Assembly (NCBI RefSeq): GCF_010882175.1
Contig: NZ_WKLH01000002.1
Coordinates: forward strand, 1,657,790-1,721,789
Length of the DNA stretch: 64,000 bases
Origin: Mangrovibacterium lignilyticum
GTDB taxonomy: Bacteria > Bacteroidota > Bacteroidia > Bacteroidales > Prolixibacteraceae
Direction of reading: 5' to 3'
Position numbers and translations under genes: made by a program. The notes under the pieces are model-generated. The model did not search any database, was not told the origin of the DNA, and saw only the letters and a program-made list of their open reading frames with translations. This document shows positions 1-64,000 of the stretch, piece after piece. The first letter of the stretch is position 1, and every line of letters begins with the position of its first letter.

Positions 1-849
1 TTCAACAACCGGCTTAATCTTTTTATCATTAGCCAGTTGAGCGATGAATTCCAAGTCCGTCACCGTTGTCTTTTCGGCAAGCGATCGTATTTTCTTCGTT
101 CCGAATGACAATAACCGACCAAAAAGGATTGCTTTGAACACTTGAGTCAACGCCCCGCCCACCATCACATACCGACCGCCAGGTCTTAAAATTCGCTTGC
201 ACGCCAATAAGGAATAATTGCCGTTGATCGCTACAATCAAATCATAGCTACGCTTATCCGTTAAAAAATTGTCCGTTGTATAATCAACCACATCATCGGC
301 ACCAAGCCATCTGGCTTGCTCCACATTCTTCGGACTGCACACAGCTGTTACTCTGGCACCAAAAAACTTAGCTAACTGTACCGCATACGATCCAACACCT
401 CCACCGCTGCCAATAATTAATACGTCATCGCCCGGTTTAATTTCCCCTTTGTTTCGCAAGGCTTGCAAGGCGGTTTGCCCGGCCATCGGTAAAGTTGCAG
501 CCTCTGCCACCGAACAGTTGACAGGTTTGGCCGTCACAAGTCTTTCCGGTGCTAGAGCATATTCTGCCAGGCCTCCAAACCCGTATTCCGCCAGATTACC
601 GATAAGCTGATCTCCCGGTTTGTAAGCATGAATATTCTTTCCGACCGATTCGACGATACCGACAATGTCGGCCCCAAATATTTTCTTTTGAGGTATGATG
701 CCCAGTTTTAGTGAACGGTAATCTGCAGCATTTAACGATACGGCTTGTACTTGAATCAAAAGCTCGTCGTCATTCGGAATTGGTTGGTCAACATCCGAAT
801 AAACCAATCGATAAGGAAGTGCTTTTTTGTTGTATACAATTGCTTTCAT
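1..849 (-). CDS. Medium-chain (quinone-reductase type) alcohol dehydrogenase, partial
   Basis: The gene runs off the left edge, leaving the first 283 codons. The translation has the N-terminal GroES-like fold of medium-chain dehydrogenases (MKAIVYNKKALP, then NAADYR near residue 40 and GADIVGIVESVG) and the nucleotide-binding glycine motif GSGGGVGSYAVQLAK near residue 150. I see no structural zinc cysteine cluster, which fits the zinc-free NAD(P)H:quinone oxidoreductase branch. It probably reduces a quinone or enone with NADPH in the cytoplasm; the substrate cannot be told. A strong Shine-Dalgarno GGAGGAG lies 9 bases before the ATG at 849; an in-frame ATG at 852 is almost as well placed. The family is clear, the exact reaction is not. 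Confidence 0.85.
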   Translation of the reverse strand, partial: MKAIVYNKKALPYRLVYSDVDQPIPNDDELLIQVQAVSLNAADYRSLKLGIIPQKKIFGADIVGIVESVGKNIHAYKPGDQLIGNLAEYGFGGLAEYALAPERLVTAKPVNCSVAEAATLPMAGQTALQALRNKGEIKPGDDVLIIGSGGGVGSYAVQLAKFFGARVTAVCSPKNVEQARWLGADDVVDYTTDNFLTDKRSYDLIVAINGNYSLLACKRILRPGGRYVMVGGALTQVFKAILFGRLLSFGTKKIRSLAEKTTVTDLEFIAQLANDKKIKPVVE

Positions 850-1045
850 CATTACCATCTCCTCCCATCGGATTTATAGTCATTACTGGAATACAATTTA
901 CGAAACTACTTCCATTCCGGCATGCTGATTGCAACGGCTGTCATCTTCGCGCTGCTGCTGAACGGATGGATCATGTGTCAATGGAAACACCACGCGGAGG
1001 GATTCGCGCGGTAGCAGGGAGCGAAAGCAGGGGCTACTTTTCTTT

Positions 1046-1540
1046 TTAATATCCGGGCACTGGTGGTGCGTTCCAAAACCACACCAGGGCCATGCCGGCA
1101 ATTCCTCCGGCTAAGACTATTGTCCAGACTATTTTTATCGCCTTGGCCGATGTCATCACGTTGTTCAGTCCCGGTCCTTGCAACCTTATCAATCCCGGAT
1201 GCCTGGCCAGAAACGCTGCCCCATCTCTTCGGTAAATCCAGTTACTTCCCAAAATCCAGATACCGATTATTGAGCCATGTAAAACCAATACCGCCGGGTT
1301 CATCGATCTGGGGTGTAAATATTCCCAAATTCCGTTTGTCATTCCGGATAAATCACCGACAGCCATAATCACCCAAGGAATGTTCCCATAGAATAGCCAC
1401 CCCGTTATTAGTTTGTTGTAGCCATCCCTGAGATCAGGATTGGCCGTAATATATTTCTGTGAGCGTACTTTGAAAACGATTCCGTTAAACACGTTCATCG
1501 CAATAAACACGACCCATGGATATTTAAAAATGAAGTCCAT
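1046..1540 (-). CDS. Hypothetical multi-pass membrane protein
   Basis: A 164-residue protein with about four hydrophobic segments: residues 5-25, about 48-65, about 83-103 and about 136-156. The second half has a short charged stretch (IYRRDGAAFLARHPG) that would face the cytoplasm. There is no recognisable catalytic motif. It is a single gene on the minus strand between the oxidoreductase and the surface-protein pair, and codon use is like its neighbours. I do not recognise a named family. A membrane location is all that can be inferred. Confidence 0.7.
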   Translation of the reverse strand: MDFIFKYPWVVFIAMNVFNGIVFKVRSQKYITANPDLRDGYNKLITGWLFYGNIPWVIMAVGDLSGMTNGIWEYLHPRSMNPAVLVLHGSIIGIWILGSNWIYRRDGAAFLARHPGLIRLQGPGLNNVMTSAKAIKIVWTIVLAGGIAGMALVWFWNAPPVPGY

Positions 1541-1729
1541 TCTTCTCTTTTTTTAATTGGTTCTTAAGGTTACGACTTATTATCAAGCGAATTTATCTGA
1601 TACAAAGTCCGGATCATCGTCTAAACCACGCGATGCAATCGCGCGGTAGCTGCGCGGCTGCGCAGCGCGGAAACAATTGACTACCTCCTCCTCGTCCCCA
1701 GATCATTAAAAGGAGTAATGGTTTAGATA

Positions 1730-2704
1730 CTACGGGCGTGCCACGGGTGTAAAAACAGGATTGCCTGAGTCGTCAACAGTCATTCTCCAACAATTGCCGT
1801 TCGGTGATTTCATAATAATCCCAGCGTTTACATCCTCAAGATAAATATCACCCGATTTGATCTGCAGCTTTTCGTGAGGATCATCAGTTCCAATACCAAC
1901 ATTGCCGGCACCATTGATCTTCATGTTGACAATCTTCAAGCTCTGACTCCCTCCCGTTGCACCATTTACAAATACAATATCACCTCCTGAATTATCGTTT
2001 TTGGTCGCTTCTATGATCAGACCATCTCCATAAGTTCTTAATTGGCCATGCTTTTTCCACCAACTATACGAATAGTTGTCTCCATGCATTCTCAGCACCG
2101 TATAGTTTTCACCGGAACCAGATCTTACTTCTAACGCAGCCGACGAATAAGACGAAATATCCTTGTTTTCAATATTCAAGAACGTTCTATTCCCGGTCGA
2201 TACATTACCGACCACATCTAACTGAAAGGCTGGACTTGAAGTACCAATACCGACATTACCTGCGACATAATCAATCCCATTACTATTTCCGTTCCAATAT
2301 GAATCTCCGGATTTATCGGCATACAGCGCATAAGGTACGCTTAACAGCTCGCTTGTACTGGTAATACTGTAATTTGTTCCTCCTTCAGGGGCCGTTTCAA
2401 CTTGAATGAAATAAGGCCCGTTTGCCCATTCAATCGTCGAAAAATCGCCACTGCTTGTCCCCGTTCCGATCTCAACACTTACTAATCCATTCGCATTCGA
2501 GGTCGACCGTTGTGTTTCTACATATACCGGCTGCCCTGTTACATACCATTGCAGGATGCTGATCTTCATTCCAATAGACTGATTGGTTACCAATTCGTCG
2601 CTGTTGTTACGAATGACTGCCTGGTAACTCATTTTCGCAGGGCTTTGTGCCCAAAGCATTGCAGTTAATAATACTGCTAATACGGTTGTATATAACTTTT
2701 TCAT
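1730..2704 (-). CDS. Secreted repeat-type surface protein (GNVGIGT repeats)
   Basis: A 324-residue protein with a signal peptide (hydrophobic core about residues 5-19, ending AQS). The N-terminal half has the YQAVIRN...VSIGMKISIL pattern seen in many Bacteroidota secreted proteins. The second half has at least two copies of the GNVGIGT motif (GNVGIGTSSPAFQLDVVGN and GNVGIGTDDPHEKLQIKSG), a beta-repeat also seen in phage tail-fibre-like proteins. The typical C-terminal peptidase-S74 chaperone is absent. The stop of the upstream T9SS cargo gene is 12 bases before this start, so the two are probably co-transcribed. The role is likely extracellular or cell-surface, but unproven. Function cannot be given. 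Confidence 0.75.
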   Translation of the reverse strand: MKKLYTTVLAVLLTAMLWAQSPAKMSYQAVIRNNSDELVTNQSIGMKISILQWYVTGQPVYVETQRSTSNANGLVSVEIGTGTSSGDFSTIEWANGPYFIQVETAPEGGTNYSITSTSELLSVPYALYADKSGDSYWNGNSNGIDYVAGNVGIGTSSPAFQLDVVGNVSTGNRTFLNIENKDISSYSSAALEVRSGSGENYTVLRMHGDNYSYSWWKKHGQLRTYGDGLIIEATKNDNSGGDIVFVNGATGGSQSLKIVNMKINGAGNVGIGTDDPHEKLQIKSGDIYLEDVNAGIIMKSPNGNCWRMTVDDSGNPVFTPVARP

Positions 2705-2716
2705 CGTTGGTATATT

Positions 2717-3244
2717 TCAATAGTTCACGGCTGTATATTTCTGCCGGGTTGTTTTTCTAATAATCTTAAATGTTTTTATTGCTCTATTGCCATCTGTCAC
2801 TTTTAAAAAGTAAGTTGCCACTGGTAACTTGTTCATTGCAATACTTGTTAGGTTCTCAGTTATCTTTTCTCTTTGCAATAACTTTCCATGCATATCATAC
2901 AGTTCAAAATTCAAATTTGAAAGTTCAAGCTCTTTTAGCTCCAAGGTAAGATAAGCAGTGGTTGGATTGGGATAAGCCATAATCGAAAAGCTTATTTCAT
3001 TTGGCTCTTCAGGCGGATCAATCACCACAACAGCATATGGCTGCTGAACGCCTTCGGCTACTGAGTTGTTGGTATCTGCATTGGTATGATAAACAACCTG
3101 CCCGATCGTATAACTAACCGTGCCACCGTTTCCTGCGGTGTCGCCTCCTGCAGCGTTAACGCTTTCCTGTGCTTTCAGGTCTGTTGCAGCAAAAACCAGC
3201 AAGATTACAACACTCAATAATAATTGTGGGATGTTCATTCGCAT
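2717..3244 (-). CDS. Secreted protein with type IX secretion C-terminal domain
   Basis: A 175-residue protein with a signal peptide at residues 1-25. A short domain follows (AGGDTAGNGGTVSYTIGQVVY, about 31-70), common in small Bacteroidota secreted proteins. Residues about 88-165 form a type A T9SS sorting domain, with the diagnostic YPNPT, LELYDMHGKLL-like and KTFKIIRK elements. The domain would take the protein through the outer membrane and then be cleaved. Unusually, about 11 residues follow the usual KIIRK end. It is the first gene of a probable two-gene operon with the GNVGIGT protein. An alternative ATG two codons in (3238) is equally possible. Confidence 0.85.
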   Translation of the reverse strand: MRMNIPQLLLSVVILLVFAATDLKAQESVNAAGGDTAGNGGTVSYTIGQVVYHTNADTNNSVAEGVQQPYAVVVIDPPEEPNEISFSIMAYPNPTTAYLTLELKELELSNLNFELYDMHGKLLQREKITENLTSIAMNKLPVATYFLKVTDGNRAIKTFKIIRKTTRQKYTAVNY

Positions 3245-3373
3245 TCTTTTAATTTCGTCTGATCGGGTATCAATGCAACACGCACCTATTTCCCGATCTT
3301 GTTATTTAAATAAGTCGTCGCTGTTGTCGCAAATAAAGCTCGAATCGCCCAGACACCAGCGAGTAAAACAGGG

Positions 3374-4150
3374 CTAATTCATTTCTTCTAAAATTTGCCC
3401 GATCTCGGTACCGATTCGTTCGATCTCCTGGTCGTACGCATTCGTATTTTCGCTTAGGGCCCTGATGATGTATTCGTTGTGCGCAATCCGCAAATCGCAG
3501 TAGTGCACCAGTTTTTCATTTTGCTGTAACAGCTCTTCCGGTAAGTTCTCGATCGAAGCCACCCGGTGAAGGGCTTCTTTATTTTCCTTCCAGAGAATGG
3601 TTCCCTTCGCCAATTCGCGGGTAATCTTTTCCAGCGGTGTGGTCTCCATCACATCGAAGATCGCCAGCGCATTCTTTTCGTTTTCAACAAAGGTCGCCAC
3701 TTCGCGATCATAGCGTTCCGTATCGAAGTTAAGACTGTATAAATTGCCCGACAGGTAGAGCGAACCGAACAGCAGGATCGCCAGCAGGCCCATAAACACA
3801 GCCCCGATGCCTGCAGCTTTCCAACCCGAATGAAACTCGCCTCCGCCAGCTTCATACGCTGCAATCCGGCTGCCTTGAATCTTCTCAACAAGCAGATAAA
3901 TGATGCCACTGTAAATGGCCGGAATGAGTGCATTCGGAATTTTATCGCTAACCGCTTCGGGGATCGATAAAAGTGTCAGCAGGAGCAGTAAGGTTGAAAC
4001 GAGGCCAATAACAAAGGCGGTTTTGCCTTGCTCTTCCTGCCCGAGCGCCTCGTAGTTCTTTTTGATCAGGTAGCCCGCAGCAGCCGGACCACCGAAAAAC
4101 GTGGCAATGGCAATTGCCTTTTGTGAAAACAGTTTCTTTGACTCTTCCAT
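3374..4150 (-). CDS. Hypothetical membrane protein with cytosolic helical tail
   Basis: A 258-residue protein. The first part has four likely membrane segments: about residues 12-30 (AIAIATFFGGPAAAGYLI), 44-63, 72-90 and 110-135. The C-terminal 120 residues are soluble, rich in Glu, Lys and Leu, and likely helical. The N-terminal AIATFFGGPAAAGYLI pattern is one I associate with uncharacterised Bacteroidota proteins that share this layout. No enzyme motif is visible. It stands alone on the minus strand. Its function is unknown. Confidence 0.7.
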   Translation of the reverse strand: MEESKKLFSQKAIAIATFFGGPAAAGYLIKKNYEALGQEEQGKTAFVIGLVSTLLLLLTLLSIPEAVSDKIPNALIPAIYSGIIYLLVEKIQGSRIAAYEAGGGEFHSGWKAAGIGAVFMGLLAILLFGSLYLSGNLYSLNFDTERYDREVATFVENEKNALAIFDVMETTPLEKITRELAKGTILWKENKEALHRVASIENLPEELLQQNEKLVHYCDLRIAHNEYIIRALSENTNAYDQEIERIGTEIGQILEEMN

Positions 4151-4269
4151 TTTAATCTGCTCTAAATAGACAATATTTTAAAATCCTTTTTGCCTGTTAG
4201 TCAACACAGATCATAGATCCGTGCCGGTGGGGTTTTATAAATAATGATTAAGCCTTGATTATTACTTAT

Positions 4270-5349
4270 CTAAATTGTTTCAAGCTCAAACTCAAAGATG
4301 TTTAAGCCTATTTTACCACAAGCGTTTTTATCCTTAGAATATGAAATTTGGCTATCATGTGTCGTCAAGATCTGTTGCGCAATCCATAATCCCATTCCAA
4401 TTCCTTCTTTAGAGAATTCTTCAGCACTTTTATCACGAACATATTTCTCAAATATTTTATGCTTATTTTCATCGCATACGAAAGGCCCAATACTCTTGAC
4501 TTTTACCTTTGCTCTATTATAATGTTGTGAAATCTCAATTTTAACCACTGAGCCGGGGGCTGAATATTTTAAAGCATTGTCCAATAAAATTAGAGGTATA
4601 AATTCAATAGATTCAAAGCATAAACTATTTCGGATATAAGCACCATCTACATTTGCTAACTCAATTGTAACATCCCTCTTCTTTATTGCTAAATGGTCAA
4701 ATAATAACCTAATTTTATGGAACAGCTTAAAAATATTTATTTCTCGTTTAGTTCCGAATGATATACTCTTAGGATTAATAATAACGTCAATCATTCCGAG
4801 TTGAGTAGTTATCAACTCAAGTGCATTAAATAGGTCTTTATAGGATTTACCGCTATTCTCAAGTTTTTCCTCAAAGCTACTCCCAGGCAGGCTATTTATG
4901 ATATCTTGTGTACAAGTAAAAAAGATATTCATTGACGTTTTGAAGTCATGAAACATTGCAAAATTTTTCTCAATTGATTCGTTTTCACGTATCTTTATAT
5001 ACTTGCTAATCTCATTTAGCTTTTTTTCAAATAACAAGATACTTTCTAGGTCAACAATCCAATCAAGTCTAACGTCTTTTCTGCTTCTATGAATTATATT
5101 ATTACTTTTTGTTATTAAACCATTGAGAATGTAATCATACCCATCAAAAGAAAAAAGGAAGCAATCAAAACCTTTACTACATATAAAATGGGTATCCTGA
5201 CACCCATTTGTAAAATAACGCACACAATCTTTATTCTTACATTTTTGAATACAGGTTTTATTTTGCTGTAATTCAATTGAATCAAAAAGCACACCTTGAT
5301 ATATAAATGGATATCTTGATATTGACTTGAATAATTGTAACTCCATCAT
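4270..5349 (-). CDS. Cytosolic histidine kinase with Cys-rich N-terminus
   Basis: A 359-residue protein without membrane segments. Residues 30-65 hold six cysteines (C33, C37, C42, C50, C57, C63), suggesting a bound metal or Fe-S cluster. A dimerisation/phosphoacceptor helix follows, with MFHDFKTSM around H134. The C-terminal HATPase domain has an N box LLDNALKYSAPG near residue 260 and a G box EGIGMGLWIAQQIL near 325. Its start overlaps the stop of the upstream response regulator by four bases (ATGA), so translation is coupled and the two form a two-component pair. Both genes are visibly more AT-rich than their neighbours, which suggests transfer. The signal is unknown; redox or metal sensing is an inference from the cysteines. 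Confidence 0.8.
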   Translation of the reverse strand: MMELQLFKSISRYPFIYQGVLFDSIELQQNKTCIQKCKNKDCVRYFTNGCQDTHFICSKGFDCFLFSFDGYDYILNGLITKSNNIIHRSRKDVRLDWIVDLESILLFEKKLNEISKYIKIRENESIEKNFAMFHDFKTSMNIFFTCTQDIINSLPGSSFEEKLENSGKSYKDLFNALELITTQLGMIDVIINPKSISFGTKREINIFKLFHKIRLLFDHLAIKKRDVTIELANVDGAYIRNSLCFESIEFIPLILLDNALKYSAPGSVVKIEISQHYNRAKVKVKSIGPFVCDENKHKIFEKYVRDKSAEEFSKEGIGMGLWIAQQILTTHDSQISYSKDKNACGKIGLNIFEFELETI

Positions 5350-6104
5350 TGAAAGAATTTGAAAATTGTATTACTAATAGAAATCACCTGCTTTATAAGT
5401 TCCAGACTTGCATTCGTTCCTGATAGAATCTTTTCTAAATCAGGTTTCATCCCACTATTTATTGTATTAGTAATTAGCTTATCAATGGATTTCCGTTCAG
5501 CAGGTTTAAATTCCTTATTTTCTAAAACTCCTCTCAATGTATTGATGTATCTATCCGGCTTATATTTTGTAACGATTAGATTATCGATGATCTTTTTCAT
5601 TTTTAAAAAGTCACTTGGTTTAGCAATCTTCTCATCTGCTAATTCCCAGAATCTTGACTTACTTAGATCGTAACTATGCTGGGAAAAGGCAATAATTATT
5701 TGTGCTGGATTATTGGATTTAAGACTTTCCAATACACCAAGTCCATCATCTTCTGAAATATGCATTGCTACCCCTTGAATATCAAGAACAATAATATCAT
5801 AAAAGCCAGATTCCAACTTACCATAATCCAATACTTTTTCCCATTTATCTATCGCATAACCTTCAGTCTGAAATAGTTTAACGGGAAAACTATCTTCCTC
5901 ATCATCAACTACAACTATTCTAATTCGTTTTTTCAACTCATTAAAATCATATGTTTTATGCTTTCCATTAAAACTGAGTATTTCCTGTTTCTGCCATAAA
6001 AAATTTCGAGTAGACCCCATAGAATAATTAAATAGCTTTACTGCAATAAAATTGACTAATCCGGCTGCGCTTGTCGAAATAATACCACTTAAAATGGGGT
6101 CCAT
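5346..6104 (-). CDS. Response-regulator receiver protein without DNA-binding domain
   Basis: A 252-residue protein. The receiver domain spans about residues 60-175. It has acidic residues D67/D68, phosphoacceptor D108 (IIVLDIQG), a Ser at 141 in place of the usual Ser/Thr, and the K162-P163 switch pair. An N-terminal hydrophobic helix (residues 3-25) could anchor it to the membrane. The C-terminal 75 residues are helical with no recognisable DNA-binding or enzyme domain. It overlaps the kinase gene by four bases and is upstream of it in the same AT-rich unit. Output is probably through protein contact, not DNA binding. Two-component membership is firm; the process controlled is unknown. Confidence 0.75.
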   Translation of the reverse strand: MDPILSGIISTSAAGLVNFIAVKLFNYSMGSTRNFLWQKQEILSFNGKHKTYDFNELKKRIRIVVVDDEEDSFPVKLFQTEGYAIDKWEKVLDYGKLESGFYDIIVLDIQGVAMHISEDDGLGVLESLKSNNPAQIIIAFSQHSYDLSKSRFWELADEKIAKPSDFLKMKKIIDNLIVTKYKPDRYINTLRGVLENKEFKPAERKSIDKLITNTINSGMKPDLEKILSGTNASLELIKQVISISNTIFKFFQ

Positions 6105-6493
6105 ATTTTCAATAGTTAAGATTATTCTCTCATTTTAAAATTTGCATTTCTAGATGCTTAAACTATCATACAACGAATTCACGACCAATTCCTACGACTG
6201 TACAAATCAAAAACGACAAATACTATTATGTCAGTTCTATTATTCAGCTCTAGCTTTATAAATCCCCGAAAAGTACGAAATACCAACCAAACAAAATACA
6301 ACATTCTGTTATTTAATTAGATTCTAAATACATCATAAACAGGCATTTTTATACCTCATAAAGCAAATCATATGCTCAACAACAGTTTAAAATAATGAGC
6401 ATTCGGCAGTTTTACTATTGACTTTCATGTTTTGCAGGCGTAATTTTATGCTCACTTAGTAATAGCATTCTGTAAGTCAACTCCTTTCAATCG
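6105..6493. other. AT-rich intergenic region
   Basis: A 389-base stretch, AT-rich like the kinase/regulator pair beside it. I see no ORF with a credible start, no strong hairpin and no RNA gene. It separates the divergent pair 5346-6104 (minus) from the repetitive ORF (plus) and presumably holds promoters for both. Confidence 0.6.
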
Positions 6494-7117
6494 ATGAAAT
6501 ACAATTCATCTATCCGGAATATATTCGGCACCGGGCTCAGACTGTCCATGCCGCAGCCAAACAGCCCGCTCAAGCGCGGCTCACTGGGGCTTATCATCGC
6601 TTCGGGGAGTATATTCAAAGCAGTCAATTGGGTTCGCCAGGCATTCAAATGCATCACGCAACAGACTGAAGACGTCACACCTTCAGCCAAGGACATGACG
6701 CAACAAGCTGACGACGTCACATCTTCAGCCAAGGACGTCACGCAGCAGGCTGACGACGTCTTACCTTCAGCCAAGGACATGACGCAGCAGGCTGACGACG
6801 TCATGTCTTCAGCCAAGGACGTGACGCAACAGGCTGACGACGTCACGTCTTCAGCCAAGGATATGCTGCTAAAGAACACATCAACAAACATTAAAGCACT
6901 CATTAATAGATTTTTGATAAAATCGAAGAATCTCTTCACCTGCTGTCAGGCCGGGAATAGAGCGATCCATTGGCGTATAAACCAACCGCCGGTGGCTAGC
7001 TACAACATAGCAATCAACTTCTTAAAGCATCCGTTCGGAGAGGGTACTGGCTTTCAATGCAGCCCCAAAGGAATTCCACACCTTTGGCCTCTCCATTTAG
7101 AGACGGAAAACCAATGA
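6494..7117 (+). CDS. Repetitive ORF with heptad repeats (coding status uncertain)
   Basis: An open frame of 207 codons. Residues about 53-124 consist of 7-residue repeats alternating between DVTSSAK and D(V/M)TQQAD types. Hydrophobic residues sit 3 and 4 apart, the spacing of a coiled coil. The N-terminal 50 residues contain PQPNSPLKRG, closely matched by QNSPKRG in the ORF at 33121. The rest is not repetitive. A 21-bp unit free of stop codons stays open in any frame it is read, and the opposite strand (6487-6939) is open too, so openness does not prove coding. The array may act as DNA or RNA. The next gene begins 162 bases downstream. Confidence 0.35.
   Translation: MKYNSSIRNIFGTGLRLSMPQPNSPLKRGSLGLIIASGSIFKAVNWVRQAFKCITQQTEDVTPSAKDMTQQADDVTSSAKDVTQQADDVLPSAKDMTQQADDVMSSAKDVTQQADDVTSSAKDMLLKNTSTNIKALINRFLIKSKNLFTCCQAGNRAIHWRINQPPVASYNIAINFLKHPFGEGTGFQCSPKGIPHLWPLHLETENQ
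6563..6581 (+). other. Hairpin before 21-bp array 1
   Basis: AGCCCGC and GCGCGGCT pair around a TCAA loop with one bulged C. The surrounding CAAACAGCCCGCTC recurs exactly at 32742-32755, and a related perfect hairpin in an AACAGCCC context lies just before array 2 (33200-33219). Its recurrence suggests a shared element. Its function is unknown. Confidence 0.5.
6650..6865 (+). repeat. 21-bp-period tandem array 1
   Basis: Ten units of exactly 21 bases starting at 6650, 6671, 6692 and so on to 6839, then a fading partial unit. Two unit types alternate: GACGTCACN then TTCAGCCAAG, and GACNTGACG then CAACAGGCTGAC, so the higher-order period is 42. Most units begin with the palindrome GACGTC. No spacer lies between units, so it is not a CRISPR array. 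The period equals seven codons and also two turns of B-form DNA. Confidence 0.95.
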
Positions 7118-7279
7118 TTAGCCGTCGGATGAGTGGCCCAACCGCTTAACGACAACCGCCCTGCCCTGCCGGAAAAGCCGGCAGATCAATCAAGGATTCA
7201 GTTCGTACCGATGTACGAACCGGCCGAAATACGTGCCGGGCGGAAATTAATTGTTTAGTATACGAACAAGTGATATACA

Positions 7280-7951
7280 ATGAAAAAATCATACAGTATC
7301 CCGACTATTTTAGCGGAACAGTATAGTTTTCAGCGTACCGTAACTGAGCTCCTTGCTCAAAAAGCGACCGAATGGGGCGTTGCCCCGGAACAGGCGACGC
7401 TTATTCAGGGACTCAGTACAACCTATGAAAGCAAATACGAGGCCGCTTCGAATAGTCAAACCCAGAGTCCTGCGCTGACCTCGTCGCGCAGAGCTGCCTG
7501 GAAACCGCTTATTGCTGCAATAAGCGATTTATACAACAATAACCTCTTATATAATGGAGCTATCACGGCTGAAGACCAGGATGCGCTTCATATTCATGAA
7601 ATTATTCTGGGTGCCCGCACGCCTTATGATGCACCGGTTAGCTCTCCGTCAATCAGTATGAGTACCGAGGATGTTTCGACCTTACATGTGAACTATACCA
7701 CAACAGCATCGAGCAAATCGCATCGCAAACCTGCGGGTGTGGCGTTTTGCGAACTGGCTTGTAAAATTGGTGGTGACGCTCCAGCTGGCATTGAGGAATG
7801 TACGGCTCATTATAATATTTCGCATTCGAACCAGGAAATCGTGTTCACACCGGAACAACGAGGGAAAACCGTATTTACCTACGCACGCTGGGTAAACAAA
7901 AACGGTAAAAACGGGCCCTGGAGCAACCCGATCACGTCGATTATTCCCTAA
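7280..7951 (+). CDS. Bacteroidota FN3-like hypothetical protein downstream of array 1
   Basis: A 223-residue protein without a signal peptide. The N-terminal 115 residues are helical and resemble an uncharacterised Bacteroidota family (pattern AxxWGVxxEQATLIQGLSTTY, then RRAAWKPLIAAI). The C-terminal 95 residues look like a fibronectin type III beta sandwich ending in GPWSNPITSIIP. The gene at 33854 has the same helical-then-FN3 layout and a similar ending (NWSNEVSSFVL). It follows the repetitive ORF by 162 bases and is followed by a strong terminator. The family is known to me only as hypothetical proteins, and the function is unknown. Confidence 0.75.
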   Translation: MKKSYSIPTILAEQYSFQRTVTELLAQKATEWGVAPEQATLIQGLSTTYESKYEAASNSQTQSPALTSSRRAAWKPLIAAISDLYNNNLLYNGAITAEDQDALHIHEIILGARTPYDAPVSSPSISMSTEDVSTLHVNYTTTASSKSHRKPAGVAFCELACKIGGDAPAGIEECTAHYNISHSNQEIVFTPEQRGKTVFTYARWVNKNGKNGPWSNPITSIIP

Positions 7952-7990
7952 CCTACGGGCCGGGAAACTCTCAAACCGCCCTGACAGCGA

Positions 7991-8026
7991 AAAAGGATCC
8001 GATCTTTGGAAAGATTGGATCTTTTT
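7991..8026 (+). terminator. Terminator after the FN3-like gene
   Basis: A hairpin (GGATCCGATCTTT and AAAGATTGGATC) followed by TTTTT, 40 bases after the stop at 7951. A nearly identical hairpin lies at 8787-8823. Confidence 0.8.
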
Positions 8027-8786
8027 GTTGGTGATTGGTGAGTTCTACCATCCCGGGGCTTCACTCCGGGCTAGTGTTATTTCACTTCGCAGGAGTACCA
8101 AAGCTGAGATTTAGAGGCATTTGATCCTTTTTATATAAAGCTGCAGTCAATCCTTTTATTCCGATAAAGTCAAAGCCAGCAGGCATTGTTTATGAGTTGC
8201 CGAGAGATGGCTTCGTCGTTCCTTCTCGCCATGACGACAGACTATGAAGAAGGTAAAGAGGCAAGGCTTTGCGGCACAGTCGCAAAGCCTTGCCTCTTAT
8301 TTATAATACAACATTGTCATTGCGAGCCGGCTTTGCGCGCGAAGCAATCTAATTGCAACACAACATCGTCATTGCCGTTCCGGCTGGAATTCCGGATAGA
8401 CGGACTATAAGGAGGAGTTTTTTGACGGCCAACGCACCCGCTCCGATCGGCAATTACGATAGCCGGCCTCATTTGAGTTGTCTCACATCTATGCGGGCCC
8501 TATTGCCAGAGAGACCTGTCTGCGCGATACTGTCGAAGACGTTATCAGGCTGAGTTGATGAAAAGACACTGAGCACAGCTAAGGTTCAATTGTCTCACAG
8601 GCATGCCGGCTCTTCCCCTCTCTACTGGTAGAGAGGGACGATAATGTCGAAGACGTTATCAGGGTGAGTTGATGAAAAGATGATTAGACATACTGATCCT
8701 GTCGGGTTCACCGGTGGTGATGCATCGTATTCCCGGGGTTTCGCCCCGGGCTGTTGCTCACGGCCCTTTGGGCCTTGATAGAAGAA
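8027..8786. repeat. Repeat-rich noncoding region
   Basis: No credible gene. It holds several dispersed elements. CCCGGGG/CCCCGGG-type palindromes lie near 8055 and 8731. GTCATTGCGAGC then GAAGCAATCT lies near 8317-8350. The phrase GAAGACGTTATCAGG followed by TGAGTTGATGAAAAG occurs twice (about 8535 and 8645). CGGACTATAAGGAGG near 8400 recurs near 9210. Related GCAATGACG elements occur at 9172-9290 and 47851-47907. The short frames 8186-8410 and 8353-8553 fall inside these elements and are not supported as genes. Confidence 0.7.
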
Positions 8787-8823
8787 AAAAGGATCCGATC
8801 TTTTGGAAAGATCGGATCCTTTT
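8787..8823. terminator. Bidirectional terminator before the PspC gene end
   Basis: A near-perfect palindrome AAGGATCCGATCTT / AAAGATCGGATCCTT with flanking A and T runs, 40 bases beyond the stop of the minus-strand PspC gene. It almost repeats the terminator at 7991-8026. Confidence 0.8.
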
Positions 8824-8862
8824 CACGTTTCCGGTAGGTTTTAACGGTGGGATGTAGCCGTT

Positions 8863-9012
8863 TTATTTCGACAGCATTTTAACGATCCACAGGATTAGGT
8901 ACAGCCCTAAACCAACTCCGAAAATTAAGACACCGACCACGAAAGCAATGCGGATTGCTGTTACATTCCAGCCCAGTTTACCACTTAACCATTCTGACAC
9001 GCCTAAAATCAT
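8863..9012 (-). CDS. Small PspC-domain membrane protein
   Basis: A 49-residue protein with one long hydrophobic segment (about residues 20-45). It begins MILGVSEWLSGKLGWN, continues with TAIRIAFVVGVLIFGVGLGL, and ends IVKMLSK. The order of a short amphipathic start, an RIAF turn and a glycine-spaced membrane helix matches the PspC domain. In the phage-shock response PspC is an inner-membrane regulator; small stand-alone versions are common in Bacteroidota and uncharacterised. The start ATG at 9012 is the only one possible. The gene stands alone on the minus strand with a terminator after it. Confidence 0.8.
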   Translation of the reverse strand: MILGVSEWLSGKLGWNVTAIRIAFVVGVLIFGVGLGLYLILWIVKMLSK

Positions 9013-9337
9013 AATTATTTATTTTTGGGGTTAACATTAAACCCAAATGTAGCAAATAAATATCGTCGATCGTACTTTAAGAATATCAAAAAGCAACAGC
9101 GGCCCAACAAACAAACTTCGTTATTCCTGTACACGAAAACGGGTGACACAGTGATAAGCTGAGTGTACACGGTTGCGCAGATTGCTTCGCTATGCCCGCA
9201 ATGACGCGTCCGGACTATAAGGAGGCTGTCCCCTCTTGGAAATTCGTCATGACGAGGCAATCTGTCGCATCCTTTTCGACGTACACGACGAACGGGCAAT
9301 TTGTGCCCCTGCGATGGGTTTGCCTAACAACGAAATG
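9013..9337. repeat. Intergenic region with dispersed GCAATGACG elements
   Basis: No credible gene. GCAGATTGCTTCGC then GCCCGCAATGACG (about 9178-9206) and a second, inverted, partial copy (about 9244-9265) belong to the same dispersed family as the elements at 8317 and 47851. The first about 60 bases, AT-rich, would hold the PspC gene promoter. Confidence 0.6.
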
Positions 9338-10522
9338 CTACATTCCAAGCACCAGCAACTTTACCCAGGCCAGTTGCAGCTCTCGCTCTGCATCCACGAA
9401 CTGATCAACCGCTTCGTAGTTAAACTGCATTTCGAGCAGGTACTCAATCAGCGAGATTTGCCCGACACGGAGTGCTTCCTGCAGTAAATCCTGCTGTTGG
9501 ATGCTTGCCAGCTCATCGCGAAAGCCATCCACACGTGCCGAGGCGAGTTGCACCGAACGGTAAAGCTTTTGCAAGGAGGATTGAAATTGCAGTTGAAAGT
9601 CCTGCTGTTCCAGCTGGTTCGATTCCTGCCGCAAACGGGCTGCCTTCACGGTATTCTTATTCTCCCACAGCGGAATGGAAAGCCCCAAAGTCACGCCCTG
9701 AAACTTCTCACCAACGGTATTCTCCATCATGTAACCACCGTTGATCTTCGGCAGGCTTTGACTGCGGTTCAGCCTGACTGCCCGATCGGCAGCATCAGCT
9801 TCGAGCGTGTACCAACGGGCCTGCGGATTGTTCTGCATAACGGCCTGTGCCCACTGCTCAAAGTCAGCAGGCAGGCTTACCGGTTCGTAAACGGTCTGTT
9901 CCACCGGCAGCGGCTGGTTGCCGTTAATGGCATTCAGGCTCAGTTGCAACAATTCCCGTTCCTGCTGCAAACGAGCCAGTGCCTTTTCCATTTGCATGAA
10001 GTTGAGCGCTGCCTTGTTGCGATCGATCCGGTTGGCATCGCCGGCCGTTAAGCGTTCCTCATAGGCATTGGCCAGCTTTCCGGCCAGATCAGTGCGCTCC
10101 TGCTGAATGGCAATCCGCTGATTCAGGTTGACCAGTTCAGCCCACAGCTGAGCGGCTTCCTGCATCAGGGCCAGGCGGTATTGGTCGGCACTCAGGTCGG
10201 CTTGCAGATCCCGCAGGTCGGCCAGTTTATTTTGATGGTGATAAACAGTTGGAAAGGCAATCTCCTGGCTCACCGATAAATCCTTCCGGTTGCCAATGGC
10301 TGAAGGACTTCCCCACAGATAGCCACCGCCAATCTCCGGGTTATCGGGCGTATTGCCAATCCGGTTCTCCGCTTTCTGCGCTTCGGTCAACGACTGTTGT
10401 GCGCGGTATGCGGTACTGTTTCGTTCAACTTCCTGTAAAACGCTATCGAGGCTTTGCTGCGCCATGGCCGGGATTACCCAAAGCACAGCCAGCAAAGCAA
10501 AACTAATTTTTCGCATCGTCAT
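9338..10522 (-). CDS. TolC-family outer membrane channel of metal efflux operon
   Basis: A 394-residue protein with a signal peptide (residues 1-21, ending AMAQQ). It is composed of long Gln/Glu/Leu-rich helices in two similar halves, the layout of outer membrane efflux proteins (CusC/CzcC type). It is somewhat shorter than the classical 420-480 residues. It would form the outer membrane duct of the tripartite efflux pump. It is the last gene of the operon, and its start lies 20 bases inside the end of the RND pump gene, so the two are translationally coupled; the ATG at 10516 is an alternative start. Metal specificity cannot be read from this subunit. Confidence 0.88.
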   Translation of the reverse strand: MTMRKISFALLAVLWVIPAMAQQSLDSVLQEVERNSTAYRAQQSLTEAQKAENRIGNTPDNPEIGGGYLWGSPSAIGNRKDLSVSQEIAFPTVYHHQNKLADLRDLQADLSADQYRLALMQEAAQLWAELVNLNQRIAIQQERTDLAGKLANAYEERLTAGDANRIDRNKAALNFMQMEKALARLQQERELLQLSLNAINGNQPLPVEQTVYEPVSLPADFEQWAQAVMQNNPQARWYTLEADAADRAVRLNRSQSLPKINGGYMMENTVGEKFQGVTLGLSIPLWENKNTVKAARLRQESNQLEQQDFQLQFQSSLQKLYRSVQLASARVDGFRDELASIQQQDLLQEALRVGQISLIEYLLEMQFNYEAVDQFVDAERELQLAWVKLLVLGM

Positions 10523-13500
10523 TCTGTTTTAATAGTCCAAAGCGGTGCAGCAATTGGTAAATAACCGGCACCAGGTAAATATTCAGCAAGGTTGAAGACA
10601 ACAGTCCACCCAAAATCACTTTGGCCATCGGGCTTTGAATCTCGTTGCCCGGTGCATGACCGCGAAAAGCCAACGGAATCAAGGCCAGTGCAGCCGTCAG
10701 TGCTGTCATCAGGATCGGGTTCAACCGATCGACTGAGCCACGAATGAGAATGTCGCCCAGTTTCATGCCCTGCTCTTCCATTTGCTGAAAGCGCGAAACC
10801 AGCAGAATCCCGTTTCGGGTGGCAATACCAAACAAAGTGATGAAACCGATAATAGCCGGGATGCTGATAATGCCTGACGTGACATAAATGGCGAAAACAC
10901 CACCGATCAAAGCCATCGGCAGGTTGAGCAAAATGATGCCTGCCAGCTTCAGGTTTTTGAACTCCTGGTACAATAGGAGGAAGATGATGAGGATGGCCAG
11001 GGCCGTTGTCATCGCCAGGGTCCGCGAGGCTCGTGCTTCACTTTCGAACTGCCCGCCGTATTCAATGCGATAGCCTTCGGGAAGGCTGATATTTTTGCTA
11101 ATCTCCTGCTGAATATCTGTTACGGCACTGCGCAGATCACGCTCGCTCACGTTGGCCGAGATCACCAGCTTACGTTGTACATCTTCGCGGCTCACGCGGT
11201 TGGGTCCGGCAACCGATACAATTTCGGCAACCTGCTCCAACGGGACTTTCCCTCCCGCGCCGGTATCAATCAAGGCCGACTTCAGTCCTTCCATCGTATC
11301 GGTGTAATCGGAGTTGAAACGCAGCACAAGGTCGAAACTTTGCTGACCTTCGTATATGTCGCCCAGCTTTTCACCGCCCAGCGCCAAATCGACAAAATGG
11401 GTAAACTCGTCGATGCTGATGCCATACTGCGCCAGCATGGCCCGACGTGCCTTGATCTGGATTTGAGGAACCTCAACCTGTTGTTCCACATTCACATCAA
11501 CCAGACCATCAATATCCGAGACGGACTGCTGTATCTGTGTTCCGATGCGGTAAAGCTCGGTCAGTTCTGTTCCGAACAGCTTAATGGCGATATTGGCCCG
11601 CGTTCCCGAAAGCATGTGATCGATGCGGTGCCCGATGGGTTGGCCAACGGTTGCGGCAATACCCGGAATACCGTGCAGCTTTTCGCGCACATCGGCCATA
11701 AAGGCCTCGCCGGAACGATCGGCCAGTTTAAACTTGACCTCGATTTCGGCACTGTTGGTTGCCTGCGAGTGTTCGTCCAGCTCTCCCCGCCCCGTTCGAC
11801 GGGCTGTGCTTCGCACTTCGGGTATCGACAATAGTTCTTCTTCAATCAACTTGCCCAATTGGTTGCTCTCATCGAGCGAAATCCCCGCCTGACTGACGGC
11901 AGCAATCGTCAATGCGCCTTCGTTGAATTCGGGCAGGAAACTACGCCCCATGCCGCTTAATAAGATGACGGAAATGAGCAACAAGGCAAAAGCCGCTCCC
12001 AGGACCAGCTTCTTCCAACGAAAAACGGCTAACAAGGAACGCTCGTAGTAGTGATTCATGTTGCGTATGAGCCAGCTCTCTTTGCTTTTCCGCCCCAGGT
12101 ATTTTTCGCCGGTGAGCAACAAGCGACACAACAGCGGCGTCAGGGTCATGGCTACAATCAGCGACACAAACAGCGACACGATGTAGGCAATCCCGAGCGG
12201 CTTCAACATGCGTCCTTCCATGCCCGACAGGAAGAAGAGCGGGATGAAAGCCACCATGATAATCAGTGTGGCATTGAAGATGGAGGAACGAATTTCTTTG
12301 GAGGCCTCATACACGACTTTCCAGGCCGCCACCTGATCGGCCTTCGGCTGTTGATGGTTTTGCCGCAAGCGCTTGAAGACATTCTCCACATCGATAATCG
12401 CATCGTCAACCAGCGAACCGATGGCAATGGCCATTCCTCCCAAACTCATCGTGTTGATGCTTAATCCGAGTGCCTTCAGAACCAGCACTGCACCCAGCAG
12501 CGACAAGGGAATGGCCAGCAGCGAGATGATGGTGGTCCGGAAACTTCCCAAAAACACGAAGAGGATGATGACCACAAACAAGCCCCCTTCGAGCAGGGAA
12601 TCCTTCACGTTGTTCACGGCCGTTTCAATGAAATCAGCCTGCCGGAAGATGTGGGTATCCAAGACCACATCGGGTGGTAAGGTCTGACTTAAAGCATCCA
12701 GATTATCCGATATGCGTTCAGTCAGTTTCAGCGTGTTGGTATTGGGTTGTTTGGATACCGAAAGAATCACGGCGGGTTTACCATTCTGCGAGGCGTAGCC
12801 CATCTTCACGGCCGCGTCGATCTTCACCTCGGCAACATCTTCAACGTACACCGGCTGACCGTCCTTTAACTTGATCAGTGAGCGTCCCAAATCAGACAAA
12901 TTTGATGTACGGGCCATGCCACGCACCACATATTCGTTGCCGTATTCACGCACAACACCGCCGGTCGCATTTTCGCTGATGCCACTGCAAACCGATGCCA
13001 GCTCATCGAGACCCACATCGTAAAGATCCATCAGTCGCGGGTTGGCTAATATCTTATATTGTTTGTAATCGCCGCCAATAATGGTCACCTGCGAAACACC
13101 ACCTGTAGCCAGCAATACCGGCTTGACGTTCCACTCGGCCATTGTGCGCAGATCCATCATGCTGGTCGAGTCGGCCTGCAAGCCCACGAACATCACCTCG
13201 CCCATCACACTCGACTGCGGCGCCATGATTGGTTGCCCAACGCCGACCGGCATCTGTCCGGCCAGCATAACCAGCTTCTCACTCACTATTTGCCGGGCTT
13301 TGAAGATGTCGGTTCCCCAATCAAATTCAACCCAAACAAACGAAAACCCCTGCGATGAGCTGGAGCGAACACGACGCACATCGGTCGCACCGTTCACTGC
13401 CGTTTCAATGGGGAAAGTCACCAGTCGTTCCACCTCTTCGGCGGCCATGCCATGCGCATCGGTCATCACCACAACAGTTGGCGCGGTGAGATCGGGAAAC

Positions 13501-13613
13501 ACATCCACGTCCATATCGCGGGCGGTGTAAATACCGGCAAAGAGCAACAGTGCCGCTCCCAACAAGACGATTAGTTTATTCTGAAGGGAAAATTGAATTA
13601 TTCGATCTAACAT
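10503..13613 (-). CDS. CusA/CzcA-family heavy-metal efflux RND permease
   Basis: A 1036-residue inner-membrane proton-driven pump of the heavy-metal efflux RND class. It has the first membrane helix at residues 12-30, two large periplasmic loops, and two groups of membrane helices (about 335-535 and 865-1020). The fourth helix carries MAIAIGSLVDDAIIDVEN, with the acidic pair needed for proton relay. This motif differs from both classical CzcA (DFGIIVDG) and CusA (AIGAMVDAA), so the metal cannot be assigned. The adaptor gene lies 15 bases upstream and the outer membrane gene overlaps its end. His-rich neighbours make a divalent or cuprous metal likely. Confidence 0.93.
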   Translation of the reverse strand: MLDRIIQFSLQNKLIVLLGAALLLFAGIYTARDMDVDVFPDLTAPTVVVMTDAHGMAAEEVERLVTFPIETAVNGATDVRRVRSSSSQGFSFVWVEFDWGTDIFKARQIVSEKLVMLAGQMPVGVGQPIMAPQSSVMGEVMFVGLQADSTSMMDLRTMAEWNVKPVLLATGGVSQVTIIGGDYKQYKILANPRLMDLYDVGLDELASVCSGISENATGGVVREYGNEYVVRGMARTSNLSDLGRSLIKLKDGQPVYVEDVAEVKIDAAVKMGYASQNGKPAVILSVSKQPNTNTLKLTERISDNLDALSQTLPPDVVLDTHIFRQADFIETAVNNVKDSLLEGGLFVVIILFVFLGSFRTTIISLLAIPLSLLGAVLVLKALGLSINTMSLGGMAIAIGSLVDDAIIDVENVFKRLRQNHQQPKADQVAAWKVVYEASKEIRSSIFNATLIIMVAFIPLFFLSGMEGRMLKPLGIAYIVSLFVSLIVAMTLTPLLCRLLLTGEKYLGRKSKESWLIRNMNHYYERSLLAVFRWKKLVLGAAFALLLISVILLSGMGRSFLPEFNEGALTIAAVSQAGISLDESNQLGKLIEEELLSIPEVRSTARRTGRGELDEHSQATNSAEIEVKFKLADRSGEAFMADVREKLHGIPGIAATVGQPIGHRIDHMLSGTRANIAIKLFGTELTELYRIGTQIQQSVSDIDGLVDVNVEQQVEVPQIQIKARRAMLAQYGISIDEFTHFVDLALGGEKLGDIYEGQQSFDLVLRFNSDYTDTMEGLKSALIDTGAGGKVPLEQVAEIVSVAGPNRVSREDVQRKLVISANVSERDLRSAVTDIQQEISKNISLPEGYRIEYGGQFESEARASRTLAMTTALAILIIFLLLYQEFKNLKLAGIILLNLPMALIGGVFAIYVTSGIISIPAIIGFITLFGIATRNGILLVSRFQQMEEQGMKLGDILIRGSVDRLNPILMTALTAALALIPLAFRGHAPGNEIQSPMAKVILGGLLSSTLLNIYLVPVIYQLLHRFGLLKQNDDAKN

Positions 13614-13628
13614 AGCTCCTCCCTTCGA

Positions 13629-15137
13629 TTAATGCACATGCCCGGCGTGCGGGTCCAGTGTTGATGAAGCCGAAGCTAATTTCAGCATAACAGCCCCTTT
13701 AGTCACAATCCGCTCATCGGCGTTCAGGCCCTTGGCAATAGCGGTTTCGTAGCCATTGGAGGATCCCGGGACCACCTGCCGTTTCTCGAAGAGCTCCGGG
13801 TTAAGCTGCACAAAGACAAAGAAGTTGCCTTGCTGTTCAACCAAGGCCGAAACGGGCACCACGACTTCCTCTTTTTCAGAAGCGGTAGTCATATTCAGCT
13901 CCACATAGCTCCCCGGAATGAACTCACCCGAATTGTCCGCTTCGAAATAAACCGGCAACAGGAAGTTATTGTCCTGCGCACGCTTGCCAACCGACAAGAG
14001 CTTACCGTTCAATTCGTCCAGATTGCGCCAACCGGGATTGCTGCAATAAAAAGCCACGGAACTGATTTTCGACAACAGGGCACTGTACTTCTGTTGCACG
14101 CCGGCAACGAGCTGCACCTTTCCATAGCTGGCGAGGGTTGCCAAAGGCTCACCGGCAGCAACATGCTGCCCGTTCTTCACCCAAACCTTTTCCAGCACAC
14201 CGGTCTTCGATGCCCGAACGGACTGTCCTTCGGTATTGAAGTTCTGCTTCAGGTTTTCATACTTTGCCTTGGCTTTCTCAAAGCTATTTTGGGATTGAAG
14301 GAATTCCTTCTGAGATACAATCTGTTTGTCTGCCAGCTGCTTCATCCGGTCGTACCCGGCTTTGGCCAGCTCGTAATCACCCTCGGCAGTTTGATACACC
14401 AAAGCGGCATTATCGTCACCCATGCCGGTACCCGAGATGGTAAACAGCTGCTGGCCTGCCGACACCGTACTGCCGGCAACAATGCCTGCCGACACAAACT
14501 GAACGACACCACTTGTTTGGGCAGTCAGCGTATGGGTTTGTGCAGGAAGTGCCTCAACACGGGCAGTTGCTTTGATCAGTTGTCCGAAAGGCTTGTGCTG
14601 CGGCAAAGCGGTGGCAAAGTCAATCTTCCACGACTGCTCCTTGGTAAATCCAACGGCTGTTGACGGCGCTTCTTCTTCCTCCAGGGAATGATGGGCATCG
14701 TGCTCGTCCGCAAACACCTTCACCGGAACAAGGAGTTCGTTAGCATCGTTGCCCGTTGTTATATGGAATGTCAAAACCCCTTCGCCGGCCTTGATGGCTT
14801 TTACCGGCAGCCTGTAAATTCCGGGGGACACCGCTTCAGCTTTCGCCTCAACCGTTTGCCCGCCCACATTAAGTGACGCGCTTACCGCCGCATCTTGCAA
14901 GGGCTTAAAATCTGCCAGGCAAGTAAAATGAGCCAATACCGCTGTTGTCTGGCCGACAACAAAAGGAGCTGCCTCGGCATAGAGTTCGTACGTATCGGTA
15001 TATTGGATCAGCTTTTGACCAAGCTCTCCGTGATGATCATGTGCATCGGCACTGTGATCTTGTTCTGAATTCTGATGGCTTGAGCATGCTGCCAGCAAAC
15101 AAGCTGCAGCAATAGCCACGACATATAATCGCTTCAT
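13629..15137 (-). CDS. RND efflux periplasmic adaptor lipoprotein, His-rich
   Basis: A 502-residue membrane fusion protein linking pump and channel. A lipobox LLAAC gives lipidated C18. A His/Asp-rich stretch follows (DHSADAHDHHGE), then an extra N-terminal beta domain (about 40-140), a second His cluster (DEHDAHHS) and the lipoyl/hairpin/beta-barrel core (about 170-480). The C-terminus again ends in His (DPHAGHVH). The extra domain and histidines resemble metal-binding adaptors of CusB/CzcB type. It is 15 bases from the pump gene. Three separate His clusters suggest direct metal capture in the periplasm; this is an inference. Confidence 0.9.
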   Translation of the reverse strand: MKRLYVVAIAAACLLAACSSHQNSEQDHSADAHDHHGELGQKLIQYTDTYELYAEAAPFVVGQTTAVLAHFTCLADFKPLQDAAVSASLNVGGQTVEAKAEAVSPGIYRLPVKAIKAGEGVLTFHITTGNDANELLVPVKVFADEHDAHHSLEEEEAPSTAVGFTKEQSWKIDFATALPQHKPFGQLIKATARVEALPAQTHTLTAQTSGVVQFVSAGIVAGSTVSAGQQLFTISGTGMGDDNAALVYQTAEGDYELAKAGYDRMKQLADKQIVSQKEFLQSQNSFEKAKAKYENLKQNFNTEGQSVRASKTGVLEKVWVKNGQHVAAGEPLATLASYGKVQLVAGVQQKYSALLSKISSVAFYCSNPGWRNLDELNGKLLSVGKRAQDNNFLLPVYFEADNSGEFIPGSYVELNMTTASEKEEVVVPVSALVEQQGNFFVFVQLNPELFEKRQVVPGSSNGYETAIAKGLNADERIVTKGAVMLKLASASSTLDPHAGHVH

Positions 15138-15244
15138 TCTGTTGTATTGAAAATGATTAATATAGAAAGACCATTCAATTTGTTATTTCAAACTGAACAG
15201 CCAGGTAATTGACATCGGACACAAGTGTGCTCCAATAAAAAGGA

Positions 15245-15640
15245 TTAAGCGATTACAGGAGGTGCCCGAAGTCCGGAGGTATGTTGTTCGGGCGTTTTAG
15301 GAACAAAAACGCGTTGTTCGTACCAGGTGATTGCTTCCTCTTCGGGGAAGCAGATCTCGAAGAGGACAAAAGCCGTCAGTGTTGCGACTCTCAGATCCAG
15401 TGTTTTCCCGGGAACAGGCCTGACATCGAAATGACAAGGAGTCTGTGATTGATTTTCGTGATGACAGGAACTGTCGGCACAAAGCTCCATGTGCGATTCA
15501 GACTGAAGCGGGGAAATTTCCTGGCAACAGTTATCCGTAAAGGATTTTTCATGGTGATGATGCGCCACAAAGCTATGGCCTAACACGATCAAATAGACCG
15601 TGAGAAGCACCAGAGATAGCATATAGCGGATCTTTTCCAT
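15245..15640 (-). CDS. Small His/Cys-rich membrane-anchored protein of metal operon
   Basis: A 131-residue protein with one N-terminal hydrophobic segment (about residues 6-25) and an exported-looking body. Residues 27-31 are AHHHH, followed by a CC pair and the stretch LCADSSCHHENQ, so it has many potential metal ligands. It lies 107 bases upstream of the efflux adaptor in the same direction and is probably the first gene of the operon. Comparable short His-rich genes often precede Bacteroidota metal efflux operons. A role as periplasmic metal sensor or buffer is inferred. It does not match a family I can name. Confidence 0.7.
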   Translation of the reverse strand: MEKIRYMLSLVLLTVYLIVLGHSFVAHHHHEKSFTDNCCQEISPLQSESHMELCADSSCHHENQSQTPCHFDVRPVPGKTLDLRVATLTAFVLFEICFPEEEAITWYEQRVFVPKTPEQHTSGLRAPPVIA

Positions 15641-15697
15641 GTAACAAAGATAGCTTTTTCGAGCAAGGTCCCAAATCCCTAAAAGTAGGGACTTGCG

Positions 15698-18565
15698 TTA
15701 CGACCGACTGACCTGAAAGCCACTTTGCGATAAACTGATATCGACAAAACGAGCGCTGTTATTCGGTGGATTTGAGTTTAGGATTTGCTTGATACGACCG
15801 GCAGCTTCAGGGCTTTTGGCCAGCATAAACATGTAACCACCACCTCCGGCACCCGGCAATTTATAAGCCAGGCATAAATCGCGGATCTGTGTGATAATGG
15901 CTTGTATTGCGGGCGGGTTGGTTCCCGGATCCAGGTTTTGCTTTTGCTGCCAGGTCAGGACGACCTGCTCGGCAAACTGTTCGTAGCTTCCGGTTTGCAA
16001 GGTCTCGAAGGTTGTTTGCGCATGTGCCTTAATCTCATCCAAAATAGCCAGATGACGCGTTGAGTTCAGGAACATTCCGCGGACAATCTCTGCTAAGATA
16101 TTTTTAGCGGTTCGTGTTATTCCGGTATAGTAAAGCAACATGCATTCCCGGTATTCTGGACGGGTAAACAGGTAATCGGGTGTCCAGCGAACCGTTGGTG
16201 ACTGATGTAGCCCTGATCGGGTCTCCAACAACTTCACACCGGGGAATACCCCACCGTACTGGTCCTGCCATCCACCACCAGTTGTCAGCAATTGTTCCAA
16301 CACCAGCGTACGGTTACAGATTTCGTTTTTGTCCCAGTTTAAGCCACAGAAATCAGACAACGCGCCCAAGACTGTTGCAGCCAAAATAGAGCTGGTTCCC
16401 AGCCCCGATCCTTTAGGAATAGCGGCTAACAACGAAATCTCAATTCCGCAGCCAAAGGCTTTCAGCTGATCTTCCAGACTTCCTTTTACCAGTTTCGAGA
16501 ATGCGGGACCAAAACCCGCCAGGCTCAGGGCCGCTTTGGGAATGGAGAAGGGCGAACCTACTTTTTGGTAATCAGCCAGCTCTTCAAATGTTGTCACATC
16601 TTCACGGGCTCCCAAATCAATGGAACGCAGGATGATTTTATACTCGTCACACGGTTTGATGTACACCTGCAAGGGAGGTTGTCCATTCAATTCGATGGCC
16701 ATATTCAGAACAGAACCACCAGACATCAGGCAATATGGCGGCGTATCACTCCAACCGCCGGCTAAATCAATTCGCACCGGGCTGCGGCCCCACACGATCT
16801 GATCGGGGAAAACATTCAGTTGCGGAACAACCAAATCGCCTTTCAACGATTGGATCAAACTTTCGCGTAAAAGCGTGAACGCATTTTGTTCTTCCGGCAG
16901 AGGATCTTTCCCCGCGTATTGGGCCAAACGACTTCGGAACATCTGGTCGTGCAAACGTGTAATTGCTGATTCCTGCTCACTCAAAGGAGCAGGCGGCACG
17001 ATGTTGTTTTCGGCAAAATCACGTGCAGCATCATCTAAATTAATCTGATAAAACACACTGCGCTGGTAGTTCTTCGCCAGCACCGGCCAGTTCTTCAGCC
17101 GAAAGGCTTTGCGTTGCTCGTATAAACGAAACAGGTTGGCTTTTGCTGAAATGGCTGTGGCAGACAATCGCTCGCTGTTCAACCAAAGCGATCTCATCTC
17201 ATCATCCTTTACCGGATGAATCATCCAATTCAGCAACCGGCCCATCAGCTCAACATCCTGAACTAAGGGAAACAAAGCTGCTTGTTGAATATCTGTATCC
17301 GGTAAAATACCGGCCTCCTGCAAAGAAATGTCGTGCAGAAAAAACCACTCCGGCAAAGAAATCCCCATCCACTTGGTCGACTTATCTGCAACTTCACCGG
17401 AGAACTTATCTGAAAAGCCGTAAGGCCGTATCGCAAGATCCTTCTCGCCAACAGGAACAATATCAATCGAAGTCTTGACCGGAAGTTCAATCTGCCAGTC
17501 GTTTTCTGGAATACCCGTTAAAATGTGTTGTTTGGCCAAGGTCCAGTTTTTCCCGAGGTAGCTGTTTTCAACCCACAACTCCGAATGATCAGCAGAAAGC
17601 GGGATATCAATAACCGCATTTTGCACAAACATCGCCGGATGAGGTTTCACATTCTTGGTCCAAATGCTGCGTTGGTCTTTCACCCGGTTTTGAACCGCCA
17701 AAGTTGATGAGATCAGCTCGCGACTGGTGCCATAGTGGTAAAATTCGCCACCGGGTAAAGGCAAGATTGCAACGGATAAGTCATTAAGCTCGGGATCTGC
17801 ATTCTCGGCCTGCGAACCAAGGTTAATGCCAAATTCACCATATAAATCATAGAATGAAGGCGTCCAGTCGGCAGCGGGATTCTCAGCATCGAAGCCTGAC
17901 TTTTTCATCAACAGCTTAACGGCCCGGTCACTGAGCAGCCAAACACCAATATCCATCAAAAACAGCTTATTAACCGCCAGACTCCGGATTGTTTCGCTAC
18001 TTGGCTTTTGCAACATGTAAAGCAGTTCGTGCGGATATTCCCGTTCACAAACATACACCCCGTGATTGGTTGCCAACTCGGGCTCAACCCACAAGCCATA
18101 GCAGATCACATCAGCCTGGGGCAGCTTTTCAATTTTATCATTGGCACGAATAAAAGTGTCACCACTGGCAATTAACGTATTGACACCTGCCGGAGCATGT
18201 GCCATGATCTTTTCGTACAGTGGCAATTGCAAATCCATCAGGTTTTGATCCAGCCGCTGTCCACGCTCGTACCGAAAAACCGGTATGGGAGTTAAGATCT
18301 TACCACAAGTGGCATACGAGGGTAAGCGACGACTCTGTCCACCCGCATGAATAATAATCCGTTGGTCCTTTTTCAGCCAGTTACTGAACGACTGCTCCGG
18401 GTTCTCTTTCTGCCAGTTTTGATAAAACAACCAGGACGTCCCGCCACCGGAACCGACTTTGGTTCCAACAGGATCACTGGCACAGAAATATTCGGATTCG
18501 GAAACTTGTTCCAACTGATGAAATTGGCTAACGAGATTTTCGGGTAACGAGAGTAGTTTTTTCAT
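15698..18565 (-). CDS. fkp: Bifunctional fucokinase / GDP-fucose pyrophosphorylase
   Basis: A 955-residue cytosolic enzyme that makes GDP-L-fucose from L-fucose in two steps. The N-terminal pyrophosphorylase part has a nucleotide-binding loop HAGGQSRRLP at residues 73-82 and a lysine at 89. The C-terminal GHMP-kinase part has GGWSDTPPY near residue 605, the ATP loop PKGSGLGTSS near 712 and the LPGAGGGGYMFML motif near 905. Order and length match the Bacteroides Fkp salvage enzyme, which feeds fucosylation of surface glycans and glycoproteins. It is a single gene, and no fucose permease or isomerase is nearby. Confidence 0.95.
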   Translation of the reverse strand: MKKLLSLPENLVSQFHQLEQVSESEYFCASDPVGTKVGSGGGTSWLFYQNWQKENPEQSFSNWLKKDQRIIIHAGGQSRRLPSYATCGKILTPIPVFRYERGQRLDQNLMDLQLPLYEKIMAHAPAGVNTLIASGDTFIRANDKIEKLPQADVICYGLWVEPELATNHGVYVCEREYPHELLYMLQKPSSETIRSLAVNKLFLMDIGVWLLSDRAVKLLMKKSGFDAENPAADWTPSFYDLYGEFGINLGSQAENADPELNDLSVAILPLPGGEFYHYGTSRELISSTLAVQNRVKDQRSIWTKNVKPHPAMFVQNAVIDIPLSADHSELWVENSYLGKNWTLAKQHILTGIPENDWQIELPVKTSIDIVPVGEKDLAIRPYGFSDKFSGEVADKSTKWMGISLPEWFFLHDISLQEAGILPDTDIQQAALFPLVQDVELMGRLLNWMIHPVKDDEMRSLWLNSERLSATAISAKANLFRLYEQRKAFRLKNWPVLAKNYQRSVFYQINLDDAARDFAENNIVPPAPLSEQESAITRLHDQMFRSRLAQYAGKDPLPEEQNAFTLLRESLIQSLKGDLVVPQLNVFPDQIVWGRSPVRIDLAGGWSDTPPYCLMSGGSVLNMAIELNGQPPLQVYIKPCDEYKIILRSIDLGAREDVTTFEELADYQKVGSPFSIPKAALSLAGFGPAFSKLVKGSLEDQLKAFGCGIEISLLAAIPKGSGLGTSSILAATVLGALSDFCGLNWDKNEICNRTLVLEQLLTTGGGWQDQYGGVFPGVKLLETRSGLHQSPTVRWTPDYLFTRPEYRECMLLYYTGITRTAKNILAEIVRGMFLNSTRHLAILDEIKAHAQTTFETLQTGSYEQFAEQVVLTWQQKQNLDPGTNPPAIQAIITQIRDLCLAYKLPGAGGGGYMFMLAKSPEAAGRIKQILNSNPPNNSARFVDISLSQSGFQVSRS

Positions 18566-18794
18566 GTCTTAAATTGTGGAAAATCAAAAATAGGGAATTT
18601 ATTTAGACCCGCCTCTCAAAACATTATGTTCCCACCTAAAATATTGTGTCACATCACACCCTCTTCGAAAATCATTTTTATGTTTCCCTGAACACTAAAA
18701 TGTCGATTTCATCGTTCAATCTAACAGCAAAAGAAGATGGATTTTCCCCAAACAGGATGAAAGAATAAATCCAGAACAATCTAACGCGTGGAAT

Positions 18795-19415
18795 ATGAGA
18801 TTAAAACAGCTAACAAGAACAGCATTCAGCTTCGCCCTGATATTGACCTCCTTTACCTTGTTCGGACAGAACAGAATCATCCGTAACCAGGGGTTTTATT
18901 ACACCATTGAGGGAAGTGCGGGCTATGGGTTGAAAATGACAACTGACTACCCACCAAACTGGCATGACGATTTTTCGCCCATGAATTTCGGAATCAAGGG
19001 ATCGGCCAACATCTTTTTAAATTATCACATTTCTACCGGCGCAGGCCTGGGGCTAAACCAATATACAAGTCCCAACATAAGCACCCTGCCAGTCACCGCC
19101 AATGTCAAATACTTTTTTGGCAAACCAGCCAGAACACCTTTTATATATGCTGAAGGCGGCTATGCCTTTCGCACGAAAGCCGACAAACAACATAAGGGAC
19201 CGGTTTATGAAGTTGGCCTCGGCTACCGTCACCAGCTGCAAAACCGGTATAATTTCCTGATGTTCAAAATTGGCTACAGCTACTTTAAGACCAAACACTG
19301 GATTTGGGATCACAAACCAAACACCGTCCCCTCAGATTGGGATATGCAGTGGTACTTTTTGGAACGTCCGGCCATTAACTTCACGATTTGTTTCTACCAC
19401 TCGACGAGATATTAG
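18795..19415 (+). CDS. Hypothetical outer-membrane beta-barrel-like protein
   Basis: A 206-residue protein with a signal peptide (MRLKQLTRTAFSFALILTS, cleavage after about residue 24, FGQN). The rest alternates aromatic and small residues in short strands (EGSAGYGLKM, ISTGAGLGLNQY, YAEGGYAFRTKA, YNFLMFKIGYSYF), the texture of a small outer-membrane beta barrel, and it ends in a hydrophobic strand. It has its own promoter region and a terminator after it. The family is not recognised. An outer-membrane location is inferred. Confidence 0.72.
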   Translation: MRLKQLTRTAFSFALILTSFTLFGQNRIIRNQGFYYTIEGSAGYGLKMTTDYPPNWHDDFSPMNFGIKGSANIFLNYHISTGAGLGLNQYTSPNISTLPVTANVKYFFGKPARTPFIYAEGGYAFRTKADKQHKGPVYEVGLGYRHQLQNRYNFLMFKIGYSYFKTKHWIWDHKPNTVPSDWDMQWYFLERPAINFTICFYHSTRY

Positions 19416-19457
19416 ATATTAGACTTCAGATATTAGAACATTAGATGATAGAAAAAA

Positions 19458-19491
19458 GAAGGCCGGGACTGTGTTGACATTCCCGGCCTTC
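19458..19491. terminator. Bidirectional terminator between convergent genes
   Basis: Perfect 11-base stem GAAGGCCGGGA / TCCCGGCCTTC, preceded by an A run. It lies between the plus-strand gene ending at 19415 and the minus-strand gene ending at 19507 and can serve both. Confidence 0.85.
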
Positions 19492-19506
19492 CTGCTATAA
19501 TCGTTT

Positions 19507-20658
19507 TTAGTTGTAGCGTCTGAAAAAGTTATGCATCTGATCGGTCAAACGCGAATAAATCGGTTTGGTAAACTCCAGAAACATATCTTGTGGTCCCGGC
19601 GGCGGAACAGCCTGGTTGTTCAAAATCCGCACTTCTTCTTTTGTCAACACACGCTCATCACCAATAAAAATACCATATTGGTTACGCCATAGGAACTCGC
19701 CCGGGATATTGTTATCCAGAAGCAGTTTATTGGCCTGAAATTCATTGACACGCACTTTTATCAGTCCACCTGATGCAACTTCATCAGTGATCACTCTGAT
19801 TTTCCCTTTTACTTTCACCAGTCGCTTTTCGGTACGCACCGAGTCACGGGAAACTTTCACCTTTACTTCTTCTTCAATCTCACGATTCAGGTTTTGCTCT
19901 TCTTCATAATGTTTCGGACGCTCAATGTAAAAGTCCATAAAGGCCAAATTCACCACCATATCGGGGTATTTCAAATTAATCTTCTCAGCTTCCTGCGGGG
20001 TGAAAAAGTTCACAAAGCTTTCTGATGGATAAAGTTGATTCATCCGCTCCATCAGCTGGCTGTAAAAGAAATCAGCCGTCAGTTCATAATTCATCGATGG
20101 GGCCGGAAGCGGTTCGACAATCACCCGCAAGGTGGCCAGCTCCTTCGCCTCGTTCATCTGTTGCAGCACATCTTTATAACCGGGCACCAAACGATCGCAC
20201 TCGCGGAAGTTCCGGCAAGCCTGCTTGGCATCATCCCTCGTTTGGCGATCAAGGGAAGCCATTCCTGCAGCATAATGCTCCTCAGCAGCACGCTGGAAAA
20301 CATCATCCAATTCCGATGTGTAAATTTTGGGAGAAGGGATTATCTTTCGGGCAGCCGGAATACGACGGATAGTCTCCGAAATTCCATTTACCTGCTGCAT
20401 GACAGCCAATGTTCTGTTCCACTTGAACGGATCGTTTCCGGCCAGCGTTTGGTCGATCTCTTCCTGGTAATATTGCATCGCCATAGGATAACCATCGGCC
20501 ACAACCTGCTGCGCTTTGCGGTTATTCGGGTCTTGACTTAAACGGTTCACCGCTTTCGAGATGGCTTCTTTAAAGTTGCCTTGATCCAATGCTTTTTGTC
20601 CGGAAGAACAAGCTCCCAGAATCAACACAACCGACAGTAACCAGTAAATCTTTTTCAT
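19507..20658 (-). CDS. Hypothetical TPR-like lipoprotein
   Basis: A 383-residue lipoprotein, with the lipobox ILGAC giving C16. Residues 20-70 resemble a tetratricopeptide repeat (ALDQGNFKEAISKAV...DPNNRKAQQ). The middle is helical, and the C-terminal half contains beta-rich segments with EEVKVKVSRDS and KVRVNEF. It is probably anchored to the inner face of the outer membrane. I have seen this layout as an uncharacterised Bacteroidota protein but know no function for it. Confidence 0.75.
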   Translation of the reverse strand: MKKIYWLLSVVLILGACSSGQKALDQGNFKEAISKAVNRLSQDPNNRKAQQVVADGYPMAMQYYQEEIDQTLAGNDPFKWNRTLAVMQQVNGISETIRRIPAARKIIPSPKIYTSELDDVFQRAAEEHYAAGMASLDRQTRDDAKQACRNFRECDRLVPGYKDVLQQMNEAKELATLRVIVEPLPAPSMNYELTADFFYSQLMERMNQLYPSESFVNFFTPQEAEKINLKYPDMVVNLAFMDFYIERPKHYEEEQNLNREIEEEVKVKVSRDSVRTEKRLVKVKGKIRVITDEVASGGLIKVRVNEFQANKLLLDNNIPGEFLWRNQYGIFIGDERVLTKEEVRILNNQAVPPPGPQDMFLEFTKPIYSRLTDQMHNFFRRYN

Positions 20659-21051
20659 AAGAATTCAATTTAAATCAATCAGGTTAAATAAAAGGAATGA
20701 TGAAAGACTGGTATCGAAAATAATGCCACAAATTAAATCGCAACGTTTGCGCACGCAATTTCCGCTCTTGTTCGAAAGCAAAAACCGATTCAATCAAATA
20801 CGAAAGGCACAACTCATTTAACTTCCGCTAAGTACTCTTTTCATTCCGAAAGTAAAAATAGATTTTTTTAGCATATCTAAAAAGGCGATTTCATTGAATC
20901 ACTTTTATTTATAGCCTTTCCACTTAACAAGATCCTCAGGCTGAAGACCTCCGGACACCCATCCGGCATTTATAAATAGTTGATAAAAAGCGCGGGGCGT
21001 CTCCTTCGATTCCGCGGAATTTTGAATAACTTTCCGCTTCAATTCAACCCC
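20659..21051. other. Intergenic region between divergent genes
   Basis: A 393-base stretch between the minus-strand lipoprotein and the plus-strand pentapeptide protein. It is AT-rich in the middle. No ORF, RNA gene or clear hairpin was seen. A 24-codon in-frame extension of the next gene (from 20980) has no supporting features. Confidence 0.55.
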
Positions 21052-21615
21052 ATGGATCATTACGACGAAAACTTTTCAAATACCTTATTTCAAACGGAGC
21101 AGCTTCAGAACGGAGCCTACGATGGTTGCACTTTTCAATCGTGCTCATTCGCCGACAAACAGTTCAACCACCTGGAATTTCTGGGTTGTAAATTCATCGA
21201 CTGTGATTTTTCACAAACAAAATCGGTTCAAACTGCTTTCAAAGATGCCTTATTCATCAACTGTAAACTGATTGGATTTGATTTCAGCGTATGTGTGGAT
21301 TTCTTGTTCCAGGTTAAATTTGAAAGCAGTCTCCTCGACTATGCCTTGTTCGGACAAAAAAATATGAAGCAAACCCGTTTCAAAGCCTGTTCGGTGAAGG
21401 AAGCCGATTTCTCAGGCACCAATCTCAGCGGCGCTGTTTTCGAACAATGCGATTTAACCAATACGCTGTTTGACAATTGTAACCTGGAGAAAGCTGATTT
21501 CCGATCGGCCAGGCATTTCACCATCGATCCGAACCGGAACCGAATGAAAGGAGCGCGTTTCTCAAACTTCGCTTTAGCTGGTCTGTTAAGGAATTACAGA
21601 TTGAAAATTGATTGA
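21052..21615 (+). CDS. Pentapeptide-repeat protein
   Basis: A 187-residue protein made almost entirely of A(D/N)Lxx-type pentapeptide repeats (FKACSVKEADFSGTNLSGAV, FEQCDLTNTLFDNCNLEKAD), which fold as a right-handed quadrilateral beta helix. The nearest families are the pentapeptide DNA-gyrase protectors (Qnr, MfpA), but similarity of fold is not evidence of that function. I chose the ATG at 21052 because the frame upstream shows no repeat and looks noncoding. It is followed 35 bases later by mazG. It is cytosolic, and no partner is evident. Confidence 0.85.
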   Translation: MDHYDENFSNTLFQTEQLQNGAYDGCTFQSCSFADKQFNHLEFLGCKFIDCDFSQTKSVQTAFKDALFINCKLIGFDFSVCVDFLFQVKFESSLLDYALFGQKNMKQTRFKACSVKEADFSGTNLSGAVFEQCDLTNTLFDNCNLEKADFRSARHFTIDPNRNRMKGARFSNFALAGLLRNYRLKID

Positions 21616-21650
21616 TCACCATTCAAAATTGATTATTAATAGACAAACAT

Positions 21651-22427
21651 ATGCAAGACAAATTGAACGCTTTTGGCCAACTGTTGGAAATCATGGACGA
21701 ATTACGTCAAAAGTGCCCCTGGGACCGGGAACAAACTTTTGAATCGCTGCGCAAACTAACCATCGAAGAAACCTACGAACTGGGTGACGCGATATTGCAG
21801 GCCGACATGGACGAAATAAAAAAGGAATTGGGCGACCTGTTGCTACACATTGTGTTCTATGCCAAGATCGGCGAAGAAAAGAATGCCTTCAACATTGAAG
21901 ATGTGATTCTATCGCTGAATGAAAAGCTGATCTACCGCCATCCGCATATCTACGGCGAAGTCAATGTCAACAATTCGCGCGAGGTGGAGCAAAACTGGGA
22001 AACCCTTAAGCTGAAAGAAAAAGGACGCAAAAAGAAAACCGTCCTGGAAGGTGTTCCGGCATCGCTTCCGGCGTTGGTTAAAGCCAATCGTATTCAGGAA
22101 AAAGCCAGCGGTGTAGGCTTCGACTGGGAACATCCCGGGCAGGTGTGGGATAAAGTCAAAGAGGAAGTGGACGAGCTGCAACACGAAATCAATGTCATCG
22201 ATGAAGATAAAATTGAAGCGGAATTCGGTGATCTGTTTTTTGCCCTGGTTAATGCCGCGCGCCTGTATAAAATTGATCCGGAAGCAGCCCTGGAACGGAC
22301 CAACCTGAAATTCATGAAACGATTCAATTACCTGGAAAGCCAAACGCTCAAAAAAGGAATTGATTTGAAAAAGATGCCTTTAGCTGAAATGGACAAATAC
22401 TGGGAAGAAGCTAAAAAAATGGAATAA
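21651..22427 (+). CDS. mazG: Nucleoside triphosphate pyrophosphohydrolase MazG
   Basis: A 258-residue enzyme that hydrolyses NTPs to NMP and pyrophosphate, a house-cleaning and stress function. Two MazG domains are visible. The first starts LLEIMDELRQKCPWDREQTF, with the metal-binding pattern EETYELGDAI...KKELGDLLLH (residues about 37-65). The second holds KVKEEVDELQHEI and EAEFGDLFFALVNAAR (about 165-205). Length and order match bacterial MazG. It lies between the pentapeptide gene and a secreted protein gene 24 bases downstream, probably in one transcript. Confidence 0.95.
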   Translation: MQDKLNAFGQLLEIMDELRQKCPWDREQTFESLRKLTIEETYELGDAILQADMDEIKKELGDLLLHIVFYAKIGEEKNAFNIEDVILSLNEKLIYRHPHIYGEVNVNNSREVEQNWETLKLKEKGRKKKTVLEGVPASLPALVKANRIQEKASGVGFDWEHPGQVWDKVKEEVDELQHEINVIDEDKIEAEFGDLFFALVNAARLYKIDPEAALERTNLKFMKRFNYLESQTLKKGIDLKKMPLAEMDKYWEEAKKME

Positions 22428-22451
22428 ATCGTCCACCTAAACACAAACATT

Positions 22452-22982
22452 ATGAAAAAGCTAACCATCCTCGCCGTTCTCTTTTTAAGTGTTGTTTCTG
22501 GCTTTGCCCAGGAAAGTCCCTTCGAAAAATTGTCGTTCCTGTATGGTAACTGGGAAGGTACCGGTAGCGGCTTTGGGAATAACCAGTCAACCATAACGGC
22601 CTCCTATCAACCAATCATGGACAGCACGTACATTGAATTTGTGAATGATTCGAAATTCGATCCAACGGCTCAAAATCCGGCAGGCGAACATCACACCGAC
22701 AAGGGAATGATCAGCTACGACAAAGCGCGGAAACAAATTGTCATCCGGCAATTCAACAGCGAAGGGTACATCAACCAATATGTGCTGGTTAACTCGTTGT
22801 CCACAGCAAACCTGCTTGTTTTTCAAACTGAAATAATTGAGAACTTCATGCCCGGAGGAAGCGCCAAATGGACCATCGAAAAGAAAAGCGATGAGGAAAT
22901 TGAAACCAACTTCTATGTGACTTTTCCCGGCCGCGACGCTGCCTGCTTTGGAACCAATACCCTGCACAAAGTACAGCACTAA
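22452..22982 (+). CDS. Secreted lipocalin/FABP-like hypothetical protein
   Basis: A 176-residue protein with a signal peptide (residues 1-20, ending GFAQ). The body begins FEKLSFLYGNWEGTGSG and continues as antiparallel strands, a pattern typical of small ligand-binding beta barrels in the DUF1579/nitrobindin-like group. The likely place is the periplasm. It begins 24 bases after mazG, so it is probably co-transcribed, though a functional link is not obvious. The ligand is unknown. Confidence 0.72.
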   Translation: MKKLTILAVLFLSVVSGFAQESPFEKLSFLYGNWEGTGSGFGNNQSTITASYQPIMDSTYIEFVNDSKFDPTAQNPAGEHHTDKGMISYDKARKQIVIRQFNSEGYINQYVLVNSLSTANLLVFQTEIIENFMPGGSAKWTIEKKSDEEIETNFYVTFPGRDAACFGTNTLHKVQH

Positions 22983-23160
22983 AACAGCCGGATTCGAAAA
23001 CATCGCTGATCCAACCTCTTCAAACAGCTTGATCAGCCAAAAAAACAGGCCTCCTATTTCCCCAAAGAAGAAGGGATAGACAGCCCATCCGAAACCCGGC
23101 CAATTGCAACTCACAAAACCGGGCTGCGTATATCCTGCAAAAACCGACTAAGCCAAACTT

Positions 23161-25500
23161 ATGACCCAAAACCAGGATCTTAGCAATCAGTTGACTGAAA
23201 AGCTTAATTTATTGATTCAGAAGCAACAGACGATTTCGAAGGAAATTGAAGCATTGCGACAGGAAATTAACGACTTCAAACGGTCAACGGCTCCCCGGAC
23301 CACAGCAACCATTTCACAAAGCGCCGAAGAACCGATCAGCAACCAACCGATAGCAACCGAAGCTTCCTCAACCGGAAAGCCAAAACCCAAAGTTGAACGG
23401 ACAAGCTTGCGGGTTCCGCAATTCAAGACCAATCTGGAGAAGTTTATCGGGGAAAACCTGATCAACAAAATTGGTATTGTCATTACTGTTATCGGGGTTT
23501 TCATTGGAGCCAAATATGCCATTGACCATGAACTCATCAGTCCGGTTACCCGAATTGCTTTAGGTTACCTGATGGGAACGGGACTCCTGTTTTTTGCCTT
23601 TAAACTCAAAAGCAAGTACCTAAACTACAGCGCAGTGTTGTTAAGTGGTGCCATGACCATACTCTATTTCATCACCTTCATTGCCTATAGTTTTTACAAC
23701 TTGTTTCCGCAGGCCATTGCCTTCCCGATTATGGTTATCGTTACGGTGTTCACCGTGCTGTCGGCCATGAAATATGACAAGCAGATTATTGCTCACCTGG
23801 GATTGGTGGGCGCTTATGCCGTTCCCTTTTTGCTGAGTGATTCACCGGACCAGACGAACATTCTTTTCGGCTATATGCTGATCATCAACTTGGGCATCCT
23901 GGCAATTTCATTGAAGCGTTACTGGAAACGCCTTTATTTTTCAGCCTTCCTTGTGAGTTGGGGCATCTATTTCCTCAACTTTCAAGTCAGTCCAAATCCC
24001 AGTGAAGAGATTGCTTTGTTCTTCCCGTTTCTTTCGGGCTTCTTCGCGATTTTCTACCTGGCATTCTTAGGCTATAAAGTCCATCATAAGGAGAAATTTG
24101 AACTTGCCGATATTATTTTGCTGCTCCTGAATTCGTTCATTTTCTTTGGCAACGGCTATATTTTGTTGGATCAGAATACCGACTACCAACATCTTCGGGG
24201 ATCGTTCGCCATCGGGAATGCCCTTATTCACGCAGCGGTCTGTTTCCTTATTTTCAAACAAAAGCTGGTCGACAAAAACCTGTTCTATTTTATATTGGCG
24301 CTGGCGCTTACCTTCTTAACGATTGCCATTCCCGCTCAGTTCGAAGGCAACTGGATAACGGTATTCTGGACGCTGGAAGCTATTGCTTTGTTCTGGATCG
24401 GCAGAAGCAGGCAAGCCGGTTTTTATGAACTACTCTCGTACCTGCTCATGTTTATCGCTTTTCTAAGTCTCGCTTCTGACTGGGGGAAGTTTTACACTAA
24501 CTTTTTCAACCGCCTTAGCCCAATCAGTCCGTTGGTTCCTTTCCTGAATATCTATTTTGTCTCGTCTCTGCTTGTCATTATCGCGTTTGGAAACATCAAT
24601 CTGATCTATTCGAGCAAACGTTTTCCGCCGCCCGTTCTGCCTAAGAACGACCTGTTGGTTTTAATGCCCTACCTTATTCCATTCTTGTTTTTGGTAGTGA
24701 CTTATTTCACCTTCCGCCTCGAAATTGCCGCTGCCTGGAACAGTTACTATGTGCATGCCAAGGCGCTAACCACCGCCGACGAAGCAAACAGCCTCCGATA
24801 TGTATTCCGATCCGATGTGATTGATTTCAATACCATTTCGGGCATCAATTACTCCCTGTTGTTTTTTGTTGCGCTGGCCTATACGAATCTGAAGAAGTTA
24901 CAAAAGTCCTTCCTGGCTTATGTCTGTTTTTTGCTGCTATGCGTAACTTTGATCTCTTTTCTGACGCAAGGACTTTCAACCATCGCCCAACTGAGAGACA
25001 GTTACCTGCAACCCGGGCTTGATGACTATTTCGACCGGAGTATCTTCAAACTTCTGGTTCGGTATATTTCCTATGGCTTTGTGGCCATCGCTTTAATTGT
25101 CCTGCACAAAATTATTCAGCCGGAATATATGCGCCTGAAGATCAACCTGGTCTTTACCTTCATGTTGCATCTCACCATCCTTTGGATGGCAACCAGCGAA
25201 TTGGTCAACTGGCTGGAAATTGCGTCGGTTTCACAATCCGACAAGCTTGGCGTGAGTATCCTGTGGGGACTCTATTCCCTGTTGCTGATCGTCCTGGGCA
25301 TTCGGCGGAAAAACAAATACCTCCGGGTGGGCGCCATGTTCCTGTTTGGTGTCACCCTGCTCAAGTTGTTCTTTTACGATCTGACGCATCTGAATACCAT
25401 CTCCAAAACAATTGTATTTGTTTCGTTGGGTGTTCTCCTGCTCATCATTTCCTTCCTGTACAATAAATTTACCTATCTGATATCCGAGGAGGAATCGTGA
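23161..25500 (+). CDS. DUF2339 multi-pass membrane protein
   Basis: A 779-residue protein with a short coiled-coil start (residues 5-45) and a basic/Pro linker. About 20 or more hydrophobic segments run from residue 97 to the end. The conserved opening FIGENLINKIGIVITVIGVFIGAKYAID and the following Gly-rich helices match DUF2339. The family is found across Bacteroidota and Proteobacteria and has no established biochemical role. It stands alone, with a hairpin after the stop. Confidence 0.88.
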   Translation: MTQNQDLSNQLTEKLNLLIQKQQTISKEIEALRQEINDFKRSTAPRTTATISQSAEEPISNQPIATEASSTGKPKPKVERTSLRVPQFKTNLEKFIGENLINKIGIVITVIGVFIGAKYAIDHELISPVTRIALGYLMGTGLLFFAFKLKSKYLNYSAVLLSGAMTILYFITFIAYSFYNLFPQAIAFPIMVIVTVFTVLSAMKYDKQIIAHLGLVGAYAVPFLLSDSPDQTNILFGYMLIINLGILAISLKRYWKRLYFSAFLVSWGIYFLNFQVSPNPSEEIALFFPFLSGFFAIFYLAFLGYKVHHKEKFELADIILLLLNSFIFFGNGYILLDQNTDYQHLRGSFAIGNALIHAAVCFLIFKQKLVDKNLFYFILALALTFLTIAIPAQFEGNWITVFWTLEAIALFWIGRSRQAGFYELLSYLLMFIAFLSLASDWGKFYTNFFNRLSPISPLVPFLNIYFVSSLLVIIAFGNINLIYSSKRFPPPVLPKNDLLVLMPYLIPFLFLVVTYFTFRLEIAAAWNSYYVHAKALTTADEANSLRYVFRSDVIDFNTISGINYSLLFFVALAYTNLKKLQKSFLAYVCFLLLCVTLISFLTQGLSTIAQLRDSYLQPGLDDYFDRSIFKLLVRYISYGFVAIALIVLHKIIQPEYMRLKINLVFTFMLHLTILWMATSELVNWLEIASVSQSDKLGVSILWGLYSLLLIVLGIRRKNKYLRVGAMFLFGVTLLKLFFYDLTHLNTISKTIVFVSLGVLLLIISFLYNKFTYLISEEES

Positions 25501-25520
25501 AAAAATACCCGGTTTCGGGT
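25501..25520 (-). terminator. Terminator for the carbonic anhydrase/ppc direction
   Basis: Hairpin ACCCG-GTTT-CGGGT at 25507-25520 with an A run at 25501-25505, read on the minus strand as a stem followed by T. It ends the minus-strand unit and can slow plus-strand readthrough. Confidence 0.7.
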
Positions 25521-25530
25521 GAAGGAAAGC

Positions 25531-26223
25531 TCAGACAACATCGAAATGCTTCACCTGGATGTAATCCGGCAGATCCGGAGGCGTGTTTAAGACCACACCA
25601 CCCAACAGGAAGATCTTCTCGGCTTTGAAAAGCGCCTTGATGCGATTGGCCTGGCGCAGAACAAAGCAATGACTCTCGGCCATGACAATATCAATGAGAT
25701 TTAACTCCGGTGTTACCGGCGATATATGATCCATGTGCGGCAGGATCATTTGTTTTACCCGCCACTGCTGGTAATCATCCGGATGGAGTTCCGGACTTTC
25801 GCCCTTTGCGGCAAGCAATTGCTGATAAGCACCAATGGCTGCACCGCAGGAAAGGGTATTGCGCTGCTGTCCGGGGCGATGTAAATAACCGTTCTTTTCG
25901 TTATCAATCCCCATATGCGGACCATAAAAGATGAAAGCCGTTCCCGCGTCGGGAATGTGATCACCAAAGGCATTGAACCCGGTTTCACCCGTAAAGGGAT
26001 AACCCGTTATTCCTCCCAAAGCAAAAGCATGCCCGTAAATGGCGCGGATCTTTTCCATGACCGGGTTATTCAACTCATCGGGGCAAAGGGAAAAAGCAGC
26101 GATATTTTTTGCCGGATCAAGCCCATAGGCTTGTACTAATTCTTGATAATAACTCTCCAACACCTCTTCATAAGGCGCTGCGCCGGAGAACAGCGTTTCA
26201 ATCCGCTCAATTGTTCGGTTCAT
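25531..26223 (-). CDS. LCIB-type beta-carbonic anhydrase-like protein
   Basis: A 230-residue protein resembling the algal low-CO2-inducible B/C family, a divergent beta-carbonic anhydrase. Counted from the upstream ATG at 26256, C58 (SLCPDEL), H114 (YGPHMGID) and C137 (LSCGAAIGAY) form the Cys-His-Cys set expected to hold zinc. The stretch FALGGITGYPFTGETGFNAF is also typical. The ATG at 26256 sits in the loop of a terminator hairpin, so I chose the ATG at 26223 (MNRTIERIETLF). It lies just downstream of ppc, whose substrate is bicarbonate, which suggests local CO2 hydration. Not all LCIB homologues are active, so catalysis is an inference. Confidence 0.8.
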   Translation of the reverse strand: MNRTIERIETLFSGAAPYEEVLESYYQELVQAYGLDPAKNIAAFSLCPDELNNPVMEKIRAIYGHAFALGGITGYPFTGETGFNAFGDHIPDAGTAFIFYGPHMGIDNEKNGYLHRPGQQRNTLSCGAAIGAYQQLLAAKGESPELHPDDYQQWRVKQMILPHMDHISPVTPELNLIDIVMAESHCFVLRQANRIKALFKAEKIFLLGGVVLNTPPDLPDYIQVKHFDVV

Positions 26224-26239
26224 TCCAAAATGTTTATTC

Positions 26240-26263
26240 AAAAAAAGGGAAGCCATGCTTCCC
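26240..26263 (-). terminator. Terminator hairpin between ppc and the carbonic anhydrase gene
   Basis: On the minus strand GGGAAGC-ATG-GCTTCCC is followed by seven T. It starts 10 bases after the ppc stop (26273-26275). Some readthrough or a separate promoter would be needed for the downstream gene. Confidence 0.8.
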
Positions 26264-26272
26264 TAACGATCA

Positions 26273-29044
26273 TCAACCCGTTGATCCAAGTGCGTTCGCG
26301 ATTGCGTTCACACACTGCAACAACGCAAATAAGTAATCATCTTCATCAGGCGTTTTATTCTTTTTGCTTTCGCGCCATTTCTGCAAGAGCTCAATTTGTG
26401 AATCGTGCAAAAAGTTCAGCGCCTCGGCACGCAAGATTGTCGAGTAATAGTGACTCTTACGCCGTTCATTCATGGGTTTCTTCAACAAGGCCGTCAACAT
26501 GTCACGCGTCAGTTGCAGCTCATCTTTCATCATCGTCAGGATTCGCTCCCGGATAAATTTCTCCTCAACCAAACCGGCATACTTTTCCATGATCACCTCA
26601 TCGGTCGACGCTAAGCTCGAATCCAGGTTGGTCATCACATAACGCACAAAGGGATCGTACTTCACCAAATGAAGCAGTTTCTCCCACTCTGCCGGCTGTT
26701 TGGTTTTCATCTCATTCAAGGTTGACCCCACACCGTACCAACTGGTAATGTTGAAGCGCGATTGTGACCAACTGAATACCCATGGAATCGCCCGCAGATC
26801 TTCCATGCTGCGTTTCCCTGAACGTCGGGCAGGCCGCGAGCCAATCTTGCTCGATTCAATGACATCGATTGGTGTTGCCTGTTCGAAGAAACGAATGAAA
26901 TCAGGATCGGACAGCAGCTTCCGGTAATAGAAGCGACCGCGATCGCCCAACCTGCGGAAAAGCGTTTCAACTTCTTCCCGCTGGCCGGTTGTATTTTTGT
27001 GCAGAATGGTTTGAGCCGTCACGCTCGAGATCATCAGTTCGAGGTTATAGGCGGCGTTCACCAGGTTGGCATATTTCCGTTCGATGGTTTCACCTTGTTC
27101 TGTAATCCGGATCTTTCCGTTGATCGATCCGAAAGGCAAGGTTTTAACAAACCAGTGCGTTGGACCGGCACCGCGGCTGATACTTCCTCCCGTACCATGG
27201 AAAAAGCGAATGCTCACACCGTGTTTGAGCCCGATTTCCGTTAATTCCTTTTGTGCTTCGTGCAAAAACCACGAGCTGGCCAGAATACCGCCATCCTTAT
27301 TACTGTCGCTGTAACCAATCATCACATCCTGGATGAGTTCCCCATTCGGATTTTCCAGGGCCTGCAACTTCAAACTGTTTTTCACCACCGGATGATTCAG
27401 GTAGTCATCCAGAATACCGGGACTTTCCTTCAGGTCTTCGATTGTTTCGAACAACGGCACCACCGGCAATTGCGCCGCCAGCCCTGTTTGTTGTTTAATC
27501 ATCAGGCCGGCTTCCCGCATAAACAGGTAAACGGTCAGTAAATCCTCGGCATTGCGGGTCATACTCACAATGAGTTTACCCAAGGCCTGCGATCCGTATT
27601 TTTGAATGTGCTCATTCACCACCTGCAGCGAACGAACAACATTGGTTCCTTCTTTATCCAAACTTTGATAGCGCACCAAAAACGGGCGGTTGATCTTCAA
27701 CTCCTGATCCAGGAACTCGCGTTTGGCTTGTTGCGACGATTCAACTTTCTCTGCTGTCTGATCGCCCAACGAAGTTCTCACAAGCTGACTAAGCGCTTTC
27801 TCATGATATTCACTGTTTTGCCGGATATCCAGTTTGGCCAGGTGAAAGCCGAATACCTTCAGCAGGCGTTTGCAACGCCCAACATCAATCCGGGCAACTT
27901 CCCCGATTCCGGATGCTTCCAGTTCGGCATACAACAAATCCAGGTCGGCAATCAGTTCACCGGCATTTTTATAGCTGGCATCCCGGTCCTCCAATTCCGG
28001 ACTGGACTCGCGGCTCAGGTCAATTGGAATTTTATGCAGCAACAAAAGAACGAAAGCTCTGAAAACCTCGTCATTATGTTCCTTCAATTCAATCTTGGCC
28101 TCTTGTCCCAGCTCTGCAGCCAAAACAGTAATCCGCGTAGCAAATTCCTTGCTGGCTTCCCGGATATTGCGGTAGATGCTCAGTTTCTGAGCCAATTCTT
28201 TCAATTCGTTTTTAACGATTGAAAAAGCATGAACCCGCAGCTTTTTCAAAGTCATCTTCGTGATCTCGGGAGTGACCAGCGGGTGACCGTCACGATCTCC
28301 CCCAACCCAGTTCCCAAACGATAAGCCGGGAAACAGATCCGTGTTATTCAATAAGTCCGGATCGAAGCCTGATTCTTTCCAGGCCTGGCGCAGGCGTTTA
28401 TCCAGGATGATAATCACACCCGGGAAAACATTTGTGAGGTAGTGGAGAATATTATCCAGCTCCGATTCGAGCCGGGGCTTTTCAATGTAGATTTCACCCA
28501 CATGCCAAAGGCGATGGAGAATCTGCTTAATCTCTGTTCTGATTTCCTCCTGCTCAATACGGGTGTACATCTGGTTTTCCCGCTTAACCAGCAAGAGGTA
28601 TAGCTTGCGGTATTCGTGCAAAACAACCGAACGTTTGGCTTCCGTTGGGTGAGCCGTCAAAACCGGTTCAACAAGCACCGACGGCATGACCTCCAAAATC
28701 TGTTGTTCGCTGACACCTTGCGATTTCAACAATTTAAACTGGTGGGCCCATAAGCCATTCACACTGGCCATCTCGTCATCTTCTTTATGACGACGGCTTT
28801 GTACGGCACCATTCACCTCCACTAAATTGAGCAACTGAAAACACATCGACATCAGGTGGATGTATTCGTTGTTGATCAAATCTTTCGGCGTTGGCTTGAC
28901 CGTTGTATCTAACCACGGGATTAACCCGACCAGGTATTCCTTCTTACTTTCTTCCAGCACTTCCTGGAAACACTGTAATAAAAACTGAAGATCGCCATAA
29001 GGCTTCCCAAGCGCTTCCTTCACTTGGTTGAAAATTGTACTCAT
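26273..29044 (-). CDS. ppc: Phosphoenolpyruvate carboxylase
   Basis: A 923-residue cytosolic enzyme that carboxylates PEP with bicarbonate to oxaloacetate, replenishing the citric acid cycle. Catalytic features include VLTAHPTEAKR with H132, GYSDSNKDGG near 575, the glycine loop FHGTGGSISRGAG near 612, and RAIPWVFSWSQSR near 765. Length matches bacterial enzymes. The C-terminus ends GSTG where most enzymes end QNTG, a minor change at the allosteric/active site tail. The bicarbonate-related neighbour lies downstream. The gene is first in its unit, with an AT-rich upstream region. Confidence 0.96.
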   Translation of the reverse strand: MSTIFNQVKEALGKPYGDLQFLLQCFQEVLEESKKEYLVGLIPWLDTTVKPTPKDLINNEYIHLMSMCFQLLNLVEVNGAVQSRRHKEDDEMASVNGLWAHQFKLLKSQGVSEQQILEVMPSVLVEPVLTAHPTEAKRSVVLHEYRKLYLLLVKRENQMYTRIEQEEIRTEIKQILHRLWHVGEIYIEKPRLESELDNILHYLTNVFPGVIIILDKRLRQAWKESGFDPDLLNNTDLFPGLSFGNWVGGDRDGHPLVTPEITKMTLKKLRVHAFSIVKNELKELAQKLSIYRNIREASKEFATRITVLAAELGQEAKIELKEHNDEVFRAFVLLLLHKIPIDLSRESSPELEDRDASYKNAGELIADLDLLYAELEASGIGEVARIDVGRCKRLLKVFGFHLAKLDIRQNSEYHEKALSQLVRTSLGDQTAEKVESSQQAKREFLDQELKINRPFLVRYQSLDKEGTNVVRSLQVVNEHIQKYGSQALGKLIVSMTRNAEDLLTVYLFMREAGLMIKQQTGLAAQLPVVPLFETIEDLKESPGILDDYLNHPVVKNSLKLQALENPNGELIQDVMIGYSDSNKDGGILASSWFLHEAQKELTEIGLKHGVSIRFFHGTGGSISRGAGPTHWFVKTLPFGSINGKIRITEQGETIERKYANLVNAAYNLELMISSVTAQTILHKNTTGQREEVETLFRRLGDRGRFYYRKLLSDPDFIRFFEQATPIDVIESSKIGSRPARRSGKRSMEDLRAIPWVFSWSQSRFNITSWYGVGSTLNEMKTKQPAEWEKLLHLVKYDPFVRYVMTNLDSSLASTDEVIMEKYAGLVEEKFIRERILTMMKDELQLTRDMLTALLKKPMNERRKSHYYSTILRAEALNFLHDSQIELLQKWRESKKNKTPDEDDYLFALLQCVNAIANALGSTG

Positions 29045-29352
29045 AGTTTAAGTCTTTTCGGTTTTACAGAACAGCCAACTGTTTTAGGTGTTCACAGAAA
29101 ATGAGCAGATCAGCTAATTTTACAAAATTTCGTTTGATTTAGCCGTTTAAACCGTGCAAATTTCCAAAACGAAAACAACAAGGCATCCCTCGGCTAAACC
29201 TTTCGCTAAACGCTTAACCGATCATCGAAACATTGCTTTTATTCCCCTTAAGCGAATAAGAAGGTCGACGTTCAAGAACTTTCCTGCCCGATGCCTGTTG
29301 AACCAAACTGATTTGTATTTTACAGACCAAGGAATAACCAATCAGATAACAC
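29045..29352. other. Intergenic region upstream of ppc
   Basis: A 308-base region between divergent ppc and the NTF2-like gene, AT-rich near ppc. An open frame at 29154-29456 overlaps the next gene and has no features. No hairpin or RNA gene was seen; promoters for both sides are expected here. Confidence 0.5.
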
Positions 29353-29739
29353 ATGAAGCCGAACCAAACAAACTTAAAGGAAATCGCCTCCGATTTTCTA
29401 ACCCACGTGGCAACCGGAAAAGTGGAGGAAGCATTCGTCAATTGGGTGGCCAATGACTTCAAACACCATAACCCCTGGTTTAAAGGCGATGCGCAGTCGC
29501 TCAAACAGGCCATGATTGAAAATGCAGCAGCGTCGCCCGAAAAATCGCTTCAGATTAAGCAGACCATCGCCGAAGAAAAAAGCGTGATGACCTTTTCACA
29601 CATCTGCCAGCACCCGACCGACAAAGGCTATGCAAGCGTTCACATATTTCTGTTCGACGATAACCAAAAAATAACAGAGTTGTGGGACGTCGGTATGCAA
29701 ATTCCGGACGTTATCGCCAATGAACACGGCCTGTTTTAA
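29353..29739 (+). CDS. SnoaL/NTF2-like domain protein
   Basis: A 128-residue single-domain protein with the cone-shaped NTF2/SnoaL fold signature: an N-terminal helix (EIASDFLTHVATGKVEEAFVNWV), ANDFKHHNPWFKGDAQSLKQAM, and C-terminal strands SVHIFLFDDNQKITELWDV. Proteins of this type often annotate as polyketide cyclase-like or ester cyclase-like, but the substrate is not deducible. No signal peptide, so cytosolic. It stands alone. Confidence 0.82.
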   Translation: MKPNQTNLKEIASDFLTHVATGKVEEAFVNWVANDFKHHNPWFKGDAQSLKQAMIENAAASPEKSLQIKQTIAEEKSVMTFSHICQHPTDKGYASVHIFLFDDNQKITELWDVGMQIPDVIANEHGLF

Positions 29740-30073
29740 GCGGCTGTCGGAAAAGTCGGGTGAATTTTGCCGGCACAATCAGGTTGGAAGTCCGGCCCTG
29801 GTTCCTAACCCCTATATCCCCTAAAGGGGACTTAAGCCTCACCTTCAGGAACGGCTTGGGAAGATCAATCGAAAGTGGAAAACAATTTGCAAGCAGACAA
29901 AACCTGCCAGCCATTTTTTTTTGACAAAAGCCTCAATTTCGGGGCAAAACGGTCCTGTTTCGTTGCGAATTCTTAAATAAGTTTAAAGATGTTGCAATTT
30001 GTATGACAAGTGCTTGATGCATCTGTAAATTTAGACTACTTTCACTACTGGAAAACGAAATTAGTCGAATATA
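29740..30073. other. Intergenic region with CCCC-TAAA-GGGG element
   Basis: A 334-base region without a credible gene. It contains the phrase ATCCCCTAAAGGGGACTT near 29818, a small hairpin of a type scattered through Bacteroidota genomes. The AT-rich last 100 bases presumably hold the promoter for the TetR gene at 30074. Confidence 0.5.
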
Positions 30074-30673
30074 ATGGTGCTAGAGAAAGACGAAAATGCA
30101 AAACTTGAAATCCTCCGCGAGGCGCAAAAGCTGTTTCAACAGTTTGGCTTGAAAAAGACAACCATGGATGAAATTGCAGGGTCATGCGGAAAAGCCAAGA
30201 GCACCCTCTATCATTATTTCAAAAGTAAAGAAGACGTTTTCGATGCTGTTATCGAAATGGAGATGACCAACCTGCGCAAAGTGGTCAAAGAAAAGGTTGA
30301 ATCGCAAAAAACAGTCGCCGATAAGCTCAAAACATACATCCTGGAGTTTCAGCGCGAGTCGGTTAAAAAAGCCAATCTGTACCGGATTGTCCAATACAAA
30401 ACACAACACGAGAAACGATCGAAGATCCTCTTTCACCGGATGATGGAATTTGAAAAAGCCTACATCCTTCGGATCATGCAGGATGCTTATGATGCCGGCG
30501 AATGTCCGGACTATTGTACGGCCGACCTTCCTGCGGTAGCCGAATTGCTGCTGGCCGGCTTTTACGGAACAATCCAATACCTGATTGAAAGGGATGACCA
30601 GACTGATCAGCAAAAACTCGAAAAAATCGCTGAAATCTTCACCCAGAAACTATTCGGCAAATCTGCCGGCTAA
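30074..30673 (+). CDS. TetR/AcrR-family transcriptional regulator
   Basis: A 199-residue regulator. The N-terminal helix-turn-helix is at about residues 10-55 (EAQKLFQQFGLKKTTMDEIA, then KSTLYHYFKSKEDVF). The helical C-terminal part binds an unknown ligand and dimerises. It is on the plus strand, 225 bases before a second TetR gene. No gene it obviously controls is adjacent apart from that. The flanking DNA here lacks the AGACC-N4-GGTCT palindromes found upstream of the second regulator. Confidence 0.9.
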   Translation: MVLEKDENAKLEILREAQKLFQQFGLKKTTMDEIAGSCGKAKSTLYHYFKSKEDVFDAVIEMEMTNLRKVVKEKVESQKTVADKLKTYILEFQRESVKKANLYRIVQYKTQHEKRSKILFHRMMEFEKAYILRIMQDAYDAGECPDYCTADLPAVAELLLAGFYGTIQYLIERDDQTDQQKLEKIAEIFTQKLFGKSAG

Positions 30674-30848
30674 AATCCGATTAAAAGACGCAAATAGTTT
30701 TCAGTTCAATTGATCCCCGATCAGCAACGAGGTCGCTGCCTGTCATTACAAAACGTCCATCATCGGTTGGGTAAACCGGTTTAATCCCTGAAACAACCGG
30801 ACCAAACTCCCTGCTTAAGTTAATTCTTCATTAACTCAGTTCAAAAAA

Positions 30849-30862
30849 AGACCATTCGGTCT
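30849..30862. promoter_or_regulatory. Operator copy 1 (AGACC-N4-GGTCT)
   Basis: Palindrome AGACCATTCGGTCT upstream of the second TetR gene, 22 bases (about two helical turns) from copy 2. The same palindrome precedes the flavin reductase gene. Confidence 0.8.
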
Positions 30863-30869
30863 CCTAGTT

Positions 30870-30885
30870 TAGACCGAGTGGTCTA
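30870..30885. promoter_or_regulatory. Operator copy 2 (TAGACC-N4-GGTCTA)
   Basis: Palindrome TAGACCGAGTGGTCTA. Its right end overlaps the putative -7 promoter box at 30884-30891, so a bound repressor would block initiation. From memory, NemR-type regulators use similar sites. Confidence 0.82.
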
Positions 30886-30891
30886 TTTTTG
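30884..30891 (+). promoter_or_regulatory. Putative -7 promoter box of the second TetR gene
   Basis: TATTTTTG matches the Bacteroidota consensus TAnnTTTG. The ATG at 30899 is only 7 bases further, so the transcript could be leaderless. Confidence 0.5.
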
Positions 30892-30898
30892 TATCATT

Positions 30899-31480
30899 AT
30901 GAGCAAAGCAGAACGTACACGACAGTTTATCATTGAAAAAGCAGCTCCCATTATCAACAGGAAGGGCATGGCCGGCGCTTCACTGAGCGATATTATGGAG
31001 GCAACCGGATTGGCCAAAGGTTGCATCTACGGGAACTTCGAAAACAAAGATGAAATCTGCCTCGAAGCGTTCAACTACCTGTCTCAAAGCTATGTAAAAA
31101 GTATGATGGCGCACCTTCAGCCGTTCACCGGGAGCAAAGCAAAACTCATTGCTTACCTCGATTACACCCTGGCCGGAAAACACAGGGATGAAATGGGAGG
31201 CTGCCCGGTTATTAATTTTGGTGCTGAGTCGGATGATACCCATCCGGCGGTTCGCGAACGGGTTAAACAAGTCATCCGGTCATCGCGGGAGTTTATTACC
31301 TCCTTGCTTCGTGAAGGAGTGGAGAGCGGTGACTACTCGCCCGATCTGAATTGCGAAACCCAGGCGCTAAAAATATACACCTTGCTCGAAGGGGCGGTCA
31401 TCATCAGCCGTATCGAAAACAACAGAGAACAATTAGAACAGATCGTGAATCTGATCAAAGCAGAAATTGAAACATTCTGA
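30899..31480 (+). CDS. TetR-family repressor, probably of the OYE reductase
   Basis: A 193-residue regulator starting MSKAERTRQ; the seven codons upstream of this ATG overlap the promoter and operator. The helix-turn-helix is at about residues 25-50 (GASLSDIMEATGLAKGCIYGNF). The C-terminal half has the conserved GCPVINFGAES loop, with a Cys, seen in TetR repressors that respond to electrophiles (NemR/AcuR-like). Two operators precede it and one lies between it and the reductase gene 50 bases downstream. Autorepression and control of the reductase are strongly suggested by these sites. The inducer is probably an electrophile, by analogy. Confidence 0.9.
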   Translation: MSKAERTRQFIIEKAAPIINRKGMAGASLSDIMEATGLAKGCIYGNFENKDEICLEAFNYLSQSYVKSMMAHLQPFTGSKAKLIAYLDYTLAGKHRDEMGGCPVINFGAESDDTHPAVRERVKQVIRSSREFITSLLREGVESGDYSPDLNCETQALKIYTLLEGAVIISRIENNREQLEQIVNLIKAEIETF

Positions 31481-31499
31481 AAAAAATTTAAACAGGAAC

Positions 31500-31513
31500 A
31501 GACCAATTGGTCT
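31500..31513. promoter_or_regulatory. Operator copy 3 (AGACCAATTGGTCT)
   Basis: A perfect palindrome 17 bases before the start of the flavin reductase gene, the same as the two upstream of the TetR gene. Confidence 0.82.
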
Positions 31514-31530
31514 AAAAGAAACAAACAGCT

Positions 31531-32622
31531 ATGGAAAATAATTTATTCACACCGCTCCGGTTAGGAGATTACACCCTGAAAAACAGGGTCGTTATGGCGC
31601 CATTGACACGCATGCGCGCCAATCCGTCCGATTTGGCACCGACCGATTTGAATGTTGAATATTATCGTCAACGCTCAAGCGCCGGTCTCATTGTAACCGA
31701 AGCCTCGCAAATATCACCACTGGGTATGGGTTATCCGCTCACCCCCGGTATTTACAGCCCCGCACAAGTTGCCGGTTGGAAAAAAGTAACCGACGCTGTT
31801 CATGCTGAAGAAGGAAACATCTTCATTCAGTTGTGGCATGTTGGCCGGGTATCGCACAGTTCGTTGCATCCCGAAGAAGGTCTTCCGGTAGCGCCATCGG
31901 CTGTTGCTGCCCCGGGAATGACTTTTACCGCCAGCTTTGAGCAAGTGCCTTTTGAAACACCGCGTGCAATCACGGTCGACGAAATTAAACAAACCATTCA
32001 GGACTACCGGAAAGCAGCCGAAAACGCCAAAGCAGCCGGTTTCGACGGTGTGGAACTGCATGCCGCCAATGGTTATTTGCTGCACGAGTTCATGCACGAA
32101 ACCAGCAACCAACGCACCGACGAATATGGCGGTTCGGTGGAGAACAAAGCCCGGCTTGTATTTGAAGTGCTCGACGAACTGGTTGATGTACTCGGTGCCG
32201 GAAAAGTTGGTATTCGCCTGTCACCCTTCGTTTACCCTTACGGCGAGTACGATCCGGAATCGTACGAAGTGTATCAGTACATTATTGAGAAGCTGAACGA
32301 TTACCAACTGGCTTATGCCCACCTGGTTCGTTACCGCCAGGGTGAAATTGAGCATGTAGCCGAAAAAGAAGCAGCACTCTGGAAAGCATTCAACGGAACC
32401 ATTATTACGGCTGACGGCTTTACACCCGAAAGCGGTGAAGAATATGTTGCCAGCGGCAAGGCCGACGCCATTGCTTACGGTCGTCACTTCATTGCCAACC
32501 CCGATCTTCCCAAACGGATCCGGTTGAAAGCTGAATTAAATCCGTACGATCGGGATACCTTCTACGGAGGCGCCGAAAAAGGCTACACCGATTACCCGTT
32601 CCTGGAGACGCAAAAGGCTTAA
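31531..32622 (+). CDS. Old yellow enzyme family alkene reductase
   Basis: A 363-residue FMN enzyme that reduces activated alkenes and nitro-compounds with NAD(P)H (NemA/OYE class). It has the TIM-barrel order: LFTPLRLGDYTLKNRVVMAPLTR at the start, the substrate-anion pair H177/N180 in ELHAANGYLLHEF, and the FMN phosphate region ADGFTPESGE...AIAYGRHFIANPDLP near 300-340. It lies 50 bases after its likely TetR repressor, with one operator between them, and is followed by a strong hairpin terminator. Electrophile detoxification is the probable job. Confidence 0.93.
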   Translation: MENNLFTPLRLGDYTLKNRVVMAPLTRMRANPSDLAPTDLNVEYYRQRSSAGLIVTEASQISPLGMGYPLTPGIYSPAQVAGWKKVTDAVHAEEGNIFIQLWHVGRVSHSSLHPEEGLPVAPSAVAAPGMTFTASFEQVPFETPRAITVDEIKQTIQDYRKAAENAKAAGFDGVELHAANGYLLHEFMHETSNQRTDEYGGSVENKARLVFEVLDELVDVLGAGKVGIRLSPFVYPYGEYDPESYEVYQYIIEKLNDYQLAYAHLVRYRQGEIEHVAEKEAALWKAFNGTIITADGFTPESGEEYVASGKADAIAYGRHFIANPDLPKRIRLKAELNPYDRDTFYGGAEKGYTDYPFLETQKA

Positions 32623-32649
32623 TCAGAACAAAAAGTTACGCCATAACAC

Positions 32650-32690
32650 AGAGGCGCTACCCGTTGATCAACAACACGGGGGGCGCCTCT
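32650..32690 (+). terminator. Terminator after the OYE reductase
   Basis: Stem AGAGGCGC / GCGCCTCT with a long loop, followed by a T-rich run, 28 bases after the stop. Confidence 0.75.
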
Positions 32691-33120
32691 CTTCGTTTTG
32701 GCACTCCGGCACCCAAGCCTCCCCTTTCCTTGCCTTCCCGACAAACAGCCCGCTCTTCCGCAGGCTACCGGCCACAAACAACAACAATCCGATCCCGCAA
32801 CTCACTCATAACAAACGAATAAAACCCTTCTATTCAGCACATTTGTGCATTTTATTGTTTCATTGTTTGCAATTCTTATGCTTAACAGCCATAACTTGCT
32901 GTTCCGTAGACATAAAGTCTGCCGACCCGTTCAACAAAGGAACAAATAAAAAGCTGCAGCGCATTTTGCGGTGCCTGGCAGCATCGATTTTTAAAAAGGA
33001 TTGCCTCTGTGCAGCCTGACAGGACAAAGAGTAAAGCGGTTACTACAAGTGGATCATTCTAAAAGCGATTAAAGTTGTTTTCGACAGGAAATAAACAACT
33101 AAAACCTTTAACCATCACCC
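32691..33120. other. Upstream region of the array 2 ORF
   Basis: No gene seen. It contains CAAACAGCCCGCTC at 32742-32755, an exact 14-base match to the hairpin context before array 1, with AGCC and GGCT able to pair across it. The later part is AT-rich and likely holds the promoter of the array 2 ORF. Confidence 0.5.
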
Positions 33121-33861
33121 ATGGTCTGTTTAAATCTTTTAGAACGATCGCCAATCGATCAACCAACACAAGTGCCATTTTGGGCCATTTCGCCCCAAAA
33201 CAGCCCCAAAAGGGGCTGTATTGAACAATATCCACTTAAATACAACCATATAAATGGCATATACAACCATATAAATGAATTATACAACCATATAAACGGC
33301 ATATACAACCATATAAATGAATTATATGACCATATAAACGGCATATACAACCATATAAATGACATATACAACCATATAAACGGCATATACAACCATATAA
33401 ACGGCATATACAACCATATAAACGGCATATACAACCATATAAATGAATTATATGACCATATAAACGACATATACAACCATATAAATGACATATACAACCA
33501 TATAAACGGCATATACAACCGTATCTGCAAAATTGTTAACTGTATCCGCTTAAAATATGGTTGTATATGGGCTCGTATACATTGTACAGGCTGCCCGATT
33601 AACTGTCTCCGGCGACTATCTGGTTGTATCTGCGCCTTCAGGCCTCGTATTCCCGGGCCACACCAGCATCAACTGTTCGCGTTACACCGAAAAACCCGTA
33701 AAAACAAGTCAACAAGCACCTCTACGAACCAACTCCGTCGGTTTCAGCAAGGGAGCTGCCGGACAGTGTTCTCCCAAACCGGGCAATTCGGTCATTTCAC
33801 TGAAATTGTTGTTTCAAATCCCGATAAATTAAAAACCAAAAAAATGAGTCATTATGAATAA
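33121..33861 (+). CDS. Repetitive ORF with heptad repeats (coding status uncertain)
   Basis: An open frame of 246 codons. After a non-repetitive start containing QNSPKRG (compare PQPNSPLKRG in the ORF at 6494), residues 41-138 are heptads of YNHIN(G/E/D)(I/L). Hydrophobic residues are 3 and 4 apart. Decaying heptads with a Cys/Ile-rich look (IVNCIRL, YGCIWAR, SGCICAF) continue to about residue 180. The frame ends MSHYE and overlaps the start of the FN3-type gene by 8 bases, so translation could be coupled. As with array 1, a stop-free 21-bp unit stays open in many frames (the minus strand is open at 33159-33530), so coding is not proven. Confidence 0.4.
   Translation: MVCLNLLERSPIDQPTQVPFWAISPQNSPKRGCIEQYPLKYNHINGIYNHINELYNHINGIYNHINELYDHINGIYNHINDIYNHINGIYNHINGIYNHINGIYNHINELYDHINDIYNHINDIYNHINGIYNRICKIVNCIRLKYGCIWARIHCTGCPINCLRRLSGCICAFRPRIPGPHQHQLFALHRKTRKNKSTSTSTNQLRRFQQGSCRTVFSQTGQFGHFTEIVVSNPDKLKTKKMSHYE
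33200..33219 (+). other. Hairpin before 21-bp array 2
   Basis: Perfect 8-base stem ACAGCCCC / GGGGCTGT around AAAA, 21 bases before the array. It matches the position and AACAGCCC context of the hairpin before array 1. No T run follows, so it is not an obvious terminator. Confidence 0.55.
33241..33660 (+). repeat. 21-bp-period tandem array 2
   Basis: Thirteen well-conserved 21-base units (TACAACCATATAAATGGCAT plus one base; variants GAA-TTA and GAC-ATA) from 33241 to 33513. From 33514 about seven decaying units keep the same phase and a core of TGTAT. All units start at 33241 plus multiples of 21. It is unrelated in sequence to array 1 but has the same period. Confidence 0.95.
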
Positions 33862-34474
33862 AGTTTTAACCAGTTTCTCACCCAATCGATTAACCGATTC
33901 TGAATTGATTGTACTAAGCGGCGGGGCTTGCAGTCAAATGAATGGCAACCCGCACTTCCCTACTCCTTCGCCGGAGCTGATTACCGTACAAACTGCTACG
34001 GATGAATTCCTGACTGCTGATGAAAAATCGAAAACGGGTTCACACCAGGATGTGGCGATTAAAAATCAGAAAAGGAAGAATTTGGAGAAACTGCTTCATG
34101 CCCTGGCTGTCTATGTGAACCTGACAGCCGATGGCGACGAAGCGATCTTGTTAAGCAGTGGTTTCGAATTGGCTAAAAAAGCCGAAGCGGTTGGACCACT
34201 CGACGCACCTGAAGGCCTGCAGGTAAAAGCGGGTAACGCAAGAGGTTCGCTCAGCGTGAGTTGCAAACGGGTAGCCGGAGCCGGCAGTTATGGCTTCGAA
34301 TACCGCCAGTTGCAAACTGAATCAGATAATGGTTGGATCCGTGTTGATTCGACCAAGCACAATATACTCGTTACCGGCTTAGTAAGCGGAGGCCAATATG
34401 CTTTCCGTGTGATGGCGATAGGGAGTAATCCGCAACGTAACTGGAGTAACGAGGTAAGCAGCTTCGTACTTTAA
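33854..34474 (+). CDS. FN3-type protein with possible double-glycine leader
   Basis: A 206-residue protein. The N-terminus reads LTDSELIVLSGG at residues 13-24, and Leu at -12, Glu at -8, Leu at -7 and -4, and Gly-Gly at -2/-1 fit the double-glycine leader consensus cleaved by C39-peptidase ABC exporters. A helical part (about 70-115) follows, then a fibronectin III-like domain ending WSNEVSSFVL. The layout resembles the gene at 7280. Its start overlaps the array 2 ORF by 8 bases, and a terminator follows. The leader match may be chance, since no ABC exporter gene is in the window. Function is unknown. Confidence 0.75.
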   Translation: MNKVLTSFSPNRLTDSELIVLSGGACSQMNGNPHFPTPSPELITVQTATDEFLTADEKSKTGSHQDVAIKNQKRKNLEKLLHALAVYVNLTADGDEAILLSSGFELAKKAEAVGPLDAPEGLQVKAGNARGSLSVSCKRVAGAGSYGFEYRQLQTESDNGWIRVDSTKHNILVTGLVSGGQYAFRVMAIGSNPQRNWSNEVSSFVL

Positions 34475-34556
34475 CCGATCCAACACATTAAGTAAGGGAG
34501 AACAAACAACAGTAAATCGGTTTTGCGGTTTCAACCAACAAAACCAATCAAGAAAA

Positions 34557-34581
34557 GGGAGGCGCAAGCTTCCCTTTTTTT
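34557..34581 (+). terminator. Terminator after the FN3-type gene
   Basis: GGGAGGC-GCAA-GCTTCCC followed by seven T, 82 bases after the stop. Confidence 0.8.
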
Positions 34582-34588
34582 GTTGTTG

Positions 34589-34660
34589 TTAACGAAACTA
34601 TTTGGAATGGGAATAAATTGATTGTTAGTTATGTTAAGTTTCGGGAAGGTATTGTACATT
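34589..34660 (+). repeat. Duplicated upstream region, copy 1
   Basis: About 60 bases starting TTAACGAAACTATTTGG are closely similar to 40827-40900, with the same blocks of AATAAATTG and TTGTTAGTTAT. Both copies follow a terminator-like hairpin with T run and precede a gene for an exported protein, so it probably carries a shared promoter. Confidence 0.7.
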
Positions 34661-34674
34661 TATTTCTGAAAAAT

Positions 34675-35568
34675 ATGACAATGCCTGCACCAATAACAAG
34701 TCTACCTCTAATTGTGCTTCTGCTAGGATTATTAATTTCATGTGAAAAAGAAGCCCCTGAAATTGAAACAGAAGATATCTATGCCTATGAAGAACCAAAC
34801 TATCCAATGAAACAGGGCGGTAGATTCTTGAGAAGTATTTACTACAACTATCCTGAAATAAATAATTTAGATTATCCTTTTGAATCAGGAACAAAGGTTG
34901 AGTTTTTTTATAACAGTAAGAATTATGTGGACTATTTTAAAGTCTATGGCTTTGGGGCGAACAGTGAAGGGCGAGTTGTGAAAATTGAGTACAATATTCA
35001 AGGTTTGGTTAACCGAATAAAGTACTTCAGTTTAGATAGTACAATCATTGCTTACGAACTATTCAAATATGACAGTTCTAAGCGTTTGCTCAAAATTTCT
35101 AACTATGAACAAAAAGAAGAACATAATAACTATGAGCTAGTAAACTATAGTGACTTTAAATACCCATCAAACGACACAATTATTCAATACATGTACGCAC
35201 AATATGATAATTTTGAACAAGCTCACAAGGAAGTTTATATATATAGTCTGGAAAGAAATATAAAGGAAAAATATAATTACAAGTATAGATCTGAGCATCC
35301 TTATTTATCCTCTGAGTTTTTTTATAATGATAAAAAAAGGCCTTTTGAGAATCTTGATCTACCTATTTATGAGATTGCATATGATAAGTTTGGATTAAGC
35401 GAAGTTTTCTCAACGAATCATCAAGTAGGTTTTCAGAGTTATTCGTACGATAACGATGGCGTGAAAGTAGAAGTGGGTGGGACACAAATTTTTGATTATA
35501 AGTATGATGATCTTGGGTTCCCCATTTCAAGGGATGAGTCGATATATTATGGTTACATTGATTTATAA
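34675..35568 (+). CDS. Hypothetical lipoprotein
   Basis: A 297-residue lipoprotein with a signal peptide starting MTMPAPITSLPLIVLLLGLL and lipobox LLISC. I chose the ATG at 34675, because the 19 codons upstream overlap the duplicated promoter region. The mature part is rich in Tyr and Asp and contains repeated strands such as YKYDDLG, similar to YD-type or RHS-like beta repeats. The gene is clearly more AT-rich than its neighbours, a sign of transfer. Function is unknown. Confidence 0.72.
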   Translation: MTMPAPITSLPLIVLLLGLLISCEKEAPEIETEDIYAYEEPNYPMKQGGRFLRSIYYNYPEINNLDYPFESGTKVEFFYNSKNYVDYFKVYGFGANSEGRVVKIEYNIQGLVNRIKYFSLDSTIIAYELFKYDSSKRLLKISNYEQKEEHNNYELVNYSDFKYPSNDTIIQYMYAQYDNFEQAHKEVYIYSLERNIKEKYNYKYRSEHPYLSSEFFYNDKKRPFENLDLPIYEIAYDKFGLSEVFSTNHQVGFQSYSYDNDGVKVEVGGTQIFDYKYDDLGFPISRDESIYYGYIDL

Positions 35569-35685
35569 AAATAAAATAACGCAACCTAATCGAGTACACT
35601 GCCCCGCCAGTAAGAACTGACGGGGAGAGCCTCTCACAGCGATTCAAACGCCATTCGAAACGATTCGTTGTAACTGTCCTTCCTG
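35569..35685. repeat. Noncoding spacer with CCAGTAAGAACTGACGG hairpin
   Basis: Contains CCCCGCCAGTAAGAACTGA followed by CGGGG (about 35602-35625), an imperfect hairpin, and then ATTCAAACGCCATTCG. Related sequence recurs at 43280-43370 and 43985-44060. Confidence 0.6.
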
Positions 35686-35936
35686 CCCGTTTGAGCACAG
35701 CGTTAACGAGGGGGAGTTGGGTTTGTCGTTTGTAACGACCTTTCAAGCGAAATGAATTAACAACCGTAAGCCCAGTCCCGTAGAAACGGTATCTTTATAG
35801 CAAAAGACAGGGAGACAACAAGAGCTCCGTAGGAGCGCAACCAAGAATAGCAGCATTGCCGGTGCCGCTCCTCCGGAGCTTCGTTTTAAACGAATGTACC
35901 TGGAGCTACAACGATTACGCTCCTGCGGTGCTAAAC
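35686..35936 (+). repeat. Long dispersed repeat, copy A
   Basis: About 250 bases closely similar to 37684-37938. Shared blocks include GGGTTTGTCGTTTGTAACGA, AGCCCAGTCCCGTAGAAACG, GACAGGGAGACAACAAGAG and ACCTGGAGCTACAACGATTA. The two copies flank the YdeI-family and lipoprotein genes as direct repeats. An open minus-strand frame here is not supported as a gene. Confidence 0.85.
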
Positions 35937-35959
35937 TCAGTTCGTCTGACTATTGAAAA

Positions 35960-36526
35960 ATGAGCAAAGCGACCACTAAATATTTTACCAACCGGGCAGA
36001 TTGGAGAAAATGGCTCGAAACCAATTTTGAGACCAAAGATGATATTTGGTTGGAATATCCCTTAAAGAAGACCGGCAAAAAACGAATCGCCTATAACGAT
36101 GCCGTTGAAGAAGCGTTGTGCTTTGGGTGGATTGACAGTACGGTGAAGTCACTCAACGAAGAGACCACTATTCAACGATTTTGCAAACGAAGAAAGAACT
36201 CATCGTTCTCACAACCGAACATTGAACGCTTAAAATGGCTGGTTGACAACAAGCTGATTCACGACTCCATTCGGGATGAGGCTTTAAAACGAGTTCAACA
36301 AGAATTCCTGTTTCCCGAAGACATCATCGTGCAATTAAAATCGGAGAAAGCCGTTTGGGAAAACTATCAAAACTTTTCGGAACCCTATAAACGAATTCGG
36401 ATTGCCTACATTGACAGTGCCCGAAAAAGACCGGAAGAATTTGAAAAGCGCTTAAACAACTTTATCGCCAAAACCAGGGCGAATAAACAGATTAAAGGGT
36501 TTGGAGGAATTGAAAAATACTACTAA
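35960..36526 (+). CDS. YdeI/OmpD-associated family protein
   Basis: A 188-residue cytosolic protein. The N-terminal two-thirds match the YdeI family: ADWRKWLETNF, WLEYPLKKTGKKRI, AVEEALCFGWIDS, and a C-terminal helical part ending in RANKQIKGFGGIEKYY. The family is linked to survival of polymyxin or bacteriocin stress in enterics, though its mechanism is not established. It is the first gene between two long direct repeats and could have arrived with them. Confidence 0.88.
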   Translation: MSKATTKYFTNRADWRKWLETNFETKDDIWLEYPLKKTGKKRIAYNDAVEEALCFGWIDSTVKSLNEETTIQRFCKRRKNSSFSQPNIERLKWLVDNKLIHDSIRDEALKRVQQEFLFPEDIIVQLKSEKAVWENYQNFSEPYKRIRIAYIDSARKRPEEFEKRLNNFIAKTRANKQIKGFGGIEKYY

Positions 36527-36812
36527 AAGAACAACCTGCTACCTCCTCTGCTAAGGTGCGATGGGATTGTCTGTTAGATCAGGCAACGCGCTGCAACGAT
36601 TGATTACAAAACACAAAAACAACCGAAAATATCCTCTTGCCACAACCTTGGAATAAACCGATCGGTGAATAACAGGTAACTTATTCTACGCCCAGAGTTA
36701 AACCCGGAGGAACAACCATCGCCACGATGACTGCCAACGGTTGCATCAGCGCCATGCAAACCATAAGAGCTTAGATATCGTAACCTCCGTATTAACCAAA
36801 CATTGATTCATC

Positions 36813-37571
36813 ATGAAACAGTTTTTCTTCTTCGTGGTCATGGCAACTTTGCTCGTTGCCTGTCAACAACCTAATCCTGATGCCGAAAAGGCCAATGTAG
36901 AAGCGGCCATCAATGATTTCTATTCGGCAGCCCAACAATTCGATTATGAAGCGATGAGATCTTTTTGCACCTCCGACTTTACCGCTTTCGAAGACGGGGT
37001 GAAGTATAATACTCTTGACGATTTCATAAATCTGTTCAAGGGGATTGAGGGCGCAACCATCGATATGAAACTTAACTTTGTGAAGACAGAAGTATCGGAA
37101 AACATCGCACATGCAACAGTCGAGTTTGATGCTCGTTTTACCAAGGAGCCTGCAGCTATTCACTTTCTGACTTATGAAGATTACATTCTGACAAAGCTGA
37201 ATAATAAATGGCTGCTAAGCTACTTCCACAGTTCTCATTTACCAAATCCCGAAGATACTGACTACGCCAGTGTTCACCTGTTAAAAGTTCCTGAAGGTAC
37301 GGCGCTTGACGAATTAAGCGGAACAATCGAAAAACTGAACGAAGCGATTGCTTCGCTGGGCTACTGGGATTGCGGCTACAAGCTGCTGCAAATCAAAGAA
37401 GACAAGAGTGATACGTACAACTATTTCATTCGGGGAAATTGGAAAAACCCGGAAACCTACAAAATAATTCACGACAGCGATGCTTTTAACAAGGTGGCCG
37501 ACAGCATACCTGAATCGGTGCGTGGTGTCCTGAAAACTCAGCTTTACGTAAAAGTTGGAAAAATAGAGTAA
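36813..37571 (+). CDS. Lipoprotein with SnoaL/DUF4440-like domain
   Basis: A 252-residue lipoprotein, with lipobox LLVAC giving C16. Residues about 25-150 resemble the NTF2-like DUF4440/SnoaL fold (VEAAINDFYSAAQQFDYEAMRSF, then VEFDARFTKEPAAIHFLTYEDYILTKLNNKWLLSY). The C-terminal 100 residues form a second small alpha/beta domain (EGTALDELSGTIEKLNEAIASLGYWDCGYKL). It lies in the unit flanked by direct repeats at 35686 and 37684. The 286-base gap before it contains no gene that I can see. Confidence 0.78.
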   Translation: MKQFFFFVVMATLLVACQQPNPDAEKANVEAAINDFYSAAQQFDYEAMRSFCTSDFTAFEDGVKYNTLDDFINLFKGIEGATIDMKLNFVKTEVSENIAHATVEFDARFTKEPAAIHFLTYEDYILTKLNNKWLLSYFHSSHLPNPEDTDYASVHLLKVPEGTALDELSGTIEKLNEAIASLGYWDCGYKLLQIKEDKSDTYNYFIRGNWKNPETYKIIHDSDAFNKVADSIPESVRGVLKTQLYVKVGKIE

Positions 37572-37683
37572 TAAGGGGACTGCAGAGGGAGCATGCTTTC
37601 GCTTGTCAGGATTTGAACGGATTCGTTCATATTGAATTTCGATACCAGTGACTGTTTTACAGACGGGATTACAAACCCTCCTC

Positions 37684-37938
37684 CCCCTCGCTTGAGCATA
37701 GCGGTAACGAGGGGGAAGTGGGTTTGTCGTTTGTAACGACAATTCAAGCGAAATGGATTAACAACCCAAAGCCCAGTCCCGTAGAAACGGTATCTTTGTA
37801 GCCAAGGACAGGGAGACAACAAGAGCACCGTAGGAACGAAACCAAGACGAGTAGCATTGCCGGTATCGCTCCTACGGAGCTTCGTTTTGAACGAATGTAC
37901 CTGGAGCTACAACGATTACGCTCCTCCGGATCTAAACT
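37684..37938 (+). repeat. Long dispersed repeat, copy B
   Basis: The second copy of the repeat at 35686-35936, about 85-90% alike by eye. The rest of the gap from 37572 to 38109 holds no gene. Confidence 0.85.
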
Positions 37939-38109
37939 TGTTTTGAATGGAACAGGAGTTTTAAAACGAATAACCATCTCCCCGTCTACCCCGCGAATCC
38001 CAATCGTTAAGCTCTCCTGGAATAAATCAAAAAAAATAATTTTACTTTTACATCTCCGTTGATTTGAATCGTCGGGATCGGATGATCTTTCATAAAAAAA
38101 CCAAATACT

Positions 38110-38889
38110 ATGTTTCTTAGGAAAACTCACATCAGAATGATAGGCGCCGGATTGGCTTTTTTCGTCGTTGCCACTTCAGCAAATTGCCAAAGCAGTAAAG
38201 TTAAGATGGCCTTTATCGGTAATAGTATAACAGCAGGGGTTTACGACTATGGCAAGAAAGACCAGCAGGTTTCCTACGCCACCCAATTTAGCGAGCTCAT
38301 GGCAGCCGTTTACGGCGATACACTGGAAATCTTAAATACAGGTGTTTCGGGCCGTACCATGACAAAGCATGGCCCTCAACCCATCTGGATTGAACCGGCA
38401 TTTAAAAAGGCCTTGGATTTTAAGCCGGATATCTGCTTGGTTGCTTTGGGAACAAACGACTCGAAACCGAATCTTTACGACCTGGTTCAAAAAGAGTTCT
38501 TCCATGATTACCAGGATCTGATCGACACATTCAGGTGCATCAATCCAAACATCACTTTTGTGGTCTGTTTGCCTCCTCCAATTTTTGAGGGACATCCTTA
38601 CTCGCCGGAGAGTCCGCATAACGATACCTTACTCGTTAAATACACCATTCCGCTGATTGATTCCATTGCCAAAAACAATCATCTTACGGTTGTTGATTTC
38701 CACACCGCATTTGTGGATCGTCCCCAATATTTTACGGATCATTTACACCCGAATATCGAAGGGCATCAAAAAATGGGAAAGATTCTCTTTGATCAATTTA
38801 TGGAGCAGGACCTTATTCGCAAAACCTTGCAATTAAAGGATTCCACGGAAGCCGTTGAAACGAACAGGACAAAGGAGATTCAAAATTAA
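38110..38889 (+). CDS. Secreted SGNH/GDSL-family hydrolase
   Basis: A 259-residue protein with a signal peptide (residues 1-26, ending ANCQ). SGNH blocks are clear: GNSITAG with the nucleophile Ser (about residue 38), a Gly in LNTGVSGRT, the Asn in LGTNDSKPN, and the catalytic Asp/His pair in DHLHPN near 215. Such enzymes are esterases acting on acetylated sugars or lipids; the closest named type by style is the sialate or acylhydrolase group. It stands alone in the plus-strand accessory run. Confidence 0.88.
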   Translation: MFLRKTHIRMIGAGLAFFVVATSANCQSSKVKMAFIGNSITAGVYDYGKKDQQVSYATQFSELMAAVYGDTLEILNTGVSGRTMTKHGPQPIWIEPAFKKALDFKPDICLVALGTNDSKPNLYDLVQKEFFHDYQDLIDTFRCINPNITFVVCLPPPIFEGHPYSPESPHNDTLLVKYTIPLIDSIAKNNHLTVVDFHTAFVDRPQYFTDHLHPNIEGHQKMGKILFDQFMEQDLIRKTLQLKDSTEAVETNRTKEIQN

Positions 38890-38930
38890 GCAAGGGGCTT
38901 AACCCACAAAGCTGAACAACATTCATTAAT

Positions 38931-39383
38931 ATGACATTACAAGAAGCTTCTGATTTTTTTGAACGGTTAAAGACTGAAACCTCCACCAAGTCGGAAATCA
39001 AGATTTACGACAGGTTCCTTTATCTTCTCTCAGCATTGAAAAGCAGAGCATTCCCGAAAGAAGAAACGCAATCCCTGGAAACGGAACTTGATCGCTTACA
39101 ATTGGCATCGAATCCGGATAACCGGAAAAAGTACTTTAAGCGCGCATTAGCTAAATTTGAAAGACAGTTAAACGATCGGTTTTCCTTAATTACCAAAGGG
39201 TATTATACTAATTTAGGAACCGGCTTAGGATTGACTTTTGGCGTTCTTTTGGGCGTTGTTGTTTTATCGGGCTTTGAGCGTTCTTTGGGGATCTCGTTGG
39301 GTTTGGTTATTGGCATGTTAATTGGCTTAGTGATCGGACGATCGATGGATTCCAAAGCAACCAATGAAGGCCGGGTTTTATAA
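38931..39383 (+). CDS. Hypothetical membrane protein with glycine zipper
   Basis: A 150-residue protein. The first 95 residues are helical and charged, with coiled-coil character. The C-terminal part has a glycine-zipper membrane hairpin (NLGTGLGLTFGVLLGVVVLS and SLGISLGLVIGMLIGLVIG), about residues 98-142. It starts 41 bases after the hydrolase stop and may share its transcript. The family is not recognised. Confidence 0.68.
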   Translation: MTLQEASDFFERLKTETSTKSEIKIYDRFLYLLSALKSRAFPKEETQSLETELDRLQLASNPDNRKKYFKRALAKFERQLNDRFSLITKGYYTNLGTGLGLTFGVLLGVVVLSGFERSLGISLGLVIGMLIGLVIGRSMDSKATNEGRVL

Positions 39384-39413
39384 TTGTAGCATCTAAATAA
39401 TAAAAAATAGACC

Positions 39414-39896
39414 ATGAGAAAAACATTCGTCATTCTACTTTCATTCATTGCCTGCTCAGCATCGGCTCAAATCTCATTCAACTCCGGAAGTGTTCGATTA
39501 GATCGGGACTTAAACACAATTAATGCAAGTGCTTCAGCTAATTTTGGAGATTTCATCGTCGATTTAATTGGCTCATACAATGTTTCCGAAAATAAAATAG
39601 AATATATGAAAGGGCAATTGGAGATGGCTCCGGCTGAGATTTATTTGGCCTTAGAACTATCTGATTTATCCCACTTACCAATTGATAATGTGCTTCGAAT
39701 CCATGAAAGAAATAAGAGTAAAGGTTGGGGGTATACGGCAAAAGAAGTTGGAATAAAACCCGGGTCACCTGAATTTCATCGCTTGAAAGACAATGCTGTT
39801 TCCAAAAAAAATAAAGGTCATGAAAAAGGCGAAGGACATGGAAAGAATCAAGGGAACGGAAAGAATAAAGAAAAGAAACAAAATAAACGGAACTAG
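39414..39896 (+). CDS. Hypothetical secreted protein with Lys/Gly-rich tail
   Basis: A 160-residue protein with a signal peptide (MRKTFVILLSFIACSASAQ). The middle (residues 20-105) is mixed alpha/beta with no known motif. The C-terminal 30 residues are a low-complexity Lys/Gly/Asn/His tail (KNKGHEKGEGHGKNQGNGK). It begins 30 bases after the preceding gene, probably in the same transcript. Function is unknown. Confidence 0.66.
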   Translation: MRKTFVILLSFIACSASAQISFNSGSVRLDRDLNTINASASANFGDFIVDLIGSYNVSENKIEYMKGQLEMAPAEIYLALELSDLSHLPIDNVLRIHERNKSKGWGYTAKEVGIKPGSPEFHRLKDNAVSKKNKGHEKGEGHGKNQGNGKNKEKKQNKRN

Positions 39897-40066
39897 CTTG
39901 GGGAGCTTCCCCGGCTACAGAGCGAATCCTTTCGCATGGTGTTGTATTTAGCGACATGATGCAATCGTTCGGCAGCAGAAGGACAAGAAAGAACAATTGG
40001 CTAAGAGCAGGACCTGGGTAATAAACAGCATCCGTTTACATTTACCATTGGCAGTTATAAAAAAAA

Positions 40067-40666
40067 ATGGGACGATTAACGAAATTCATAAATGGCAATA
40101 TTGCAGGTAAAACGGTTTTGGGACTTTTTGTCCTGACCAATGCCCTGTACGGATTTATGCTAACGGTTACGATTCCCAAAACAATGGCATTCGCGCATGG
40201 GATGAAATTGCCAGACATGCTACCAGGGGGATATGACTTAAGCTATGTCAACGAATTATTCAGCTCGCTTGGTGAAATTGGTCGCACAACTTATTTAACG
40301 AATCAACTACCGGTGGATATGATTTATCCACTATTTTTTGGATTGACTTACAGCTTGCTTTTAGCTTACTTCCTAAAAAAACTAAACAAGCTCAATGTCC
40401 CGTTTACTTATCTCTGCCTGCTGCCGGTAATTGCAGGGGCAGCAGATTATCTGGAGAATGCTGGACTTATCTTCCTGTTAAAAAGCTATCCCGACCTAAC
40501 AGCACTTGCCGTAAAAACAACGAGTACTTTTTCGGTCGTAAAAAGTGTCTCAACAAGTGTGTTTTTTGTTGTGCTGCTTATCGTTCTAATCATGCTCGGA
40601 ATTAAAGCCCTAAGCAAGATAAAAACAAGTGCTAATCGCGCAGACAACTCCGCCAAAAAGGATTGA
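40067..40666 (+). CDS. Hypothetical four-helix membrane protein
   Basis: A 199-residue protein with about four membrane segments: residues 14-36, about 88-105, 118-138 and 158-180. The pattern resembles small uncharacterised Bacteroidota membrane proteins. The last two codons run into a stretch that matches part of the SGNH hydrolase gene (see 40660). Function is unknown. Confidence 0.68.
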   Translation: MGRLTKFINGNIAGKTVLGLFVLTNALYGFMLTVTIPKTMAFAHGMKLPDMLPGGYDLSYVNELFSSLGEIGRTTYLTNQLPVDMIYPLFFGLTYSLLLAYFLKKLNKLNVPFTYLCLLPVIAGAADYLENAGLIFLLKSYPDLTALAVKTTSTFSVVKSVSTSVFFVVLLIVLIMLGIKALSKIKTSANRADNSAKKD

Positions 40667-40700
40667 ACCGGCATTTAAAAACGCGTTGGATTTAACCGAA
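40660..40700 (+). pseudogene. Fragment resembling the SGNH hydrolase gene
   Basis: About 40 bases beginning GATTGAACCGGCATTTAAAA match 38388-38427 inside the SGNH hydrolase gene with few differences, in frame terms out of context. It overlaps the stop codon of the preceding gene. It looks like the remnant of a duplicated hydrolase or a recombination scar. Confidence 0.55.
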
Positions 40701-41016
40701 GTCCGAAAACAGACTCCAAACCTTACTCCCGCATGAACCCCTGCTTGCTGTGTAATTCAGCTAGCAAACGATAAATCCACACCATCATACCCAAAAAAAG
40801 AGAAACGACTGTTCCTCTTTTTCTTTTTAACGAAACGATTTGGAAGGACAATAAATTGCTTGTTAGTTATAGTCAATTTGAAGGCGATTATGTAAATTGA
40901 GGATTAATAAACAGATCGGACAATTGATACCGAGAGATAAGGGTCTGTTTGTAACCGATAGCTATAAACCGGGCGTGACGCTATACAGCGAGAGCCTGCA
41001 AACAAAACCGAATACC
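40701..41016. other. Intergenic region with duplicated promoter copy 2
   Basis: No credible gene. It contains a weak hairpin with a T run (about 40791-40822) and the duplicated upstream region at 40827-40900 (compare 34589-34660). An in-frame extension of the next gene from 40897 is open but carries no features. Confidence 0.5.
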
Positions 41017-42072
41017 GTGAAATTAATTATTACAACTATTTTCGTTCTGACAAGCTTGGTAAGCTTCGGACAAAGTCCAGTCTTAGATGACTTGTGGAAA
41101 CTTTACGGATCACGAGATTATGACAAAGTGATTGAGAAGGCAAAGCCACATCTAGACAACGATTCCATAAAAGTAGACCTAAATTTATTGCTAGGGCGTA
41201 CTTATGCAGATAAAGCGGATTTCAAAACAGCAATTCCGTTTCTTGAATACACTGTAAATAATACCCCGGATAACTCGTGGAGAAAAGCATGGGCATTAGG
41301 GTATTTAGGTGCTTGTCAGTTCATGCTCCAAAACTATAACGATTCAAGGAAAGTAATAAAGGAATGTTTTGATTTAAACACCACTAAAAATGTAAGCCGA
41401 TACGCATACAGTAAAATTCTGTTGTTCGGATTTGACGATTTTTACAAGGACTGGAAAATTGTCGAGTCAGAGCATTTCCGATTTCATTTTCAACACATGG
41501 ATGATTCTGATATTGAAAGTTATATTGCTTCAAGAGAAGCGGCTTTTCAGAACATCAATATATTCTTTGATAGCGAATTACCAAAAAAAATTGATTTTTT
41601 CGTCTGGAATTCAAAAGAGGATGCGAAAGAACTGTTACGAACCAATTTAGGATTTGCTGATCCTCATTTTTGCATTGTCCATTCTCATTACCAACAAACG
41701 ATAGGTCATGAAATGACGCATGTCATATCAAATTATTCAACCAATATGATTCAAAAAACCGGATTGATTAATGAAGGTACTTCCGTTTGTTTTGACCAAA
41801 CAAACCAGGATAAAGAACAAATCGTGAAAGATTGGCTGAAAAACAACGACAAGAAGCTTACGATTAGCGACATTTGGACAAATTGGAAGAATTATCCCGA
41901 CGAATTAACTTATCCACTAGCTGGGCTATTTGTAAAAGAGTTGATTGATAATTTCGGTAAAGAACAATTCATCGAATTTTTTAGCAATCAAACATACGAT
42001 AATGCTAAATCAGTATTTGGAGATAAACTTGACAAGCTGATCAATGATTTTGAAAATGAGATAAATATTTGA
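41017..42072 (+). CDS. Secreted peptidase of the MA (gluzincin) type
   Basis: A 351-residue protein. I chose the GTG at 41017 since it begins a good signal peptide (KLIITTIFVLTSLVSFGQ); an open frame extends upstream to 40897 but overlaps the repeated promoter region. Residues 25-135 are TPR-like helices (DFKTAIPFLEYTVNN). The C-terminal domain has the zinc motif HEMTH at 231-235 and a glutamate at 253 in INEGTS, the gluzincin pattern. It likely acts in the periplasm or outside. The gene is more AT-rich than average. Substrate is unknown. Confidence 0.78.
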   Translation: MKLIITTIFVLTSLVSFGQSPVLDDLWKLYGSRDYDKVIEKAKPHLDNDSIKVDLNLLLGRTYADKADFKTAIPFLEYTVNNTPDNSWRKAWALGYLGACQFMLQNYNDSRKVIKECFDLNTTKNVSRYAYSKILLFGFDDFYKDWKIVESEHFRFHFQHMDDSDIESYIASREAAFQNINIFFDSELPKKIDFFVWNSKEDAKELLRTNLGFADPHFCIVHSHYQQTIGHEMTHVISNYSTNMIQKTGLINEGTSVCFDQTNQDKEQIVKDWLKNNDKKLTISDIWTNWKNYPDELTYPLAGLFVKELIDNFGKEQFIEFFSNQTYDNAKSVFGDKLDKLINDFENEINI

Positions 42073-42230
42073 TCCCCATCTCCCCGGCTAGAGCGCGAGA
42101 ACAGGAATAAACGAAATGAGTATATTTGAAATAACAGGAGAATTAATTCATCCGGAGCAAGCCGGGAACTAAATTTCCGGAATAAGGAGAACAACCAGCC
42201 ACACCATGCAATGATGTGCTAACAGTGAAA

Positions 42231-43271
42231 ATGATGACCAGGAAACAAACAAAACAAATACTCAGAATCGCATTTATTCTTGCAAGCATATCCTCGTTGT
42301 GGTTTGTACCATGGATTTTGGTAAAGGCATGGATATTACCACTCCCTGATACGGTTCAGGAACAACTAAATGAAGGAATCGATCTCGGATTTGATGGCAT
42401 GATTGTTTATGTGGATCAGGCCGGGAAGCCACCGGAGTTTTATGCCGCTGGCTGGCACGACCGAAAAAATAAAATACCCGCCTACCCGCAAGCCTTATTC
42501 AAGATTGCCAGTATTACAAAGCTATATGTTGCTGTTGCTACCGCAAAGTTAGTCAAAGCAGGACGTTTGTCTTTAGATAAATCACTCGCTAATTACTTTC
42601 CGGAACTTGCAGGAAGAATTGAATATTCAGACAAGATAACCTTGAGAATGATGCTGCAACATCGGAGTGGTATTCCCAATTTTGTTGACCATCCTGATTA
42701 TTGGACAAAACCACCAAGGAACAGACAAGAAACACTGGATTACGCACTGGATTTACCGGCTGACTTTGAACCAGATGATGATTATGGTTATTCAAATACC
42801 AATTATATGTTGATTGAGGATCTCATTGATAAAACGTTGGGGTATCCCCACCAACAATATATCAAGGAGAAAATTTTGAATCCGCTTGGGTTGAAAAACA
42901 CGTTCGGTTCGCTTAGTGAAGTGGATATTGATGATGTGATGAGTGGCTATTATGTTGGCGTTGAAACTGATTTCAAAACTGAAGAAACAGGCTTAATGCT
43001 AGCTACAGCAGAAGATGTGGGTACATTCTTGCGCGCATTAAACGATGGGTCCTTGTTTGATGCAGGAGAACAGGAAATCTATTCCTCTATCTACGTGTAC
43101 GAACATACGGGTCTGCTTGTCGGCTACCAAAGCATTGCTAAATACCATAAAGACATGGACATGGTTGTCATTCAATTCAATAACACAACTAATTTTGATG
43201 GATATGACTGGAATTTAGCTGAGATCGTGTATAGCCGCATTGTGAAAATATTGAGCCGTGAAAAAAGCTGA
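42231..43271 (+). CDS. Serine hydrolase (beta-lactamase / DD-peptidase class C family)
   Basis: A 346-residue protein with an N-terminal membrane anchor or signal segment. With numbering from the upstream ATG at 42216, the catalytic SITK is at 99-102, YSN at 192-194, and a C-terminal HTG at about 306-308, so the set needed for a class C acyl-serine enzyme is complete. Such proteins hydrolyse D-amino peptides, esters or beta-lactams; the actual substrate is unknown. ATGs at 42231 and 42234 are better starts than 42216 because they lead directly into the anchor. Confidence 0.85.
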   Translation: MMTRKQTKQILRIAFILASISSLWFVPWILVKAWILPLPDTVQEQLNEGIDLGFDGMIVYVDQAGKPPEFYAAGWHDRKNKIPAYPQALFKIASITKLYVAVATAKLVKAGRLSLDKSLANYFPELAGRIEYSDKITLRMMLQHRSGIPNFVDHPDYWTKPPRNRQETLDYALDLPADFEPDDDYGYSNTNYMLIEDLIDKTLGYPHQQYIKEKILNPLGLKNTFGSLSEVDIDDVMSGYYVGVETDFKTEETGLMLATAEDVGTFLRALNDGSLFDAGEQEIYSSIYVYEHTGLLVGYQSIAKYHKDMDMVVIQFNNTTNFDGYDWNLAEIVYSRIVKILSREKS

Positions 43272-43645
43272 TAAACGAGTCGGCTGCCGAGCCAATAAGA
43301 ACTGACGAAAAGATCCTCTCCTACCGATTCAAACGCCATTCGAAGCGATTCGTTGTAACTGTTCTTTCCGACCATTGGTCTGCAAAGAACAATAGCTGGA
43401 GAAGAATAGTCTCGAAAGAATAAACACCAAACGTCCGGAATTACGTAATAAGTCATGAAAAGCAAGCTTGTTACTGGCTCTGTAAGTCGAAACTTTAAAT
43501 TCCGGAAAGCGCAGATGATCACATTGACGATCCGCTATAAGCGATTATAAAGGCGACCAATCTGATGCAAGCCCATTCCGGAAATCATTGCAAAACGGGG
43601 CGTACCTGAATGCCAGAGAGTAAGAACATTTAAAATTGAAGTGAT
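43272..43645. repeat. Noncoding spacer with dispersed repeat
   Basis: No gene. About 43285-43375 resembles 35600-35690: AATAAGAACTGACG, then ATTCAAACGCCATTCG and CGATTCGTTGTAACTGT. The rest is without recognisable features. Confidence 0.65.
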
Positions 43646-43969
43646 ATGAAAAAGGGAGCGATCAAGGTAAGTGTTTTATATCCTTCCGGGGAAGGGAAGA
43701 CATTTGATATGATCTATTATTGCAAAAAACATGTCCCAATGGTTTCAGAACTATTGGGCAATGCTGTCATAGGAGCAACAGTCGAAGAGGGACTTGCCGG
43801 AGGTTTACCGGATTCGGAACCAACATACCATGTCATGGGAAATTTATATTTTGAATCTGTTGAAGCATATCAGAACTCATTGGGTCCGAATGCTGAAAAA
43901 ATCATGGGAGACATCCCTAATTTCACGAACATTGAACCCGTTATTCAAATTAGTCGCGTAATCATTTAA
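43646..43969 (+). CDS. EthD-domain protein
   Basis: A 107-residue single-domain protein of the EthD dimeric alpha/beta barrel family: KVSVLYPSGEGKTFDMIYYCKKHVPMV with the characteristic HxPM, and an ending NIEPVIQISRVII. The founding member supports ethyl tert-butyl ether degradation, but most homologues have no known reaction. It is cytosolic and stands alone. Confidence 0.88.
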   Translation: MKKGAIKVSVLYPSGEGKTFDMIYYCKKHVPMVSELLGNAVIGATVEEGLAGGLPDSEPTYHVMGNLYFESVEAYQNSLGPNAEKIMGDIPNFTNIEPVIQISRVII

Positions 43970-44280
43970 TACGCTTATCAACGAGCAAAACTCCCCGCCA
44001 ATGGGAACTGACGGAAAGAGCCGCTCACATCGGTTCAGAAATCATTCGCAGCGTTTCGTCCGAATTCGCTTCTCCGGCGCCGGACATGTTTTGATTTGAG
44101 CGGGAGTTTTACAATCAAAACATCTACTGGGTTGAGTTCATCATCCCCTGATTATAAAAAGTGTGTTGATTAGCAAAGAAGTAGTGATAAAGACGTAATT
44201 TTAGTTAGGCATTGCCCGGTAAAATGATCGAACCGAATTACGGTACAACTTTCTTTAGGCTTAATTTATAAACGACTCCG
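43970..44280. repeat. Noncoding spacer with dispersed repeat
   Basis: No gene. About 43985-44060 again has the CCCCGCCAATGGGAACTGACGG type element followed by CGGTTCAGAAATCATTCG, related to 35602 and 43285. The later part is AT-rich and probably carries a promoter. Confidence 0.6.
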
Positions 44281-44883
44281 ATGAAGAAAATTTTAGATTT
44301 ATTCAGAACAACACTTGTAGGGGGACTGGTTTTCCTTTTTCCAATGGTTCTCCTACTCATCATTATTCAGAAAGCGCTTAGCCTTGTCAAATTGGTTGTC
44401 GATCCGTTAGTCGCTGTCATCCCATTCGACTCTGCATTCGGTTTTCCCATGCACCGTGTTTTGGGTGTAACAATACTGGTTCTTATTTGCCTGCTTGCCG
44501 GATACCTGGCAAACTCAAAAGCAGCGAAGCAATTGTCGACCTCCCTGGAAGAAAAGATACTTTCGAAACTCCCGGGTTATACGTTCTACAAAAAGATGGG
44601 TGAAAGCATGGTCGGTCTGGAAGAAGATACCGCCCAGTCTGATGTTGTGTTTGTCAAACTGGACGATGCCAAACAATTGGCTTTTTTGATGGATAAATTA
44701 GACGATGAGCAATCAGTTGTATTTGTTCCCGATTCACCCAATCCTTTTAGCGGATCAGTGCTGTTTGTTTCAAACGACCGGATTGAAGCAACCAATCTTT
44801 CGCGGGCAATGGCCTTTAAAATATGCAAACAAATGGGGGGAGGATCGCGTGATTTGATCACACCGGCAAAAGACAAAGATTGA
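44281..44883 (+). CDS. DUF502 membrane protein
   Basis: A 200-residue protein with two membrane segments (about residues 13-35 and 60-78) and a soluble C-terminal domain, the standard DUF502 layout. Diagnostic features are GGLVFLFPMVLLL, IPGYTFYK-like LPGYTFYKKMGES, and FVPDSPNPFSGSVLFV. In plants a related family (COV) affects vascular development; bacterial function is unknown. It stands alone in the plus-strand run. Confidence 0.9.
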   Translation: MKKILDLFRTTLVGGLVFLFPMVLLLIIIQKALSLVKLVVDPLVAVIPFDSAFGFPMHRVLGVTILVLICLLAGYLANSKAAKQLSTSLEEKILSKLPGYTFYKKMGESMVGLEEDTAQSDVVFVKLDDAKQLAFLMDKLDDEQSVVFVPDSPNPFSGSVLFVSNDRIEATNLSRAMAFKICKQMGGGSRDLITPAKDKD

Positions 44884-45043
44884 CACCGCTCGCCAATCTT
44901 TCGGACCGAAAATATATGGTCAAGCGAACAGGCATATTTAAGACGAATGAGTAATTTTACAATCCTGAAGTTAGCTGCAATAAAGTATGAGGAGACCAAC
45001 TTGAAGCATTGGGGCCACGAATAAACAGCATAAGGGTTTATAC

Positions 45044-46249
45044 ATGAATCAAAAAACACCGGAGATATTAAAGGTTTACTTGCCGAATAAGCGCCAACTT
45101 TCGCTACAGGAAATATTTGAAGAGCTAAAACACATTTCGGAGATCAAAAAGTGTTCGTTTTGTGGTTGCAACAGGAACGCGTTAACGGAATTGGCTGAAT
45201 TAGCAGCAGCGAATAATGAAAAGGAGCTTGCGGCAAAGGCGTTTGAAATGGCGACGAAAATTACGAATCAGAAAAAATATGAATGCTTAGGCTGTCATCC
45301 TTGTCGTCCGGCTAACCTATCGAACCTGTTATTTGAAATGGGTGACCTTAAACCTGGTGCGAAAAGTATGATTTGTTCATCCCCCTCTTGCTCCTGCAAC
45401 ACACCGGAACCGACAAACAAATGGCCTGTTGAAAAAGGCAATTACTTTGTTGGAAATGAAAATGCCTCAATTGCGATTAATACCTTATCGAATAAGGAGC
45501 TTCCTGAAGAACTATTCAAGCTGTTGAAAGATAAAATCGCCATCGTTGGGTACTGTGAAACCGAAAATATTGGTCTGGAAAAAATAGTGAAGAACATTAT
45601 TTCCAACACAAATATCCGGACTTTAATCATTTGTGGCAGCGAAAGCGGACAGGATATGATGGATGGCCATTTCTCAGGGCAAGCGCTGCTTTCGTTGCAT
45701 AAAAATGGCATAACCGATACAAACAGGATCATTGGAGCGAAAGGCAAACGTCCGATTGTGAAAAACCTGAACAGCGAACAAGTTGAACGTTTTCAAGTGC
45801 AAATTGAGCTGATCGAACTTATTGGAAACAATTCAGCAGATGACATCATGCAATGGGTAACAATCGCTCTTTCAAACGAAAAACAGCCGTTTCCGGAACA
45901 AGCGATGAATGAGCGATCAAGCAATGAAATCGTGGCACAAAATCCACAAAAGCTACGGTTCGACAAGAAAGGGTATTTTGTGATCATTCCGGATCAGACG
46001 ACGCACAAAATATACGTTGAATATTACGCCAATTCGGGAGAACTATTGCATACAATCATCGGTGATGATGCGCCAAGCATTTATCACACAATCATTGAAA
46101 AGGAATTTATTTCAAGACTGGACCACTGTGCCTATCTCGGTAAAGAATTAACCAAAGCTGAATATTTTATAAAGTATGATATCCCATACCTACAAGACAA
46201 AGCATTAGGCGAATTAACAGCTGACGAAACAGACAACAAAAGCGAATAA
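45044..46249 (+). CDS. MtrA-like corrinoid-protein homologue with Cys-rich N-terminus
   Basis: A 401-residue cytosolic protein. Residues about 127-262 match subunit A of archaeal tetrahydromethanopterin S-methyltransferase: WPVEKGNYFVGN, YCETENIGLEKIVKNIISN, DGHFSGQALLSLHKNG and IIGAKGKRPIVKNL. H209 aligns with the KGH histidine that I recall as the cobalt ligand of MtrA. The N-terminal 125 residues hold CSFCGC (C37, C40, C42) and CLGCHPC (C81, C84, C87), possibly an Fe-S or metal site. A DUF4346-like domain forms the C-terminus. No partner methyltransferase gene is nearby. Corrinoid binding is an inference. Confidence 0.75.
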   Translation: MNQKTPEILKVYLPNKRQLSLQEIFEELKHISEIKKCSFCGCNRNALTELAELAAANNEKELAAKAFEMATKITNQKKYECLGCHPCRPANLSNLLFEMGDLKPGAKSMICSSPSCSCNTPEPTNKWPVEKGNYFVGNENASIAINTLSNKELPEELFKLLKDKIAIVGYCETENIGLEKIVKNIISNTNIRTLIICGSESGQDMMDGHFSGQALLSLHKNGITDTNRIIGAKGKRPIVKNLNSEQVERFQVQIELIELIGNNSADDIMQWVTIALSNEKQPFPEQAMNERSSNEIVAQNPQKLRFDKKGYFVIIPDQTTHKIYVEYYANSGELLHTIIGDDAPSIYHTIIEKEFISRLDHCAYLGKELTKAEYFIKYDIPYLQDKALGELTADETDNKSE

Positions 46250-46445
46250 GCCTGATTGGTTTTTGTTTGACGATTGGATGAACGGTGGGGAGTGCCGATG
46301 CTAATTTGTGATATCTGCTTTGATTGGCAAAACAAAGCAACCCGGGCTAAAAGCGGCAAACACCGTTCCGGGCCATTGGCAACCGATAAAGCATCAAAAG
46401 GCAATAAAATCTCGTAACATTGATATACACCAAAGATCGTTTGTT

Positions 46446-47822
46446 ATGAAAAATTCAGTTAAAAACCGATTCACTTCTAAACTTACAACGTCGATCTTAA
46501 GCTACTACTCCCTCCCCTGTTTCCTTTTCGCTTTTTGCTTACTGGCGCTCTCTCCCCCGGAAGTTCGGGCACAGGATGCAGTCTTAAAACATTCCTACAC
46601 CTTTGATGATGGAACGGCCAAAGACGTCGTTGGCGGAGCAAATGCGGCATTGAATGGCGGGAAGATCATCAACGGAGAGTATGTCGCTTTTTCGCAGGGA
46701 CAATTCATTTTGTTACCGGCCAGTGAAATTGCGCTTAACAGCTATCCTTCCCTCAGTCTGGAAGCTTACCTGGGAGCCGGGCACCTGAATGCTTATTTCA
46801 CCATGTTGTCTTACTTTGGAAATTCAGTTGGCCCCTTTGGGACAAACTACCTGTTTCAATCGCTTGCCAATGGCGGAAAAAGTGTTACCGGCATCTCCTG
46901 CAAGAACGACCAAACGCCCTGGGCCACTTCTTCCTATGTATTTGGCAACCTGACGAATGATGCTAGGTACCACCATGTGGTAAGCACTTTCGATAATCAT
47001 GAAATGAAGTTTTACATTGATGGTGTTTTAGTCGACCAAAACACGGTTGATGAATTCCCCAACAATGAAATTGCCAACCTCAGCAACCAGTTTGCCTATT
47101 TGTGTAAATCGGGCTATATGCAAGATCCCACCTGGTTCGGCTCTGTCGATCAGTTCAACATTTACGAAGGTGTTCTGGATGCAGCCACCATTGCTAACTC
47201 TGCAAAAAATTACCAGGCAGGTTTGAGAGAAATCCCTGCGGAAGTCAAAGAACTGCTCAGCAATGTATTGGTTAACCCGGGATTTAAACCTGAAAGCGAC
47301 TTGTCGGATGAATTTATGCAATCGTACAAGCAAGGTAAATTTGTGGTTTACCCCACCGTTATCCGGACACCCGATTCAACCGCCTTTTCCCCAAGCTCGG
47401 CAAAGGCATTTGCTGAATTACTGGCAGCTGATTTGGATTTAAATGCGGAATTCAACGAAACAGTACTCAGTCCCGGGGAATTGGAAGGTCAGGGCCAATT
47501 CGACTTCTTCAATAACGACATGAAACGATTGGCCAGTGGAATTCAGGAAGAAGGCACCAGCGCTGACTACTATGTGATCCTGGAAATTCTGTTTCCGCCC
47601 CGGCAAGATGAAACGGTAAATGTTTTCGGTATTCATATTCTTGTGTTAGACAAGGATACGGAGAATGCTTTTTCGTTTTTGCTAAATGCGCATCACGACT
47701 ACTTTGCTTACAACAGTCTGTCGGCAGCAAATGCTGACGCTGACAACCTGGAGGCATTGAAACTGAAATGTGCCCGGGTGGCTTTCGATGCTTTCAAGAA
47801 ACAGATTGAATATGCGGAATAA
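46446..47822 (+). CDS. Secreted LamG-type protein with unknown C-terminal domain
   Basis: A 458-residue protein. I chose the ATG at 46446; it begins MKNSVKNRF and a long signal peptide ending VRAQ. Residues about 45-250 form a LamG/concanavalin-like jellyroll (SYTFDDGTAKDVVGG, YHHVVSTFDNHEMKFYIDG), usual in carbohydrate or protein binding. The last 200 residues form a separate domain I do not recognise (PTVIRTPDSTAFSPSSAKAF, VNVFGIHILVLDKDT). No catalytic residues are evident. It is probably an extracellular or periplasmic binding protein. Confidence 0.78.
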   Translation: MKNSVKNRFTSKLTTSILSYYSLPCFLFAFCLLALSPPEVRAQDAVLKHSYTFDDGTAKDVVGGANAALNGGKIINGEYVAFSQGQFILLPASEIALNSYPSLSLEAYLGAGHLNAYFTMLSYFGNSVGPFGTNYLFQSLANGGKSVTGISCKNDQTPWATSSYVFGNLTNDARYHHVVSTFDNHEMKFYIDGVLVDQNTVDEFPNNEIANLSNQFAYLCKSGYMQDPTWFGSVDQFNIYEGVLDAATIANSAKNYQAGLREIPAEVKELLSNVLVNPGFKPESDLSDEFMQSYKQGKFVVYPTVIRTPDSTAFSPSSAKAFAELLAADLDLNAEFNETVLSPGELEGQGQFDFFNNDMKRLASGIQEEGTSADYYVILEILFPPRQDETVNVFGIHILVLDKDTENAFSFLLNAHHDYFAYNSLSAANADADNLEALKLKCARVAFDAFKKQIEYAE

Positions 47823-47850
47823 GGAATCGAAAGAATGTAAAAATATAAAA

Positions 47851-47907
47851 CGTCATTGCGGGCAGAGGAAGCAACAGATCGCTTCATCCTTCGTCCGCGC
47901 AATGACG
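47851..47907. repeat. Dispersed palindromic element
   Basis: Perfect 10-base inverted ends CGTCATTGCG / CGCAATGACG around GGAAGC...GATCGCTTC. It lies between convergent genes and may act as terminator. It is related to elements at 8317 and 9178. Confidence 0.8.
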
Positions 47908-47947
47908 TTTCTTATTCTTTACCCGATCATCCGACATTGAAATATTC

Positions 47948-50900
47948 CTATTTCGTTTTATCCGGTGCCTCCGGAATAGCCGGTAGTGGCTTGTATTCGG
48001 TTTTTACTTTTTCGTTGATTCGCTCAATGGCTTTATTCAACTGGGCATCGTTACCCATGTATTCCTGGTACGGATCATTATCCTGCACCATGTCGGGTTC
48101 AACGCCATGTCCTTCAATAATCCATTTACTTTCTTCGGAAGAGAAAGAGGCAAACTCGGGTTTCCGCAAATCAGCGCCATCAACAAAGGGCAACGATCCG
48201 CTGATCCCTACAACTCCACCCCAACTGCGCGTACCGATAACCGGTCCGAGCTTGTAATGTTTGAAACCATAGGGGAACAAGTCACCATCCGACGCGGAGT
48301 ATTTGTCGATCAACAGAACTTTGGGCCCTACCATCATCTTGGTTGGCACCGGCGTTGGATGTTTGTAGTTCCTGCGGGTGTTCTGCCGCTGAACTTCGCG
48401 TTGCAGACGTTCAAGAATCATTGGCGAAACATTTCCGCCGCCATTTCCGCGGTCGTCAATAATCAAGCCTTTCTTATTTAACTGCGGATAGAACAAACGG
48501 GCAAACATGTTTAAGCCTTCAGGCCCCATATCGGGAATGTGGATGTACCCCACTTCTCCGTTTGTCGCTTTGCTGACTTTCTCAATGTTGGTTTGAATCC
48601 AGTTGTAATAATACAATTCCGCTTCATCAGCAATTGGTTTCACTAATACCTTGCGTGCTCCTTCTTCGCTGGCTTTGCTGTTCAAACTGAGTTCAACTTC
48701 CTGATCGGCCTTGCCAACCAACATCGCATACAAGTCGTTGGTCGTTTTTGTGCTAATGCCGTTCACCGCCACAATGTATTCACCAACTTTGGCGTCCACA
48801 CCAACTTCGGTTAATGGCGAACGCAACTTTTTGTCCCAGTTGGCTCCCTTCAAAATCTCGTTAATTTTGAAATAGCCCGAAGCATCGGCACCAATTTTTG
48901 CGCCTAACAAACCTGTTTTAATACGCTCCGGTTTCGGGCGTTCGCCGCTCTGCACATAGGCGTGTCCAACATTCAACTCACCAATTAATTCACCAATAAG
49001 GTAAGTCAAATCATCGCGGTGGCGAACAAAGGGAACCAAGACTGAATATTTGTCGTGCATCGCTTTCCAATCCAAACCATGCATGTTCTCCACGTAAAAG
49101 AAATCGCGCATTTGTCGCCAGCTTTCATCGTAAATCTGTTTCCATTCTTTTTGGTAATCCACCCATACTTTCATGTTCGACAGATCGACTGTTTCATCCA
49201 CTTTCACCGGTCCTGAAGGCAACGGAATAACGCTATACTTACCGCCCTCACGCACAATCATTTTTTTCTTGTTGGCTGTAATTCCGTAAGTGAATTTCCC
49301 GAGCTCAGTTTCTTTCTTATCCTTCAAATCGTACATCTTGGTCTGCCGTCCGTTGCTGTATTCCGTATAGTAAACCTTGTCGTTAACCAACTGCACATTG
49401 TAATACCCCGACGCTTTTACGGGCAACGAAACGATGCGGTCTTTAAGTCCGTCGAAGTCGATTTTCACCGTTTTATCAGCCGCTTTTGCTGACTCTTTAC
49501 TGTCTTCTTTTTTATCGGCCGAGCCTTCTTCTTCCACCTTCACGGTGTCGTTTTCCAGTGCAAAAGGAGAAGTCGTCTCTTGCGACAAAATCGCTAAGTA
49601 AACGCGTGACATGTCCGAATAAGAATGATTCCATTCGGTATGGCTATACGTTGGGTTGAAGTCGCGTTCGGAAACGAAAACAATGTATTTCCCATCGGCC
49701 GAGAAATTTGGAGAACCACTGTCGTACCAGTTGTCAGTTACATCGTTAACGTCTTTGGTGTCGAGGTTATAAACTGAAACGGTCGAAAAATCATTGTCGG
49801 TCGGCTTACTGAAAACAATCCACTTGCTGTCGGGTGACCAGTTGTACGCTCTGATCTGACCGTATTCCGATTCGTACGCTGTTGTCACCTTTTTGCTTTC
49901 AACATCGACGTACTTCAGGCGCAATTTCCGATCCGCCCACATGATCTTTTTGCTGTCGGGCGACCACTCCAGGGTAAATTTATAAGTGTCAGCACCATCC
50001 GTCAGTTGAATGGCCGTGGCTCCTATTTTGGCTTCCTTCATGTACACTTCAAATTCACCGGTCTCATCCGACAGGTAGGCAATATATTTACCATCGGGCG
50101 ACCAGGTCGCTTCGCGTTCGTGTACTCCGGTTGTTTGAGTCAGGTTTTCAGTTAATCCTTTGTCGGCCGGAACACTGAACACATCACCACGCGCACTAAA
50201 CAGCATTCGTTCGGCATCAGGCGAAGCATCGACATTAAAAATTTGTTTCGAAGCGTCTTTCCATTCATTGCGGGCATACAAAAAGTCGTTGTTGATATAC
50301 ACCGGAACTTTCACCGGCGTTTTATCCGTCACATTCATTTTATAGATGTAACCACCATTCTCAAACACGATCTCGTCGCCACCAATTGATGGAAATTTCA
50401 CATCGTAGGTATCAAAATTGGTGACCTTTTCGGTTGTTCCGGTTTTCGTGTTGTACACAAAAATGTTCATCGTGCGGTCACGATCCGACAAGAAGAAAAT
50501 CTCGTCGCCCGCCCACATGGGGAAAATATCCTGCGCATCATTGTTGGTGACATTCTTTATTTCCTTCGACTTAAAATCAAAGGTCCAAACATCGTCAGCC
50601 ATTCCGCCTTTGTAATATTTCCAGGTACGGAATTCACGGAACACCCGGTTGAAAGCCAACTTTTCACCATCGGGCGAGAAGCTGCAAAAACCACCTTCAG
50701 CTAAAGGCAGTTCCGCTGAAAGTCCACCTGTTGCCGACACTTTAAAAAGCTGCCCTTTGAAGGAGTTGAAACTTTGCTTCCGCGACCGGTAAACAATCTC
50801 TTTTCCATCGGGCGACCAGGCCATCACAATGTTGTTTGGCCCCATGCGGTCCGACACCAAATCGCGATCAAGCGTTGCAGTATACGTCAACCGTTGCGGA

Positions 50901-51199
50901 GCACCACCTTCGGCAGGAATTGTAAACACTTCGGTATTGCCATCATATTGCCCTGTAAAAGCAATGGTTTTTCCATCGGGTGAAAACCTGGCAAACATTT
51001 CATAGCCAATATCGGAGGTCAGCTTTCGGGCTGTTCCGCCATCCGCCGGAACGGTGTACAAATCACCGGCATAGGTAAACACAATTTGATTGCCCATTAT
51101 CGCGGGAAACCGCAATAACCGGGCTTCCTGATCAGCGGCATGGCTCACCACCGCCATCGAAAGGAACGTGAGTAAGAAAACTAAACATCGTTTAATCAT
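47948..51199 (-). CDS. Tricorn-protease homologue (S41 peptidase)
   Basis: A 1083-residue protein with a signal peptide (MIKRCLVFLLTFLSMAVVSHA). The N-terminal two-thirds consist of beta-propeller repeats of the PD40 type (FSPDGKTIAFTG, WSPDGKEIVYRS, WSPDSKKIMWAD). A PDZ-like region (about 740-835) and an S41 domain follow, with the nucleophile Ser in YSASDGDLFPYGF near residue 967. Bacteroidota tricorn homologues degrade peptides in the periplasm, unlike the cytosolic archaeal enzyme. A Lys/Glu/Ser-rich linker near 560-580 is unusual. It stands alone. Confidence 0.94.
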   Translation of the reverse strand: MIKRCLVFLLTFLSMAVVSHAADQEARLLRFPAIMGNQIVFTYAGDLYTVPADGGTARKLTSDIGYEMFARFSPDGKTIAFTGQYDGNTEVFTIPAEGGAPQRLTYTATLDRDLVSDRMGPNNIVMAWSPDGKEIVYRSRKQSFNSFKGQLFKVSATGGLSAELPLAEGGFCSFSPDGEKLAFNRVFREFRTWKYYKGGMADDVWTFDFKSKEIKNVTNNDAQDIFPMWAGDEIFFLSDRDRTMNIFVYNTKTGTTEKVTNFDTYDVKFPSIGGDEIVFENGGYIYKMNVTDKTPVKVPVYINNDFLYARNEWKDASKQIFNVDASPDAERMLFSARGDVFSVPADKGLTENLTQTTGVHEREATWSPDGKYIAYLSDETGEFEVYMKEAKIGATAIQLTDGADTYKFTLEWSPDSKKIMWADRKLRLKYVDVESKKVTTAYESEYGQIRAYNWSPDSKWIVFSKPTDNDFSTVSVYNLDTKDVNDVTDNWYDSGSPNFSADGKYIVFVSERDFNPTYSHTEWNHSYSDMSRVYLAILSQETTSPFALENDTVKVEEEGSADKKEDSKESAKAADKTVKIDFDGLKDRIVSLPVKASGYYNVQLVNDKVYYTEYSNGRQTKMYDLKDKKETELGKFTYGITANKKKMIVREGGKYSVIPLPSGPVKVDETVDLSNMKVWVDYQKEWKQIYDESWRQMRDFFYVENMHGLDWKAMHDKYSVLVPFVRHRDDLTYLIGELIGELNVGHAYVQSGERPKPERIKTGLLGAKIGADASGYFKINEILKGANWDKKLRSPLTEVGVDAKVGEYIVAVNGISTKTTNDLYAMLVGKADQEVELSLNSKASEEGARKVLVKPIADEAELYYYNWIQTNIEKVSKATNGEVGYIHIPDMGPEGLNMFARLFYPQLNKKGLIIDDRGNGGGNVSPMILERLQREVQRQNTRRNYKHPTPVPTKMMVGPKVLLIDKYSASDGDLFPYGFKHYKLGPVIGTRSWGGVVGISGSLPFVDGADLRKPEFASFSSEESKWIIEGHGVEPDMVQDNDPYQEYMGNDAQLNKAIERINEKVKTEYKPLPAIPEAPDKTK

Positions 51200-51425
51200 A
51201 GGAATCTATTTTGTGATAATTGTTAAAATCAATTTTGACCTTCTTTAAGCTATATGTAGACAAACTGCCGATAAATTACAGTTAAGTAGCTGGAAAATCA
51301 CATTAAATGAATGCAAAGAATAAGTTTCGGGGGCGTTCTGCGCACATCTTTTGGCTGATGATTTTGCAACTTTGCCGCACATTCAATAGAATGCTAGAAG
51401 TTAATCAGAAAACAAAAGATAAACA

Positions 51426-52049
51426 ATGATTGAATTTTGGTTGATCAGACACGGAGAAACGGTGGAGAACGCGCAAGGCATTTGTCAGGGACAAACACCG
51501 GGAACCCTCAACGAAGAAGGAATTTTACAAGCCAAGGCTGTTGGTGAGTATTTAAAAGAGGAACAGTTTGACGTCGTTTATTCCAGCGATTTGCTGCGGA
51601 CGATGAAAACCACGGCAGAGATTACCAAATTTCATCCGGAGAATGAAATTATTCCCGAACCGCTGTTGCGTGAACGCTACCTGGCCGCCTGGCAAGGAAA
51701 ACCATTCCCCAAAAACTGGAAAGACTTGGACCTTCCGGAAGGAGCCGAAACCAGCGACGATTTGATTGAACGGGCCAAGAAATTCATCGCCATCCTGCAC
51801 GAAAAACACGAAGGACAAAAAGTAATGGCCATGAGCCATGGCGGTTTGATTCGGGCCTACTGGACCGTACTAAACGGCCTCAACAATTCGGAGTACTACA
51901 ACTGGGAAGCTCCGAAAAACACGTCCATCAGTCGTTTTGAATTGTATCCCGACGGAACTGTAAAAACCATTGTCCGCAACCTGGCCGACCACACGAAGCT
52001 GGTTACTGTAGAAGCCAATGGCAAAAACACGAGCGACTGGCAATTGTAA
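51426..52049 (+). CDS. Histidine phosphatase family protein
   Basis: A 207-residue phosphoglycerate-mutase-like phosphatase. The catalytic motif IRHGETVEN is at residues 7-15, with the histidine phosphorylated during catalysis. Other family features are YSSDLLRTMKTTAEI, the Glu in LRERYLAAWQG, and the second histidine in VMAMSHGGLIRAYW. It may dephosphorylate a sugar phosphate or, as with CobC, alpha-ribazole phosphate; the substrate is not determined. It has its own promoter and a strong terminator. Confidence 0.92.
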   Translation: MIEFWLIRHGETVENAQGICQGQTPGTLNEEGILQAKAVGEYLKEEQFDVVYSSDLLRTMKTTAEITKFHPENEIIPEPLLRERYLAAWQGKPFPKNWKDLDLPEGAETSDDLIERAKKFIAILHEKHEGQKVMAMSHGGLIRAYWTVLNGLNNSEYYNWEAPKNTSISRFELYPDGTVKTIVRNLADHTKLVTVEANGKNTSDWQL

Positions 52050-52080
52050 CGTATTCGTTTAAAATAGAACAGACCGATTA

Positions 52081-52119
52081 AAGGGAATGAAATTGCATGA
52101 AAATTTCATTCCCTTTTTT
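52081..52119 (+). terminator. Terminator after the phosphatase gene
   Basis: Perfect 14-base stem AAGGGAATGAAATT / AATTTCATTCCCTT followed by a T run, 31 bases after the stop. Confidence 0.9.
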
Positions 52120-52204
52120 GTAATTATTCGGGAAAGTTGGTGACCAATTAACCGACTTAAAAAACCAATATCACAACAAACCATTCACCTTTAACCCCTG
52201 ATTC

Positions 52205-54187
52205 ATGAAGCATCTATTTCTTCTGGTAACGGCCCTGTTTTTTTTCTCAGGCGCATCCAAACTCATTGCGCAAAACAGCGCTGTCTTTGATCAACACCAG
52301 GCATTCAATCCCAACCTGATGACTTACCCGGAATCACCCTATCGCAGTGCAAGTGGTATTCCGGCCGCAAACTACTGGCAAAATAAAGCCGATTATCAGA
52401 TTAAGGCTGAGCTGGACACAACAAACCATGAGATTAAAGCAAGCGTGATCCTGACGTACACGAATAACAGCCCGGATCAGCTATCGTATTTGTGGCTCGA
52501 ACTGGGACAGAACTTATTTCAGGAAGGCTCGCGCGGAAGTTTCAGCCAGAGCGCAAAAACCGACGCCGGTGGTTTTCAGTTTGACGAAATCAACGTAGTG
52601 CGGAAAACAGAATCAATTCCTGCAGATTACTTAGTTGACGACACCCGCATGCAAATCAGGCTGAATGAACCTGTACCCGCAAAAGGCGGTGGTATTCAGC
52701 TTAGCTTTCAATACTCTTTCAAAATAAGCAACACCCAGTTTCGCACCGGCCTGGCAGCAACCAAAAACGGAACCATTTACGATGTTGCCCAATGGTATCC
52801 GCGGATGTGCGTGTACGATGATATTCGGGGATGGAACACCCTTCCTTACCAGGGAGCCGGTGAGTTCTATTGCGAGTATGGCGATTTCAACTACGAGATC
52901 ACCTTGCCTGCCGATCTGATTGTTGTTGGCTCGGGCGAGTTGACAAACCCGGAAGAGGTGCTGACCAAAAAGCAAGTTAACCGTTTGCAAAAAGCCAGGA
53001 CAACCGACGCGACTCAGTTTATTATTACCCCGGACGAAGTGGGAACAAAATCAGCGCGGCCTCAAGGCACCGAAAAACGATGCTGGAAATTCACCATGAC
53101 TAACAGCCGCGATGTCGCGTGGGCTGCCTCAAAAGCCTATGTGTGGGATGCTGCAAAAATAGATCTCCCGGAAGGGAAAACAGCTTTGGCCATGTCGGTT
53201 TACCCAATCGAAAGTGTTGGCGACTCGGCCTGGTCCCGCTCAACGGAGTACCTGAAACACTCCATCGAACACTTCTCGTCGTGGTGGTTCCCCTACCCAT
53301 ACCCGGTAGCCATTAACATTGCCGGTCCAGTAGGCGGAATGGAATACCCCGGCCTGTGTTTTTGCAGCTGGAAATTCAACTCAGCCAAGGTAACTTATTT
53401 TGTCACCGCTCACGAAATCGGGCACAACTGGTTCCCCATGATTGTGGGATCGAACGAACGTCGCCATGCTTTTATCGACGAAGGCTTCAACACTTTCATC
53501 GACATTTATGCGCAGGATGATTTTAACAACGGCGAATTTGCCCCCAAACGAGATGGCGAATACGACCCGGAAGGTAAGAACCCGGCTCGCGACATTGTCC
53601 CGTACATGATTCGCCCGGATGCTGAAAGCCTGGCTAACCTTCCCGATGTGCTGCAACAGAAATATTCGCACACGCTCAGTTATTATAAATCGGCTCTGGG
53701 ATTGGTGATTGCCCGCGAATACATTTTAGACACCGACCGTTTTGATTATGCTTTCCGCGAGTTTATCCGCCAATGGGCTTTTAAACACCCGGCTCCAAAT
53801 GACTTTTTCCGACTCATGAATAATGCTGCCGGTGAAGATCTGAACTGGTTTTGGAATGCCTGGTATTACCAAACATGGACACTCGATCAGGCAGTGACCA
53901 AGGTCGAATATACGGAAGATGCACCAGCGAAAGGCGCAAAAATAACGCTGAAAAACCTGCAACAAATGGTGATGCCGGTCAAACTGAAGATCAAAGAGGA
54001 AAACGGAACGGAAACGGTTGTTGAACTGCCGGTTGAAGTTTGGCAAAAAGGAAGTCCTTATGTGTATCCGTTCGCCTCGAAAAGCAAAATTATTTCGGTT
54101 GATGTTGATCCCGACATGCAACTACCCGACATTGATGATAGTAACAACCACTGGCGCGCCGATGGACATTCACTAAGTAAAAAATAG
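52205..54187 (+). CDS. M1-family metallopeptidase
   Basis: A 660-residue protein with a signal peptide (residues 1-22, ending IAQ). The M1 N-terminal beta domain (about 50-260) precedes a thermolysin-like domain with HEIGHNW near residue 403 and the downstream zinc ligand in IDEGFNTF near 427. The usual GAMEN exopeptidase motif is here GGMEYPG, a common variation in Bacteroidota M1 proteins. It would remove N-terminal residues from peptides in the periplasm. A terminator follows. Confidence 0.93.
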   Translation: MKHLFLLVTALFFFSGASKLIAQNSAVFDQHQAFNPNLMTYPESPYRSASGIPAANYWQNKADYQIKAELDTTNHEIKASVILTYTNNSPDQLSYLWLELGQNLFQEGSRGSFSQSAKTDAGGFQFDEINVVRKTESIPADYLVDDTRMQIRLNEPVPAKGGGIQLSFQYSFKISNTQFRTGLAATKNGTIYDVAQWYPRMCVYDDIRGWNTLPYQGAGEFYCEYGDFNYEITLPADLIVVGSGELTNPEEVLTKKQVNRLQKARTTDATQFIITPDEVGTKSARPQGTEKRCWKFTMTNSRDVAWAASKAYVWDAAKIDLPEGKTALAMSVYPIESVGDSAWSRSTEYLKHSIEHFSSWWFPYPYPVAINIAGPVGGMEYPGLCFCSWKFNSAKVTYFVTAHEIGHNWFPMIVGSNERRHAFIDEGFNTFIDIYAQDDFNNGEFAPKRDGEYDPEGKNPARDIVPYMIRPDAESLANLPDVLQQKYSHTLSYYKSALGLVIAREYILDTDRFDYAFREFIRQWAFKHPAPNDFFRLMNNAAGEDLNWFWNAWYYQTWTLDQAVTKVEYTEDAPAKGAKITLKNLQQMVMPVKLKIKEENGTETVVELPVEVWQKGSPYVYPFASKSKIISVDVDPDMQLPDIDDSNNHWRADGHSLSKK

Positions 54188-54213
54188 ATCGCAACAATCC
54201 ATTCGAAATAGAT

Positions 54214-54246
54214 AGAGGTAGCTTCCAAACGAGGCTGCCTCTTTTC
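54214..54246. terminator. Bidirectional terminator between convergent genes
   Basis: AGAGGTAGC / GCTGCCTCT stem with a T run, between the M1 peptidase (plus) and the regulator (minus). Confidence 0.75.
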
Positions 54247-54268
54247 ATTTAATCGTTAGTTGTTCCGC

Positions 54269-55465
54269 TCAATGTATCTCTGAAACCAATACCGGATTTA
54301 ATTTCAGTCGATTGCGCTCAACACCACGAGTTTCAAAAACCGCTGTAAACGAAGCATCACGCCCGTCGAAATAACGAGTGGCAAAAGCCTGCGCTGAATC
54401 TGCATTGGTGAAATATTCAACCGTCGCTTTCACGCCAATATCGTGATCGGAGAAAAACAGGAAACGAGCGGTCTGCTTGGGTCCGCTCATACGACTGACT
54501 ATCGCATATTCAGAGACCAGCCCTTCAGTCGACAGGTTAAATTCCTGTTGTGGCTGAATGGAATCACCTGAAAACTGCAGTCGATTGCCCTGAAGGTTGA
54601 AGGCCCGATTGCCTTCATTAAAAAGACGAATAAACTTATTCTCGTTTTTCAGCGGCCCCACATAAATTGAGTTGCCCTCAATAATATCTGAGTAGCTTGA
54701 ATTCGATGAGAAACGAATGGTAAAATCAGCTTCATTTCGCTGAAAAAGCGCGGCTAATTCTTTGGTTGCAAAGGCAGCCATGCCGGTTGTATAAAAATAA
54801 TTGGCGGGCTCAACCTGATTCTTTAGCTCGGGATGTTTTTCCAGGAAAGCATACACTTCATCCAGACTGTTAATGTTGTAATCGCGAAACCAGCCGTGTG
54901 TTCCCGTTGCCAATTCGCCCATCAATCCATACGAGTCACCGATAACCAAACTGGTGGAAGCATCGTTATCGAAGAAGCCTTTCCAAAAAAATGGTGCCGG
55001 TTCCGGCCTGTTCACCAAGAAAAATATCAGCCACGAAAGCAATAAAGCAGAGAGCAAGATTGGCACTAAAAAACGCCTGCGATTCCGAACCGGTTTTTCA
55101 ATTTTGTTTGGCACAAAATCCACCCGGTACTGCCCTTTTTCAATCACCATCCGCCAGGCATCTTCGGCCCCTTCATCCTCATAGTAATTGTCGAGCTTCT
55201 TGCGCAAATTGTAAATATTTACCCGAATACGCGCATTCCCACTTTCCGCGTCAAACTTATCACCAAGCAGATCAACCCCAATGCTGGTCTCCTTCAAATC
55301 GGCTCCGGCCAAGGTCGAATTAACCAGGTATTCGAGCAAAACACTACTTGTCGGCGACTTGGCAAAAGTGCTGGTCGACAAGACATGCTCCAGCAGCCTT
55401 TTTTTCGCTATATGATCAAGATCGTTCATTTCAAAAGAGTTGACTATCGAATTTAACCGTTTCAA
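54269..55465 (-). CDS. Membrane-bound winged-helix regulator (ToxR-like layout)
   Basis: A 398-residue protein. Residues about 45-120 look like a winged-helix DNA-binding domain of the OmpR/PhoB type (ARIRVNIYNLRKKLDNYYEDEG, WRMVIEKGQYRVDFVPN). A single membrane segment (about 133-153) follows, then a 240-residue periplasmic part that resembles a substrate-binding or periplasmic sensor domain. The layout fits a one-component membrane-bound transcription factor. It is divergent from the GH2 gene 163 bases away and may control it. The ATG at 55429 is an alternative start. The sensed ligand is unknown. Confidence 0.75.
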   Translation of the reverse strand: MKRLNSIVNSFEMNDLDHIAKKRLLEHVLSTSTFAKSPTSSVLLEYLVNSTLAGADLKETSIGVDLLGDKFDAESGNARIRVNIYNLRKKLDNYYEDEGAEDAWRMVIEKGQYRVDFVPNKIEKPVRNRRRFLVPILLSALLLSWLIFFLVNRPEPAPFFWKGFFDNDASTSLVIGDSYGLMGELATGTHGWFRDYNINSLDEVYAFLEKHPELKNQVEPANYFYTTGMAAFATKELAALFQRNEADFTIRFSSNSSYSDIIEGNSIYVGPLKNENKFIRLFNEGNRAFNLQGNRLQFSGDSIQPQQEFNLSTEGLVSEYAIVSRMSGPKQTARFLFFSDHDIGVKATVEYFTNADSAQAFATRYFDGRDASFTAVFETRGVERNRLKLNPVLVSEIH

Positions 55466-55627
55466 GTACCGTTAAACGGACGTTAAAAGTACGATTCTGC
55501 GTTAAATTTACTTGCTTTAATCTAGAATTTGAGAACATTCATTTGTAAAAACCTGCATTGAAGCAGAAAACCAGTCAAACCGATTCTCAAAAACTCAAAT
55601 AGTCGTTCCTTATATAAAACTGATAAA

Positions 55628-57439
55628 ATGAAAACAAAGCTCTTTTTCCTGATCTTGATGCTGGGCAGTTTACTGACACAAGCCCAACCGAACTTCATCA
55701 CCAATGTCAACAGCCGGACCAATACCAGTCTCGGCGGCAAATGGAAATACATCATCGACCAGTACAGCACCGGCGCCATCGGCTTTTCGCCTTTGTATGA
55801 AAACAAGAAACCGAAAGACAAAACCGACCGGGTGGAATACAGTTTCGACGATGCACAAAGCCTTTGGGTGCCGGGATCGTGGAATGCACAGAAAGATGAA
55901 TTGTACTATTACGAAGGAAGCATGTGGTACCGCAAAACCTTCGTCTTCCAACCGAAATTGAAAAACTCACGGGTGTTTATTTACGTGGGGGCAGCCAACT
56001 ATAAAACGCAATACTCTTTTAACGGCAAAAGACTGGGCGAGCACGAAGGCGGGTTCACACCTTTCAGCTTCGAGGTAACAGACCTGATTAAAGAAAAGGA
56101 CAACTTTGTGATTCTGGGTGTGAATAATCGCCGTGAACCCGATTACATTCCGGGCATGGTGACCGACTGGTACAATTACGGTGGAATTACCCGCGATGTA
56201 AAACTGGTAGAAGTTCCGCAAACATTTATTGACGATTTTACGGTGTCGCTAAAAAAAGAAACCGTTGCCGCGAAAGAAAAAGAGATTGAAGGCGAGCTGA
56301 CTTTAAACGGAGACCAGCTACCGGCTGAAGCTCGTGTTTCCATTCCTGAACTGGGACTGGAGCAAATGGTTCAAATTGGTGACAACGGAAAAGGAACCTT
56401 CAGTTTCAAATCAAAAAAGCTGGATTTGTGGAGCCCCGAAAATCCCAAATTATACACCATCACGCTGTCTGCCGGCGAGGACGAGCTGTCGGATCAGGTT
56501 GGCTTCCGTACCATTGAAACCAAAGGCAAACAAATTTTGCTGAACGGCCAGCCAATCTTCCTGCGCGGTATCTCCATTCACGATGAAAACCCGATCCGTG
56601 CCGACCGAGCTCATTCGGTTGATGACGCCAAACTACTGTTGGGATGGGCCAAAGAACTGGGATGTAATTTTGCCCGTCTGGCACATTACCCACATCAGGA
56701 AAACATTGTTCGCATGGCGGACCAACTGGGAATTCTGCTTTGGGAAGAGCTGCCGCTGTATTGGGGAATTAACTGGCAAAGCGAGTCGGTACTCGAAAAT
56801 GCCAAGCGCCAGTATGCCGAAGTCATTCGCCGTGATAAAAACCGGGCCGCGACTATTATCTGGAGTATTGCCAACGAAACCACTCCGGGCGACTCCCGCA
56901 ACAAATTTCTGGGTTCGGTTGCCGACTATGTTCGTGAGCTCGATTCGACCCGCTTGCTGAGTGCGGCCTGCAAAAAAGATTTAGCTGTTGACGGACATCC
57001 CGACAACGATTACCTGGTGAGTGACCCAATCGCTGAGAAACTGGATATCGTCAGTTTCAACGAATACATTGGTTGGTACGGTGGTGCTCCGGAAGAAAGC
57101 CGCAAGAAGACTTTCATTATCGCCTACGACAAACCGGTTATCATCAGTGAATTTGGCGGCGGTGCGATCCAGGGTTTCCATGCTGACTCGACAACCCGCT
57201 GGAGCGAAGAATACCAGGCCTATATGTACAAAGAAAATATTGACATGTTTGAGCGTGTTCCGGGCTTATCGGGAATGACCCCCTGGATTTTGGCGGACTT
57301 CCAATCGCCATTGCGCCAGTTACCCAATGTACAGGATGGCTGGAATAGAAAAGGCCTGATATCGGAAACCGGCCAAAAGAAGAAAGCGTTCTTTGTGCTG
57401 CAGAAATACTACGAGCAAAAGAGAGAAGCCGTGAAATAA
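55628..57439 (+). CDS. Glycoside hydrolase family 2 (beta-glucuronidase-like)
   Basis: A 603-residue protein with a signal peptide (MKTKLFFLILMLGSLLTQAQ). The order is a sugar-binding jellyroll (about 35-195), an immunoglobulin-like domain (about 200-295), and a TIM barrel. The acid/base Glu is in IIWSIANET (about 417) and the nucleophile Glu in ISEFGGGA (about 507). Overall length and WKYIIDQYSTG...WVPGSWN resemble beta-glucuronidases more than beta-galactosidases. It probably acts in the periplasm on a plant or host glycan. No SusC/D pair is nearby, so the target cannot be inferred. Confidence 0.92.
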   Translation: MKTKLFFLILMLGSLLTQAQPNFITNVNSRTNTSLGGKWKYIIDQYSTGAIGFSPLYENKKPKDKTDRVEYSFDDAQSLWVPGSWNAQKDELYYYEGSMWYRKTFVFQPKLKNSRVFIYVGAANYKTQYSFNGKRLGEHEGGFTPFSFEVTDLIKEKDNFVILGVNNRREPDYIPGMVTDWYNYGGITRDVKLVEVPQTFIDDFTVSLKKETVAAKEKEIEGELTLNGDQLPAEARVSIPELGLEQMVQIGDNGKGTFSFKSKKLDLWSPENPKLYTITLSAGEDELSDQVGFRTIETKGKQILLNGQPIFLRGISIHDENPIRADRAHSVDDAKLLLGWAKELGCNFARLAHYPHQENIVRMADQLGILLWEELPLYWGINWQSESVLENAKRQYAEVIRRDKNRAATIIWSIANETTPGDSRNKFLGSVADYVRELDSTRLLSAACKKDLAVDGHPDNDYLVSDPIAEKLDIVSFNEYIGWYGGAPEESRKKTFIIAYDKPVIISEFGGGAIQGFHADSTTRWSEEYQAYMYKENIDMFERVPGLSGMTPWILADFQSPLRQLPNVQDGWNRKGLISETGQKKKAFFVLQKYYEQKREAVK

Positions 57440-57489
57440 ATAGATCTTCCGGTGAACTAAAATCACCGTTAGGAAGATACCCCATTTGA

Positions 57490-57527
57490 TGGCTGGCACC
57501 TTATTAATTATGGTGTCAGCCATTTTT
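57490..57527 (+). terminator. Terminator after the GH2 gene
   Basis: TGGCTGGCACC / GGTGTCAGCCA hairpin followed by TTTTT. Another hairpin (ATCTTCCGGTGA / TCACC...GGAAGAT) lies at 57444-57478, directly after the stop. Confidence 0.75.
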
Positions 57528-57577
57528 CATTCAAAACAGGAGACTAACAGGCCACACAAAACCTGTAACCCAATCCC

Positions 57578-58192
57578 CTATTCCAATTTTTTCAGACTGG
57601 CAAATAGCCCGTCATCAAGCGCTTCCGGGTCTTTGCTGTATTTGACGACAAATTTCTGCAATTCCTCCGTCGATGCCGTCAACAGGTAGTTTCCATCTTC
57701 CACCTCATATTTTATATCCAACTCCCCTTTTTTTGCCAGATCCTCCAACCATCCGGGATCGAACCAACGAATTACAGCCTGTTCACCTGTCAAGTCCAGG
57801 CAAGCAAAACTATGGACCGGCACCACATGCAGATCAAAAAAATCAGGTCCGTTATCAGCTGAGCTTCGGTATTCTTGCAGAAAGAAATCAAGGAAATACT
57901 GTCCTTCCAGCTTAATCAAGTGAACTTTGAAACTGGATGCTGACAGCTCCGTTTCTCCTTTTCCGCTCAGTCGCAACAAGTACGCCGTGCTGTCCACATT
58001 TTCGGGAACAGCTTCTCCTTTAAAGTCAAAGGAAAATTGCCAAACCGTACTGTCATCTTCAAGCCAACTCCCCAACAACAGGTCGTTCGCAAATAAATCC
58101 TTCTCCGTGTACAAGGGGTGGTATGAAACGACAATGCACGAACAGACCAGAAACAGTAAAAAAACAGCGGAATACTTCGAGATTGTTTTCAT
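57578..58192 (-). CDS. Hypothetical lipoprotein
   Basis: A 204-residue lipoprotein with the signal MKTISKYSAVFLLFLVCSC, giving lipidated C17 or C19. The mature part starts HPLYTEKDLFANDLLLGSW, then continues as alternating strands, as in DUF-type periplasmic lipoproteins of Bacteroidota. It is convergent with the GH2 gene. Function is unknown. Confidence 0.75.
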   Translation of the reverse strand: MKTISKYSAVFLLFLVCSCIVVSYHPLYTEKDLFANDLLLGSWLEDDSTVWQFSFDFKGEAVPENVDSTAYLLRLSGKGETELSASSFKVHLIKLEGQYFLDFFLQEYRSSADNGPDFFDLHVVPVHSFACLDLTGEQAVIRWFDPGWLEDLAKKGELDIKYEVEDGNYLLTASTEELQKFVVKYSKDPEALDDGLFASLKKLE

Positions 58193-58602
58193 GGCAAAAC
58201 GATTTTAGTTAATAAACAGAATGTATATCCGGTCGATATTCCGAAACAAAAATGTACAGAACAGCGACCATTTGTGAACTTTCGATTATAGAAATAAAAT
58301 CCATCCCTTCGATCAATCATCTAATATACGATCTTATCAATTGAAAATTAAATTTTAACAATCAATTGCTTACGATTTAAATTAACGCTCTCCCGTTTCA
58401 CCCGAATGAAAACCCAAACAAGTTACTTGCACATTATCGGCTTAACATTTGCACGATTATTGTTCTAATGAATAACAAATAACTTATCTTTATAGGAATC
58501 GACCTAGAAACGCTTTTTCAAGCATCGTCGATTAACATTAACAGGCATTTTCGTTGCGTAAAAAAAGCCAACGATCTATTTATTCACCCTAAAACAAATC
58601 TT
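58193..58602. other. AT-rich region upstream of the acidic-protein module
   Basis: A 410-base gene-free region. TATCTTTA at 58485-58492 with TTG at 58460-58462 is a possible Bacteroidota promoter (TAnnTTTG consensus), leaving a leader of about 100 bases before the small gene at 58603. Confidence 0.5.
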
Positions 58603-58722
58603 ATGATTAGAGATTACAGATTCTACGCATCAGCATCAAACAACTACAAGGCGCCAATTCCGCAACCAACAGATGATGACGAAGATCCGGACACGGATAC
58701 TGGTGATGGCGGTAAAAATTAA
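58603..58722 (+). CDS. Small acidic-tailed protein, module copy 1
   Basis: A 39-residue protein. It begins MIRDYRFYASASNNYKAP and ends with an acidic tail, TDDDEDPDTDTGDGGKN. The N-terminal M..Y(K/R).Y pattern and the tail D-P-x-D...T-D...G-D-G-x-N also occur at the ends of the 113-residue protein at 61160, so the two look homologous, this one lacking the middle domain. No signal peptide or membrane segment. A terminator follows immediately and a TPR histidine kinase gene starts 172 bases later. Coding is supported by this repeat layout rather than by family knowledge. Function unknown; a ligand or partner for the kinase is an idea only. Confidence 0.6.
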   Translation: MIRDYRFYASASNNYKAPIPQPTDDDEDPDTDTGDGGKN

Positions 58723-58732
58723 TCCAAAGATG

Positions 58733-58768
58733 TAGAAGGGGAGTTCGATGAACTCCTCTTCTATTTTA
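58733..58768 (+). terminator. Terminator after acidic protein copy 1
   Basis: Near-perfect stem TAGAAGGGGAGTTC / GAACTCCTCTTCTA around GAT, followed by T-rich sequence, 10 bases after the stop. It matches the position and the GTTC/GAAC heart of the terminator at 61525. Confidence 0.85.
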
Positions 58769-58894
58769 TACTCACCAAAAATCACTTCCGGTCATCACAC
58801 GATCTGAAGAATCATAAATCTTCTCCTTCGGCTATTGAACTGCTTAGATTTTTGTATATTCAATTTTCAAAACCGTTTTCAACAAGCAGCCCCA

Positions 58895-60973
58895 ATGTTC
58901 AAGTATCCCCCTGTACTTATTTTTTTACTTTTAACAATGCTCAGTCTGGCTTCAAAAAGCCAGGATATTAGAGATACTGCAGACTACCGGGCATTAGTAG
59001 AACAAGCCAATTCCATTGCCAATTCCAAACTCGACAGCGCACTTATCCTTTATCTGAACATCGCTAAAGACACAGAAAAAGCCGGCTACCAACAGCTGAA
59101 CTGGGAGGCTAAGATGAAAGCCGGGGCAACCTATTCCGATCTGGGAAAAAAAGACAGCGCACTGCTGATTCTTCAGGATACCTATCGTGAAATTGCAGCA
59201 CAGCGAGACAGTGCCTACCAACTGAAGGTGTTAATTAAACTGGCCGATTACTATGCTGATAATTACGAATTCGAACGGGCAATCATTCACTTACTGGACG
59301 CACAAAAGCTGATGACCAATTCGACGCCTTTTCCCCTCCGGTTCGACGTATTAAACACGCTGGGGCAGGTGCACAAGAAAATGAAGGACTACACTTCTGC
59401 ATTGAAGTATTACAGACTATTGGAAACAGATTTCTTTTACCAGCTGAATGATTTTGATCGGTTCCTGGTATTTATGAACATCGGGAATGTTTATTTGGAG
59501 ACGAAAGATTATGCCAAAACCGAAGAGTTATATTTAAAGGCCTATGCCGAAATTCAAAAGATCGACGACAGTGCAAATCTCGCTCTTATTACCTACAACC
59601 TAGGCAATCTCTATTTCAAACAACGGAAGAACATTCAAGCCACAAAATTTGCAGAAAAAGCACTGAAGAGTTACACCGTCATTGGCAATAAAGTCTATAT
59701 CGAGTTCTGTTACCGACTTTTGGGAGCCCTGCAATATCGTTTCCGAAATTTTCAGGCTGCTGAAAAATATTACCTTAAAGCACTTCAAATCGCAAACGAA
59801 ATTGACAACCGAAACTCGTTGATCGGCAATTACCTTAACCTGGCCATGAACTACCGGGCCTGGGGCAAGTCGACCGCCGATACCGCGAAATACGAAAAGG
59901 CCTGGAAGTTCCACAAGATGTGGGCAAACCTGAAGGACAGCCTCTACCAGTCAAATCTGGCTAACCAAGCATTGGAACTGGAAAAAAAATACGAAACGGA
60001 AAAAAAGAATGCGAAAATTACCATGCTGGAGAAAGACAACCAGCTACAGGCCGACGAACTCATACTGGAACAACAACAGCGCAGATTTATGTGGATCGTT
60101 ATTGCCCTGATGACCATTATCATCGGCGTGGTGGTCTATTTCATGGTGTACTTCCGACGCGTGAACGACCAGCTAAAACGTCAGAGCCGGTTAATTTTCG
60201 ACCAGAAAGAGCAAATCACCGACCAAAACATACAGCTTCAAAAAGCGGTTAACACGCAAAACAAACTGTTTGGTATTATTGCCCACGACCTGCGAAGCCC
60301 GTTGGTTTCGGTTAACAACTTTGTGCGTCTGCTGAACTATTACATTGCAGACGGTCGTTACGATAAGATTACCAGGATGGCGAAGGAAATGGATCGAAAA
60401 AACGATCAGGTTCTGGAATTGACCGACAATTTGCTGAATTGGGCCAGAAGTCAATCCGGAGGGCTGACTCCAGTCCTGCAACATATTAGCCTGAATGAAA
60501 TTTTAGACGAATGCTACGAACTGTATCTTCCGGTTGCCGAGCGAAAGGAAATCAGTCTTGAACTGGAGGCAGAGGGGAACTGCCTGCTTTGGGCCGACCG
60601 CGATATGGTGCGCACCATTTGCCGCAACCTGATTAACAATGCGCTAAAGTTTACGCCTCAAAAAGGAACCGTCCGTTTGAACTACAGTTGCACCAAAACA
60701 GAAGCCCGGGTTTCGGTAAGCGATACCGGGATGGGTATCAGCCCCGACCGGCAAAAGCGCTTGTTTAACGTGAGTAAAGAAGACGTGCGCAACGGAACAG
60801 ACGGCGAAAGAAGCAGTGGCCTGGGACTGTCGGTTTGTAAAGAGTTCTGCGAAATCCTGCACGGAAAAATCAGTGTTCGAAGTCAGGAAAACACCGGCAG
60901 CACCTTTACGTTCACGATGCCCTTGTATGCCGACGAATTGAAGGAACTGGCTGCTTTGGACATTCCGGACTAA
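58895..60973 (+). CDS. TPR sensor histidine kinase, module copy 1
   Basis: A 692-residue inner-membrane sensor. I chose the ATG at 58895 (MFKYPPVLIF) because it aligns with the start of the paralogue; the frame from 58835 adds 20 unsupported residues. A signal peptide is followed by about seven periplasmic tetratricopeptide repeats (about 30-350), a coiled coil, one membrane helix (about 398-421), and a HisKA domain with H464 in IIAHDLRSPL. HATPase boxes are NNALKFTP and SSGLGLSVCKEF. No receiver or DNA-binding domain is attached. It lies downstream of a small acidic protein and is duplicated at 61670. Confidence 0.9.
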   Translation: MFKYPPVLIFLLLTMLSLASKSQDIRDTADYRALVEQANSIANSKLDSALILYLNIAKDTEKAGYQQLNWEAKMKAGATYSDLGKKDSALLILQDTYREIAAQRDSAYQLKVLIKLADYYADNYEFERAIIHLLDAQKLMTNSTPFPLRFDVLNTLGQVHKKMKDYTSALKYYRLLETDFFYQLNDFDRFLVFMNIGNVYLETKDYAKTEELYLKAYAEIQKIDDSANLALITYNLGNLYFKQRKNIQATKFAEKALKSYTVIGNKVYIEFCYRLLGALQYRFRNFQAAEKYYLKALQIANEIDNRNSLIGNYLNLAMNYRAWGKSTADTAKYEKAWKFHKMWANLKDSLYQSNLANQALELEKKYETEKKNAKITMLEKDNQLQADELILEQQQRRFMWIVIALMTIIIGVVVYFMVYFRRVNDQLKRQSRLIFDQKEQITDQNIQLQKAVNTQNKLFGIIAHDLRSPLVSVNNFVRLLNYYIADGRYDKITRMAKEMDRKNDQVLELTDNLLNWARSQSGGLTPVLQHISLNEILDECYELYLPVAERKEISLELEAEGNCLLWADRDMVRTICRNLINNALKFTPQKGTVRLNYSCTKTEARVSVSDTGMGISPDRQKRLFNVSKEDVRNGTDGERSSGLGLSVCKEFCEILHGKISVRSQENTGSTFTFTMPLYADELKELAALDIPD

Positions 60974-61159
60974 GCCCGAAAAAGGATCACCGATAACTGA
61001 AAACCGATTCTCCGAATTCCGCAACAAAGTATCGTTCACCAACTTTGAGTTTGGAAATTTTGATACATCCCCATCATATTTCATATAATTTAACAGGTTA
61101 AATACCGTTTATTCTTTTAACAAAGTTTAATTTTAAGCTCATTTATTAAATATTTATTT

Positions 61160-61501
61160 ATGAAGACTTACAAACCTTATCTTGCCCTAACCAAGGGCAC
61201 CAGTGGTAACTATACGCTCGATGCCGTATTTCAATGCCCAAAAACGCAAAACATTGTCAGCATCGACCAACAAGCAATTACTACAAACGGGAAAACATAC
61301 TGGGGTGTTATCGTCAGCGTTTCAAGCGACATCCAGCTGATGTGCGGGCCGGAGCTGAATGTACTGTTTACCTCAGTTGCTATTGATGCTTCCGCCAGCA
61401 GCTATGGAACCGTTAAATGCATTGTCCAGCAAACTAAGTCAGGAGAATTCGGAGACCCTGAAGATGAGGAAACCGATATCGACTTCGGAGACGGAAACTA
61501 A
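61160..61501 (+). CDS. Small acidic-tailed protein, module copy 2
   Basis: A 113-residue protein, MKTYKPYLALTKGTSGNY at the start and GDPEDEETDIDFGDGN at the end. The middle (about 20-95) looks like a small beta domain with three cysteines (CPK, MCGPE, KCIV). Its first and last residues resemble the 39-residue protein at 58603. No signal peptide. It is followed by a terminator and then, 168 bases after the stop, by the second TPR histidine kinase, the same spacing as in copy 1 (172). The family is not recognised, but the duplicated context makes it a likely real gene. Confidence 0.72.
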   Translation: MKTYKPYLALTKGTSGNYTLDAVFQCPKTQNIVSIDQQAITTNGKTYWGVIVSVSSDIQLMCGPELNVLFTSVAIDASASSYGTVKCIVQQTKSGEFGDPEDEETDIDFGDGN

Positions 61502-61524
61502 AGCATTCTATTCAAAATAGAGGT

Positions 61525-61552
61525 AAAAGGGAATTCATCGAATTCCTTTTTT
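61525..61552 (+). terminator. Terminator after acidic protein copy 2
   Basis: AAAAGGGAATTC-ATC-GAATTCC followed by TTTTTT, 23 bases after the stop. It mirrors the one at 58733. Confidence 0.88.
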
Positions 61553-61669
61553 ACTTTCTACTAAACAGATTAATTCTCCATTAAGCCAACATTCTCAGTT
61601 TCCGATAAAATGAACTTAATTTGTTTTTGTATCTTCATGCTTTCATAATCATTCAACACAGTGTAAGCT

Positions 61670-63775
61670 ATGTTTAGGTTCGCCACGATGCTAATCTTCT
61701 TTTTGCTCTCGCTTTCCTCCCAAAATATTCGTGCACAAGAAAGTATGTCGCCTGATAGCAGCATTTTGAACCAGCTAATCAAGCAAGCTGAGACATTGGC
61801 AGATACTCAATTGGATAGTGCTCTGATTTTAAATCGGCAAATCAGTATAGAAGCGGCCAAAGCCAACCTCGACCAGTTGGTCTGGGAATCACGCTACGAA
61901 GAAAGCGATCTTCTGAACAAACTGGGACATAAAGACAGTGCCTTGATTATTTTGGATGACCTGAAACGCGAAGCCGAAGCACTGTCGGATTCAACGAGGC
62001 AAATCAAAGCCCTGACAAGAATTGCCTCCATAGAACAGCTATCCTACGACTTCAAACCAGCTATTGCCAATTTACTGGAGGCTCAGAAATTTTTAACAAG
62101 ATCAACTCCTTTCGATCTACGTTTCAATCTCATTAATACACTCGGCCAGACACACCGAAAAATGAAGGATTATGACAGCGCCCTAAAATATTACCAAATT
62201 CTGGAACATGACTTCTTTTACCAGCTTTCCACTCGGCAAAAATACCTGGTCTACATGAACAACGGGAATGTGTTTGCGGACCAAAAAGACTACGCAAAAA
62301 CTGAAGAGTATTTCCAGAAAGCCTATCAAGAATGTATCCAGCTGAATGAACCAGAACAACTGGCCCAACTAACTTATAATCTTGGAGCTCTGTACTACCG
62401 TCAACAAAGGTACAAAGAGGCCTCAAGCTATAGCAACGAGGCACTCGAGGCATATGTTGAAATAGGTGATCAACTGCGCATCGAACGCTGCTATCGCGTA
62501 CTCGGTGCAATTCAATATGACCAGGGAAACTACTCGGTCGCCAACCAATTCTATCTAAAAGCATTGGAGATTGCTCAAAAGATAAATAACCCAAAATCAG
62601 TGCTGGGCAATTACAAAAATTTATATCTCAGTAATTATCTGAAAGCTAAATCGGAAAAAGACACAGTAGCTTACCGGGAATCAATAGTCTATGCTTCAAG
62701 GCTAATGAACCTAAAAGACAGCCTCTATCAAACCGATTTAACCAACCAATTATTGGAACTGGAAAAAAAATACGAGACAGAAAAGAAGAATGCTGAAATT
62801 GATCTGTTAAGCAAAGAAAACCAGTTGCAGGCCGACGAGTTGCTGCTGGAACGCCAGCGCCAGCAATTCATGTGGATGGCCATCGGCCTGTTAACCCTCG
62901 TGGTATCGGTGGTTATTTATTTCATGTTTTACTACCGCAAGGTGAGCGCCATGCTGCAACGCCAAAGCCGGTTGATCTTCGACCAAAAAGAACAGATCAC
63001 CTCCCAGAATGTGCAATTACAAAAGGCTGTCAATACCCAGAACAAGCTCTTCAGCATTATCGCGCACGACCTGCGCAGCCCGCTGGTGTCGGTGTCAAAC
63101 TTTGTGCAATTACTGAACTTCTACCTGCGCGATGGCCGCTACGAAGACATTACCCGAATGGCGAAGGACATGGACCGGAAAAACGAACAGGTACTCGAGC
63201 TAACCGACAATTTGCTGCACTGGGCACAAAGCCAGTCGGGCGGACTAAAACCTCAATTGCAGCGCATTAATCTGAATGAGATCCTGGATGAATGCTACGA
63301 GCTATACCTGCCGGTTGCCGAACAAAAAGGAATTAAGCTTGACTTGAACAACGATGGCAACTGCTTACTTTGGGCCGACCGCGATATGGTGCGTACCATT
63401 TGCCGCAACCTGATTAATAACGCGCTGAAGTTTACCCACCAGGAAGGTAAAGTTGTTATTGCCTATTGCTATAACGATACGGAAGCCCGTGTTTCGATCA
63501 GCGACACCGGGCTGGGCATCAGCCCCGGGCAACTAAAGCGACTGTTTAGTCTTGACCAGGACGATGTGCGCTATGGCACCGATGGTGAAAAAAGTAGCGG
63601 ACTTGGCTTGTCTGTCTGCAAAGAGTTTTGTGATATCATGCGTGGCAAAATTGAAGTAAGCAGTACCGAAGGGCTGGGTTCTACCTTCAGTTTCACCCTC
63701 CCTAAGTATTCGGACGAACTTCAGGAACTGGCTGCCGTGAAAGCACAACAAGCTGCGGCTCAGTCTGACCTTTAG
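61670..63775 (+). CDS. TPR sensor histidine kinase, module copy 2
   Basis: A 701-residue paralogue of the kinase at 58895 with the same order: signal peptide (ending IRAQ), periplasmic tetratricopeptide repeats (about 30-350), coiled coil, membrane helix (about 400-425), HisKA with H466 in IIAHDLRSPL, and HATPase boxes NNALKFTH and SSGLGLSVCKEF. The kinase half is visibly more GC-rich than the TPR half, which suggests mixed origin. The acidic protein gene lies 168 bases upstream. No partner regulator follows within the window. Confidence 0.9.
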   Translation: MFRFATMLIFFLLSLSSQNIRAQESMSPDSSILNQLIKQAETLADTQLDSALILNRQISIEAAKANLDQLVWESRYEESDLLNKLGHKDSALIILDDLKREAEALSDSTRQIKALTRIASIEQLSYDFKPAIANLLEAQKFLTRSTPFDLRFNLINTLGQTHRKMKDYDSALKYYQILEHDFFYQLSTRQKYLVYMNNGNVFADQKDYAKTEEYFQKAYQECIQLNEPEQLAQLTYNLGALYYRQQRYKEASSYSNEALEAYVEIGDQLRIERCYRVLGAIQYDQGNYSVANQFYLKALEIAQKINNPKSVLGNYKNLYLSNYLKAKSEKDTVAYRESIVYASRLMNLKDSLYQTDLTNQLLELEKKYETEKKNAEIDLLSKENQLQADELLLERQRQQFMWMAIGLLTLVVSVVIYFMFYYRKVSAMLQRQSRLIFDQKEQITSQNVQLQKAVNTQNKLFSIIAHDLRSPLVSVSNFVQLLNFYLRDGRYEDITRMAKDMDRKNEQVLELTDNLLHWAQSQSGGLKPQLQRINLNEILDECYELYLPVAEQKGIKLDLNNDGNCLLWADRDMVRTICRNLINNALKFTHQEGKVVIAYCYNDTEARVSISDTGLGISPGQLKRLFSLDQDDVRYGTDGEKSSGLGLSVCKEFCDIMRGKIEVSSTEGLGSTFSFTLPKYSDELQELAAVKAQQAAAQSDL

Positions 63776-63835
63776 TCCTCACCCCTCAGGCCGGCGTGAG
63801 CTTTCCGGCTGTTCTAAATCTGCAGAACCAGGACT

Positions 63836-64000
63836 ATCCCATCACACACCATCATTATTCCATTGTGCTGCAAGAACATTCCAGAGGGCAGATTCCCTAT
63901 TCCCTTTGGAATAATCGATATTCTCTATGGAATAGCTCTTCTGCTGTTTGGAATATCTATGGTTCCATGTGTCAGCAAGGCGATTCCATAGCTCACCATA
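63836..64000 (+). repeat. 21-bp-period tandem array 3, partial
   Basis: Units begin at 63836, 63857, 63878, 63899, 63920, 63941, 63962 and 63983, the last cut by the window edge. Consensus start is ATTCC, and three central units have TGGAAT 8 bases further, making ATTCC-N4-GGAAT. Units are more diverged than in arrays 1 and 2, and the sequence is unrelated to them. The period is again exactly 21. Confidence 0.8.

Follow-up and report, generated by a model that had tools for sequence, protein, structure and literature searches.

Tandem DNA arrays with a period of two or four helical turns beside helix+FN3 and DUF6261 genes as candidate rows of protein-binding sites

The window, that is, the whole stretch of 64,000 nucleotides that was analysed, contains two tandem arrays, each followed on the same strand by a gene for a helix+FN3 protein (Table 1). 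TRF gave high scores to these two arrays over the whole window, and two other places score only 51, so the arrays reported in the first-pass annotation are real. Array 1 has a self-identity of 0.90 at lag 42 and 0.51 at lag 21. Array 2 has a self-identity of 0.95 at lag 21, and TRF also describes it as 6.8 copies of period 42. An inverted core of its unit sits just past its end. The NSPLKRG/NSPKRG peptide noted earlier was found in both ORFs overlying the arrays.

Table 1. Features of the two array loci (positions within the window)
Feature	Position	Strand	Basis
Open frame through array 1, 207 aa	6494-7117	+	ORF; codon-position tests on the set
Array 1, 42-bp (2 x 21) tandem array, 5.1 copies	6652-6865	+	TRF
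P0001, family A2 gene, 223 aa, three helices and FN3-like sandwich	7280-7951	+	AlphaFold, Foldseek
Duplicated module: left end, leader, array, gene, terminator region	32822-34661	+	Alignment
Promoter-like TTTG-N22-TAACTTG	32866-32898	+	By eye, against the consensus
Open frame through array 2, 246 aa, overlapping the start of the P0002 gene	33121-33861	+	ORF
Perfect hairpin ahead of array 2	33200-33219	+	Sequence; z about -5
Array 2, 21-bp tandem array, 13.6 copies, unit ATACAACCATATAAACGGCAT	33240-33524	+	TRF
Inverted copy of array-2 unit core	33555-33569	-	Repeat search; 15/15 complementary to CATATACAACCATAT
P0002, family A1 gene, 206 aa, three helices and FN3	33854-34474	+	AlphaFold, Foldseek
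Terminator-like hairpin and T run past the P0002 gene	34557-34580	+	By eye

In the AlphaFold models of the two gene products (mean pLDDT 87.7 and 92.2), three long helices form a three-helix bundle that is joined to a beta-sandwich. Foldseek pairs the beta-sandwich of both models with FN3-type domains, in agreement with the helical N-terminus and FN3-like C-terminus read earlier from the sequence. The best 50 Foldseek matches per model all fall on the FN3 part, among them POMGNT2 and cytokine receptors, which carry FN3 domains; no known DNA-binding fold was found in A1 or A2 among these matches. The first 105 residues of the helix+FN3 proteins have a median pI near 6.1. Families A1 and A2 form one superfamily (hhalign probability 96%). 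P0001 has a paralogue in its own genome (61%), and A2 occurs in 9 of 393 genomes of the order, the own genome counted. P0002 has eight matches in its own genome, two of which are short fragments, and a profile search with alignment A3 over the genome contigs gave seven loci. No relatives of P0002 were found among phages, nor in the viral contigs searched with the same alignment.

The second locus lies in a 1.84-kb module that is present again on contig C11; the two copies share 98.3% identity over 1840 bp, and their flanks are unrelated. The left end with its promoter-like motif is common to the loci of a related genome (G002). Sequences within one mismatch of the Bacteroidota promoter consensus, used for all promoter-like calls, number 32 in sense orientation within the 300 bp ahead of the arrays, where the antisense and reversed counts are 17 and 16. 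In the interval from array to gene the corresponding numbers are 15, 14, and 11; promoter-like motifs are thus enriched ahead of the array and not past it. At gathering scores, Rfam has no match in the window.

Some elements of the layout first proposed do not extend to the family. A hairpin had been described ahead of both arrays, but it is strong only at the second one and has a z of about 0 at 6563. Over 86 loci, the mean hairpin z in the 60 bp ahead of the array is -0.30 (z < -2 in nine loci), compared with -0.10 (six loci) in a control stretch farther upstream. A weaker counterpart of the hairpin at 33200-33219 is readable by eye in two related G002 loci. The AACAGCCC context was not borne out as a general component either, since sites with at most one mismatch are not above the reversed pattern. 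The genome has exactly two copies of the 13-mer AAACAGCCCGCTC. Both are in the window, and the second (32743-32755) is outside the duplicated module, 485 bp ahead of array 2; when up to one mismatch is allowed, the motif has 11 sites and its reversed pattern 18. The AACAGCCCGCTC motif shows no enrichment and was rejected as a component.

We analysed the upstream segments of helix+FN3 homologues in relatives, using 100 of 106 loci (the other six had less than 400 bp upstream). Periodicity of any kind was found in 86 of the 100 segments and was absent in 14; a period of 21, 42, 63, or 84 bp was found in 80. Among 400 random 1-kb segments of the own genome, six were periodic and two had a period of 42. 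The proposal of a family of loci in which the units vary while the period is fixed is therefore strongly supported (80/100 against 2/400). Seven loci have an array on the downstream side of the gene (L025, L028, L031, L131, L133, L134, and L136). Arrays of other periods and arrays apart from these genes, which the first-pass annotation had expected to speak against such a family, also occur in the own genome, so the objection holds in part, and many arrays have no helix+FN3 or DUF6261 gene nearby; seen from the gene side, the association is very strong. The array analyses left out four gene fragments (L016, L023, L035, and L036), repeat matches at one place, and L079 with its 1850-aa frame, and 19 further rows of one match list were not taken into the locus set.

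The same layout is shared by DUF6261 genes. For this family, 30 of the 44 PF19775 rows were analysed, with the gene start chosen near 195 bp ahead of the domain, and 25 of the 30 loci carry an array, with a period of 41 in 16 and of 42 in nine. With hhalign, a common origin of DUF6261 and the FN3 families is not supported (probability 0.7 against A2; probability 12, E 0.0024 against A1), and by these profile comparisons DUF6261 is apparently unrelated to them.

The units themselves are almost unrelated across loci. Over 2415 pairs of A1 arrays, to which this comparison was confined, unit similarity is 0.391 compared with 0.384 after column permutation, and it rises only between close proteins, to 0.415 (permuted 0.388) at 40-50% protein identity and 0.463 (permuted 0.374) at 50% or more. 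Paralogues of one genome show no sign of arrays diversifying away from each other, and insulation between them was rejected as an explanation. The first-pass statement that the units differ entirely thus holds for sequence identity, but it overlooked a dyad symmetry of the set, and unit content is not wholly free.

Upstream array regions (90) were detected with lags 21, 42, and 63; the count of lag 21 inside the cores is biased for this reason and was not used. Dyad symmetry was tested in the 87 regions with cores of at least 84 bp. Against column permutation, it reaches p ≤ 0.05 in 49 arrays and p ≤ 0.01 in 33, and falls short of p 0.05 in 38. At least six of eight pairs are present in 55 of the 87 consensus units, compared with 19% of 21-mers from the loci's own flanks, and against such 21-mers 23 of the 87 units reach p ≤ 0.05. 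In 47 of 53 arrays the arms vary less than the other positions of the unit, to a degree exceeding that in column-permuted arrays, and symmetric double changes were observed 103 times (51±6 expected). DUF6261 arrays reach p ≤ 0.05 in 12 of 25 cases. The window's own arrays have weak dyads (p 0.29, not significant, for array 1 at period 21; p 0.06 for array 2). G·T pairs in the arms are no more frequent than A·C pairs in FN3-type arrays (88 and 98) or in DUF6261 arrays (15 and 23), which argues for symmetry at the level of DNA rather than RNA. RNA hairpins were rejected on this ground, together with the lack of a general hairpin ahead of the arrays and of an Rfam match in the window. In a search for single target sites elsewhere, TTACTCGCGAGTWA had a few single matches outside the two known arrays (control 2), and the window unit gave one further array, on C8, and a handful of singles with three mismatches (control 9).

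The reading that fits best, held tentatively and at slightly less than an even chance, is that the arrays are phased rows of symmetric, locus-specific protein-binding sites which control the adjacent gene. Each locus would be a dispersed module of promoter region, tandem array, and small gene. The array would present a row of sites on the DNA that are dyad-symmetric, specific to the locus, and some 12-16 bp long; their centres would recur at intervals of two helical turns in FN3-type loci (21 bp) and of about four in DUF6261 loci (41-42 bp). Because this spacing corresponds to whole helical turns, the sites would lie on one face of the helix. Most likely a symmetric, dimeric DNA-binding protein would fill the row cooperatively, and occupancy of the row may control the gene transcribed through or beside the array. 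For the binder, the protein encoded by the adjacent gene is the obvious, although unproven, candidate. If only symmetry and spacing are conserved, the letters could drift freely while the units homogenise within an array, and arrays may also be copied without the gene. Several results weigh against this reading: Foldseek gives neither A1 nor A2 a known DNA-binding fold, and the N-terminal 105 residues have a median pI near 6.1; the dyads of the window's arrays are weak and 38 of the 87 arrays stay above p 0.05; 14 of the 100 loci have no upstream periodicity and seven have a downstream array; arrays of paralogues show no sign of diverging from each other; sense frames are open in excess; and many arrays stand apart from such genes.

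Alternatively, the arrays may be minisatellites whose repeats are MITE-like or can be copied in some other way, similar to BrickBuilt (23 nt) or PgRS (41 nt); they would ride with the genes as a module, have no binding role of their own, and owe their symmetry to amplification. We regard this as rather unlikely, although several observations favour it. Besides the module copy with unrelated flanks on C11, the window array has a gene-less copy with sharp ends (G000:C8:1439694-1440072, 89% over 379 bp), and the gene-less array L150 matches L220, an array linked to DUF6261, at 77% identity over 217 bp. The P0002 family is patchy in the genus: a search of four members gave 8, 2, 2, and 2 matches, and those in the last two genomes are only fragments. 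Tandem repeats of 41, 23, and 22 nt are described in Porphyromonas gingivalis, of the same order (PMC4596501). However, the units are almost unrelated across loci, unlike those of BrickBuilt. The IS5-like TIR GAGACC..TTGCA of BrickBuilt type is not enriched in the window (four matches with at most two mismatches, 9.9 expected, none at the arrays), and the module ends show by eye neither a target duplication in the two 98% copies nor a terminal inverted repeat. No empty insertion site was found in G002 or G003, where the flanks are not syntenic. Hitchhiking would also leave unexplained why about four fifths of the two gene groups keep an array and why the arms are better conserved than the spacers.

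It is less probable still that the array forms the central part of a leader ORF that is translated, and that the repeat peptide or the passage of the ribosome matters and not the DNA. Translation would account for periods that are multiples of three. In FN3-type loci the lag between 38 and 45 is 42 in 77 loci, 40 in three, and never 41, and among arrays without a lag of 20-22 a period of 42 is preferred in FN3-type loci (8/9) relative to DUF6261 loci (9/24; Fisher p 0.017). Of the 87 arrays, 62 have a sense frame that stays open across at least 95% of the core; the controls give 48 (reversed), 43 (complement), and 43 (reverse complement). Array-open sense frames also extend farther than other sense frames, with means of 113 and 51 bp on the left and 88 and 41 bp on the right; antisense-open controls extend 62 and 54 bp. 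The excess of open sense frames remains, and pure DNA binding does not account for it.

The codon-level data point the other way. Variability inside the units is equal over the codon positions (0.41/0.41/0.40, 62 arrays), with no codon-position signal. Changes in the pre-array ORF (22/34/37, 10 pairs) have no clear third-position excess, and those in the genes are distributed 117/79/266 in a different set of nine pairs. Heptad amphipathicity reaches p ≤ 0.05 in only 6 of 79 open frames, and 25 of the 87 arrays have no sense frame open to 95%. Three FN3-type loci have a period of 20/40, and the period of 41 in 16 of 25 DUF6261 arrays rotates the frame and cannot maintain reading. The option of seven codons for the 21 bp is weakened accordingly, and coding heptads were rejected as the main explanation. 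From these tests on the set, the frame through array 1 is probably not a constrained protein; translation of the frame through array 2 is possible, and amino-acid constraint was not seen on the set.

A type III toxin-antitoxin-like arrangement, with the transcribed array as RNA antitoxin and the gene as toxin, would suit the order of promoter-like motif, array, and gene on one strand and the patchy multi-copy distribution, but it is very unlikely given the paired arms without G·U preference, the arrays downstream of genes, the FN3-type structural matches, and the lack of a PADLOC match for P0001 and P0002.

The reading as phased protein-binding sites can be extended further. The helix-phased arrays, as a genome-wide class of Bacteroidota, may be the cis half and A1, A2, a third related family, and DUF6261 the protein half of an undescribed two-part system, an extension that we consider doubtful at present. 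Selection would then hold only the spacing of two or four turns and the dyad symmetry, leaving the letters free; each protein copy would read its own array, and gene-less arrays would be further targets elsewhere in the chromosome. Letters that can be replaced while repeat length and mirror symmetry persist separate geometric constraint on DNA from constraint on its sequence, and the roughly one hundred arrays, whose units are largely unrelated, provide natural replicates for testing this. Should the neighbouring proteins bind the arrays, the DUF6261 and helix+FN3 families, now functionless in annotation, would gain a function, and the evolution of specificity could be read from protein-site pairs. 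If they do not, Bacteroidales minisatellites are still systematically tied to particular genes.

The arrangement of gene and DNA array may not have been described before, and it resembles three known systems in part. In ToxIN, a type III toxin-antitoxin system, a tandem array is upstream of a small gene in one transcript. Here the symmetry is of DNA type without G·U bias, the array is sometimes downstream, and the fold is FN3-type; no ToxN-like endoribonuclease is indicated by the best 50 Foldseek matches listed for each model. Plasmid partition centromeres (ParR/parC) and RepA iterons consist of helically phased tandem sites, about 20 bp in size, that lie next to the gene for their binding protein, with sequences that differ between plasmids. 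Our arrays share the phased symmetric or direct sites of this length, whereas no NTPase, Rep, RHH, or HTH protein is encoded in the 1.84-kb module, the window lies on a 1.8-Mb contig, and a search of 72,556 plasmid records gave no match to P0002. In the literature found, Bacteroidales minisatellites appear only as P. gingivalis MITEs. There, BrickBuilt and PgRS/464 are intergenic MITE minisatellites of 23 and 41 nt, BrickBuilt with 19 occurrences in one genome; dyad symmetry is mentioned, the unit number varies by strain, and bidirectional promoter activity is reported (PMC4596501). Our arrays are likewise intergenic multi-copy tandem arrays of Bacteroidales with a period of about two or four helical turns. 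According to the same source, one unit sequence is common to an element family, the elements have IS5-like 12-bp TIRs, and no constant partner gene is described; in our case the window shows no excess of such TIRs, every locus carries a unit of its own, and the array is usually paired with an FN3-type or DUF6261 gene.

Two high-scoring arrays were found by TRF in the window, each upstream of a small gene. The predicted structures of the two gene products, P0001 and P0002 (mean pLDDT 87.7 and 92.2), begin with three long helices and end in a beta-sandwich, for which Foldseek gives matches to FN3-type domains. Neither protein has an NCBIfam name. Their families, A2 for P0001 and A1 for P0002, align over 190 columns (hhalign probability 96.4, E 1.2e-9), and 24 of 84 A1 members match Pfam fn3 at E<=0.01. 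The arrays, the predicted structures and this alignment bear out the core of the layout shared by both loci in the first-pass annotation, an array followed by a helix and FN3-type gene.

Arrays, associated genes and a further gene pair in the window
Feature	Position	Strand	Remark
Histidine-kinase-like and response-regulator-like pair	4270-6104	minus	PADLOC hits to the candidate models PDC-M43B and PDC-M43A
Array 1	6652-6865		42 bp, two 21-bp halves; TRF, high score
P0001 gene	7280-7951	same as array 1	array 1 upstream
Array 2	33240-33524		21 bp, 13.6 copies; TRF, high score
P0002 gene	33854-34474	same as array 2	array 2 upstream

We collected 106 loci (92 A1 and 14 A2), 100 of them with enough upstream sequence, and called a segment periodic at 60% identity or more over 84 bp. 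The 1 kb before the gene was periodic in 86 of the 100 loci, at 21, 42, 63 or 84 in 80, at 40 or 60 in two and elsewhere in four. Only 6 of 400 random 1-kb segments of the same genome were periodic, two of them at 42. The association of arrays with FN3-type genes is therefore real, and the proposed family of loci with a fixed period is strongly supported. Downstream periodicity occurred in 13 of 103 loci (7 of the 13 at multiples of 21), and seven loci carry the array downstream of the gene and not upstream. Among lags of 38-45, 42 was found in 77 loci, 40 in 3 and 41 never; three loci (L033, L137, L055) have a period of 20/40 in place of 21/42.

The families are sparsely distributed. Profile searches found A1 in 23 and A2 in 9 of 393 genomes of the order, and A1 in 5 of 198 genomes drawn from the phylum. 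P0002 matched in 9 of 100 genomes searched (own genome counted throughout) and 8 times within its own genome, twice as short fragments. In a genus mate, the FN3-type gene survives as 3'-end fragments only (L016, L023). One member, L055 with a 40-bp array, comes from a MAG that carries the label Methylococcaceae and so falls outside Bacteroidota, through mis-binning or transfer.

The units had been described as entirely different between loci. Their letters are indeed free: similarity over 2415 A1 array pairs was 0.391, against 0.384 in column-permuted arrays, and it increased as the proteins became more alike (0.398/0.388, 0.415/0.388 and 0.463/0.374 at protein identities of 30-40%, 40-50% and 50% or more). 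As a set, however, the units are dyad-symmetric. Column permutation gave p<=0.05 in 49 and p<=0.01 in 33 of 87 arrays. Against a stricter control, 21-mers from the flanks of the same loci, 23 of 87 arrays reached p<=0.05 singly; at least 6 of 8 pairs were formed in 55 of 87 consensus units and in 19% of flank 21-mers. In the 42 best arrays, pairing peaked 2-7 bp from the unit center, A·C and G·T mismatches in the arms were about equally common (98 and 88), and symmetric double changes were twice as many as expected from shuffling (103 vs 51±6). In 47 of 53 arrays the arms were less variable between units than the unit remainder, to a degree exceeding that in permuted arrays (p 7e-8). In the window's own arrays the dyad signal is weak, with p 0.06 in array 2 and, at period 21, p 0.29 in array 1, so it is the whole set that carries the claim of symmetry.

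The 21-bp spacing had been read as seven codons or two helical turns. For the codon option, 62 of 87 arrays had a sense frame that stayed open through 95% of the core, against 48, 43 and 43 for the reversed, complementary and reverse-complementary controls, and such frames ran on beyond the array for longer than others did. The array may be translated. Selection on an encoded peptide was not seen: codon positions within units were equally variable, substitutions by codon position in the pre-array ORF were 22/34/37 (10 pairs) vs 117/79/266 in the genes (9 pairs), and array frames showed no heptad amphipathicity. Promoter-like motifs, within one mismatch of the Bacteroidota consensus, were more frequent than in the antisense and reversed controls ahead of the array (32, against 17 and 16) but scarcely so from the array to the gene (15, against 14 and 11), indicating that the array is probably transcribed.

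The proposed genome-wide link to period 21 held in part. Among 37 tandem-repeat clusters in 1.2 Mb of the genome (60 stretches), 11 had periods divisible by 21 (one of 210), 5 were at 20 or 41, and 21 had other periods. Some 21/42-bp arrays lack a recognised FN3-type or DUF6261 neighbor (L142:18690-18846, L182:4992-5322, L197:8576-8790, L192:19166-19485, L200:14000-14100) and may be tied to further families of small genes. At L156:17407-18540, a 235-aa gene of a third, related family (A2 profile match E 2.3e-5) follows a 42-bp array with the core GAGTCATGACTC.

An array also precedes a DUF6261 gene (L174). A PF19775 search of 61 relatives gave 44 matches in 14 genomes, and 25 of 30 fetched DUF6261 loci have an upstream array, with period 41 in 16 and 42 in 9; downstream periodicity occurred once in 30, at 47. 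Dyad symmetry reached p<=0.05 in 12 of these 25 arrays. A comparison by hhalign did not support common ancestry of DUF6261 and the FN3 families (probabilities 0.7 and 12). The period of 41, never seen in FN3-type loci, is incompatible with keeping a reading frame yet near four helical turns. Directly before the DUF6261 match at G000:C9:469003 there is an array (L187:18230-18618) whose period of 83 is roughly 2 x 41.5.

Modules and arrays have been copied. The second locus of the window exists in two copies, which share 98.3% identity over 1840 bp but no similarity in their flanks and differ at 7/416 bp in the left segment, 10/285 in the array and 5/621 in the gene. A third copy of array 2 on contig C8 (G000:C8:1439694-1440072; L160:4694-5072), 89% identical over 379 bp, has neither leader nor gene; its ends look like an imperfect inverted repeat. 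L150, likewise gene-less, is related to the array of the DUF6261-linked locus L220. Several paralogue pairs share left segment and gene but have arrays that do not align, such as L021/L027 (94% and 91% on either side). After its FN3 gene, L021 carries an 8-bp array, TAACTGAG x 7.8 (1341-1402), and L027 has TCAATTAC; the L021 array is similar by name to the TAACTGA repeats of Beggiatoaceae.

Symmetric sites lined up in helical register, their letters free to vary, are what a symmetric protein would require for cooperative binding to the array, and the adjacent gene's product is the first candidate for such a binder. The literature within reach, which mostly excludes subscription journals, yielded no description of arrays tied to the FN3-type or DUF6261 families. 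The chief alternative is a minisatellite that can be copied, like those of P. gingivalis, for which 41-, 23- and 22-nt repeats are reported (PMC4596501). That element family, as described there, has a single unit sequence and IS5-like ends; no common unit sequence was found among A1 arrays, and no IS5-like ends within the 64-kb window. A two-part system of array and gene product would be a further possibility and a novel case.
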